A stretch of DNA of 64,000 bases. Origin: Meghimatium bilineatum (lineage: Eukaryota; Mollusca; Gastropoda; Stylommatophora; Philomycidae). Positions 1-64,000 of this stretch are shown here, piece after piece. The position numbers were made by a program, and so were the translations under genes. The notes beneath the pieces were generated by a model that had not been told where the DNA came from, did not search any database, and saw only the letters and a list, made by a program, of their open reading frames with translations. Numbering within the stretch: position 1 is the stretch's first letter; the number at the start of each line of letters is the position of its first letter. The stretch is from NCBI GenBank assembly GCA_034231615.1, contig CM067302.1:7441501-7505500 (forward strand), in the 5' to 3' direction.

Positions 1-700
1 GATGTATAATAGGCCAGAATAGACTCAATTGAAGTGTAGTAAGCTTCAGAACAATGAATTTGTGAGTAATATGCCAGAATACACCGAGTTCTAACGTAGT
101 ACGCTAGAATACACTAAATTCGTGTGTCCAGACTGCAATTTCTGGTGTAGTAAGCTGCAGTACACCCAATTTGTGATTAATATGCCATAGAACACTAAGT
201 TTTGACGTACTAAACAGCAAGAGACCTAATTTGTGTATAATTCGCCAGTGTTCTGAGTTATTAAGCTGCAAAACAACGAAGTCATGTGTAACAGGCCAGA
301 ATACACTCAATTCAAGTGTAGTAAGCTGCAGTACACCGAATTTGTGAGTAATATGCCACAAAACACTGAGTTCTAACGTAGTACGCTAGAAAACACCAAA
401 TTCGTGTGTCCAGACTGCAATTTCTGGTGTAGTAAGCTGCAGTACACCCAATTTGTGAGTAATATGCCACAAAACACTGAGTTTTGACGTACTAAACAGC
501 AAGAGACCTAATTTGTGTCTAATACGACAGTATTCTGACGTATTATGCTGCATTACAACGAAATGATGTATAATAGGCCAGAATAGACACAATTGAAGTG
601 TAGTAAGCTTCAGAACAATGAATTTGTGAGTAATATGCCAGAATACACCGAGTTCTAACGTAGTACGCTAGAATACACTAAATTCGTGTGTCCAGACTGC

Positions 701-773
701 GAGTAATATGCCAGAATACACCGAGTTCTAACGTAGTACGCTAGAATACACCAAATTCGTGTGTCCAGACTGC
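701..773. repeat. 73-bp internal duplication (355-bp unit)
   Basis: E is cut after ccagactgc and followed by gagtaatatgcc, a second run of C (less its first base), D and the first 14 bp of E. The flanking F has gcttcagtac, lineage alpha. Confidence 0.93.
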
Positions 774-3175
774 AATTTCTGGTGTAGTAAGCTTCAGTAC
801 ACCCAATTTGTGAGTAATATGCCATAGAACACTGAGTTTTGACGTACTAAACAGCAAGAGACCTAATTTGTGTCTAATACGACAGTATTCTGACGTATTA
901 TGCTGCATTACAACGAAATGATGTATAATAGGCCAGAATAGACTCACATCTAGTGTAGTTATCTTCAGAACAATGAATTTGTGAGTAATATGCCAGAATA
1001 CACCGAGTTCTAACGTAGTACGCTAGAATACACTAAATTCGTGTGTCCAGACTGCAATTTCTGGTGTAGTAAGCTGCAGTACACCCAATTTGTGATTAAT
1101 ATGCCATAGAACACTGAGTTTTGACGTACTAAACAGCAAGAGACCTAATTTGTGTCTAATACGACAGTATTCTGACGTATTATGCTGCATTACAACGAAA
1201 TGATGTATAATAGGCCAGAATAGACTCAATTAAAGTGTAGTAAGCTTCAGAACAATGAATTTGTGAGTAATATGCCAGAATACACCGAGTTCTAACGTAG
1301 TACGCTAGAATACACTAAATTCGTGTGTCCACACTGCAATTTCTGGTGTAGTAAGCTGCAGTACACCCAATTTGTGATTAATATGCCATAGAACACTAAG
1401 TTTTGACGTACTAAACAGCAAGAGACCTAATTTGTGTATAATTCGCCAGTGTTCTGTTATTAAGCTGCAAAACAACGAAGTCATGTGTAACAGGCCAGAA
1501 TACACTCAATTCAAGTGTAGTAAGCTGCAGTACACCGAATTTGTGAGTAATATGCCACAAAACACTGAGTTCTAACGTAGTACGCTAGAAAACACCAAAT
1601 TCGTGTGTCAAGACTGCAATTTCTCGTGTAGTAAGCTGCAGTACACCCAATTTGTGAGTAATATGCCACAAAACACTGAGTTTTGACGTACTAAACAGCA
1701 AGAGACCTAATTTGTGTCTAATACGACAGTATTCTGACGTATTATGCTGCATTACAACGAAATGATGTATAATAGGCCAGAATAGACACAATTGAAGTGT
1801 AGTAAGCTTCAGAACAATGAATTTGTGAGTAATATGCCAGAATACACCGAGTTCTAACGTAGTACGCTAGAATACACTAAATTCGTGTGTCCAGACTGCA
1901 ATTTCTGGTGTAGTAAGCTGCAGTACACCCAATTTGTGAGTAATATGCTATAGAACACTGAGTTTTGACGTACTAAACAGCAAGAGACCTAATTTGTGTC
2001 TAATACGACAGTATTCTGACGTTTTATGCTGCATTACAACGGAATGATGTATAATAGGCCAGAATACACTCAATTCAAGTGTAGTACGCTGCAGTACACC
2101 CAATTTGTGAGTAATATGCCAGAATACACCGAGTTCTAACGTAGTACGCTAGAATACACCAAATTCGTGTGTCCAGACTGCAATTTATGGTGTAGTAAGC
2201 TTCAGTACACCCAATTTGTGAGTAATATGCCATAGAACACTGAGTTTTGACGTACTAAACAGCAAGAGACCTAATTTGTGTCTAATACGACAGTATTCTG
2301 ACGTATTATGCTGCATTACAACGAAATGATGTATAATAGGCCAGAATAGACTCACATCTAGTGTAGTTATCTTCAGAACAATGAATTTGTGAGTAATATG
2401 CCAGAATACACCGAGTTCTAACGTAGTACGCTAGAATACACTAAATTCGTGTGTCCAGACTGCAATTTCTGGTGTAGTAAGCTGCAGTACACCCAATTTG
2501 TGATTAATATGCCATAGAACACTGAGTTTTGACGTACTAAACAGCAAGAGACCTAATTTGTGTCTAATACGACAGTATTCTGACGTATTATGCTGCATTA
2601 CAACGAAATGATGTATAATAGGCTAGAATAGACTCAATTGAAGTGTAGTAAGCTTCAGAACAATGAATTTGTGAGTAATATGCCAGAATACACCGAGTTC
2701 TAACGTAGTACGCTAGAATACAATAAATTCGTGTGTCCAGACTGCAATTTCTGGTGTAGTAAGCTGCAGTACACCCAATTTGTGAGTAATATGCCATAGA
2801 ACACTGAGTTTTGACGTACTAAACAGCAAGAGACCTAATTTGTGTCTAATACGACAGTATTCTGACGTATTATGCTGCATTACAACGAAATGATGTATAA
2901 TAGGCCAGAATAGACTCACATCTAGTGTAGTAAGCTTCAGAACAATGAATTTGTGAGTAATATGCCAGAATACACCGAGTTCTAACGTAGTACGCTAGAA
3001 TACACTAAATTCGTGTGTCCACACTGCAATTTCTGGTGTAGTAAGCTGCAGTACACCCAATTTGTGATTAATATGCCATAGAACACTAAGTTTTGACGTA
3101 CTAAACAGCAAGAGACCTAATTTGTGTATAATTCGCCAGTGTTCTGAGTTATTAAGCTGCAAAACAACGAAGTCA

Positions 3176-3346
3176 GGTGTAACAGGCCAGAATACACTCA
3201 ATTCAAGTGTAGTAAGCTGCAGTACACCCAATTTGTGAGTAATATGCCACAAAACACTGAGTTTTGACGTACTAAACAGCAAGAGACCTAATTTGTGTCT
3301 AATACGACAGTATTCTGACGTATTATGCTGCATTACAACGAAATGA
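3176..3346. repeat. 171-bp short unit, deletion type 1
   Basis: One 111-bp module is missing between normal units. The join keeps acacccaatttg before tgagtaatatgcc, so the breakpoint lies in the B/F homology, before the c/g difference. The first base of the unit is also changed (ggtgtaac instead of tgtgtaac). Confidence 0.9.
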
Positions 3347-4041
3347 TGTATAATAGGCCAGAATAGACTCAATTGAATTGTAGTAAGCTTCAGAACAATG
3401 AATTTGTGAGTAATATGCCAGAATACACCGAGTTCTAACGTAGTACGCTAGAATACACTAAATTCGTGTGTCCACACTGCAATTTCTGGTGTAGTAAGCT
3501 GCAGTACACCCAATTTGTGATTAATATGCCATAGAACACTAAGTTTTGACGTACTAAACAGCAAACCTAATTTGTGTATAATTCGCCAGTGTTCTGAGTT
3601 ATTAAGCTGCAAAACAACGAAGTCATGTGTAACAGGCCAGAATACACTCAATTCAAGTGTAGTAAGCTGCAGTACACCGAATTTGTGAGTAATATGCCAC
3701 AAAACACTGAGTTCTAACGTAGTACGGTAGAAAACACCAAATTCGTGTGTCCAGACTGCAATTTCTGGTGTAGTAAGCTGCAGTACACCCAATTTGTGAG
3801 TAATATGCCACAAAACACTGACTTTTGACGTACTAAACAGCAAGAGACCTAATTTGTGTCTAATACGACAGTATTCTGACGTATTATGCTGCATTACAAC
3901 GAAATGATGTATAGTAGGCCAGAATAGACACAATTGAAGTGTAGTAAGCTTCAGAACAATGAATTTGTGAGTAATATGCCAGAATACACCGAGTTCTAAC
4001 GTAGTACGCTAGAATACACTAAATTCGTGTGTCCAGACTGC

Positions 4042-4114
4042 GAGTAATATGCCAGAATACACCGAGTTCTAACGTAGTACGCTAGAATACACCAAATTCG
4101 TGTGTCCAGGCTGC
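4042..4114. repeat. 73-bp internal duplication
   Basis: Same ctgc/gagtaat join as at 701. The second copy ends ccaggctgc, lineage beta, and the unit has gttttatg in J. Confidence 0.93.
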
Positions 4115-4826
4115 AATTTCTGGTGTAGTAAGCTGCAGTACACCCAATTTGTGAGTAATATGCCATAGAACACTGAGTTTTGACGTACTAAACAGCAAGA
4201 GACCTAATTTGTGTCTAATACGACAGTATTCTGACGTTTTATGCTGCATTACAACGAAATGATGTATAATAGGCCAGAATACACTCAATTCAAGTGTAGT
4301 AAGCTGCAGTACACCCAATTTGTGAGTAATATGCCAGAATACACCGAGTTCTAACGTAGTACGCTAGAATACAATAAATTAGTGTGTCCAGACAGCAATT
4401 TCTGGTGTAGTAAGCTGCAGTACACCCAATTTGTGAGTAATATGCCATAGAACACTGAGTTTTGACGTACTAAACAGCAAGAGACTTAATTTGTGTCTAA
4501 TACGACAGTATTCTGACGTATTATGCTGCATTACAACGAAATGATGTATAATAGGCCAGAATAGACTCAATTGAAGTGTAGTAAGCTTCAGAACAATGAA
4601 TTTGTGAGTAATATGCCAGAATACACCGAGTTCTAACGTAGTACGCTAGAATACACTAAATTCGTGTGTCCACACTGCAATTTCTGGTGTAGTAAGCTGC
4701 AGTACACCCAATTTGTGATTAATATGCCATAGAACACTAAGTTTTGACGTACTAAACAGCAAGAGACCTAATTTGTGTATAATTCGCCAGTGTTCTGAGT
4801 TATTAAGCTGCAAAACAACGAAGTCA

Positions 4827-4997
4827 TGTGTAACAGGCCAGAATACACTCAATTCAAGTGTAGTAAGCTGCAGTACACCCAATTTGTGAGTAATATGCCA
4901 CAAAACACTGAGTTTTGACGTACTAAACAGCAAGAGACCTAATTTGTGTCTAATACGACAGTATTCTGACGTATTATGCTGCATTACAACGAAATGA
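4827..4997. repeat. 171-bp short unit, deletion type 1
   Basis: Same join as the unit at 3176 (acacccaatttg then gccacaaaac then gttttgac). The flanks through about 5,040 match those of the unit at 11,411 (offset 6,584 bp). Confidence 0.9.
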
Positions 4998-7099
4998 TGT
5001 ATAATAGGCCAGAATAGACTCAATTGAATTGTAGTAAGCTTCAGAACAATGAATTTGTGAGTAATATGCCAGAATACACCGAGTTCTAACGTAGTACGCT
5101 AGAATACACTAAATTCGTGTGTCCACACTGCAATTTCTGGTGTAGTAAGCTGCAGTACACCCAATTTGTGATTAATATGCCATAGAACACTAAGTTTTGA
5201 CGTACTAAACAGCAAGAGACCTAATTTGTGTATAATTCGCCAGTGTTCTGAGTTATTAAGCTGCAAAACAACGAAGTCATGTGTAACAGGCCAGAATACA
5301 CTCAATTCAAGTGTAGTAAGCTGCAGTACACCGAATTTGTGAGTAATATGCCAGAATACACCGAGTTCTAACGTAGTACGCTAGAATACAATAAATTCGT
5401 GTGTCCAGACTGCAGTTTCTGGTGTAGTAAGCTGCAGTACAACCAATTTGTGAGTAATATGCCATAGAACACTGAGTTTTGACGTACTAAACAGCAAGAG
5501 ACCTAATTTGTGTATAATTCGCGTGTTCTGAGTTATTAAGCTGCAAAACAACGAAGTCATGTGTAACAGGCCAGAATACACTCAATTCAAGTGTAGTAAG
5601 CTGCAGTACACCGAATTTGTGAGTAATATGCCAGAATACACCGAGTTCTAACGTAGTACGCTAGAATACAATAAATTCGTGTGTCCAGACTGCAGTTTCT
5701 GGTGTAGTAAGCTGCAGTACACCCAATTTGTGAGTAATATGCCATAGAACACTGAGTTTTGACGTACTAAACAGCAAGAGACCTAATTTGTGTCTAATAC
5801 GACAGTATTCTGACGTATTAAGCTGCATTACAACGAAATGATGTATAATAGGCCAGAATAGACTCAATTGAAGTGTAGTAAGCTTCAGAACAATGAATTT
5901 GTGAGTAATATGCCCAAAACACTGAGTTCTAACGTAGTACGCTAGAAAACACTAAATTCGTGTGTCCAGACTGCAATTTCTGGTGTAGTAAGCTGCAGTA
6001 CACCCAATTTGTGAGATATGCTATAGAACACTGAGTTTTGACGTACTAAACAGCAAGAGACCTAATTTGTGTCTAATACGACAGTATTCTGACGTTTTAT
6101 GCTGCATTACAACGGAATGATGTATAATAGGCCAGAATACACTCAATTCAAGTGTAGTACGCTGCAGTACACCCAATTTGTGAGTAATATGCCAGAATAC
6201 ACCGAGTTCTAACGTAGTACGCTAGAATACACCAAATTCGTGTGTCCAGACTGCAATTTCTGGTGTAGTAAGCTTCAGTACACCCAATTTGTGAGTAATA
6301 TGCCATAGAACACTGAGTTTTGACGTACTAAACAGCAAGAGACCTAATTTGTGTCTAATACGACAGTATTCTGACGTATTATGCTGCATTACAACGAAAT
6401 GATGTATAATAGGCCAGAATAGACTCACATCTAGTGTAGTTATCTTCAGAACAATGAATTTGTGAGTAATATGCCAGAATACACCGAGTTCTAACGTAGT
6501 ACGCTAGAATACACTAAATTCGTGTGTCCAGACTGCAATTTCTGGTGTAGTAAGCTGCAGTACACCCAATTTGTGATTAATATGCCATAGAACACTGAGT
6601 TTTGACGTACTAAACAGCAAGAGACCTAATTTGTGTCTAATACGACAGTATTCTGACGTATTATGCTGCATTACAACGAAATGTGTATAATAGGCTAGAA
6701 TAGACTCAATTGAAGTGTAGTAAGCTTCAGAACAATGAATTTGTGAGTAATATGCCAGAATACACCGAGTTCTAACGTAGTACGCTAGAATACAATAAAT
6801 TCGTGTGTCCAGACTGCAATTTCTGGTGTAGTAAGCTGCAGTACACCCAATTTGTGAGTAATATGCCATAGAACACTGAGTTTTGACGTACTAAACAGCA
6901 AGAGACCTAATTTGTGTCTAATACGACAGTATTCTGACGTATTATGCTGCATTACAACGAAATGATGTATAATAGGCCAGAATAGACTCAATTGAAGTGT
7001 AGTAAGCTTCAGAACAATGAATTTGTGAGTAATATGCCAGAATACACCGAGTTCTAACGTAGTACGCTAGAATACACTAAATTCGTGTGTCCAGACTGC

Positions 7100-7172
7100 G
7101 AGTAATATGCCAGAATACACCGAGTTCTAACGTAGTACGCTAGAATACAATAAATTCGTGTGTCCAGACTGC
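7100..7172. repeat. 73-bp internal duplication
   Basis: Same join. The second D uniquely reads caataaattcg rather than caccaaattcg, so it is a recombinant or a separate lineage. Confidence 0.93.
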
Positions 7173-7701
7173 AATTTCTGGTGTAGTAAGCTGCAGTACA
7201 CCCAATTTGTGAGTAATATGCCATAGAACACTGAGTTTTGACGTACTAAACAGCAAGAGACCTAATTTGTGTCTAATACGACAGTATTCTGACGTATTAT
7301 GCTGCATTACAACGAAATGATGTATAATAGGCCAGAATAGACTCAATTGAAGTGTAGTAAGCTTCAGAACAATGAATTTGTGAGTAATATGCCAGAATAC
7401 ACCGAGTTCTAACGTAGTACGCTAGAATACACTAAATTCGTGTGTCCACACTGCAATTTCTGGTGTAGTAAGCTGCAGTACACCCAATTTGTGATTAATA
7501 TGCCATAGAACACTAAGTTTTGACGTACTAAACAGCAAGAGACCTAATTTGTGTATAATTCGCCAGTGTTCTGAGTTATTAAGCTGCAAAACAACGAAGT
7601 CATGTGTAACAGGCCAGAATACACTCAATTCAAGTGTAGTAAGCTGCAGTACACCGAATTTGTGAGTAATATGCCACAAAACACTGAGTTCTAACGTAAC
7701 G

Positions 7702-10395
7702 GTAGAAAACACCAAATTCGTGTGTCCAGACTGCAATTTCTGGTGTAGTAAGCTGCAGTACACCCAATTTGTGAGTAATATGCCACAAAACACTGACTTT
7801 TGACGTACTAAACAGCAAGAGACCTAATTTGTGTCTAATACGACAGTATTCTGACGTATTATGCTGCATTACAACGAAATGATGTATAGTAGGCCAGAAT
7901 AGACACAATTGAAGTGTAGTAAGCTTCAGAACAATGAATTTGTGAGTAATATGCCAGAATACACCGAGTTCTAACGTAATACGCTAGAATACACTAAATT
8001 CGTGTGTCCAGACTGCGAGTAATATGCCAGAATACACCGAGTTCTAACGTAGTACGCTAGAATACACCAAATTCGTGTGTCCAGACTGCAATTTCTGGTG
8101 TAGTAAGCTTCAGTACACCCAATTTGTGAGTAATATGCCATAGAACACTGAGTTTTGACGTACTAAACCGCAAGAGACCTAATTTGTGTCTAATACGACA
8201 GTATTCTGACGTATTATGCTGCATTACAACGAAATGATGTATAATAGGCCAGAATAGACTCACATCTAGTGTAGTTATCTTCAGAACAATGAATTTGTGA
8301 GTAATATGCCAGAATACACCGAGTTCTAACGTAGTACGCTAGAATACACTAAATTCGTGTGTCCAGACTGCAATTTCTGGTGTAGTAAGCTGCAGTACAC
8401 CCAATTTGTGATTAATATGCCATAGAACACTGAGTTTTGACGTACTAAACAGCAAGAGACCTAATTTGTGTCTAATACGACAGTATTCTGACGTATTATG
8501 CTGCATTACAACGAAATGATGTATAATAGGCCAGAATAGACTCAATTGAAGTGTAGTAAGCTTCAGAACAATGAATTTGTGAGTAATATGCCAGAATACA
8601 CCGAGTTCTAACGTAGTACGCTAGAATACACTAAATTCATGTGTCCACACTGCAATTTCTGGTGTAGTAAGCTGCAGTACACCCAATTTGTGATTAATAT
8701 GCCATAGAACACTAAGTTTTGACGTACTAAACAGCAAGAGACCTAATTTGTGTATAATTCGCGTGTTCTGAGTTATTAAGCTGCAAAACAACGAAGTCAT
8801 GTGTAACAGGCCAGAATACACTCAATTCAAGTGTAGTAAGCTGCAGTACACCGAATTTGTGAGTAATATGCCAGAATACACCGAGTTCTAACGTAGTACG
8901 CTAGAATACAATAAATTCGTGTGTCCAGACTGCAGTTCCTGGTGTAGTAAGCTGCAGTACACCCAATTTGTGAGTAATATGCCATAGAACACTGAGTTTT
9001 GACGTACTAAACAGCAAGAGACCTAATTTGTGTCTAATACGACAGTATTCTGACGTATTATGCTGCATTACAACGAAATGATGTATAATAGGCCAGAATA
9101 GACTCAATTGAAGTGTAGTAAGCTTCAGAACAATGAATTTGTGAGTAATATGCCAGAATACACCGAGTTCTAACGTAGTACGCTAGAATACACTAAATTC
9201 GTGTGTCCACACTGCAATTTCTGGTGTAGTAAGCTGCAGTACACCCAATTTGTGATTAATATGCCATAGAACACTAAGTTTTGACGTACTAAACAGCAAG
9301 AGACCTAATTTGTGTATAATTCGCCAGTGTTCTGAGTTATTAAGCTGCAAAACAACGAAGTCATGTGTAACAGGCCAGAATACACTCAATTCAAGTGTAG
9401 TAAGCTGCAGTACACCGAATTTGTGAGTAATATGCCACAAAACACTGAGTTCTAACGTAGTACGCTAGAAAACACTAAATTCGTGTGTCCAGACTGCAAT
9501 TTCTGGTGTAGTAAGCTGCAGTACACCCAATTTGTGAGTAATATGCTATAGAACACTGAGTTTTGACGTACTAAACAGCAAGAGACCTAATTTGTGTCTA
9601 ATACGACAGTATTCTGACGTTTTATGCTGCATTACAACGGAATGATGTATAATAGGCCAGAATACACTCAATTCAAGTGTAGTACGCTGCAGTACACCCA
9701 ATTTGTGAGTAATATGCCAGAATACACCGAGTTCTAACGTAGTACGCTAGAATACACCAAATTCGTGTGTCCAGACTGCAATTTCTGGTGTAGTAAGCTT
9801 CAGTACACCCAATTTGTGAGTAATATGCCATAGAACACTGAGTTTTGACGTACTAAACAGCAAGAGACCTAATTTGTGTCTAATACGACAGTATTCTGAC
9901 GTATTATGCTGCATTACAACGAAATGATGTATAATAGGCCAGAATAGACTCACATCTAGTGTAGTTATCTTCAGAACAATGAATTTGTGAGTAATATGCC
10001 AGAATACACCGAGTTCTAACGTAGTACGCTAGAATACACTAAATTCGTGTGTCCAGACTGCAATTTCTGGTGTAGTAAGCTGCAGTACACCCAATTTGTG
10101 ATTAATATGCCATAGAACACTGAGTTTTGACGTACTAAACAGCAAGAGACCTAATTTGTGTCTAATACGACAGTATTCTGACGTATTATGCTGCATTACA
10201 ACGAAATGATGTATAATAGGCTAGAATAGACTCAATTGAAGTGTAGTAAGCTTCAGAACAATGAATTTGTGAGTAATATGCCAGAATACACCGAGTTCTA
10301 ACGTAGTACGCTAGAATACAATAAATTCGTGTGTCCAGACTGCAATTTCTGGTGTAGTAAGCTGCAGTACACCCAATTTGTGAGTAATATGCCAT
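7702..10395. repeat. 2.7-kb block duplicated at 11,961-14,654 (offset 4,259)
   Basis: Every D anchor from 7,702 to 10,311 has a partner exactly 4,259 bp downstream. Shared marks include gtacggtag or its shortened form, gactttt, gtaatacgctag, aaaccgcaag, the 2-bp loss in ttcgcgtg and gcagttcctgg. Confidence 0.88.
8017..8089. repeat. 73-bp internal duplication
   Basis: Same join, lineage alpha (gcttcagtac in F; H has aaaccgcaag). Matches the copy at 12,276 (offset 4,259). Confidence 0.93.
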
Positions 10396-10625
10396 AGAAC
10401 ACTGAGTTTTGACGTACTAAACAGCAAGAGACCTAATTTGTGTCTAATACGACAGTATTCTGACGTATTATGCTGCATTACAACGAAATGATGTATAATA
10501 GGCCAGAATAGACTCAATTGAAGTGTAGTAAGCTTCAGAACAATGAATTTGTGAGTAATATGCCAGAATACACCGAGTTCTAACGTAGTACGCTAGAATA
10601 CACTAAATTCGTGTGTCCAGACTGC

Positions 10626-10698
10626 GAGTAATATGCCAGAATACACCGAGTTCTAACGTAGTACGCTAGAATACACCAAATTCGTGTGTCCAGGCTGC
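10626..10698. repeat. 73-bp internal duplication
   Basis: Same join, lineage beta (ccaggctgc). Matches the copy at 4,042 (offset 6,584). Confidence 0.93.
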
Positions 10699-11410
10699 AA
10701 TTTCTGGTGTAGTAAGCTGCAGTACACCCAATTTGTGAGTAATATGCCATAGAACACTGAGTTTTGACGTACTAAACAGCAAGAGACCTAATTTGTGTCT
10801 AATACGACAGTATTCTGACGTTTTATGCTGCATTACAACGAAATGATGTATAATAGGCCAGAATACACTCAATTCAAGTGTAGTAAGCTGCAGTACACCC
10901 AATTTGTGAGTAATATGCCAGAATACACCGAGTTCTAACGTAGTACGCTAGAATACAATAAATTCGTGTGTCCAGACTGCAATTTCTGGTGTAGTAAGCT
11001 GCAGTACACCCAATTTGTGAGTAATATGCCATAGAACACTGAGTTTTGACGTACTAAACAGCAAGAGACCTAATTTGTGTCTAATACGACAGTATTCTGA
11101 CGTATTATGCTGCATTACAACGAAATGATGTATAATAGGCCAGAATAGACTCAATTGAAGTGTAGTAAGCTTCAGAACAATGAATTTGTGAGTAATATGC
11201 CAGAATACACCGAGTTCTAACGTAGTACGCTAGAATACACTAAATTCGTGTGTCCACACTGCAATTTCTGGTGTAGTAAGCTGCAGTACACCCAATTTGT
11301 GATTAATATGCCATAGAACACTAAGTTTTGACGTACTAAACAGCAAGAGACCTAATTTGTGTATAATTCGCCAGTGTTCTGAGTTATTAAGCTGCAAAAC
11401 AACGAAGTCA

Positions 11411-11581
11411 TGTGTAACAGGCCAGAATACACTCAATTCAAGTGTAGTAAGCTGCAGTACACCCAATTTGTGAGTAATATGCCACAAAACACTGAGTTTT
11501 GACGTACTAAACAGCAAGAGACCTAATTTGTGTCTAATACGACAGTATTCTGACGTATTATGCTGCATTACAACGAAATGA
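11411..11581. repeat. 171-bp short unit, deletion type 1
   Basis: Same join as at 3176 and 4827. The following unit also lost 4 bp in C (gttcttagtacg near 11,670). Confidence 0.9.
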
Positions 11582-11960
11582 TGTATAATAGGCCAGAATA
11601 GACTCAATTGAATTGTAGTAAGCTTCAGAACAATGAATTTGTGAGTAATATGCCAGAATACACCGAGTTCTTAGTACGCTAGAATACACTAAATTCGTGT
11701 GTCCACACTGCAATTTCTGGTGTAGTAAGCTGCAGTACACCCAATTTGTGATTAATATGCCATAGAACACTAAGTTTTGACGTACTAAACAGCAAGAGAC
11801 CTAATTTGTGTATAATTCGCAAGTGTTCTGAGTTATTAAGCTGCAAAACAACGAAGTCATGTGTAACAGGCCAGAATACACTCAATTCAAGTGTAGTAAG
11901 CTGCAGTACACCGAATTTGTGAGTAATATGCCACAAAACACTGAGTTCTAACGTAGTACG

Positions 11961-14654
11961 GTAGAAAACACCAAATTCGTGTGTCCAGACTGCAATTTCT
12001 GGTGTAGTAAGCTGCAGTACACCCAATTTGTGAGTAATATGCCACAAAACACTGACTTTTGACGTACTAAACAGCAAGAGACCTAATTTGTGTCTAATAC
12101 GACAGTATTCTGACGTATTATGCTGCATTACAACGAAATGATGTATAGTAGGCCAGAATAGACACAATTGAAGTGTAGTAAGCTTCAGAACAATGAATTT
12201 GTGAGTAATATGCCAGAATACACCGAGTTCTAACGTAATACGCTAGAATACACTAAATTCGTGTGTCCAGACTGCGAGTAATATGCCAGAATACACCGAG
12301 TTCTAACGTAGTACGCTAGAATACACCAAATTCGTGTGTCCAGACTGCAATTTCTGGTGTAGTAAGCTTCAGTACACCCAATTTGTGAGTAATATGCCAT
12401 AGAACACTGAGTTTTGACGTACTAAACCGCAAGAGACCTAATTTGTGTCTAATACGACAGTATTCTAACGTATTATGCTGCATTACAACGAAATGATGTA
12501 TAATAGGCCAGAATAGACTCACATCTAGTGTAGTTATCTTCAGAACAATGAATTTGTGAGTAATATGCCAGAATACACCGAGTTCTAACGTAGTACGCTA
12601 GAATACACTAAATTCGTGTGTCCAGACTGCAATTTCTGGTGTAGTAAGCTGCAGTACACCCAATTTGTGATTAATATGCCATAGAACACTGAGTTTTGAC
12701 GTACTAAACAGCAAGAGACCTAATTTGTGTCTAATACGACAGTATTCTGACGTATTATGCTGCATTACAACGAAATGATGTATAATAGGCCAGAATAGAC
12801 TCAATTGAAGTGTAGTAAGCTTCAGAACAATGAATTTGTGAGTAATATGCCAGAATACACCGAGTTCTAACGTAGTACGCTAGAATACACTAAATTCGTG
12901 TGTCCACACTGCAATTTCTGGTGTAGTAAGCTGCAGTACACCCAATTTGTGATTAATATGCCATAGAACACTAAGTTTTGACGTACTAAACAGCAAGAGA
13001 CCTAATTTGTGTATAATTCGCGTGTTCTGAGTTATTAAGCTGCAAAACAACGAAGTCATGTGTAACAGGCCAGAATACACTCAATTCAAGTGTAGTAAGC
13101 TGCAGTACACCGAATTTGTGAGTAATATGCCAGAATACACCGAGTTCTAACGTAGTACGCTAGAATACAATAAATTCGTGTGTCCAGACTGCAGTTCCTG
13201 GTGTAGTAAGCTGCAGTACACCCAATTTGTGAGTAATATGCCATAGAACACTGAGTTTTGACGTACTAAACAGCAAGAGACCGAATTTGTGTCTAATACG
13301 ACAGTATTCTGACGTATTATGCTGCATTACAACGAAATGATGTATAATAGGCCAGAATAGACTCAATTGAAGTGTAGTAAGCTTCAGAACAATGAATTTG
13401 TGAGTAATATGCCAGAATACACCGAGTTCTAACGTAGTACGCTAGAATACACTAAATTCGTGTGTCCAGACTGCAATTTCTGGTGTAGTAAGCTGCAGTA
13501 CACCCAATTTGTGAGTAATATGCCATAGAACACTGAGTTTTGACGTACTAAACAGCAAGAGACCTAATTTGTGTCTAATACGACAGTATTCTGACGTATT
13601 ATGCTGCATTACAACGAAATGATGTATAATAGGCCAGAATAGACTCAATTGAAGTGTAGTAAGCTTCAGAACAATGAATTTGTGAGTAATATGCCAGAAT
13701 ACACCGAGTTCTAACGTAGTACGCTAGAATACACTAAATTCGTGTGTCCACACTGCAATTTTTGGTGTAGTTAGCTGCAGTACACCCAATTTGTGAGTAA
13801 TATGCCATAGAACACTAAGTTTTGACGTACTAAACAGCAAGAGACCTAATTTGTGTCTAATACGACAGTATTCTGACGTTTTATGCTGCATTACAACGGA
13901 ATGATGTATAATAGGCCAGAATACACTCAATTCAAGTGTAGTACGCTGCAGTACACCCAATTTGTGAGTAATATGCCAGAATACACCGAGTTCTAACGTA
14001 GTACGCTAGAATACACCAAATTCGTGTGTCCAGACTGCAATTTCTGGTGTAGTAAGCTTCAGTACACCCAATTTGTGAGTAATATGCCATAGAACACTGA
14101 GTTTTGACGTACTAAACAGCAAGAGACCTAATTTGTGTCTAATACGACAGTATTCTGACGTATTATGCTGCATTACAACGAAATGATGTATAATAGGCCA
14201 GAATAGACTCACATCTAGTGTAGTTATCTTCAGAACAATGAATTTGTGAGTAATATGCCAGAATACACCGAGTTCTAACGTAGTACGCTAGAATACACTA
14301 AATTCGTGTGTCCAGACTGCAATTTCTGGTGTAGTAAGCTGCAGTACACCCAATTTGTGATTAATATGCCATAGAACACTGAGTTTTGACGTACTAAACA
14401 GCAAGAGACCTAATTTGTGTCTAATACGACAGTATTCTGACGTATTATGCTGCATTACAACGAAATGATGTATAATAGGCTAGAATAGACTCAATTGAAG
14501 TGTAGTAAGCTTCAGAACAATGAATTTGTGAGTAATATGCCAGAATACACCGAGTTCTAACGTAGTACGCTAGAATACAATAAATTCGTGTGTCCAGACT
14601 GCAATTTCTGGTGTAGTAAGCTGCAGTACACCCAATTTGTGAGTAATATGCCAT
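11961..14654. repeat. Partner block of 7,702-10,395
   Basis: Same ordered marks as 7,702-10,395. Private differences: agtattctaacg near 12,465, agaccgaattt near 13,281 and tttttggtgtagttag near 13,760. Confidence 0.88.
12276..12348. repeat. 73-bp internal duplication
   Basis: Same join, lineage alpha, with aaaccgcaag downstream as at 8,017 and 18,060. Confidence 0.93.
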
Positions 14655-15730
14655 AGAACACTAAGTTTTGACGTACTAAACAGCAAGAGACCTAATTTGT
14701 GTATAATTCGCCAGTGTTCTGAGTTATTAAGCTGCAAAACAACGAAGTCATGTGTAACAGGCCAGAATACACTCAATTCAAGTGTAGTAAGCTGCAGTAC
14801 ACCGAATTTGTGAGTAATATGCCACAAAACACTGAGTTCTAACGTAGTACGCTAGAAAACACCAAATTCGTGTGTCCAGACTGCAATTTCTGGTGTAGTA
14901 AGCTGCAGTACACCCAATTTGTGAGTAATATGCCACAAAACACTGAGTTTTGACGTACTAAACAGCAAGAGACCTAATTTGTGTCTAATACGACAGTATT
15001 CTGACGTTTTATGCTGCATTACAACGGAATGATGTATAATAGGCCAGAATACACTCAATTCAAGTGTAGTACGCTGCAGTACACCCAATTTGTGAGTAAT
15101 ATGCCAGAATACACCGAGTTCTAACGTAGTACGCTAGAATACACTAAATTCGTGTGTCCAGACTGCAATTTCTGGTGTAGTAAGCTGCAGTACACCCAAT
15201 TTGTGATTAATATGCCATAGAACACTGAGTTTTGACGTACTAAACAGCAAGAGACCTAATTTGTGTCTAATACGACAGTATTCTGACGTATTATGCTGCA
15301 TTACAACGAAATGATGTATAATAGGCCAGAATAGACTCAATTGAAGTGTAGTAAGCTTCAGAACAATGAATTTGTGAGTAATATGCCAGAATACACCGAG
15401 TTCTAACGTAGTACGCTAGAATACACTAAATTCGTGTGTCCACACTGCAATTTCTGGTGTAGTAAGCTGCAGTACACCTAATTTGTGATTAATATGCCAT
15501 AGAACACTAAGTTTTGACGTACTAAACAGCAAGAGACCTAATTTGTGTATAATTCGCCAGTGTTCTGAGTTATTAAGCTGCAAAACAACGAAGTCATGTG
15601 TAACAGGCCAGAATACACTCAATTCAAGTGTAGTAAGCTTCAGAACAATGAATTTGTGAGTAATATGCCAGAATACACCGAGTTCTAACGTAGTACGCTA
15701 GAATACACTAAATTCGTGTGTCCAGACTGC

Positions 15731-15803
15731 GAGTAATATGCCAGAATACACCGAGTTCTAACGTAGTACGCTAGAATACACCAAATTCGTGTGTCCAGAC
15801 TGC
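15731..15803. repeat. 73-bp internal duplication
   Basis: Same join, lineage alpha. The following A-B pair is normal, not X type. Confidence 0.93.
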
Positions 15804-18059
15804 AATTTCTGGTGTAGTAAGCTTCAGTACACCCAATTTGTGAGTAATATGCCATAGAACACTGAGTTTTGACGTACTAAACAGCAAGAGACCTAATTTG
15901 TGTCTAATACGACAGTATTCTGACGTATTATGCTGCATTACAACGAAATGATGTATAATAGGCCAGAATAGACTCAATTGAAGTGTAGTAAGCTTCAGAA
16001 CAATGAATTTGTGAGTAATATGCCAGAATACACCGAGTTCTAACGTAGTACGCTAGAATACACTAAATTCGTGTGTCCACACTGCAATTTCTTGTGTAGT
16101 AAGCTGCAGTACACCCAATTTGTGATTAATATGCCATAGAACACTGAGTTTTGACGTACTAAACAGCAAGAGACCTAATTTGTGTCTAATACGACAGTAT
16201 TCTGACGTATTATGCTGCATTACAACGAAATGATGTATAATAGGCCAGAATAGACTCAATTGAAGTGTAGTAAGCTTCATAACAATGAATTTGTGAGTAA
16301 TATGCCAGAATACACCGAGTTCTAACGTAGTACGCTAGAATACACTAAATTCGTGTGTCCACACTGCAATTTCTGGTGTAGTAAGCTGCAGTACACCCAA
16401 TTTGTGAGTAATATGCCATAGAACACTAAGTTTTGACGTACTAAACAGCAAGAGACCTAATTTGTGTATAATTCGCCAGTGTTCTGAGTTATTAAGCTGC
16501 AAAACAACGAAGTCATGTGTAACAGGCCAGAATACACTCAATTCAAGTGTAGTAAGCTGCAGTACACCGAATTTGTGAGTAATATGCCAGAATACACCGA
16601 GTTCTAACGTAGTACGCTAGAATACACTAAATTCGTGTGTCCAGACTGCAATTTCTGGTGTAGTAAGCTGCAGTACACCCAATTTGTGAGTAATATGCCA
16701 TAGAACACTGAGTTTTGACGTACTAAACAGCAAGAGACCTAATTTGTGTCTAATACGACAGTATTCTGACGTATTATGCTGCATTACAACGAAATGATGT
16801 ATAATAGGCCAGAATAGACTCAATTGAAGTGTAGTAAGCTTCAGAACAATGAATTTGTGAGTAATATGCCAGAATACACCGAGTTCTAACGTAGTACGCT
16901 AGAATACACTAAATTCGTGTGTCCACACTGCAATTTCTGGTGTAGTAAGCTGCAGTACACCTAATTTGTGATTAATATGCCATAGAACACTAAGTTTTGA
17001 CGTACTAAACAGCAAGAGACCTAATTTGTGTATAATTCGCCAGTGTTCTGAGTTATTAAGCTGCAAAACAACGAAGTCATGTGTAACAGGCCAGAATACA
17101 CTCAATTCAAGTGTAGTAAGCTGCAGTACACCGAATTTGTGAGTAATATGCCACAAAACACTGAGTTCTAACGTAGTACGCTAGAAAACACCAAATTCGT
17201 GTGTCCAGACTGCAATTTCTGGTGTAGTAAGCTGCAGTACACCCAATTTGTGAGTAATATGCCACAAAACACTGAGTTTTGACGTACTAAACAGCAAGAG
17301 ACCTAATTTGTGTCTAATACGACAGTATTCTAACGTATTATGCTGCATTACAACGAAATGATGTATAATAGGCCAGAATAGACTCAATTGAATTGTAGTA
17401 AGCTTCAGAACAATGAATTTGTGAGTAATATGCCAGAATACACCGAGTTCTAACGTAGTACGCTAGAATACACTAAATTCGTGTGTCCAGACTGCAATTT
17501 CTGGTGTAGTAAGCTGCAGTACACCCAATTTGTGATTAATATGCCATAGAACACTAAGTTTTGACGTAATAAACAGCAAGAGACCTAATTTGTGTATAAT
17601 TCGCCAGTGTTCTGAGTTATTAAGCTGCAAAACAACGAAGTCATGTGTAACAGGCCAGAATACACTCAATTCAAGTGTAGTAAGCTGCAGTACACCGAAT
17701 TTGTGAGTAATATGCCACAAAACACTGAGTTCTAACGTAGTACGCTAGAAAACACCAAATTCGTGTGTCCAGACTGCAATTTCTGGTGTAGTAAGCTGCA
17801 GTACACCCAATTTGTGAGTAATATGCCACAAAACACTGAGTTTTGACGTACTAAACAGCAAGAGACCTAATTTGTGTCTAATACGACAGTATTCTGACGT
17901 ATTATGCTGCATTACAACGAAATGATGTATAATAGTCCAGAATAGACACAATTGAAGTGTAGTAAGCTTCAGAACAATGAATTTGTGAGTAATATGCCAG
18001 AATACACCGAGTTCTAACGTAGTACGCTAGAATACACTAAATTCGTGTGTCCAGACTGC

Positions 18060-18132
18060 GAGTAATATGCCAGAATACACCGAGTTCTAACGTAGTACGC
18101 TAGAATACACCAAATTCGTGTGTCCAGACTGC
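18060..18132. repeat. 73-bp internal duplication
   Basis: Same join, lineage alpha. Downstream H has lost 3 bp (gagacgtttgtg near 18,221). Confidence 0.93.
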
Positions 18133-18975
18133 AATTTCTGGTGTAGTAAGCTTCAGTACACCCAATTTGTGAGTAATATGCCATAGAACACTGAGTTTTG
18201 ACGTACTAAACCGCAAGAGACGTTTGTGTCTAATACGACAGTATTCTGACGTATTATGCTGCATTACAACGAAATGATGTATAATAGGCCAGAATAGACT
18301 CACATCTAGTGTAGTTATCTTCAGAACAATGAATTTGTGAGTAATATGCCAGAATACACCGAGTTCTAACGTAGTACGCTAGAATACACTAAATTCGTGT
18401 GTCCAGACTGCAATTTCTGGTGTAGTAAGCTGCAGTACACCCAATTTGTGATTAATATGCCATAGAACACTGAGTTTTGACGTACTAAACAGCAAGAGAC
18501 CTAATTTGTGTCTAATACGACAGTATTCTGACGTATTATGCTGCATTACAACGAAATGATGTATAATAGGCCAGAATAGACTCAATTGAAGTGTAGTAAG
18601 CTTCAGAACAATGAATTTGTGAGTAATATGCCAGAATACACCGAGTTCTAACGTAGTACGCTAGAATACAATAAATTCGTGTGTCCAGACTGCAATTTCT
18701 GGTGTAGTAAGCTGCAGTACACCCAATTTGTGAGTAATATGCCATAGAACACTGAGTTTTGACGTACTAAACAGCAAGAGACCTAATTTGTGTCTAATAC
18801 GACAGTATTCTGACGTATTATGCTGCATTACAACGAAATGATGTATAATAGGCCAGAATAGACTCAATTGAAGTGTAGTAAGCTTCAGAACAATGAATTT
18901 GTGAGTAATATGCCAGAATACACCGAGTTCTAACGTAGTACGCTAGAATACACTAAATTCGTGTGTCCAGACTGC

Positions 18976-19048
18976 GAGTAATATGCCAGAATACACCGAG
19001 TTCTAACGTAGTACGCTAGAAAACACCAAATTCGTGTGTCCAGGCTGC
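18976..19048. repeat. 73-bp internal duplication
   Basis: Same join, lineage beta (ccaggctgc). D has the aaacaccaaatt form, otherwise seen in units without the duplication. Confidence 0.93.
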
Positions 19049-20458
19049 AATTTCTGGTGTAGTAAGCTGCAGTACACCCAATTTGTGAGTAATATGCCAT
19101 AGAACACTGAGTTTTGACGTACTAAACAGCAAGAGACCTAATTTGTGTCTAATACGACAGTATTCTGACGTTTTATGCTGCATTACAACGAAATGATGTA
19201 TAATAGGCCAGAATACACTCAATTCAAGTGTAGTAAGCTGCAGTACACCCAATTTGTGAGTAATATGCCAGAATACACCGAGTTCTAACGTAGTACGCTA
19301 GAATACAATAAATTCGTGTGTCCAGACTGCAATTTCTGGTGTAGTAAGCTGCAGTACACCCAATTTGTGAGTAATATGCCATAGAACACTGAGTTTTGAC
19401 GTACTAAACAGCAAGAGACCTAATTTGTGTCTAATACGACAGTATTCTGACGTATTATGCTGCATTACAACGAAATGATGTATAATAGGCCAGAATAGAC
19501 TCAATTGAAGTGTAGTAATCTTCAGAACAATGAATTTGTGAGTAATATGCCAGAATACACCGAGTTCTAACGTAGTACGCTAGAATACACTAAATTCGTG
19601 TGTCCAGACTGCAATTTCTGGTGTAGTAAGCTGCAGTACACCCAATTTGTGATTAATATGCCATAGAACACTGAGTTTTGACGTACTAAACAGCAAGAGA
19701 CCTAATTTGTGTCTAATACGACAGTATTCTGACGTATTATGCTGCATTACAACGAAATGATGTATAATAGGCCAGAATAGACTCAATTGAAGTGTAGTAA
19801 GCTTCAGAACAATGAATTTGTGAGTAATATGCCAGAATACACCGAGTTCTAACGTAGTACGCTAGAATACACTAAATTCGTGTGTCCACACTGCAATTTC
19901 TGGTGTAGTAAGCTGCAGTACACCCAATTTGTGATTAATATGCCATAGAACACTAAGTTTTGACGTACTAAACAGCAAGAGACCTAATTTGTGTATAATT
20001 CGCCAGTGTTCTGAGTTATTAAGCTGCAAAACAACGAAGTCATGTGTAACAGGCCAGAATACACTCAATTCAAGTGTAGTAAGCTGCAGTACACCGAATT
20101 TGTGAGTAATATGCCAGAATACACCGAGTTCTAACGTAGTACGCTAGAATACAATAAATTCGTGTGTCCAGACTGCAATTTCTGGTGTAGTAAGCTGCAG
20201 TACACCCAATTTGTGAGTAATATGCCATAGAACACTGAGTTTTGACGTACTAAACAGCAAGAGACCTAATTTGTGTCTAATACGACAGTATTCTGACGTA
20301 TTATGCTGCATTACAACGAAATGATGTATAATAGGCCAGAATAGACTCAATTGAAGTGTAGTAAGCTTCAGAACAATGAATTTGTGAGTAATATGCCAGA
20401 ATACACCGAGTTCTAACGTAGTACGCTAGAATACACTAAATTCGTGTGTCCAGACTGC

Positions 20459-20531
20459 GAGTAATATGCCAGAATACACCGAGTTCTAACGTAGTACGCT
20501 AGAATACACCAAATTCGTGTGTCCAGACTGC
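20459..20531. repeat. 73-bp internal duplication
   Basis: Same join, lineage alpha, followed by an X-type A-B pair at 20,680. Confidence 0.93.
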
Positions 20532-21377
20532 AATTTCTGGTGTAGTAAGCTTCAGTACACCCAATTTGTGAGTAATATGCCATAGAACACTGAGTTTTGA
20601 CGTACTAAACAGCAAGAGACCTAATTTGTGTCTAATACGACAGTATTCTGACGTATTATGCTGCATTACAACGAAATGATGTATAATAGGCCAGAATAGA
20701 CTCACATCTAGTGTAGTTATCTTCAGAACAATGAATTTGTGAGTAATATGCCAGAATACACCGAGTTCTAACGTAGTACGCTAGAATACACTAAATTCGT
20801 GTGTCCAGACTGCAATTTCTGGTGTAGTAAGCTGCAGTACACCCAATTTGTGATTAATATGCCATAGAACACTGAGTTTTGACGTACTAAACAGCAAGAG
20901 ACCTAATTTGTGTCTAATACGACAGTATTCTGACGTGTTATGCTGCATTACAACGAAATGATGTATAATAGGCCAGAATAGACTCAATTGAAGTGTAGTA
21001 AGCTTCAGAACAATGAATTTGTGAGTAATATGCCAGAATACACCGAGTTCTAACGTAGTACGCTAGAATACAATAAATTCGTGTGTCCAGACTGCAATTT
21101 CTGGTGTAGTAAGCTGCAGTACACCCAATTTGTGAGTAATATGCCATAGAACACTGAGTTTTGACGTACTAAACAGCAAGAGACCTAATTTGTGTCTAAT
21201 ACGACAGTATTCTGACGTATTATGCTGCATTACAACGAAATGATGTATAATAGGCCAGAATAGACTCAATTGAAGTGTAGTAAGCTTCAGAACAATGAAT
21301 TTGTGAGTAATATGCCAGAATACACCGAGTTCTAACGTAGTACGCTAGAATACACTAAATTCGTGTGTCCAGACTGC

Positions 21378-21450
21378 GAGTAATATGCCAGAATACACCG
21401 AGTTCTAACGTAGTACGCTAGAATACACCAAATTCGTGTGTCCAGGCTGC
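21378..21450. repeat. 73-bp internal duplication
   Basis: Same join, lineage beta. Matches the copy at 18,976 (offset 2,402). Confidence 0.93.
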
Positions 21451-22578
21451 AATTTCTGGTGTAGTAAGCTGCAGTACACCCAATTTGTGAGTAATATGCC
21501 ATAGAACACTGAGTTTTGACGTACTAAACAGCAAGAGACCTAATTTGTGTCTAATACGACAGTATTCTGACGTTTTATGCTGCATTACAACGAAATGATG
21601 TATAATAGGCCAGAATACACTCAATTCAAGTGTAGTAAGCTGCAGTACACCCAATTTGTGAGTAATATGCCAGAATACACCGAGTTCTAACGTAGTACGC
21701 TAGAATACAATAAATTCGTGTGTCCAGACTGCAATTTCTGGTGTAGTAAGCTGCAGTACACCCAATTTGTGAGTAATATGCCATAGAACACTGAGTTTTG
21801 ACGTACTAAACAGCAAGAGACCTAATTTGTGTCTAATACGACAGTATTCTGACGTATTATGCTGCATTACAACGAAATGATGTATAATAGGCCAGAATAG
21901 ACTCAATTGAAGTGTAGTAAGCTTCAGAACAATGAATTTGTGAGTAATATGCCAGAATACACCGAGTTCTAACGTAGTACGCTAGAATACACTAAATTCG
22001 TGTGTCCACACTGCAATTTCTTGTGTAGTAAGCTGCAGTACACCCAATTTGTGATTAATATGCCATAGAACACTAAGTTTTGACGTACTAAACAGCAAGA
22101 GACCTAATTTGTGTATAATTCGCCAGTGTTCTGAGTTATTAAGCTGCAAAACAACGAAGTCATGTGTAACAGGCCAGAATACACTCAATTCAAGTGTAGT
22201 AAGCTGCAGTACACCGAATTTGTGAGTAATATGCCACAAAACACTGAGTTCTAACGTAGTACGCTAGAAAACACCAAATTCGTGTGTCCAGACTGCAATT
22301 TCTGGTGTAGTAAGCTGCAGTACACCCATTTTGTGAGTAATATGCCACAAAACACTGAGTTTTGACGTACTAAACAGCAAGAGACCTAATTTGTGTCTAA
22401 TACGACAGTATTCTGACGTATTATGCTGCATTACAACGAAATGATGTATAATAGGCCAGAATAGACACAATTGAAGTGTAGTAAGCTTCAGAACAATGAA
22501 TTTGTGAGTAATATGCCAGAATACACCGAGTTCTAACGTAGTACGCTAGAATACACTAAATTCGTGTGTCCAGACTGC

Positions 22579-22651
22579 GAGTAATATGCCAGAATACACC
22601 GAGTTCTAACGTAGTACGCTAGAATACACCAAATTCGTGTGTCCAGACTGC
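22579..22651. repeat. 73-bp internal duplication at the left edge of duplication copy 1
   Basis: Same join, but F reads gctgcagtac, unlike lineage alpha. It lies just outside the shared 25-kb block: the corresponding place in copy 2 (near 47,816) has no 73-bp insert. Confidence 0.93.
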
Positions 22652-22799
22652 AATTTCTGGTGTAGTAAGCTGCAGTACACCCAATTTGTGAGTAATATGC
22701 CATAGAACACTGAGTTTTGACGTACTAAATAGCAAGAGACCTAATTTGTGTCTAATACGACAGTATTCTGACGTATTATGCTGCATTACAACGAAATGA

Positions 22800-25337
22800 T
22801 GTATAATAGGCCAGAATAGACTCAATTGAAGTGTAGTAAGCTTCAGAACAATGAATTTGTGAGTAATATGCCAGAATACACCGAGTTCTAACGTAGTACG
22901 CTAGAATACACTAAATTCGTGTGTCCACACTGCAATTTCTGGTGTAGTAAGCTGCAGTACACCCAATTTGTGATTAATATGCCATAGAACACTAAGTTTT
23001 GACGTACTAAACAGCAAGAGACCTAATTTGTGTATAATTCGCCAGTGTTCTGAGTTATTAAGCTGCAAAACAACGAAGTCATGTGTAACAGGCCAGAATA
23101 CACTCAATTCAAGTGTAGTAAGCTGCAGTACACCGAATTTGTGAGTAATATGACACAAAACACTGAGTTCTAACGTAGTACGCTAGAAAACACCAAATTC
23201 GTGTGTCCAGACTGCAATTTCTGGTGTAGTAAGCTGCAGTACACCCAATTTGTGAGTAATATGCCACAAAACACTGAGTTTTGACGTACTAAACAGCAAG
23301 AGACCTAATTTGTGTCTAATACGACAGTATTCTGACGTATTATGCTGCATTACAACGAAATGATGTATAATAGGCCAGAATAGACTCAATTGAATTGTAG
23401 TAAGCTTCAGAACAATGAATTTGTGAGTAATATGCCAGAATACACCGAGTTCTAACGTAGTACGCTAGAATACACTAAATTCGTGTGTCCAGACTGCAAT
23501 TTCTGGTGTAGTAAGCTGCAGTACACCCAATTTGTGAGTAATATGCCATAGAACACTGAGTTTTTACGTACTAAACAGCAAGAGACCTAATTTGTGTCTA
23601 ATACGACAGTATTCTGACGTATTATGCTGCATTACAACGAAATGATGTATAATAGGCCAGAATAGACTCAATTGAAGTGTAGTAAGCTTCAGAACAATGA
23701 ATTTGTGAGTAATATGCCAGAATACACCGAGTTCTAACGTAGTACGCTAGAATACACTAAATTCGTGTGTCCACACTGCAATTTCTGGTGTAGTAAGCTG
23801 CAGTACACCCAATTTGTGATTAATATGCCATAGAACACTAAGTTTTGACGTACTAAACAGCAAGAGACCTAATTTGTGTATAATTCGCCAGTGTTCTGAG
23901 TTATTAAGCTGCAAAACAACGAAGTCATGTGTAACAGGCCAGAATACACTCAATTCAAGTGTAGTAAGCTGCAGTACACCGAATTTGTGAGTAATATGCC
24001 ACAAAACACTGAGTTCTAACGTAGTACGCTAGAAAACACCAAATTCGTGTGTCCAGACTGCAATTTCTGGTGTAGTAAGCTGCAGTACACCCAATTTGTG
24101 AGTAATATGCCACAAAACACTGAGTTTTGACGTACTAAACAGCAAGAGACCTAATTTGTGTCTAATACGACAGTATTCTGACGTATTATGCTGCATTACA
24201 ACGAAATGATGTATAATAGGCCAGAATAGACTCAATTGAATTGTAGTAAGCTTCAGAACAATGAATTTGTGAGTAATATGCCAGAATACACCGAGTTCTA
24301 ACGTAGTACGCTAGAATACACTAAATTCGTGTGTCCAGACTGCAATTTCTGGTGTAGTAAGCTGCAGTACACCCAATTTGTGAGTAATATGCCATAGAAC
24401 ACTGAGTTTTGACGTACTAAACAGCAAGAGACCTAATTTGTGTCTAATACGACAGTATTCTGACGTATTATGCTGCATTACAACGAAATGATGTATAATA
24501 GGCCAGAATAGACTCAATTGAAGTGTAGTAAGCTTCAGAACAATGAATTTGTGAGTAATATGCCAGAATACACCGAGTTCTAACGTAGTACGCTAGAATA
24601 CACTAAATTCGTGTGTCCACACTGCAATTTCTGGTGTAGTAAGCTGCAGTACACCCAATTTGTGATTAATATGCCATAGAACACTAAGTTTTGACGTACT
24701 AAACAGCAAGAGACCTAATTTGTGTATAATTCGCCAGTGTTCTGAGTTATTAAGCTGCAAAACAACGAAGTCATGTGTAACAGGCCAGAATACACTCAAT
24801 TCAAGTGTAGTAAGCTGCAGTACACCGAATTTGTGAGTAATATGACACAAAACACTGAGTTCTAACGTAGTACGCTAGAAAACACCAAATTCGTGTGTCC
24901 AGACTGCAATTTCTGGTGTAGTAAGCTGCAGTACACCCAATTTGTGAGTAATATGCCACAAAACACTGAGTTTTGACGTACTAAACAGCAAGAGACCTAA
25001 TTTGTGTCTAATACGACAGTATTCTGACGTATTATGCTGCATTACAACGAAATGATGTATAATAGGCCAGAATAGACTCAATTGAATTGTAGTAAGCTTC
25101 AGAACAATGAATTTGTGAGTAATATGCCAGAATACACCGAGTTCTAACGTAGTACGCTAGAATACACTAAATTCGTGTGTCCAGACTGCAATTTCTGGTG
25201 TAGTAAGCTGCAGTACACCCAATTTGTGAGTAATATGCCATAGAACACTGAGTTTTGACGTACTAAACAGCAAGAGACCTAATTTGTGTCTAATACGACA
25301 GTATTCTGACGTATTATGCTGCATTACAACGAAATGA
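22800..25337. repeat. Three tandem copies of an 846-bp trimer (3 x 282)
   Basis: P-type units recur exactly every 846 bp, with D anchors at 22,901, 23,747, 24,593 and 25,439. They are separated by the same two unit types in the same order: one with an aaacaccaaatt D and gccacaaaac G, then a Q unit. Trimers are 22,800-23,645, 23,646-24,491 and 24,492-25,337. The pattern continues less regularly to about 29 kb. Confidence 0.85.
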
Positions 25338-25619
25338 TGTATAATAGGCCAGAATAGACTCAATTGAAGTGTAGTAAGCTTCAGAACAATGAATTTGTGA
25401 GTAATATCCCAGAATACACCGAGTTCTAACGTAGTACGCTAGAATACACTAAATTCGTGTGTCCACACTGCAATTTCTGGTGTAGTAAGCTGCACTACAC
25501 CCAATTTGTGATTAATATGCCATAGAACACTAAGTTTTGACGTACTAAACAGCAAGAGACCTAATTTGTGTATAATTCGCCAGTGTTCTGAGTTATTAAG
25601 CTGCAAAACAACGAAGTCA

Positions 25620-25790
25620 TGTGTAACAGGCCAGAATACACTCAATTCAAGTGTAGTAAGCTGCAGTACACCGAATTTGTGAGTAATATGCCACAAAACA
25701 CTGAGTTTTGACGTACTAAACAGCAAGAGACCTAATTTGTGTCTAATACGACAGTATTCTGACGTATTATGCTGCATTACAACGAAATGA
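25620..25790. repeat. 171-bp short unit, deletion type 2
   Basis: Same length as the type-1 units but a different join. It keeps acaccgaatttg from B, so the breakpoint lies further right, in the C/G homology between gccacaaaacactgag and tttt. It is followed by a unit starting tgtataaaagg. Confidence 0.9.
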
Positions 25791-25924
25791 TGTATAAAAG
25801 GCCAGAATAGACTCAATTGAAGTGTAGTAAGCTTCAGAACAATGAATTTGTGAGTAATATGCCAGAATACACCGAGTTCTAACGTAGTACGCTAGAATAC
25901 ACTAAATTCGTGTGTCCAGACTGC

Positions 25925-25997
25925 GAGTAATATGCCAGAATACACCGAGTTCTAACGTAGTACGCTAGAATACACCAAATTCGTGTGTCCAGGCTGC
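25925..25997. repeat. 73-bp internal duplication
   Basis: Same join, lineage beta, one unit downstream of a 171-bp unit. Confidence 0.93.
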
Positions 25998-27504
25998 AAT
26001 TTCTGGTGTAGTAAGCTGCAGTACACCCAATTTGTGAGTAATATGCCATAGAACACTGAGTTTTGACGTACTAAACAGCAAGAGACCTAATTTGTGTCTA
26101 ATACGACAGTATTCTGACGTTTTATGCTGCATTACAACGAAATGATGTATAATAGGCCAGAATACACTCAATTCAAGTGTAGTAAGCTGCAGTACACCCA
26201 ATTTGTGAGTAATATGCCAGAATACACCGAGTTCTAACGTAGTACGCTAGAATACAATAAATTCGTGTGTCCAGACTGCAATTTCTGGTGTAGTAAGCTG
26301 CAGTACACCAAATTTGTGAGTAATATGCCATAGAACACTGAGTTTTGACGTACTAAACAGCAAGAGACCTAATTTGTGTCTAATACGACAGTATTCTGAC
26401 GTATTATGCTGCATTACAACGAAATGATGTATAATAGGCCAGAATAGACTCAATTGAAGTGTAGTAAGCTTCAGAACAATGAATTTGTGAGTAATATGCC
26501 AGAATACACCGAGTTCTAACGTAGTACGCTAGAATACACTAAATTCGTGTGTCCACACTGCAATTTCTGGTGTAGTAAGCTGCAGTACACCCAATTTGTG
26601 ATTAATATGCCATAGAACACTAAGTTTTGACGTACTAAACAGCAAGAGACCTAATTTGTGTATAATTCGCCAGTGTTCTGAGTTATTAAGCTGCAAAACA
26701 ACGAAGTCATGTGTAACAGGCCAGAATACACTCAATTCAAGTGTAGTAAGCTGCAGTACACCGAATTTGTGAGTAATATGACACAAAACACTGAGTTCTA
26801 ACGTAGTACGCTAGAAAACACCAAATTCGTGTGTCCAGACTGCAATTTCTGGTGTAGTAAGCTGCAGTACACCCAATTTGTGAGTAATATGCCACAAAAC
26901 ACTGAGTTTTGACGTACTAAACAGCAAGAGACCTAATTTGTGTCTAATACGACAGTATTCTGACGTATTATGCTGCATTACAACGAAATGATGTATAATA
27001 GGCCAGAATAGACTCAATTGAATTGTAGTAAGCTTCAGAACAATGAATTTGTGAGTAATATGCCAGAATACACCGAGTTCTAACGTAGTACGCTAGAATA
27101 CACTAAATTCGTGTGTCCAGACTGCAATTTCTGGTGTAGTAAGCTGCAGTACACCCAATTTGTGAGTAATATGCCATAGAACACTGAGTTTTTACGTACT
27201 AAACAGCAAGAGACCTAATTTGTGTCTAATACGACAGTATTCTGACGTATTATGCTGCATTACAACGAAATGATGTATAATAGGCCAGAATAGACTCAAT
27301 TGAAGTGTAGTAAGCTTCAGAACAATGAATTTGTGAGTAATATGCCAGAATACACCGAGTTCTAACGTAGTACGCTAGAATACACTAAATTCGTGTGTCC
27401 ACACTGCAATTTCTGGTGTAGTAAGCTGCAGTACACCCAATTTGTGATTAATATGCCATAGAACACTAAGTTTTGACGTACTAAACAGCAAGAGACCTAA
27501 TTTG

Positions 27505-27648
27505 TGTATAATTCGCCAGTGTTCTGAGTTATTAAGCTGCAAAACAACGAAGTCATGTGTAACAGGCCAGAATACACTCAATTCAAGTGTAGTAAGCTGC
27601 AGTACACCGAATTTGTGAGTAATATGCCACAAAACACTGAGTTCTAAC
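27505..27648. repeat. P haplotype of the I-J-A-B-C block (example)
   Basis: Linked variants over 144 bp: I ttcgccagtgttctg, J attaagctgcaaaac and aagtca, A tgtgtaacagg and caattcaag, B gctgcagtacaccg, C gccacaaaac. The variants nearly always occur together. About a third of units between 22.9 and 47 kb carry the P-type I-J block. In a few cases (for example after 29,067 and 31,396) C reverts to gccagaatac, so the right edge of the block can be exchanged. Confidence 0.88.
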
Positions 27649-28683
27649 GTAGTACGCTAGAAAACACCAAATTCGTGTGTCCAGACTGCAATTTCTGGTG
27701 TAGTAAGCTGCAGTACACCCAATTTGTGAGTAATATGCCACAAAACACTGAGTTTTGACGTACTAAACAGCAAGAGACCTAATTTGTGTCTAATACGACA
27801 GTATTCTGACGTATTATGCTGCATTACAACGAAATGATGTATAATAGGCCAGAATAGACTCAATTGAATTGTAGTAAGCTTCAGAACAATGAATTTGTGA
27901 GTAATATGCCAGAATACACCGAGTTCTAACGTAGTACGCTAGAATACACTAAATTCGTGTGTCCAGACTGCAATTTCTGGTGTAGTAAGCTGCAGTACAC
28001 CCAATTTGTGAGTAATATGCCATAGAACACTGAGTTTTGACGTACTAAACAGCAAGAGACCTAATTTGTGTCTAATACGACAGTATTCTGACGTATTATG
28101 CTGCATTACAACGAAATGATGTATAATAGGCCAGAATAGACTCAATTGAAGTGTAGTAAGCTTCAGAACAATGAATTTGTGAGTAATATCCCAGAATACA
28201 CCGAGTTCTAACGTAGTACGCTAGAATACACTAAATTCGTGTGTCCACACTGCAATTTCTGGTGTAGTAAGCTGCAGTACACCCAATTTGTGATTAATAT
28301 GCCATAGAACACTAAGTTTTGACGTACTAAACAGCAAGAGACCTAATTTGTGTATAATTCGCCAGTGTTCTGAGTTATTAAGCTGCAAAACAACGAAGTC
28401 ATGTGTAACAGGCCAGAATACACTCAATTCAAGTGTAGTAAGCTGCAGTACACCGAATTTGTGAGTAATATGCCACAAAACACTGAGTTCTAACGTAGTA
28501 CGCTAGAAAACACCAAATTCGTGTGTCCAGACTGCAATTTCTGGTGTAGTAAGCTGCAGTACACCCAATTTGTGAGTAATATGCCACAAAACACTGAGTT
28601 TTGACGTACTAAACAGCAAGAGACCTAATTTGTGTCTAATACGACAGTATTCTGACGTTTTATGCTGCATTACAACGGAATGA

Positions 28684-28715
28684 TGTATAATAGGCCAGAA
28701 TACACTCAATTCAAG
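28684..28715. repeat. Subrepeat A (32 bp)
   Basis: Odd-class subrepeat with core taataggccagaatac. It resembles C and G, with gccagaata shared with C. In P-haplotype units it begins tgtgtaacagg instead of tgtataatagg. In X-type units its end reads actcacatctag. Confidence 0.85.
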
Positions 28716-28743
28716 TGTAGTACGCTGCAGTACACCCAATTTG
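28716..28743. repeat. Subrepeat B (28 bp)
   Basis: Even-class subrepeat. In most units it carries a HindIII site (gtaagcttcag). In P- and R-type units, including this one, it is instead F-like (gctgcagtacacc), consistent with exchange or conversion between B and F. Confidence 0.85.
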
Positions 28744-28776
28744 TGAGTAATATGCCAGAATACACCGAGTTCTAAC
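28744..28776. repeat. Subrepeat C (33 bp)
   Basis: Odd-class subrepeat, first of the 111-bp module C-F. It begins tgagtaatatgcc exactly as G does and ends gagttctaac where G ends gagttttgac. C and G are the homologous sites used in one of the two 111-bp losses. Confidence 0.88.
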
Positions 28777-28803
28777 GTAGTACGCTAGAATACACTAAAT
28801 TCG
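28777..28803. repeat. Subrepeat D (27 bp)
   Basis: Even-class subrepeat and counterpart of H. It contains gctagaatac, the anchor used to phase all units. Its variable end (cactaaatt, caccaaatt, caataaatt or caccatatt before cg) marks unit lineages. Confidence 0.88.
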
Positions 28804-28826
28804 TGTGTCCAGACTGCAATTTCTGG
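28804..28826. repeat. Subrepeat E (23 bp)
   Basis: Shortened odd-class subrepeat, about 10 bp shorter than A, C and G; counterpart of I. It holds the breakpoint of the 73-bp duplication, after cagactgc. Variants are ccagactgc, ccacactgc and ccaggctgc. Confidence 0.82.
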
Positions 28827-28854
28827 TGTAGTAAGCTGCAGTACACCCAATTTG
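28827..28854. repeat. Subrepeat F (28 bp)
   Basis: Even-class subrepeat with a PstI site (gctgcagtac), last member of module C-F. One lineage of 355-bp units has gcttcagtac here instead. Confidence 0.86.
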
Positions 28855-28887
28855 TGATTAATATGCCATAGAACACTGAGTTTTGAC
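28855..28887. repeat. Subrepeat G (33 bp)
   Basis: Odd-class subrepeat opening module G-J. Variants are tgagtaat or tgattaat at the start and ccatagaac or ccacaaaac in the middle. They travel with the unit haplotypes. Confidence 0.88.
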
Positions 28888-28914
28888 GTACTAAACAGCA
28901 AGAGACCTAATTTG
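28888..28914. repeat. Subrepeat H (27 bp)
   Basis: Even-class subrepeat (gtactaaacagcaagag), counterpart of D. A rarer gtaataaac variant marks one lineage near 17,568, 34,956, 36,932, 38,624, 41,438, 59,912, 61,888 and 63,579. Confidence 0.85.
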
Positions 28915-28938
28915 TGTCTAATACGACAGTATTCTGAC
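28915..28938. repeat. Subrepeat I (24 bp)
   Basis: Shortened odd-class subrepeat, counterpart of E. It is the most divergent subrepeat. It contains gtattctg, the exact reverse complement of cagaatac in C. In P units it reads tgtataattcgccag. Confidence 0.78.
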
Positions 28939-28965
28939 GTATTATGCTGCATTACAACGAAATGA
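28939..28965. repeat. Subrepeat J (27 bp)
   Basis: Even-class subrepeat, counterpart of F and last of the unit. Variants: gtattatgctgcatt (Q), gttttatgctgcatt (R) and gttattaagctgcaa (P). Confidence 0.82.
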
Positions 28966-30227
28966 TGTATAATAGGCCAGAATAGACTCAATTGAAGTGT
29001 AGTAAGCTTCAGAACAATGAATTTGTGAGTAATATGCCAGAATACACCGAGTTCTAACGTAGTACGCTAGAATACACTAAATTCGTGTGTCCACACTGCA
29101 ATTTCTGGTGTAGTAAGCTGCAGTACACCCAATTTGTGATTAATATGCCATAGAACACTAAGTTTTGACGTACTAAACAGCAAGAGACCTAATTTGTGTA
29201 TAATTCGCAAGTGTTCTGAGTTATTAAGCTGCAAAACAACGAAGTCATGTGTAACAGGCCAGAATACACTCAATTCAAGTGTAGTAAGCTGCAGTACACC
29301 GAATTTGTGAGTAATATGCCAGAATACACCGAGTTCTAACGTAGTACGCTAGAATACAATAAATTCGTGTGTCCAGACTGCAATTTCTGGTGTAGTAAGC
29401 TGCAGTACACCCAATTTGTGAGTAATATGCCATAGAACACTGAGTTTTGACGTACTAAACAGCAAGAGACCTAATTTGTGTCTAATACGACAGTATTCTG
29501 ACGTATTATGCTGCATTACAACGAAATGATGTATAATAGGCCAGAATAGACTCAATTGAAGTGTAGTAAGCTTCAGAACAATGAATTTGTGAGTAATATG
29601 CCAGAATACACCGAGTTCTAACGTAGTACGCTAGAATACACTAAATTCGTGTGTCCACACTGCAATTTCTGGTGTAGTAAGCTGCAGTACACCCAATTTG
29701 TGATTAATATGCCATAGAACACTAAGTTTTGACGTACTAAACAGCAAGAGACCTAATTTGTGTATAATTCGCCAGTGTTCTGAGTTATTAAGCTGCAAAA
29801 CAACGAAGACATGTGTAACAGGCCAGAATACACTCAATTCAAGTGTAGTAAGCTGCAGTACACCGAATTTGTGAGTAATATGCCACAAAACACTGAGTTC
29901 TAACGTAGTACGCTAGAAAACACCAAATACGTGTGTCCAGACTGCAATTTCTGGTGTAGTAAGCTGCAGTACACCCAATTTGTGAGTAATATGCCACAAA
30001 ACACTGAGTTTTGACGTACTAAACAGCAAGAGACCTAATTTGTGTCTAATACGACAGTATTCTGACGTATTATGCTGCATTACAACGAAATGATGTATAA
30101 TAGGCCAGAATAGACACAATTGAAGTGTAGTAAGCTTCAGAACAATGAATTTGTGAGTAATATGCCAGAATACACCGAGTTCTAACGTAGTACGCTAGAA
30201 TACACTAAATTCGTGTGTCCAGACTGC

Positions 30228-30300
30228 GAGTAATATGCCAGAATACACCGAGTTCTAACGTAGTACGCTAGAATACACCATATTCGTGTGTCCAGACTGC
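30228..30300. repeat. 73-bp internal duplication
   Basis: Same join. The second D has the private form caccatattcg, a sublineage of alpha shared by the copies at 31,711, 47,534, 55,465 and 56,948. Confidence 0.93.
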
Positions 30301-31637
30301 AATTTCTGGTGTAGTAAGCTTCAGTACACCCAATTTGTGAGTAATATGCCATAGAACACTGAGTTTTGACGTACTAAACAGCAAGAGACCTAATTTGTGT
30401 CTAATACGACAGTATTCTGACGTATTATGCTGCATTACAACGAAATGATGTATAATAGGCCAGAATAGACACAATTGAAGTGTAGTAAGCTTCAGAACAA
30501 TGAATTTGTGAGTAATATGCCAGAATACACAGAGTTCTAACGTAGTACGCTAGAATACACTAAATTCGTGTGTCCAGACTGCAATTTCTGGTGTAGTAAG
30601 CTGCAGTACACCCAATTTGTGATTAATATGCCATAGAACACTGAGTTTTGACGTACTAAACAGCAAGAGACCTAATTTGTGTCTAATACGACAGTATTCT
30701 GACGTATTATGCTGCATTACAACGAAATGATGTATAATAGGCCAGAATAGACTCAATTGAAGTGTAGTAAGCTTCAGAACAATGAATTTGTGAGTAATAT
30801 GCCAGAATACACCGAGTTCTAACGTAGTACGCTAGAATACACTAAATTCGTGTGTCCACACTGCAATTTCTGGTGTAGTAAGCTGCAGTACACCCAATTT
30901 GTGATTAATATGCCATAGAACACTGAGTTTTGACGTACTAAACAGCAAGAGACCTAATTTGTGTCTAATACGACAGTATTCTGACGTTTTATGCTGCATT
31001 ACAACGAAATGATGTATAATAGGCCATAATACACTCAATTCAAGTGTAGTAAGCTGCAGTACACCCAATTTGTGAGTAATATGCCAGAATACACCGAGTT
31101 CTAACGTAGTACGCTAGAATACAATAAATTCGTGTGTCCAGACTGCAATTTCTGGTGTAGTAAGCTGCAGTACACCCAATTTGTGAGTAATAGGCCATAG
31201 AACACTGAGTTTTGACGTACTAAACAGCAAGAGACCTAATTTGTGTCTAATACGACAGTATTCTGACGTATTATGCTGCATTACAACGAAATGATGTATA
31301 ATAGGCCAGAATAGACTCAATTGAAGTGTAGTAAGCTTCAGAACAATGAATTTGTGAGTAATATGCCAGAATACACCGAGTTCTAACGTAGTACGCTAGA
31401 ATACGCTAAATTCGTGTGTCCACACTGCAATTTCTGGTGTAGTAAGCTGCAGTACACCCAATTTGTGATTAATATGCCATAGAACACTAAGTTTTGACGT
31501 ACTAAACAGCAAGAGACCTAATTTGTGTATAATTCGCCAGTGTTCTGAGTTATTAAGCTGCAAAACAACGAAGTCATGTGTAACAGGCCAGAATACACTC
31601 AATTCAAGTGTAGTAAGCTGCAGTACACCGAATTTGT
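30228..31637. repeat. Local tandem duplication, first copy (period 1,483 bp)
   Basis: Five units (355 + 4 x 282 = 1,483 bp) repeat immediately at 31,711-33,120. Shared marks include caccatattcg, ggccataatac, taataggccatag and gaatacgct. The copies differ in the second A-B-C: this one has agacacaattg and acacagag, the other has the X pair. Confidence 0.87.
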
Positions 31638-31710
31638 GAGTAATATGCCAGAATACACCGAGTTCTAACGTAGTACGCTAGAATACACTAAATTCGTGTG
31701 TCCAGACTGC

Positions 31711-31783
31711 GAGTAATATGCCAGAATACACCGAGTTCTAACGTAGTACGCTAGAATACACCATATTCGTGTGTCCAGACTGC
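31711..31783. repeat. 73-bp internal duplication
   Basis: Same join and caccatattcg mark. Part of the 1,483-bp local duplication with 30,228. Confidence 0.93.
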
Positions 31784-31931
31784 AATTTCTGGTGTAGTAA
31801 GCTTCAGTACACCCAATTTGTGAGTAATATGCCATAGAACACTGAGTTTTGACGTACTAAACAGCAAGAGACCTAATTTGTGTCTAATACGACAGTATTC
31901 TGACGTATTATGCTGCATTACAACGAAATGA

Positions 31932-31991
31932 TGTATAATAGGCCAGAATAGACTCACATCTAGTGTAGTTATCTTCAGAACAATGAATTTG
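31932..31991. repeat. X variant of the A-B pair (example)
   Basis: A ends actcacatctag and B reads gtagttatcttcag, destroying the HindIII site. The same pair starts near 922, 2330, 6403, 8238, 9928, 12497, 14187, 18278, 20680, 31932 and 57169, eleven copies. At 2894 a hybrid has the X form of A followed by a normal B, which points to exchange inside the 60-bp pair. Confidence 0.87.
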
Positions 31992-32596
31992 TGAGTAATA
32001 TGCCAGAATACACCGAGTTCTAACGTAGTACGCTAGAATACACTAAATTCGTGTGTCCAGACTGCAATTTCTGGTGTAGTAAGCTGCAGTACACCCAATT
32101 TGTGATTAATATGCCATAGAACACTGAGTTTTGACGTACTAAACAGCAAGAGACCTAATTTGTGTCTAATACGACAGTATTCTGACGTATTATGCTGCAT
32201 TACAACGAAATGATGTATAATAGGCCAGAATAGACTCAATTGAAGTGTAGTAAGCTTCAGAACAATGAATTTGTGAGTAATATGCCAGAATACACCGAGT
32301 TCTAACGTAGTACGCTAGAATACACTAAATTCGTGTGTCCACACTGCAATTTCTGGTGTAGTAAGCTGCAGTACACCCAATTTGTGATTAATATGCCATA
32401 GAACACTGAGTTTTGACGTACTAAACAGCAAGAGACCTAATTTGTGTCTAATACGACAGTATTCTGACGTTTTATGCTGCATTACAACGAAATGATGTAT
32501 AATAGGCCATAATACACTCAATTCAAGTGTAGTAAGCTGCAGTACACCCAATTTGTGAGTAATATGCCAGAATACACCGAGTTCTAACGTAGTACG

Positions 32597-35278
32597 CTAG
32601 AATACAATAAATTCGTGTGTCCAGACTGCAATTTCTGGTGTAGTAAGCTGCAGTACACCCAATTTGTGAGTAATAGGCCATAGAACACTGAGTTTTGACG
32701 TACTAAACAGCAAGAGACCTAATTTGTGTCTAATACGACAGTATTCTGACGTATTATGCTGCATTACAACGAAATGATGTATAATAGGCCAGAATAGACT
32801 CAATTGAAGTGTAGTAAGCTTCAGAACAATGAATTTGTGAGTAATATGCCAGAATACACCGAGTTCTAACGTAGTACGCTAGAATACGCTAAATTCGTGT
32901 GTCCACACTGCAATTTCTGGTGTAGTAAGCTGCAGTACACCCAATTTGTGATTAATATGCCATAGAACACTAAGTTTTGACGTACTAAACAGCAAGAGAC
33001 CTAATTTGTGTATAATTCGCCAGTGTTCTGAGTTATTAAGCTGCAAAACAACGAAGTCATGTGTAACAGGCCAGAATACACTCAATTCAAGTGTAGTAAG
33101 CTGCAGTACACCGAATTTGTGAGTAATATGCCACAAAACACTGAGTTCTAACGTAGTACGCTAGAAAACACCAAATTCGTGTGTCCAGACTGCAATTTCT
33201 GGTGTAGTAAGCTGCAGTACACCCAATTTGTGAGTAATATGCCACAAAACACTGAGTTTTGACGTACTAAACAGCAAGAGACCTAATTTGTGTCTAATAC
33301 GACAGTATTCTGACGTATTATGCTGCATTACAACGAAATGATGTATAATAGGCCAGAATACACTCAATTCAAGTGTAGTACGCTGCAGTACACCCAATTT
33401 GTGAGTAATATGCCAGAATACACCGAGTTCTAACGTAGTACGCTAGAATACACTAAATTCGTGTGTCCAGACTGCAATTTCTGGTGTAGTAAGCTGCAGT
33501 ACACCCAATTTGTGATTAATATGCCATAGAACACTGAGTTTTGACGTACTAAACAGCAAGAGACCTAATTTGTGTCTAATACGACAGTTTTCTGACGTAT
33601 TATGCTGCATTACAACGAAATGATGTATAATAGGCCAGAATAGACTCAATTGAAGTGTAGTAAGCTTCAGAACAATGAATTTGTGAGTAATATGCCAGAA
33701 TACACCGAGTTCTAACGTAGTACGCTAGAATACACTAAATTCGTGTGTCCACACTGCAATTTCTGGTGTAGTAAGCTGCAGTACACCCAATTTGTGATTA
33801 ATATGCCATAGAACACTAAGTTTTGACGTACTAAACAGCAAGAGACCTAATTTGTGTATAATTCGCAAGTGTTCTGAGTTATTAAGCTGCAAAACAACGA
33901 AGTCATGTGTAACAGGCCAGAATACACTCAATTCAAGTGTAGTAAGCTGCAGTACACCGAATTTGTGAGTAATATGCCAGAATACACCGAGTTCTAACGT
34001 AGTACGCTAGAATACAATAAATTCGTGTGTCCAGACTGCAATTTCTGGTGTAGTAAGCTGCAGTACACCCAATTTGTGAGTAATATGCCATAGAACACTG
34101 AGTTTTGACGTACTAAACAGCAAGAGACCTAATTTGTGTCTAATACGACAGTATTCTGACGTATTATGCTGCATTACAACGAAATGATGTATAATAGGCC
34201 AGAATAGACTCAATTGAAGTGTAGTAAGCTTCAGAACAATGAATTTGTGAGTAATATGCCAGAATACACCGAGTTCTAACGTAGTACGCTAGAATACACT
34301 AAATTCGTGTGTCCACACTGCAATTTCTGGTGTAGTAAGCTGCAGTACACCCAATTTGTGATTAATATGCCATAGAACACTAAGTTTTGACGTACTAAAC
34401 AGCAAGAGACCTAATTTGTGTATAATTCGCCAGTGTTCTGAGTTATTAAGCTGCAAAACAACGAAGACATGTGTAACAGGCCAGAATACACTCAATTCAA
34501 GTGTAGTAAGCTGCAGTACACCGAATTTGTGAGTAATATGCCACAAAACACTGAGTTCTAACGTAGTACGCTAGAAAACACCAAATTCGTGTGTCCAGAC
34601 TGCAATTTCTGGTGTAGTAAGCTGCAGTACACCCAATTTGTGAGTAATATGCCACAAAACACTGAGTTTTGACGTACTAAACAGCAAGAGATCTAATTTG
34701 TGTCTAATACGACAGTATTCTGACGTATTATGCTGCATTACAACGAAATGATGTATAATAGGCCAGAATAGACTCAATTGAATTGTAGTAAGCTTCAGAA
34801 CAATGAATTTGTGAGTAATATGCCAGAATACACCGAGTTCTAACGTAGTACGCTAGAATACACTAAATTCGTGTGTCCAGACTGCAATTTCTGGTGTAGT
34901 AAGCTGCAGTACACCCAATTTGTGATTAATATGCCATAGAACACTAAGTTTTGACGTAATAAACAGCAAGAGACCTAATTTGTGTATAATTCGCCAGTGT
35001 TCTGAGTTATTAAGCTGCAAAACAACGAAGTCATGTGTAACAGACCAGAATACACTCAATTCAAGTGTATTAAGCTGCAGTACACCGAATTTGTGAGTAA
35101 TATGCCACAAAACACTGAGTTCTAACGTAGTACGCTAGAAAACACCAAATACGTGTGTCCAGACTGCAATTTCTGGTGTAGTAAGCTGCAGTACACCCAA
35201 TTTGTGAGTAATATGCCACAAAACACTGAGTTTTGACGTACTAAACAGCAAGAGACCTAATTTGTGTCTAATACGACA
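32597..35278. repeat. 2.7-kb block duplicated at 39,081-41,760 (offset 6,484)
   Basis: Unit order matches, including gaatacgct, taataggccatag, ttcgcaagtg and aagacatgtg. The unit at 34,571 (agatcta) and that at 41,055 (attctaacg) differ, so at least one of the two blocks has been patched from elsewhere. Confidence 0.82.
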
Positions 35279-38200
35279 GTATTCTGACGTATTATGCTGC
35301 ATTACAACGAAATGATGTATAATAGGCCAGAATAGACACAATTGAAGTGTAGTAAGCTTCAGAACAATGAATTTGTGAGTAATATGCCAGAATACACCGA
35401 GTTCTAACGTAGTACGCTAGAATACACTAAATTCGTGTGTCCAGACTGCAATTTCTGGTGTAGTAAGCTGCAGTACACCCAATTTGTGATTAATATGCCA
35501 TAGAACACTGAGTTTTGACGTACTAAACAGCAAGAGACCTAATTTGTGTCTAATACGACAGTATTCTGACGTTTTATGCTGCATTACAACGAAATGATGT
35601 ATAATAGGCCATAATACACTCAATTCAAGTGTAGTAAGCTGCAGTACACCCAATTTGTGAGTAATATGCCAGAATACACCGAGTTCTAACGTAGTACGCT
35701 AGAATACAATAAATTCGTGTGTCCAGACTGCAATTTCTGGTGTAGTAAGCTGCAGTACACCCAATTTGTGATTAATATGCCATAGAACACTGAGTTTTGA
35801 CGTACTAAACAGCAAGAGACCTAATTTGTGTCTAATACGACAGTATTCTGACGTATTATGCTGCATTACAACGAAGTCATGTATAATAGGCCAGAATAGA
35901 CTCAATTGAAGTGTAGTAAGCTTCAGAACAATGAATTTGTGAGTAATATGCCAGAATACACCGAGTTCTAACGTAGTACGCTAGAATACACTAAATTCGT
36001 GTGTCCACACTGCAATTTCTGGTGTAGTAAGCTGCAGTACACCCAATTTGTGATTAATATGCCATAGAACACTAAGTTTTGACGTACTAAACAGCAAGAG
36101 ACCTAATTTGTGTCTAATACGACAGTATTCTGACGTATTATGCTGCATTACAACGAAATGATGTATAATAGGCCAGAATAGACTCAATTGAAGTGTAGTA
36201 AGCTTCAGAACAATGAATTTGTGAGTAATATGCCAGAATACACCGAGTTCTAACGTAGTACGCTAGAATACACTAAATTCGTGTGTCCACACTGCAATTT
36301 CTGGTGTAGTAAGCTGCAGTACACCCAATTTGTGATTAATATGCCATAGAACACTAAGTTTTGACGTACTAAACAGCAAGAGACCTAATTTGTGTATAAT
36401 TCGCCAGTGTTCTGAGTTATTAAGCTGCAAAACAACGAAGACATGTGTAACAGGCCAGAATACACTCAATTCAAGTGTAGTAAGCTGCAGTACACCGAAT
36501 TTGTGAGTAATATGCCACAAAACACTGAGTTCTAACGTAGTACGCTAGAAAACACCAAATTCGTGTGTCCAGACTGCAATTTCTGGTGTAGTAAGCTGCA
36601 GTACACCCAATTTGTGAGTAATATGCCACAAAACACTGAGTTTTGACGTACTAAACAGCAAGAGACCTAATTTGTGTCTAATACGACAGTATTCTGACGT
36701 ATTATGCTGCATTACAACGAAATGATGTATAATAGGCCAGAATAGACTCAATTGAATTGTAGTAAGCTTCAGAACAATGAATTTGTGAGTAATATGCCAG
36801 AATACACCGAGTTCTAACGTAGTACGCTAGAATACACTAAATTCGTGTGTCCAGACTGCAATTTCTGGTGTAGTAAGCTGCAGTACACCCAATTTGTGAT
36901 TAATATGCCATAGAACACTGAGTTTTGACGTAATAAACAGCAAGAGACCTAATTTGTGTATAATTCGCCAGTGTTCTGAGTTATTAAGCTGCAAAACAAC
37001 GAAGTCATGTGTAACAGACCAGAATACACTCAATTCAAGTGTAGTAAGCTGCAGTACACCGAATTTGTGAGTAATATGCCACAAAACACTGAGTTCTAAC
37101 GTAGTACGCTAGAAAACACCAAATACGTGTGTCCAGACTGCAATTTCTGGTGTAGTAAGCTGCAGTACACCCAATTTGTGATTAATATGCCATAGAACAC
37201 TAAGTTTTGACGTACTAAACAGCAAGAGACCTAATTTGTGTATAATTCGCCAGTGTTCTGAGTTATTAAGCTGCAAAACAACGAAGTCATGTGTAACAGG
37301 CCAGAATACACTCAATTCAAGTGTAGTAAGCTGCAGTACACCGAATTTGTGAGTAATATGCCACAAAACACTGAGTTCTAACGTAGTACGCTAGAAAACA
37401 CCAAATTCGTGTGTCCAGACTGCAATTTCTGGTGTAGTAAGCTGCAGTACACCCAATTTGTGAGTAATATGCCACAAAACACTGAGTTTTGACGTACTAA
37501 ACAGCAAGAGACCTAATTTGTGTCTAATACGACAGTATTCTGACGTATTATGCTGCATTACAACGAAATGATGTATAATAGGCCAGAATACACTCAATTC
37601 AAGTGTAGTACGCTGCAGTACACCCAATTTGTGAGTAATATGCCAGAATACACCGAGTTCTAACGTAGTACGCTAGAATACACTAAATTCGTGTGTCCAG
37701 ACTGCAATTTCTGGTGTAGTAAGCTGCAGTACACCCAATTTGTGATTAATATGCCATAGAACACTGAGTTTTGACGTACTAAACAGCAAGAGACCTAATT
37801 TGTGTCTAATACGACAGTATTCTGACGTATTATGCTGCATTACAACGAAATGATGTATAATAGGCCAGAATAGACTCAATTGAAGTGTAGTAAGCTTCAG
37901 AACAATGAATTTGTGAGTAATATGCCAGAATACACCGAGTTCTAACGTAGTACGCTAGAATACACTAAATTCGTGTGTCCACACTGCAATTTCTGGTGTA
38001 GTAAGCTGCAGTACACCCAATTTGTGATTAATATGCCATAGAACACTAAGTTTTGACGTACTAAACAGCAAGAGACCTAATTTGTGTATAATTCGCCAGT
38101 GTTCTGAGTTATTAAGCTGCAAAACAACGAAGACATGTGTAACAGGCCAGAATACACTCAATTCAAGTGTAGTAAGCTGCAGTACACCGAATTTGTGAGT

Positions 38201-39080
38201 AATATGCCACAAAACACTGAGTTCTAACGTAGTACGCGAGAAAACACCAAATTCGTGTGTCCAGACTGCAATTTCTGGTGTAGTAAGCTGCAGTACACCC
38301 AATTTGTGAGTAATATGCCACAAAACACTGAGTTTTGACGTACTAAACAGCAAGAGACCTAATTTGTGTCTAATACGACAGTATTCTAACGTATTATGCT
38401 GCATTACAACGAAATGATGTATAATAGGCCAGAATAGACTCAATTGAATTGTAGTAAGCTTCAGAACAATGAATTTGTGAGTAATATGCCAGAATACACC
38501 GAGTTCTAACGTAGTACGCTAGAATACACTAAATTCGTGTGTCCAGACTGCAATTTCTGGTGTAGTAAGCTGCAGTACACCCAATTTGTGATTAATATGC
38601 CATAGAACACTAAGTTTTGACGTAATAAACAGCAAGAGACCTAATTTGTGTATAATTCGCCAGTGTTCTGAGTTATTAAGCTGCAAAACAACGAAGTCAT
38701 GTGTAAGACCAGAATACACTCAATTCAAGTGTAGTAAGCTGCAGTACACCGAATTTGTGAGTAATATGCCACAAAACACTGAGTTCTAACGTAGTACGCT
38801 AGAAAACACCACATACGTGTGTCCAGACTGCAATTTCTGGTGTAGTAAGCTGTAGTACACCCAATTTGTGATTAATATGCCATAGAACACTGAGTTTTGA
38901 CGTACTAAACAGCAAGAGACCTAATTTGTGTCTAATACGACAGTATTCTGACGTTTTATGCTGCATTACAACGAAATGATGTATAATAGGCCATAATACA
39001 CTCAATTCAAGTGTAGTAAGCTGCAGTACACCCAATTTGTGAGTAATATGCCAGAATACACCGAGTTCTAACGTAGTACG

Positions 39081-41760
39081 CTAGAATACAATAAATTCGT
39101 GTGTCCAGACTGCAATTTCTGGTGTAGTAAGCTGCAGTACACCCAATTTGTGAGTAATAGGCCATAGAACACTGAGTTTTGACGTACTAAACAGCAAGAG
39201 ACCTAATTTGTGTCTAATACGACAGTATTCTGACGTATTATGCTGCATTACAACGAAATGATGTATAATAGGCCAGAATAGACTCAATTGAAGTGTAGTA
39301 AGCTTCAGAACAATGAATTTGTGAGTAATATGCCAGAATACACGGAGTTCTAACGTAGTACGCTAGAATACGCTAAATTCGTGTGTCCACACTGCAATTT
39401 CTGGTGTAGTAAGCTGCAGTACACCCAATTTGTGATTAATATGCCATAGAACACTAAGTTTTGACGTACTAAACAGCAAGAGACCTAATTTGTGTATAAT
39501 TCGCCAGTGTTCTGAGTTATTAAGCTGCAAAACAACGAAGTCATGTGTAACAGGCCAGAATACACTCAATTCAAGTGAAGTAAGCTGCAGTACACCGAAT
39601 TTGTGAGTAATATGCCACAAAACACTGAGTTCTAACGTAGTACGCTAGAAAACACCAAATTCGTGTGTCCAGACTGCAATTTCTGGTGTAGTAAGCTGCA
39701 GTACACCCAATTTGTGAGTAATATGCCACAAAACACTGAGTTTTGACGTACTAAACAGCAAGAGACCTAATTTGTGTCTAATACGACAGTATTCTGACGT
39801 ATTATGCTGCATTACAACGAAATGATGTATAATAGGCCAGAATACACTCAATTCAAGTGTAGTACGCTGCAGTACACCCAATTTGTGAGTAATATGCCAG
39901 AATACACCGAGTTCTAACGTAGTACGCTAGAATACACTAAATTCGTGTGTCCAGACTGCAATTTCTGGTGTAGTAAGCTGCAGTACACCCAATTTGTGAT
40001 TAATATGCCATAGAACACTGAGTTTTGACGTACTAAACAGCAAGAGACCTAATTTGTGTCTAATACGACAGTATTCTGACGTATTATGCTGCATTACAAC
40101 GAAATGATGTATAATAGGCCAGAATAGACTCAATTGAAGTGTAGTAAGCTTCAGAACAATGAATTTGTGAGTAATATGCCAGAATACACCGAGTTCTAAC
40201 GTAGTACGCTAGAATACACTAAATTCGTGTGTCCACACTGCAATTTCTGGTGTAGTAAGCTGCAGTACACCCAATTTGTGATTAATATGCCATAGAACAC
40301 TAAGTTTTGACGTACTAAACAGCAAGAGACCTAATTTGTGTATAATTCGCAAGTGTTCTGAGTTATTAAGCTGCAAAACAACGAAGTCATGTGTAACAGG
40401 CCAGAATACACTCAATTCAAGTGTAGTAAGCTGCAGTACACCGAATTTGTGAGTAATATGCCAGAATACACCGAGTTCTAACGTAGTACGCTAGAATACA
40501 ATAAATTCGTGTGTCCAGACTGCAATTTCTGGTGTAGTAAGCTGCAGTACACCCAATTTGTGAGTAATATGCCATAGAACACTGAGTTTTGACGTACTAA
40601 ACAGCAAGAGACCTAATTTGTGTCTAATACGACAGTATTCTGACGTATTATGCTGCATTACAACGAAATGATGTATAATAGGCCAGAATAGACTCAATTG
40701 AAGTGTAGTAAGCTTCAGAACAATGAATTTGTGAGTAATATGCCAGAATACACCGAGTTCTAACGTAGTACGCTAGAATACACTAAATTCGTGTGTCCAC
40801 ACTGCAATTTCTGGTGTAGTAAGCTGCAGTACACCCAATTTGTGATTAATATGCCATAGAACACTAAGTTTTGACGTACTAAACAGCAAGAGACCTAATT
40901 TGTGTATAATTCGCCAGTGTTCTGAGTTATTAAGCTGCAAAACAACGAAGACATGTGTAACAGGCCAGAATACACTCAATTCAAGTGTAGTAAGCTGCAG
41001 TACACCGAATTTGTGAGTAATATGCCACAAAACACTGAGTTCTAACGTAGTACGCTAGAAAACACCAAATTCGTGTGTCCAGACTGCAATTTCTGGTGTA
41101 GTAAGCTGCAGTACACCCAATTTGTGAGTAATATGCCACAAAACACTGAGTTTTGACGTACTAAACAGCAAGAGACCTAATTTGTGTCTAATACGACAGT
41201 ATTCTAACGTATTATGCTGCATTACAACGAAATGATGTATAATAGGCCAGAATAGACTCAATTGAATTGTAGTAAGCTTCAGAACAATGAATTTGTGAGT
41301 AATATGCCAGAATACACCGAGTTCTAACGTAGTACGCTAGAATACACTAAATTCGTGTGTCCAGACTGCAATTTCTGGTGTAGTAAGCTGCAGTACACCC
41401 AATTTGTGATTAATATGCCATAGAACACTGTTTTGACGTAATAAACAGCAAGAGACCTAATTTGTGTATAATTCGCCAGTGTTCTGAGTTATTAAGCTGC
41501 AAAACAACGAAGTCATGTGTAACAGACCAGAATACACTCAATTCAAGTGTAGTAAGCTGCAGTACACCGAATTTGTGAGTAATATGCCACAAAACACTGA
41601 GTTCTAACGTAGTACGCTAGAAAACACCAAATACGTGTGTCCAGACTGCAATTTCTGGTGTAGTAAGCTGCAGTACACCCAATTTGTGAGTAATATGCCA
41701 CAAAACACTGAGTTTTGACGTACTAAACAGCAAGAGACCTAATTTGTGTCTAATACGACA
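39081..41760. repeat. Partner block of 32,597-35,278
   Basis: Private marks: cacggagttc near 39,343, caagtgaagtaag near 39,573 and a 2-bp loss (aacactgttttg) near 41,430 that changes the offset from 6,484 to 6,482. Confidence 0.82.
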
Positions 41761-41797
41761 GTATTCTGACGTATTATGCTGCATTACAACGAAATGA

Positions 41798-43489
41798 TGT
41801 ATAATAGGCCAGAATAGACACAATTGAAGTGTAGTAAGCTTCAGAACAATGAATTTGTGAGTAATATGCCAGAATACACCGAGTTCTAACGTAGTACGCT
41901 AGAATACACTAAATTCGTGTGTCCACACTGCAATTTCTGGTGTAGTAAGCTGCAGTACACCCAATTTGTGATTAATATGCCATAGAACACTAAGTTTTGA
42001 CGTACTAAACAGCAAGAGACCTAATTTGTGTATAATTCGCCAGTGTTCTGAGTTATTAAGCTGCAAAACAACGAAGTCATGTGTAACAGGCCAGAATACA
42101 CTCAATTCAAGTGTAGTAAGCTGCAGTACACCGAATTTGTGAGTAATATGCCACAAAACACTGAGTTCTAACGTAGTACGCTAGAAAACACCAAATTCGT
42201 GTGTCCAGACTGCAATTTCTGGTGTAGTAAGCTGCAGTACACCCAATTTGTGAGTAATATGCCACAAAACACTGAGTTTTGACGTACTAAACAGCAAGAG
42301 ACCTAATTTGTGTCTAATACGACAGTATTCTGACGTATTATGCTGCATTACAACGAAATGATGTATAATAGGCCAGAATAGACTCAATTGAATTGTAGTA
42401 AGCTTCAGAACAATGAATTTGTGAGTAATATGCCAGAATACACCGAGTTCTAACGTAGTACGCTAGAATACACTAAATTCGTGTGTCCAGACTGCAATTT
42501 CTGGTGTAGTAAGCTGCAGTACACCCAATTTGTGAGTAATATGCCATAGAACACTGAGTTTTGACGTACTAAACAGCAAGAGACCTAATTTGTGTCTAAT
42601 ACGACAGTATTCTGACGTATTATGCTGCATTACAACGAAATGATGTATAATAGGCCAGAATAGACTCAATTGAAGTGTAGTAAGCTTCAGAACAATGAAT
42701 TTGTGAGTAATATGCCAGAATACACCGAGTTCTAACGTAGTACGCTAGAATACACTAAATTCGTGTGTCCACACTGCAATTTCTGGTGTAGTAAGCTGCA
42801 GTACACCCAATTTGTGATTAATATGCCATAGAACACTAAGTTTTGACGTACTAAACAGCAAGAGACCTAATTTGTGTATAATTCGCCAGTGTTCTGAGTT
42901 ATTAAGCTGCAAAACAACGAAGTCATGTGTAACAGGCCAGAATACACTCAATTCAAGTGTAGTAAGCTGCAGTACACCGAATTTGTGAGTAATATGACAC
43001 AAAACACTGAGTTCTAACGTAGTACGCTAGAAAACACCAAATTCGTGTGTCCAGACTGCAATTTCTGGTGTAGTAAGCTGCAGTACACCCAATTTGTGAG
43101 TAATATGCCACAAAACACTGAGTTTTGACGTACTAAACAGCAAGAGACCTAATTTGTGTCTAATACGACAGTATTCTGACGTATTATGCTGCATTACAAC
43201 GAAATGATGTATAATAGGCCAGAATAGACTCAATTGAATTGTAGTAAGCTTCAGAACAATGAATTTGTGAGTAATATGCCAGAATACACCGAGTTCTAAC
43301 GTAGTACGCTAGAATACACTAAATTCGTGTGTCCAGACTGCAATTTCTGGTGTAGTAAGCTGCAGTACACCCAATTTGTGAGTAATATGCCATAGAACAC
43401 TGAGTTTTGACGTACTAAACAGCAAGAGACCTAATTTGTGTCTAATACGACAGTATTCTGACGTATTATGCTGCATTACAACGAAATGA
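41798..43489. repeat. Two tandem copies of the 846-bp trimer
   Basis: P-type anchors at 41,899, 42,745 and 43,591 are each 846 bp apart with the same intervening unit types. This block matches 23.65-25.34 kb at an offset of 18,152 bp. Confidence 0.85.
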
Positions 43490-43771
43490 TGTATAATAGG
43501 CCAGAATAGACTCAATTGAAGTGTAGTAAGCTTCAGAACAATGAATTTGTGAGTAATATCCCAGAATACACCGAGTTCTAACGTAGTACGCTAGAATACA
43601 CTAAATTCGTGTGTCCACACTGCAATTTCTGGTGTAGTAAGCTGCAGTACACCCAATTTGTGATTAATATGCCATAGAACACTAAGTTTTGACGTACTAA
43701 ACAGCAAGAGACCTAATTTGTGTATAATTCGCCAGTGTTCTGAGTTATTAAGCTGCAAAACAACGAAGTCA

Positions 43772-43942
43772 TGTGTAACAGGCCAGAATACACTCAATTC
43801 AAGTGTAGTAAGCTGCAGTACACCGAATTTGTGAGTAATATGCCACAAAACACTGAGTTTTGACGTACTAAACAGCAATAGACCTAATTTGTGTCTAATA
43901 CGACAGTATTCTGACGTATTATGCTGCATTACAACGAAATGA
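43772..43942. repeat. 171-bp short unit, deletion type 2
   Basis: Counterpart of the 25,620 unit at +18,152 bp with the same join and the same ataaaagg neighbour. It carries a private change, agcaatagacc instead of agcaagagacc, near 43,878. Confidence 0.9.
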
Positions 43943-44076
43943 TGTATAAAAGGCCAGAATAGACTCAATTGAAGTGTAGTAAGCTTCAGAACAATGAATT
44001 TGTGAGTAATATGCCAGAATACACCGAGTTCTAACGTAGTACGCTAGAATACACTAAATTCGTGTGTCCAGACTGC

Positions 44077-44149
44077 GAGTAATATGCCAGAATACACCGA
44101 GTTCTAACGTAGTACGCTAGAATACACCAAATTCGTGTGTCCAGGCTGC
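44077..44149. repeat. 73-bp internal duplication
   Basis: Same join, lineage beta. Counterpart of 25,925 at +18,152 bp. Confidence 0.93.
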
Positions 44150-45808
44150 AATTTCTGGTGTAGTAAGCTGCAGTACACCCAATTTGTGAGTAATATGCCA
44201 TAGAACACTGAGTTTTGACGTACTAAACAGCAAGAGACCTAATTTGTGTCTAATACGACAGTATTCTGACGTTTTATGCTGCATTACAACGAAATGATGT
44301 ATAATAGGCCAGAATACACTCAATTCAAGTGTAGTAAGCTGCAGTACACCCAATTTGTGAGTAATATGCCAGAATACACCGAGTTCTAACGTAGTACGCT
44401 AGAATACAATAAATTCGTGTGTCCAGACTGCAATTTCTGGTGTAGTAAGCTGCAGTACACCAAATTTGTGAGTAATATGCCATAGAACACTGAGTTTTGA
44501 CGTACTAAACAGCAAGAGACCTAATTTGTGTCTAATACGACAGTATTCTGACGTATTATGCTGCATTACAACGAAATGATGTATAATAGGCCAGAATAGA
44601 CTCAATTGAAGTGTAGTAAGCTTCAGAACAATGAATTTGTGAGTAATATGCCAGAATACACCGAGTTCTAACGTAGTACGCTAGAATACACTAAATTCGT
44701 GTGTCCACACTGCAATTTCTGGTGTAGTAAGCTGCAGTACACCCAATTTGTGATTAATATGCCATAGAACACTAAGTTTTGACGTACTAAACAGCAAGAG
44801 ACCTAATTTGTGTATAATTCGCCAGTGTTCTGAGTTATTAAGCTGCAAAACAACGAAGTCATGTGTAACAGGCCAGAATACACTCAATTCAAGTGTAGTA
44901 AGCTGCAGTACACCGAATTTGTGAGTAATATGACACAAAACACTGAGTTCTAACGTAGTACGCTAGAAAACACCAAATTCGTGTGTCCAGACTGCAATTT
45001 CTGGTGTAGTAAGCTGCAGTACACCCAATTTGTGAGTAATATGCCACAAAACACTGAGTTTTGACGTACTAAACAGCAAGAGACCTAATTTGTGTCTAAT
45101 ACGACAGTATTCTGACGTATTATGCTGCATTACAACGAAATGATGTATAATAGGCCAGAATAGACTCAATTGAATTGTAGTAAGCTTCAGAACAATGAAT
45201 TTGTGAGTAATATGCCAGAATACACCGAGTTCTAACGTAGTACGCTAGAATACACTAAATTCGTGTGTCCAGACTGCAATTTCTGGTGTAGTAAGCTGCA
45301 GTACACCCAATTTGTGAGTAATATGCCATAGAACACTGAGTTTTTACGTACTAAACAGCAAGAGACCTAATTTGTGTCTAATACGACAGTATTCTGACGT
45401 ATTATGCTGCATTACAACGAAATGATGTATAATAGGCCAGAATAGACTCAATTGAAGTGTAGTAAGCTTCAGAACAATGAATTTGTGAGTAATATGCCAG
45501 AATACACCGAGTTCTAACGTAGTACGCTAGAATACACTAAATTCGTGTGTCCACACTGCAATTTCTGGTGTAGTAAGCTGCAGTACACCCAATTTGTGAT
45601 TAATATGCCATAGAACACTAAGTTTTGACGTACTAAACAGCAAGAGACCTAATTTGTGTATAATTCGCCAGTGTTCTGAGTTATTAAGCTGCAAAACAAC
45701 GAAGTCATGTGTAACAGGCCAGAATACACTCAATTCAAGTGTAGTAAGCTGCAGTACACCGAATTTGTGAGTAATATGCCACAAAACACTGAGTTCTAAC
45801 GTAGTACG

Positions 45809-47867
45809 CTAGAAAACACCAAATTCGTGTGTCCAGACTGCAATTTCTGGTGTAGTAAGCTGCAGTACACCCAATTTGTGAGTAATATGCCACAAAACAC
45901 TGAGTTTTGACGTACTAAACAGCAAGAGACCTAATTTGTGTCTAATACGACAGTATTCTGACGTTTTATGCTGCATTACAACGGAATGATGTATAATAGG
46001 CCAGAATACACTCAATTCAAGTGTAGTACGCTGCAGTACACCCAATTTGTGAGTAATATGCCAGAATACACCGAGTTCTAACGTAGTACGCTAGAATACA
46101 CTAAATTCGTGTGTCCAGACTGCAATTTCTGGTGTAGTAAGCTGCAGTACACCCAATTTGTGATTAATATGCCATAGAACACTGAGTTTTGACGTACTAA
46201 ACAGCAAGAGACCTAATTTGTGTCTAATACGACAGTATTCTGACGTATTATGCTGCATTACAACGAAATGATGTATAATAGGCCAGAATAGACTCAATTG
46301 AAGTGTAGTAAGCTTCAGAACAATGAATTTGTGAGTAATATGCCAGAATACACCGAGTTCTAACGTAGTACGCTAGAATACACTAAATTCGTGTGTCCAC
46401 ACTGCAATTTCTGGTGTAGTAAGCTGCAGTACACCCAATTTGTGATTAATATGCCATAGAACACTAAGTTTTGACGTACTAAACAGCAAGAGACCTAATT
46501 TGTGTATAATTCGCAAGTGTTCTGAGTTATTAAGCTGCAAAACAACGAAGTCATGTGTAACAGGCCAGAATACACTCAATTCAAGTGTAGTAAGCTGCAG
46601 TACACCGAATTTGTGAGTAATATGCCAGAATACACCGAGTTCTAACGTAGTACGCTAGAATACAATAAATTCGTGTGTCCAGACTGCAATTTCTGGTGTA
46701 GTAAGCTGCAGTACACCCAATTTGTGAGTAATATGCCATAGAACACTGAGTTTTGACGTACTAAACAGCAAGAGACCTAATTTGTGTCTAATACGACAGT
46801 ATTCTGACGTATTATGCTGCATTACAACGAAATGATGTATAATAGGCCAGAATAGACTCAATTGAAGTGTAGTAAGCTTCAGAACAATGAATTTGTGAGT
46901 AATATGCCAGAATACACCGAGTTCTAACGTAGTACGCTAGAATACACTAAATTCGTGTGTCCACACTGCAATTTCTGGTGTAGTAAGCTGCAGTACACCC
47001 AATTTGTGATTAATATGCCATAGAACACTAAGTTTTGACGTACTAAACAGCAAGAGACCTAATTTGTGTATAATTCGCCAGTGTTCTGAGTTATTAAGCT
47101 GCAAAACAACGAAGACATGTGTAACAGGCCAGAATACACTCAATTCAAGTGTAGTAAGCTGCAGTACACCGAATTTGTGAGTAATATGCCACAAAACACT
47201 GAGTTCTAACGTAGTACGCTAGAAAACACCAAATACGTGTGTCCAGACTGCAATTTCTGGTGTAGTAAGCTGCAGTACACCCAATTTGTGAGTAATATGC
47301 CACAAAACACTGAGTTTTGACGTACTAAACAGCAAGAGACCTAATTTGTGTCTAATACGACAGTATTCTGACGTATTATGCTGCATTACAACGAAATGAT
47401 GTATAATAGGCCAGAATAGACACAATTGAAGTGTAGTAAGCTTCAGAACAATGAATTTGTGAGTAATATGCCAGAATACACCGAGTTCTAACGTAGTACG
47501 CTAGAATACACTAAATTCGTGTGTCCAGACTGCGAGTAATATGCCAGAATACACCGAGTTCTAACGTAGTACGCTAGAATACACCATATTCGTGTGTCCA
47601 GACTGCAATTTCTGGTGTAGTAAGCTTCAGTACACCCAATTTGTGAGTAATATGCCATAGAACACTGAGTTTTGACGTACTAAACAGCAAGAGACCTAAT
47701 TTGTGTCTAATACGACAGTATTCTGACGTATTATGCTGCATTACAACGAAATGATGTATAATAGGCCAGAATAGACACAATTGAAGTGTAGTAAGCTTCA
47801 GAACAATGAATTTGTGAGTAATATGCCAGAATACACAGAGTTCTAACGTAGTACGCTAGAATACACT
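45809..47867. repeat. 2.1-kb block matching 28.5-30.57 kb (offset 17,306)
   Basis: The offset drops from 18,152 to 17,306, a difference of 846 bp or three units. So exactly one trimer is absent here relative to the upstream copy. The match ends at the junction into duplication copy 2. Confidence 0.9.
47534..47606. repeat. 73-bp internal duplication
   Basis: Same join and caccatattcg mark. Counterpart of 30,228 at +17,306 bp, shortly before the junction into duplication copy 2. Confidence 0.93.
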
Positions 47868-48036
47868 AAATTCGTGTGTCCAGACTGCAATTTCTGGTGT
47901 AGTAAGCTGCAGTACACCCAATTTGTGAGTAATATGCCATAGAACACTGAGTTTTGACGTACTAAATAGCAAGAGACCTAATTTGTGTCTAATACGACAG
48001 TATTCTGACGTATTATGCTGCATTACAACGAAATGA

Positions 48037-50574
48037 TGTATAATAGGCCAGAATAGACTCAATTGAAGTGTAGTAAGCTTCAGAACAATGAATTTGTGAG
48101 TAATATGCCAGAATACACCGAGTTCTAACGTAGTACGCTAGAATACACTAAATTCGTGTGTCCACACTGCAATTTCTGGTGTAGTAAGCTGCAGTACACC
48201 CAATTTGTGATTAATATGCCATAGAACACTAAGTTTTGACGTACTAAACAGCAAGAGACCTAATTTGTGTATAATTCGCCAGTGTTCTGAGTTATTAAGC
48301 TGCAAAACAACGAAGTCATGTGTAACAGGCCAGAATACACTCAATTCAAGTGTAGTAAGCTGCAGTACACCGAATTTGTGAGTAATATGACACAAAACAC
48401 TGAGTTCTAACGTAGTACGCTAGAAAACACCAAATTCGTGTGTCCAGACTGCAATTTCTGGTGTAGTAAGCTGCAGTACACCCAATTTGTGAGTAATATG
48501 CCACAAAACACTGAGTTTTGACGTACTAAACAGCAAGAGACCTAATTTGTGTCTAATACGACAGTATTCTGACGTATTATGCTGCATTACAACGAAATGA
48601 TGTATAATAGGCCAGAATAGACTCAATTGAATTGTAGTAAGCTTCAGAACAATGAATTTGTGAGTAATATGCCAGAATACACCGAGTTCTAACGTAGTAC
48701 GCTAGAATACACTAAATTCGTGTGTCCAGACTGCAATTTCTGGTGTAGTAAGCTGCAGTACACCCAATTTGTGAGTAATATGCCATAGAACACTGAGTTT
48801 TTACGTACTAAACAGCAAGAGACCTAATTTGTGTCTAATACGACAGTATTCTGACGTATTATGCTGCATTACAACGAAATGATGTATAATAGGCCAGAAT
48901 AGACTCAATTGAAGTGTAGTAAGCTTCAGAACAATGAATTTGTGAGTAATATGCCAGAATACACCGAGTTCTAACGTAGTACGCTAGAATACACTAAATT
49001 CGTGTGTCCACACTGCAATTTCTGGTGTAGTAAGCTGCAGTACACCCAATTTGTGATTAATATGCCATAGAACACTAAGTTTTGACGTACTAAACAGCAA
49101 GAGACCTAATTTGTGTATAATTCGCCAGTGTTCTGAGTTATTAAGCTGCAAAACAACGAAGTCATGTGTAACAGGCCAGAATACACTCAATTCAAGTGTA
49201 GTAAGCTGCAGTACACCGAATTTGTGAGTAATATGCCACAAAACACTGAGTTCTAACGTAGTACGCTAGAAAACACCAAATTCGTGTGTCCAGACTGCAA
49301 TTTCTGGTGTAGTAAGCTGCAGTACACCCAATTTGTGAGTAATATGCCACAAAACACTGAGTTTTGACGTACTAAACAGCAAGAGACCTAATTTGTGTCT
49401 AATACGACAGTATTCTGACGTATTATGCTGCATTACAACGAAATGATGTATAATAGGCCAGAATAGACTCAATTGAATTGTAGTAAGCTTCAGAACAATG
49501 AATTTGTGAGTAATATGCCAGAATACACCGAGTTCTAACGTAGTACGCTAGAATACACTAAATTCGTGTGTCCAGACTGCAATTTCTGGTGTAGTAAGCT
49601 GCAGTACACCCAATTTGTGAGTAATATGCCATAGAACACTGAGTTTTGACGTACTAAACAGCAAGAGACCTAATTTGTGTCTAATACGACAGTATTCTGA
49701 CGTATTATGCTGCATTACAACGAAATGATGTATAATAGGCCAGAATAGACTCAATTGAAGTGTAGTAAGCTTCAGAACAATGAATTTGTGAGTAATATGC
49801 CAGAATACACCGAGTTCTAACGTAGTACGCTAGAATACACTAAATTCGTGTGTCCACACTGCAATTTCTGGTGTAGTAAGCTGCAGTACACCCAATTTGT
49901 GATTAATATGCCATAGAACACTAAGTTTTGACGTACTAAACAGCAAGAGACCTAATTTGTGTATAATTCGCCAGTGTTCTGAGTTATTAAGCTGCAAAAC
50001 AACGAAGTCATGTGTAACAGGCCAGAATACACTCAATTCAAGTGTAGTAAGCTGCAGTACACCGAATTTGTGAGTAATATGACACAAAACACTGAGTTCT
50101 AACGTAGTACGCTAGAAAACACCAAATTCGTGTGTCCAGACTGCAATTTCTGGTGTAGTAAGCTGCAGTACACCCAATTTGTGAGTAATATGCCACAAAA
50201 CACTGAGTTTTGACGTACTAAACAGCAAGAGACCTAATTTGTGTCTAATACGACAGTATTCTGACGTATTATGCTGCATTACAACGAAATGATGTATAAT
50301 AGGCCAGAATAGACTCAATTGAATTGTAGTAAGCTTCAGAACAATGAATTTGTGAGTAATATGCCAGAATACACCGAGTTCTAACGTAGTACGCTAGAAT
50401 ACACTAAATTCGTGTGTCCAGACTGCAATTTCTGGTGTAGTAAGCTGCAGTACACCCAATTTGTGAGTAATATGCCATAGAACACTGAGTTTTGACGTAC
50501 TAAACAGCAAGAGACCTAATTTGTGTCTAATACGACAGTATTCTGACGTATTATGCTGCATTACAACGAAATGA
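48037..50574. repeat. Three tandem 846-bp trimers in duplication copy 2
   Basis: P-type anchors at 48,138, 48,984, 49,830 and 50,676, each 846 bp apart. This is the counterpart of 22,800-25,337 at +25,237 bp, including the private tttttacg change in the first trimer. Confidence 0.88.
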
Positions 50575-50856
50575 TGTATAATAGGCCAGAATAGACTCAA
50601 TTGAAGTGTAGTAAGCTTCAGAACAATGAATTTGTGAGTAATATCCCAGAATACACCGAGTTCTAACGTAGTACGCTAGAATACACTAAATTCGTGTGTC
50701 CACACTGCAATTTCTGGTGTAGTAAGCTGCACTACACCCAATTTGTGATTAATATGCCATAGAACACTAAGTTTTGACGTACTAAACAGCAAGAGACCTA
50801 ATTTGTGTATAATTCGCCAGTGTTCTGAGTTATTAAGCTGCAAAACAACGAAGTCA

Positions 50857-51027
50857 TGTGTAACAGGCCAGAATACACTCAATTCAAGTGTAGTAAGCTG
50901 CAGTACACCGAATTTGTGAGTAATATGCCACAAAACACTGAGTTTTGACGTACTAAACAGCAAGAGACCTAATTTGTGTCTAATACGACAGTATTCTGAC
51001 GTATTATGCTGCATTACAACGAAATGA
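50857..51027. repeat. 171-bp short unit, deletion type 2
   Basis: Counterpart of the 25,620 unit at +25,237 bp, with the same join and the same ataaaagg neighbour. Confidence 0.9.
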
Positions 51028-51161
51028 TGTATAAAAGGCCAGAATAGACTCAATTGAAGTGTAGTAAGCTTCAGAACAATGAATTTGTGAGTAATATGCC
51101 AGAATACACCGAGTTCTAACGTAGTACGCTAGAATACACTAAATTCGTGTGTCCAGACTGC

Positions 51162-51234
51162 GAGTAATATGCCAGAATACACCGAGTTCTAACGTAGTAC
51201 GCTAGAATACACCAAATTCGTGTGTCCAGGCTGC
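51162..51234. repeat. 73-bp internal duplication
   Basis: Same join, lineage beta. Counterpart of 25,925 at +25,237 bp. Confidence 0.93.
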
Positions 51235-54200
51235 AATTTCTGGTGTAGTAAGCTGCAGTACACCCAATTTGTGAGTAATATGCCATAGAACACTGAGTTT
51301 TGACGTACTAAACAGCAAGAGACCTAATTTGTGTCTAATACGACAGTATTCTGACGTTTTATGCTGCATTACAACGAAATGATGTATAATAGGCCAGAAT
51401 ACACTCAATTCAAGTGTAGTAAGCTGCAGTACACCCAATTTGTGAGTAATATGCCAGAATACACCGAGTTCTAACGTAGTACGCTAGAATACAATAAATT
51501 CGTGTGTCCAGACTGCAATTTCTGGTGTAGTAAGCTGCAGTACACCAAATTTGTGAGTAATATGCCATAGAACACTGAGTTTTGACGTACTAAACAGCAA
51601 GAGACCTAATTTGTGTCTAATACGACAGTATTCTGACGTATTATGCTGCATTACAACGAAATGATGTATAATAGGCCAGAATAGACTCAATTGAAGTGTA
51701 GTAAGCTTCAGAACAATGAATTTGTGAGTAATATGCCAGAATACACCGAGTTCTAACGTAGTACGCTAGAATACACTAAATTCGTGTGTCCACACTGCAA
51801 TTTCTGGTGTAGTAAGCTGCAGTACACCCAATTTGTGATTAATATGCCATAGAACACTAAGTTTTGACGTACTAAACAGCAAGAGACCTAATTTGTGTAT
51901 AATTCGCCAGTGTTCTGAGTTATTAAGCTGCAAAACAACGAAGTCATGTGTAACAGGCCAGAATACACTCAATTCAAGTGTAGTAAGCTGCAGTACACCG
52001 AATTTGTGAGTAATATGACACAAAACACTGAGTTCTAACGTAGTACGCTAGAAAACACCAAATTCGTGTGTCCAGACTGCAATTTCTGGTGTAGTAAGCT
52101 GCAGTACACCCAATTTGTGAGTAATATGCCACAAAACACTGAGTTTTGACGTACTAAACAGCAAGAGACCTAATTTGTGTCTAATACGACAGTATTCTGA
52201 CGTATTATGCTGCATTACAACGAAATGATGTATAATAGGCCAGAATAGACTCAATTGAATTGTAGTAAGCTTCAGAACAATGAATTTGTGAGTAATATGC
52301 CAGAATACACCGAGTTCTAACGTAGTACGCTAGAATACACTAAATTCGTGTGTCCAGACTGCAATTTCTGGTGTAGTAAGCTGCAGTACACCCAATTTGT
52401 GAGTAATATGCCATAGAACACTGAGTTTTTACGTACTAAACAGCAAGAGACCTAATTTGTGTCTAATACGACAGTATTCTGACGTATTATGCTGCATTAC
52501 AACGAAATGATGTATAATAGGCCAGAATAGACTCAATTGAAGTGTAGTAAGCTTCAGAACAATGAATTTGTGAGTAATATGCCAGAATACACCGAGTTCT
52601 AACGTAGTACGCTAGAATACACTAAATTCGTGTGTCCACACTGCAATTTCTGGTGTAGTAAGCTGCAGTACACCCAATTTGTGATTAATATGCCATAGAA
52701 CACTAAGTTTTGACGTACTAAACAGCAAGAGACCTAATTTGTGTATAATTCGCCAGTGTTCTGAGTTATTAAGCTGCAAAACAACGAAGTCATGTGTAAC
52801 AGGCCAGAATACACTCAATTCAAGTGTAGTAAGCTGCAGTACACCGAATTTGTGAGTAATATGCCACAAAACACTGAGTTCTAACGTAGTACGCTAGAAA
52901 ACACCAAATTCGTGTGTCCAGACTGCAATTTCTGGTGTAGTAAGCTGCAGTACACCCAATTTGTGAGTAATATGCCACAAAACACTGAGTTTTGACGTAC
53001 TAAACAGCAAGAGACCTAATTTGTGTCTAATACGACAGTATTCTGACGTATTATGCTGCATTACAACGAAATGATGTATAATAGGCCAGAATAGACTCAA
53101 TTGAATTGTAGTAAGCTTCAGAACAATGAATTTGTGAGTAATATGCCAGAATACACCGAGTTCTAACGTAGTACGCTAGAATACACTAAATTCGTGTGTC
53201 CAGACTGCAATTTCTGGTGTAGTAAGCTGCAGTACACCCAATTTGTGAGTAATATGCCATAGAACACTGAGTTTTGACGTACTAAACAGCAAGAGACCTA
53301 ATTTGTGTCTAATACGACAGTATTCTGACGTATTATGCTGCATTACAACGAAATGATGTATAATAGGCCAGAATAGACTCAATTGAAGTGTAGTAAGCTT
53401 CAGAACAATGAATTTGTGAGTAATATCCCAGAATACACCGAGTTCTAACGTAGTACGCTAGAATACACTAAATTCGTGTGTCCACACTGCAATTTCTGGT
53501 GTAGTAAGCTGCAGTACACCCAATTTGTGATTAATATGCCATAGAACACTAAGTTTTGACGTACTAAACAGCAAGAGACCTAATTTGTGTATAATTCGCC
53601 AGTGTTCTGAGTTATTAAGCTGCAAAACAACGAAGTCATGTGTAACAGGCCAGAATACACTCAATTCAAGTGTAGTAAGCTGCAGTACACCGAATTTGTG
53701 AGTAATATGCCACAAAACACTGAGTTCTAACGTAGTACGCTAGAAAACACCAAATTCGTGTGTCCAGACTGCAATTTCTGGTGTAGTAAGCTGCAGTACA
53801 CCCAATTTGTGAGTAATATGCCACAAAACACTGAGTTTTGACGTACTAAACAGCAAGAGACCTAATTTGTGTCTAATACGACAGTATTCTGACGTTTTAT
53901 GCTGCATTACAACGGAATGATGTATAATAGGCCAGAATACACTCAATTCAAGTGTAGTACGCTGCAGTACACCCAATTTGTGAGTAATATGCCAGAATAC
54001 ACCGAGTTCTAACGTAGTACGCTAGAATACACTAAATTCGTGTGTCCAGACTGCAATTTCTGGTGTAGTAAGCTGCAGTACACCCAATTTGTGATTAATA
54101 TGCCATAGAACACTGAGTTTTGACGTACTAAACAGCAAGAGACCTAATTTGTGTCTAATACGACAGTATTCTGACGTATTATGCTGCATTACAACGAAAT

Positions 54201-55464
54201 GATGTATAATAGGCCAGAATAGACTCAATTGAAGTGTAGTAAGCTTCAGAACAATGAATTTGTGAGTAATATGCCAGAATACACCGAGTTCTAACGTAGT
54301 ACGCTAGAATACACTAAATTCGTGTGTCCACACTGCAATTTCTGGTGTAGTAAGCTGCAGTACACCCAATTTGTGATTAATATGCCATAGAACACTAAGT
54401 TTTGACGTACTAAACAGCAAGAGACCTAATTTGTGTATAATTCGCAAGTGTTCTGAGTTATTAAGCTGCAAAACAACGAAGTCATGTGTAACAGGCCAGA
54501 ATACACTCAATTCAAGTGTAGTAAGCTGCAGTACACCGAATTTGTGAGTAATATGCCAGAATACACCGAGTTCTAACGTAGTACGCTAGAATACAATAAA
54601 TTCGTGTGTCCAGACTGCAATTTCTGGTGTAGTAAGCTGCAGTACACCCAATTTGTGAGTAATATGCCATAGAACACTGAGTTTTGACGTACTAAACAGC
54701 AAGAGACCTAATTTGTGTCTAATACGACAGTATTCTGACGTATTATGCTGCATTACAACGAAATGATGTATAATAGGCCAGAATAGACTCAATTGAAGTG
54801 TAGTAAGCTTCAGAACAATGAATTTGTGAGTAATATGCCAGAATACACCGAGTTCTAACGTAGTACGCTAGAATACACTAAATTCGTGTGTCCACACTGC
54901 AATTTCTGGTGTAGTAAGCTGCAGTACACCCAATTTGTGATTAATATGCCATAGAACACTAAGTTTTGACGTACTAAACAGCAAGAGACCTAATTTGTGT
55001 ATAATTCGCCAGTGTTCTGAGTTATTAAGCTGCAAAACAACGAAGACATGTGTAACAGGCCAGAATACACTCAATTCAAGTGTAGTAAGCTGCAGTACAC
55101 CGAATTTGTGAGTAATATGCCACAAAACACTGAGTTCTAACGTAGTACGCTAGAAAACACCAAATACGTGTGTCCAGACTGCAATTTCTGGTGTAGTAAG
55201 CTGCAGTACACCCAATTTGTGAGTAATATGCCACAAAACACTGAGTTTTGACGTACTAAACAGCAAGAGACCTAATTTGTGTCTAATACGACAGTATTCT
55301 GACGTATTATGCTGCATTACAACGAAATGATGTATAATAGGCCAGAATAGACACAATTGAAGTGTAGTAAGCTTCAGAACAATGAATTTGTGAGTAATAT
55401 GCCAGAATACACCGAGTTCTAACGTAGTACGCTAGAATACACTAAATTCGTGTGTCCAGACTGC

Positions 55465-55537
55465 GAGTAATATGCCAGAATACACCGAGTTCTAACGTAG
55501 TACGCTAGAATACACCATATTCGTGTGTCCAGACTGC
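55465..55537. repeat. 73-bp internal duplication
   Basis: Same join and caccatattcg mark. Counterpart of 30,228 at +25,237 bp. Confidence 0.93.
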
Positions 55538-56947
55538 AATTTCTGGTGTAGTAAGCTTCAGTACACCCAATTTGTGAGTAATATGCCATAGAACACTGAG
55601 TTTTGACGTACTAAACAGCAAGAGACCTAATTTGTGTCTAATACGACAGTATTCTGACGTATTATGCTGCATTACAACGAAATGATGTATAATAGGCCAG
55701 AATAGACACAATTGAAGTGTAGTAAGCTTCAGAACAATGAATTTGTGAGTAATATGCCAGAATACACAGAGTTCTAACGTAGTACGCTAGAATACACTAA
55801 ATTCGTGTGTCCAGACTGCAATTTCTGGTGTAGTAAGCTGCAGTACACCCAATTTGTGATTAATATGCCATAGAACACTGAGTTTTGACGTACTAAACAG
55901 CAAGAGACCTAATTTGTGTCTAATACGACAGTATTCTGACGTATTATGCTGCATTACAACGAAATGATGTATAATAGGCCAGAATAGACTCAATTGAAGT
56001 GTAGTAAGCTTCAGAACAATGAATTTGTGAGTAATATGCCAGAATACACCGAGTTCTAACGTAGTACGCTAGAATACACTAAATTCGTGTGTCCACACTG
56101 CAATTTCTGGTGTAGTAAGCTGCAGTACACCCAATTTGTGATTAATATGCCATAGAACACTGAGTTTTGACGTACTAAACAGCAAGAGACCTAATTTGTG
56201 TCTAATACGACAGTATTCTGACGTTTTATGCTGCATTACAACGAAATGATGTATAATAGGCCATAATACACTCAATTCAAGTGTAGTAAGCTGCAGTACA
56301 CCCAATTTGTGAGTAATATGCCAGAATACACCGAGTTCTAACGTAGTACGCTAGAATACAATAAATTCGTGTGTCCAGACTGCAATTTCTGGTGTAGTAA
56401 GCTGCAGTACACCCAATTTGTGAGTAATAGGCCATAGAACACTGAGTTTTGACGTACTAAACAGCAAGAGACCTAATTTGTGTCTAATACGACAGTATTC
56501 TGACGTATTATGCTGCATTACAACGAAATGATGTATAATAGGCCAGAATAGACTCAATTGAAGTGTAGTAAGCTTCAGAACAATGAATTTGTGAGTAATA
56601 TGCCAGAATACACCGAGTTCTAACGTAGTACGCTAGAATACGCTAAATTCGTGTGTCCACACTGCAATTTCTGGTGTAGTAAGCTGCAGTACACCCAATT
56701 TGTGATTAATATGCCATAGAACACTAAGTTTTGACGTACTAAACAGCAAGAGACCTAATTTGTGTATAATTCGCCAGTGTTCTGAGTTATTAAGCTGCAA
56801 AACAACGAAGTCATGTGTAACAGGCCAGAATACACTCAATTCAAGTGTAGTAAGCTGCAGTACACCGAATTTGTGAGTAATATGCCAGAATACACCGAGT
56901 TCTAACGTAGTACGCTAGAATACACTAAATTCGTGTGTCCAGACTGC

Positions 56948-57020
56948 GAGTAATATGCCAGAATACACCGAGTTCTAACGTAGTACGCTAGAATACACCA
57001 TATTCGTGTGTCCAGACTGC
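56948..57020. repeat. 73-bp internal duplication
   Basis: Same join and caccatattcg mark. Counterpart of 31,711 at +25,237 bp, just upstream of the 282-bp deletion. Confidence 0.93.
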
Positions 57021-60000
57021 AATTTCTGGTGTAGTAAGCTTCAGTACACCCAATTTGTGAGTAATATGCCATAGAACACTGAGTTTTGACGTACTAAACA
57101 GCAAGAGACCTAATTTGTGTCTAATACGACAGTATTCTGACGTATTATGCTGCATTACAACGAAATGATGTATAATAGGCCAGAATAGACTCACATCTAG
57201 TGTAGTTATCTTCAGAACAATGAATTTGTGAGTAATATGCCAGAATACACCGAGTTCTAACGTAGTACGCTAGAATACACTAAATTCGTGTGTCCACACT
57301 GCAATTTCTGGTGTAGTAAGCTGCAGTACACCCAATTTGTGATTAATATGCCATAGAACACTGAGTTTTGACGTACTAAACAGCAAGAGACCTAATTTGT
57401 GTCTAATACGACAGTATTCTGACGTTTTATGCTGCATTACAACGAAATGATGTATAATAGGCCATAATACACTCAATTCAAGTGTAGTAAGCTGCAGTAC
57501 ACCCAATTTGTGAGTAATATGCCAGAATACACCGAGTTCTAACGTAGTACGCTAGAATACAATAAATTCGTGTGTCCAGACTGCAATTTCTGGTGTAGTA
57601 AGCTGCAGTACACCCAATTTGTGAGTAATAGGCCATAGAACACTGAGTTTTGACGTACTAAACAGCAAGAGACCTAATTTGTGTCTAATACGACAGTATT
57701 CTGACGTATTATGCTGCATTACAACGAAATGATGTATAATAGGCCAGAATAGACTCAATTGAAGTGTAGTAAGCTTCAGAACAATGAATTTGTGAGTAAT
57801 ATGCCAGAATACACCGAGTTCTAACGTAGTACGCTAGAATACGCTAAATTCGTGTGTCCACACTGCAATTTCTGGTGTAGTAAGCTGCAGTACACCCAAT
57901 TTGTGATTAATATGCCATAGAACACTAAGTTTTGACGTACTAAACAGCAAGAGACCTAATTTGTGTATAATTCGCCAGTGTTCTGAGTTATTAAGCTGCA
58001 AAACAACGAAGTCATGTGTAACAGGCCAGAATACACTCAATTCAAGTGTAGTAAGCTGCAGTACACCGAATTTGTGAGTAATATGCCACAAAACACTGAG
58101 TTCTAACGTAGTACGCTAGAAAACACCAAATTCGTGTGTCCAGACTGCAATTTCTGGTGTAGTAAGCTGCAGTACACCCAATTTGTGAGTAATATGCCAC
58201 AAAACACTGAGTTTTGACGTACTAAACAGCAAGAGACCTAATTTGTGTCTAATACGACAGTATTCTGACGTATTATGCTGCATTACAACGAAATGATGTA
58301 TAATAGGCCAGAATACACTCAATTCAAGTGTAGTACGCTGCAGTACACCCAATTTGTGAGTAATATGCCAGAATACACCGAGTTCTAACGTAGTACGCTA
58401 GAATACACTAAATTCGTGTGTCCAGACTGCAATTTCTGGTGTAGTAAGCTGCAGTACACCCAATTTGTGATTAATATGCCATAGAACACTGAGTTTTGAC
58501 GTACTAAACAGCAAGAGACCTAATTTGTGTCTAATACGACAGTTTTCTGACGTATTATGCTGCATTACAACGAAATGATGTATAATAGGCCAGAATAGAC
58601 TCAATTGAAGTGTAGTAAGCTTCAGAACAATGAATTTGTGAGTAATATGCCAGAATACACCGAGTTCTAACGTAGTACGCTAGAATACACTAAATTCGTG
58701 TGTCCACACTGCAATTTCTGGTGTAGTAAGCTGCAGTACACCCAATTTGTGATTAATATGCCATAGAACACTAAGTTTTGACGTACTAAACAGCAAGAGA
58801 CCTAATTTGTGTATAATTCGCAAGTGTTCTGAGTTATTAAGCTGCAAAACAACGAAGTCATGTGTAACAGGCCAGAATACACTCAATTCAAGTGTAGTAA
58901 GCTGCAGTACACCGAATTTGTGAGTAATATGCCAGAATACACCGAGTTCTAACGTAGTACGCTAGAATACAATAAATTCGTGTGTCCAGACTGCAATTTC
59001 TGGTGTAGTAAGCTGCAGTACACCCAATTTGTGAGTAATATGCCATAGAACACTGAGTTTTGACGTACTAAACAGCAAGAGACCTAATTTGTGTCTAATA
59101 CGACAGTATTCTGACGTATTATGCTGCATTACAACGAAATGATGTATAATAGGCCAGAATAGACTCAATTGAAGTGTAGTAAGCTTCAGAACAATGAATT
59201 TGTGAGTAATATGCCAGAATACACCGAGTTCTAACGTAGTACGCTAGAATACACTAAATTCGTGTGTCCACACTGCAATTTCTGGTGTAGTAAGCTGCAG
59301 TACACCCAATTTGTGATTAATATGCCATAGAACACTAAGTTTTGACGTACTAAACAGCAAGAGACCTAATTTGTGTATAATTCGCCAGTGTTCTGAGTTA
59401 TTAAGCTGCAAAACAACGAAGACATGTGTAACAGGCCAGAATACACTCAATTCAAGTGTAGTAAGCTGCAGTACACCGAATTTGTGAGTAATATGCCACA
59501 AAACACTGAGTTCTAACGTAGTACGCTAGAAAACACCAAATTCGTGTGTCCAGACTGCAATTTCTGGTGTAGTAAGCTGCAGTACACCCAATTTGTGAGT
59601 AATATGCCACAAAACACTGAGTTTTGACGTACTAAACAGCAAGAGATCTAATTTGTGTCTAATACGACAGTATTCTGACGTATTATGCTGCATTACAACG
59701 AAATGATGTATAATAGGCCAGAATAGACTCAATTGAATTGTAGTAAGCTTCAGAACAATGAATTTGTGAGTAATATGCCAGAATACACCGAGTTCTAACG
59801 TAGTACGCTAGAATACACTAAATTCGTGTGTCCAGACTGCAATTTCTGGTGTAGTAAGCTGCAGTACACCCAATTTGTGATTAATATGCCATAGAACACT
59901 AAGTTTTGACGTAATAAACAGCAAGAGACCTAATTTGTGTATAATTCGCCAGTGTTCTGAGTTATTAAGCTGCAAAACAACGAAGTCATGTGTAACAGAC

Positions 60001-63000
60001 CAGAATACACTCAATTCAAGTGTATTAAGCTGCAGTACACCGAATTTGTGAGTAATATGCCACAAAACACTGAGTTCTAACGTAGTACGCTAGAAAACAC
60101 CAAATACGTGTGTCCAGACTGCAATTTCTGGTGTAGTAAGCTGCAGTACACCCAATTTGTGAGTAATATGCCACAAAACACTGAGTTTTGACGTACTAAA
60201 CAGCAAGAGACCTAATTTGTGTCTAATACGACAGTATTCTGACGTATTATGCTGCATTACAACGAAATGATGTATAATAGGCCAGAATAGACACAATTGA
60301 AGTGTAGTAAGCTTCAGAACAATGAATTTGTGAGTAATATGCCAGAATACACCGAGTTCTAACGTAGTACGCTAGAATACACTAAATTCGTGTGTCCAGA
60401 CTGCAATTTCTGGTGTAGTAAGCTGCAGTACACCCAATTTGTGATTAATATGCCATAGAACACTGAGTTTTGACGTACTAAACAGCAAGAGACCTAATTT
60501 GTGTCTAATACGACAGTATTCTGACGTTTTATGCTGCATTACAACGAAATGATGTATAATAGGCCATAATACACTCAATTCAAGTGTAGTAAGCTGCAGT
60601 ACACCCAATTTGTGAGTAATATGCCAGAATACACCGAGTTCTAACGTAGTACGCTAGAATACAATAAATTCGTGTGTCCAGACTGCAATTTCTGGTGTAG
60701 TAAGCTGCAGTACACCCAATTTGTGATTAATATGCCATAGAACACTGAGTTTTGACGTACTAAACAGCAAGAGACCTAATTTGTGTCTAATACGACAGTA
60801 TTCTGACGTATTATGCTGCATTACAACGAAGTCATGTATAATAGGCCAGAATAGACTCAATTGAAGTGTAGTAAGCTTCAGAACAATGAATTTGTGAGTA
60901 ATATGCCAGAATACACCGAGTTCTAACGTAGTACGCTAGAATACACTAAATTCGTGTGTCCACACTGCAATTTCTGGTGTAGTAAGCTGCAGTACACCCA
61001 ATTTGTGATTAATATGCCATAGAACACTAAGTTTTGACGTACTAAACAGCAAGAGACCTAATTTGTGTCTAATACGACAGTATTCTGACGTATTATGCTG
61101 CATTACAACGAAATGATGTATAATAGGCCAGAATAGACTCAATTGAAGTGTAGTAAGCTTCAGAACAATGAATTTGTGAGTAATATGCCAGAATACACCG
61201 AGTTCTAACGTAGTACGCTAGAATACACTAAATTCGTGTGTCCACACTGCAATTTCTGGTGTAGTAAGCTGCAGTACACCCAATTTGTGATTAATATGCC
61301 ATAGAACACTAAGTTTTGACGTACTAAACAGCAAGAGACCTAATTTGTGTATAATTCGCCAGTGTTCTGAGTTATTAAGCTGCAAAACAACGAAGACATG
61401 TGTAACAGGCCAGAATACACTCAATTCAAGTGTAGTAAGCTGCAGTACACCGAATTTGTGAGTAATATGCCACAAAACACTGAGTTCTAACGTAGTACGC
61501 TAGAAAACACCAAATTCGTGTGTCCAGACTGCAATTTCTGGTGTAGTAAGCTGCAGTACACCCAATTTGTGAGTAATATGCCACAAAACACTGAGTTTTG
61601 ACGTACTAAACAGCAAGAGACCTAATTTGTGTCTAATACGACAGTATTCTGACGTATTATGCTGCATTACAACGAAATGATGTATAATAGGCCAGAATAG
61701 ACTCAATTGAATTGTAGTAAGCTTCAGAACAATGAATTTGTGAGTAATATGCCAGAATACACCGAGTTCTAACGTAGTACGCTAGAATACACTAAATTCG
61801 TGTGTCCAGACTGCAATTTCTGGTGTAGTAAGCTGCAGTACACCCAATTTGTGATTAATATGCCATAGAACACTGAGTTTTGACGTAATAAACAGCAAGA
61901 GACCTAATTTGTGTATAATTCGCCAGTGTTCTGAGTTATTAAGCTGCAAAACAACGAAGTCATGTGTAACAGACCAGAATACACTCAATTCAAGTGTAGT
62001 AAGCTGCAGTACACCGAATTTGTGAGTAATATGCCACAAAACACTGAGTTCTAACGTAGTACGCTAGAAAACACCAAATACGTGTGTCCAGACTGCAATT
62101 TCTGGTGTAGTAAGCTGCAGTACACCCAATTTGTGATTAATATGCCATAGAACACTAAGTTTTGACGTACTAAACAGCAAGAGACCTAATTTGTGTATAA
62201 TTCGCCAGTGTTCTGAGTTATTAAGCTGCAAAACAACGAAGTCATGTGTAACAGGCCAGAATACACTCAATTCAAGTGTAGTAAGCTGCAGTACACCGAA
62301 TTTGTGAGTAATATGCCACAAAACACTGAGTTCTAACGTAGTACGCTAGAAAACACCAAATTCGTGTGTCCAGACTGCAATTTCTGGTGTAGTAAGCTGC
62401 AGTACACCCAATTTGTGAGTAATATGCCACAAAACACTGAGTTTTGACGTACTAAACAGCAAGAGACCTAATTTGTGTCTAATACGACAGTATTCTGACG
62501 TATTATGCTGCATTACAACGAAATGATGTATAATAGGCCAGAATACACTCAATTCAAGTGTAGTACGCTGCAGTACACCCAATTTGTGAGTAATATGCCA
62601 GAATACACCGAGTTCTAACGTAGTACGCTAGAATACACTAAATTCGTGTGTCCAGACTGCAATTTCTGGTGTAGTAAGCTGCAGTACACCCAATTTGTGA
62701 TTAATATGCCATAGAACACTGAGTTTTGACGTACTAAACAGCAAGAGACCTAATTTGTGTCTAATACGACAGTATTCTGACGTATTATGCTGCATTACAA
62801 CGAAATGATGTATAATAGGCCAGAATAGACTCAATTGAAGTGTAGTAAGCTTCAGAACAATGAATTTGTGAGTAATATGCCAGAATACACCGAGTTCTAA
62901 CGTAGTACGCTAGAATACACTAAATTCGTGTGTCCACACTGCAATTTCTGGTGTAGTAAGCTGCAGTACACCCAATTTGTGATTAATATGCCATAGAACA

Positions 63001-64000
63001 CTAAGTTTTGACGTACTAAACAGCAAGAGACCTAATTTGTGTATAATTCGCCAGTGTTCTGAGTTATTAAGCTGCAAAACAACGAAGACATGTGTAACAG
63101 GCCAGAATACACTCAATTCAAGTGTAGTAAGCTGCAGTACACCGAATTTGTGAGTAATATGCCACAAAACACTGAGTTCTAACGTAGTACGCGAGAAAAC
63201 ACCAAATTCGTGTGTCCAGACTGCAATTTCTGGTGTAGTAAGCTGCAGTACACCCAATTTGTGAGTAATATGCCACAAAACACTGAGTTTTGACGTACTA
63301 AACAGCAAGAGACCTAATTTGTGTCTAATACGACAGTATTCTAACGTATTATGCTGCATTACAACGAAATGATGTATAATAGGCCAGAATAGACTCAATT
63401 GAATTGTAGTAAGCTTCAGAACAATGAATTTGTGAGTAATATGCCAGAATACACCGAGTTCTAACGTAGTACGCTAGAATACACTAAATTCGTGTGTCCA
63501 GACTGCAATTTCTGGTGTAGTAAGCTGCAGTACACCCAATTTGTGATTAATATGCCATAGAACACTAAGTTTTGACGTAATAAACAGCAAGAGACCTAAT
63601 TTGTGTATAATTCGCCAGTGTTCTGAGTTATTAAGCTGCAAAACAACGAAGTCATGTGTAAGACCAGAATACACTCAATTCAAGTGTAGTAAGCTGCAGT
63701 ACACCGAATTTGTGAGTAATATGCCACAAAACACTGAGTTCTAACGTAGTACGCTAGAAAACACCACATACGTGTGTCCAGACTGCAATTTCTGGTGTAG
63801 TAAGCTGTAGTACACCCAATTTGTGATTAATATGCCATAGAACACTGAGTTTTGACGTACTAAACAGCAAGAGACCTAATTTGTGTCTAATACGACAGTA
63901 TTCTGACGTTTTATGCTGCATTACAACGAAATGATGTATAATAGGCCATAATACACTCAATTCAAGTGTAGTAAGCTGCAGTACACCCAATTTGTGAGTA

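Follow-up and report, generated by a model that had tools for sequence, protein, structure and literature searches.

The satellite array and its units

The window, by which we mean the whole stretch of 64,000 nucleotides that was analysed, is satellite DNA throughout, with a unit of 282 bp, and all of the features described here are given on its forward strand. Cutting the sequence at a marker from the unit end yielded 236 boundaries, superseding a coarser cut with 140, and delimited 235 units in an array (145–63,794) that fills the window. By this cutting, 196 of the 235 units are exactly 282 bp long, the other lengths being 73 bp (20 units), 280 bp (8), 453 bp (5), 279 bp (2), 281 bp (2), 562 bp (1) and 731 bp (1), and 88 distinct unit types are present. 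The consensus unit is itself composed of ten subrepeats, eight of 30 bp plus one of 21 bp and one of 20 bp, and the GC content is flat along the window (0.377–0.383 in 4-kb windows). The 73-bp partial units recur, making up 20 of the 235 cuts (for example at 709, 4,050, 22,587, 30,236 and 47,542); one of them lies directly to the left of position 22,631 and another one unit ahead of the junction at 47,868–47,928.

The head-to-tail repetition of the unit over kilobases, in non-coding sequence, is that of a satellite DNA array. In fact, a coding repeat was ruled out, as the 64 kb hold 12 stop-to-stop frames of at least 120 aa, the longest of 187 aa, and no Rfam family reached its gathering score in the window. 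Sets of distinct units recur together, as in a higher-order repeat, and identical units follow each other in the same order in runs of 34 and 23 between the two copies of a large block (copies 1 and 2) and in runs of 9, 7 and 6 between the blocks A and A', both pairs being described below. Centromeric satellites are marked by CENP-A/CENH3 chromatin at the primary constriction; the core of the CENP-B box is absent from both strands of the window, which has no bearing on centromeric status.

Relatives of the satellite were sought in several collections. Plasmid or phage relatives were rejected, with zero blastn matches for one 2,001-base query per collection, and a 19-mer from the unit gave no exact matches in viral_contigs and none in genome_contigs. 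A 20-mer from the unit matched one contig of a Bacteroides MAG through a single 23-bp match; no array accompanies the match and, as a 20-mer should find about 0.47 exact matches at random in the collection bearing that MAG, it was taken as a chance event. In the literature, three pieces of 16–17 bases from the unit and their reverse complements were not found in the papers searched, and a search for satellites with this unit length brought up a single paper, on the centromeres of Chlorella. The satellite is probably from a eukaryote.

The diversity of the units is not uniform along the window. The left part is more varied, with 57 distinct units among 84 at 1–22,586 versus 40 among 91 at 22,660–47,867, and the right part of the array seems to have turned over more recently than the left. 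In the latter interval, among the lags of 1–12 units tested, similarity between 282-bp units peaks at a distance of three (846 bp), where they diverge by 4.4%, versus 7.7% for neighbours. Two further close pairs, 16,001–18,000 with 39,880–41,872 (99.35% identity) and 39,001–41,000 with 32,517–34,516 (99.85% identity), are signs of other recent copying inside the array.

Two copies of a large block and their junction

From position 22,631 a block of the array is found a second time. The part of the first copy that is seen twice (copy 1, 22,631–39,045, 16,415 bp) corresponds to copy 2 (47,868–64,000, 16,133 bp), which is ended by the edge of the window, and the sequence between them (39,046–47,867), occurring once in the window, would be, judging from the offset, the remainder of a 25,237-bp period, whose second copy, if any, falls past the window end. 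In ungapped comparison, 22,631–32,059 is identical to 47,868–57,296 over 9,429 bp at an offset of 25,237, and 32,255–39,045 is identical to 57,210–64,000 over 6,791 bp at an offset of 24,955, the latter run being stopped only by the window end. A single gap of 282 bp joins both runs with zero mismatches, so that 16,133 aligned columns contain no substitution (95% upper bound 1.9e-4). Among the 60 longest of the 419 exact repeats of at least 400 bp, the next-longest in the window measures 2,432 bp.

The variants present in the block lead to the same picture. Of the 1,806 distinct 31-mers of copy 1, 328 are found at exactly two sites of the window, which are in every case separated by the duplication offset; they form 11 variant clusters, two of which overlap. 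A search of the whole window found no 31-mer confined to copy 1 and none confined to copy 2. Single-copy 31-mer clusters number 29 at 1–22,630 (1.28 per kb) and four at 39,046–47,867, and at these densities the lack of private variants in 16.1 kb has, by a rough Poisson yardstick, a P of about 1e-9 and 7e-4, respectively.

These results confirm the observation of the initial annotation, which had noticed the recurrence at +25,237 bp and later at +24,955, the sharing of private substitutions and the absence of base differences between the copies; the base-level comparison of the two copies, which it had proposed as a check, found them identical at every aligned base. It had also placed the crossover between 47,867 and 47,929, an interval that is exact, the zone being 47,868–47,928. 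Its start of about 22,650 is 19 bp late. Furthermore, its figure of 25,237 bp is correct as an offset but does not hold as a length that can be seen: 16.1 kb of copy 2, approximately 64% of a full copy, lies in the window, in which 1.64 periods are visible, and we infer from the offset that the whole 25,237 bp were duplicated in tandem. A tandem segmental duplication inside a satellite array would consist of a pair of adjacent, near-identical blocks that have the same orientation and a single novel junction; the blocks, their orientation and the junction are visible here, and the far end of copy 2 lies beyond the window.

The junction can be read to the base. The 61 bp of the crossover zone (47,868–47,928), defined by the overlap of two exact runs and bounded by mismatches at 47,867 and 47,929, are identical to both 22,631–22,691 and 30,562–30,622. 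Before the junction, 45,497–47,928 is identical to 28,191–30,622, and after it the sequence from 47,868 is identical to that from 22,631 onward. The flanking units start at 47,615 (type #67) and 47,897 (type #57), an order that occurs once among the 235 units, and the 282-bp phase is kept across the junction. Comparison of the two parental contexts gives 4 mismatches in 415 bp, made of 52 bp upstream, the 61-bp zone and 302 bp downstream: upstream there are 2 mismatches in 52 bases, after which the register is lost, and downstream 2 mismatches in 302 bases. The exchange is thus located within approximately 415 bp carrying 4 mismatches, and the shortness of the upstream homology is a mild argument against a simple crossover within long homology.

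The only difference between the copies is one unit that copy 2 lacks. The 282 bp absent from copy 2 fall in the region 31,973–32,341 of copy 1 and admit 88 equivalent placements (after 31,972–32,059). In copy 2, the unit at 57,029–57,310 (type #87) is a hybrid, whose left part is that of type #3 (at 31,792) and whose right part is that of type #35 (at 32,074); position 269 alone sets it apart from #3, and eight positions, none of them beyond 181, set it apart from #35. Among the 235 units, #3 occurs 7 times, #35 12 times and #87 once. On the sequence, the most satisfactory reading is that two neighbouring units underwent an exchange that produced the hybrid, and that the absence of one unit is a derived loss, which would have taken place either in copy 2 itself or in its template.

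A second pair of blocks and the order of events

A further layer of duplication overlaps the first. Block A (23,669–30,622) shares exact runs, at offsets of 18,152 and 17,306, with block A' (41,821–47,928), and appears to be the source from which A' was copied; the two differ by 2 substitutions in 6,108 bp and by an 846-bp gap, equal to three units. The exact runs flanking this gap overlap by 468 bp (45,497–45,964). The difference is of the same whole-unit kind as that between copies 1 and 2, and may reflect either a loss in A' or a gain in A.

At 43,879, A' carries a private T. At 25,495, A has a C that is shared with 50,732 in copy 2 only, while A' has the common G at the corresponding 43,647. 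Since this base is private to both big copies and not found in A', the event at the 18-kb offset would have come first, and since the sequence to the left of the 47,868–47,928 junction is that of A', this block should be older than that junction. The order of events rests on these two points, 25,495C and the contribution of A' to the left side of the junction, which suggest that the 18-kb-offset event preceded the one at 25,237; this order would be less secure if A' had undergone gene conversion at 25,495/43,647. Counts alone date A' only weakly (2/6,108 versus 0/16,133, Fisher P = 0.075). The event at the 18-kb offset is only partly explained, because the window contains no closely matching source for the left flank of A' (edge at 41,820), the best ungapped match being 457 of 500 bases.

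Mechanisms, alternatives and known systems

The likely origin of copy 2 is a recent tandem copying of the block starting at 22,631, through out-of-register recombination of repeat units that are in phase. The junction that keeps the phase, the whole-unit gaps and the identity at the breakpoint are consistent with out-of-register exchange or break-induced replication; unequal sister-chromatid exchange and break-induced replication would fit the sequence equally, and published work describes both for satellites (PMC8997354, PMC11034957). Some human expansions have been argued to need more than simple unequal crossover (PMC11062924). A duplication at offset 18,152 would have generated A' from A, followed by the substitution 25,495C in A; the event at offset 25,237 would then have copied A together with this substitution, the new junction joining the end of A' to 22,631–22,691 through the 61 identical bases, and copy 2, or its template, would finally have lost one unit by exchange between neighbours, keeping the hybrid. 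Both the strand events and the correctness of the assembly are what we infer here. The interpretation put forward in the initial annotation, an exchange on a large scale or a replication-based event of very recent date, fits all of the observations, but not as a lone event, as at least two recent overlapping duplications (offsets 18,152 and 25,237) are present.

Such satellite arrays are hard to assemble, and the explanation that most deserves to be weighed against recent tandem copying is an artefact, a possibility raised in the initial annotation as well, in which a graph loop, or the joining of alleles or overlapping contigs, placed one real block twice. Zero substitutions in 16.1 kb is just the expectation for a block used twice, and the 282-bp difference could be allelic or a difference in unit count. 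However, the derived hybrid unit separates the copies, so at least two versions of the block were sequenced; 61 bases of identity, or 415 bp if 4 mismatches are allowed, would be short for a long-read overlap join, and over 16 kb some substitutions would normally be expected between the alleles of an outbred diploid. We regard an artefact as rather improbable, though to be kept in mind.

The other alternatives concern the history of real DNA. The block may be one period of a longer 25-kb higher-order repeat array that continues rightward and arose by repeated amplification, as would agree with the 1.64 periods in view and with a window that stops inside copy 2, but no earlier in-register copy precedes 22,631, to the left of which identity drops at once, the best partners of 21,001–23,000 reaching 94–97%; this makes such an array very unlikely. 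Even less credible is a long-tract gene conversion that homogenised two older, diverged blocks: gene conversion is known to homogenise repeats (PMC8997354), but in this case it would require an uninterrupted tract of more than 16 kb between blocks that already shared their unit order. As a more speculative extension of recent tandem copying, which we hold to be quite unlikely, the array could be in the middle of a burst, in which duplications that overlap, with offsets near 18 and 25 kb, followed each other in quick succession, each with whole units gained or lost, and the roughly 25-kb block would be turning into a new giant higher-order repeat that extends past the window.

If the assembly is right, the locus is a cleanly readable case of satellite growth, in which the two steps can be put in order, the junctions are exact and a hybrid records the loss of one unit; it also shows that identity can extend over blocks longer than 16 kb in such arrays, a point of relevance to their assembly. 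Furthermore, the base-level junctions could be used for comparing unequal exchange with break-induced replication.

This duplication is an already known type of event, of which the centromere CEN10 of maize offers the closest description (PMC4806543). There, adjacent segmental duplications occur, one of them of 22.7 kb, the higher-order repeats of CentC derive from adjacent duplication, and one satellite monomer was lost leaving a recombinant monomer (PMC4806543); the locus studied here resembles it in the size of its adjacent duplication, in higher-order repeats that arose in this way and in a one-monomer loss with a recombinant monomer. Unlike it, the 22.7-kb maize block is described as made of retrotransposons, with 5-nt microhomology and an age of about 121,000 years (PMC4806543), whereas the block reported here is pure satellite, with 61 bp of homology at the junction and no substitution between the copies. 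In pea CEN6, too, large portions of arrays are reported to be duplicated inside the satellite array; the evidence there consists of dot-plot patterns in FabTR arrays (PMC10027222). Finally, the human arrays are likewise described as undergoing recent bursts of duplication inside the array and many insertions and deletions of whole units, but those cases concern more than 1 Mb of new HORs on known chromosomes (PMC11062924), in contrast with the one or two steps of approximately 18–25 kb found here.
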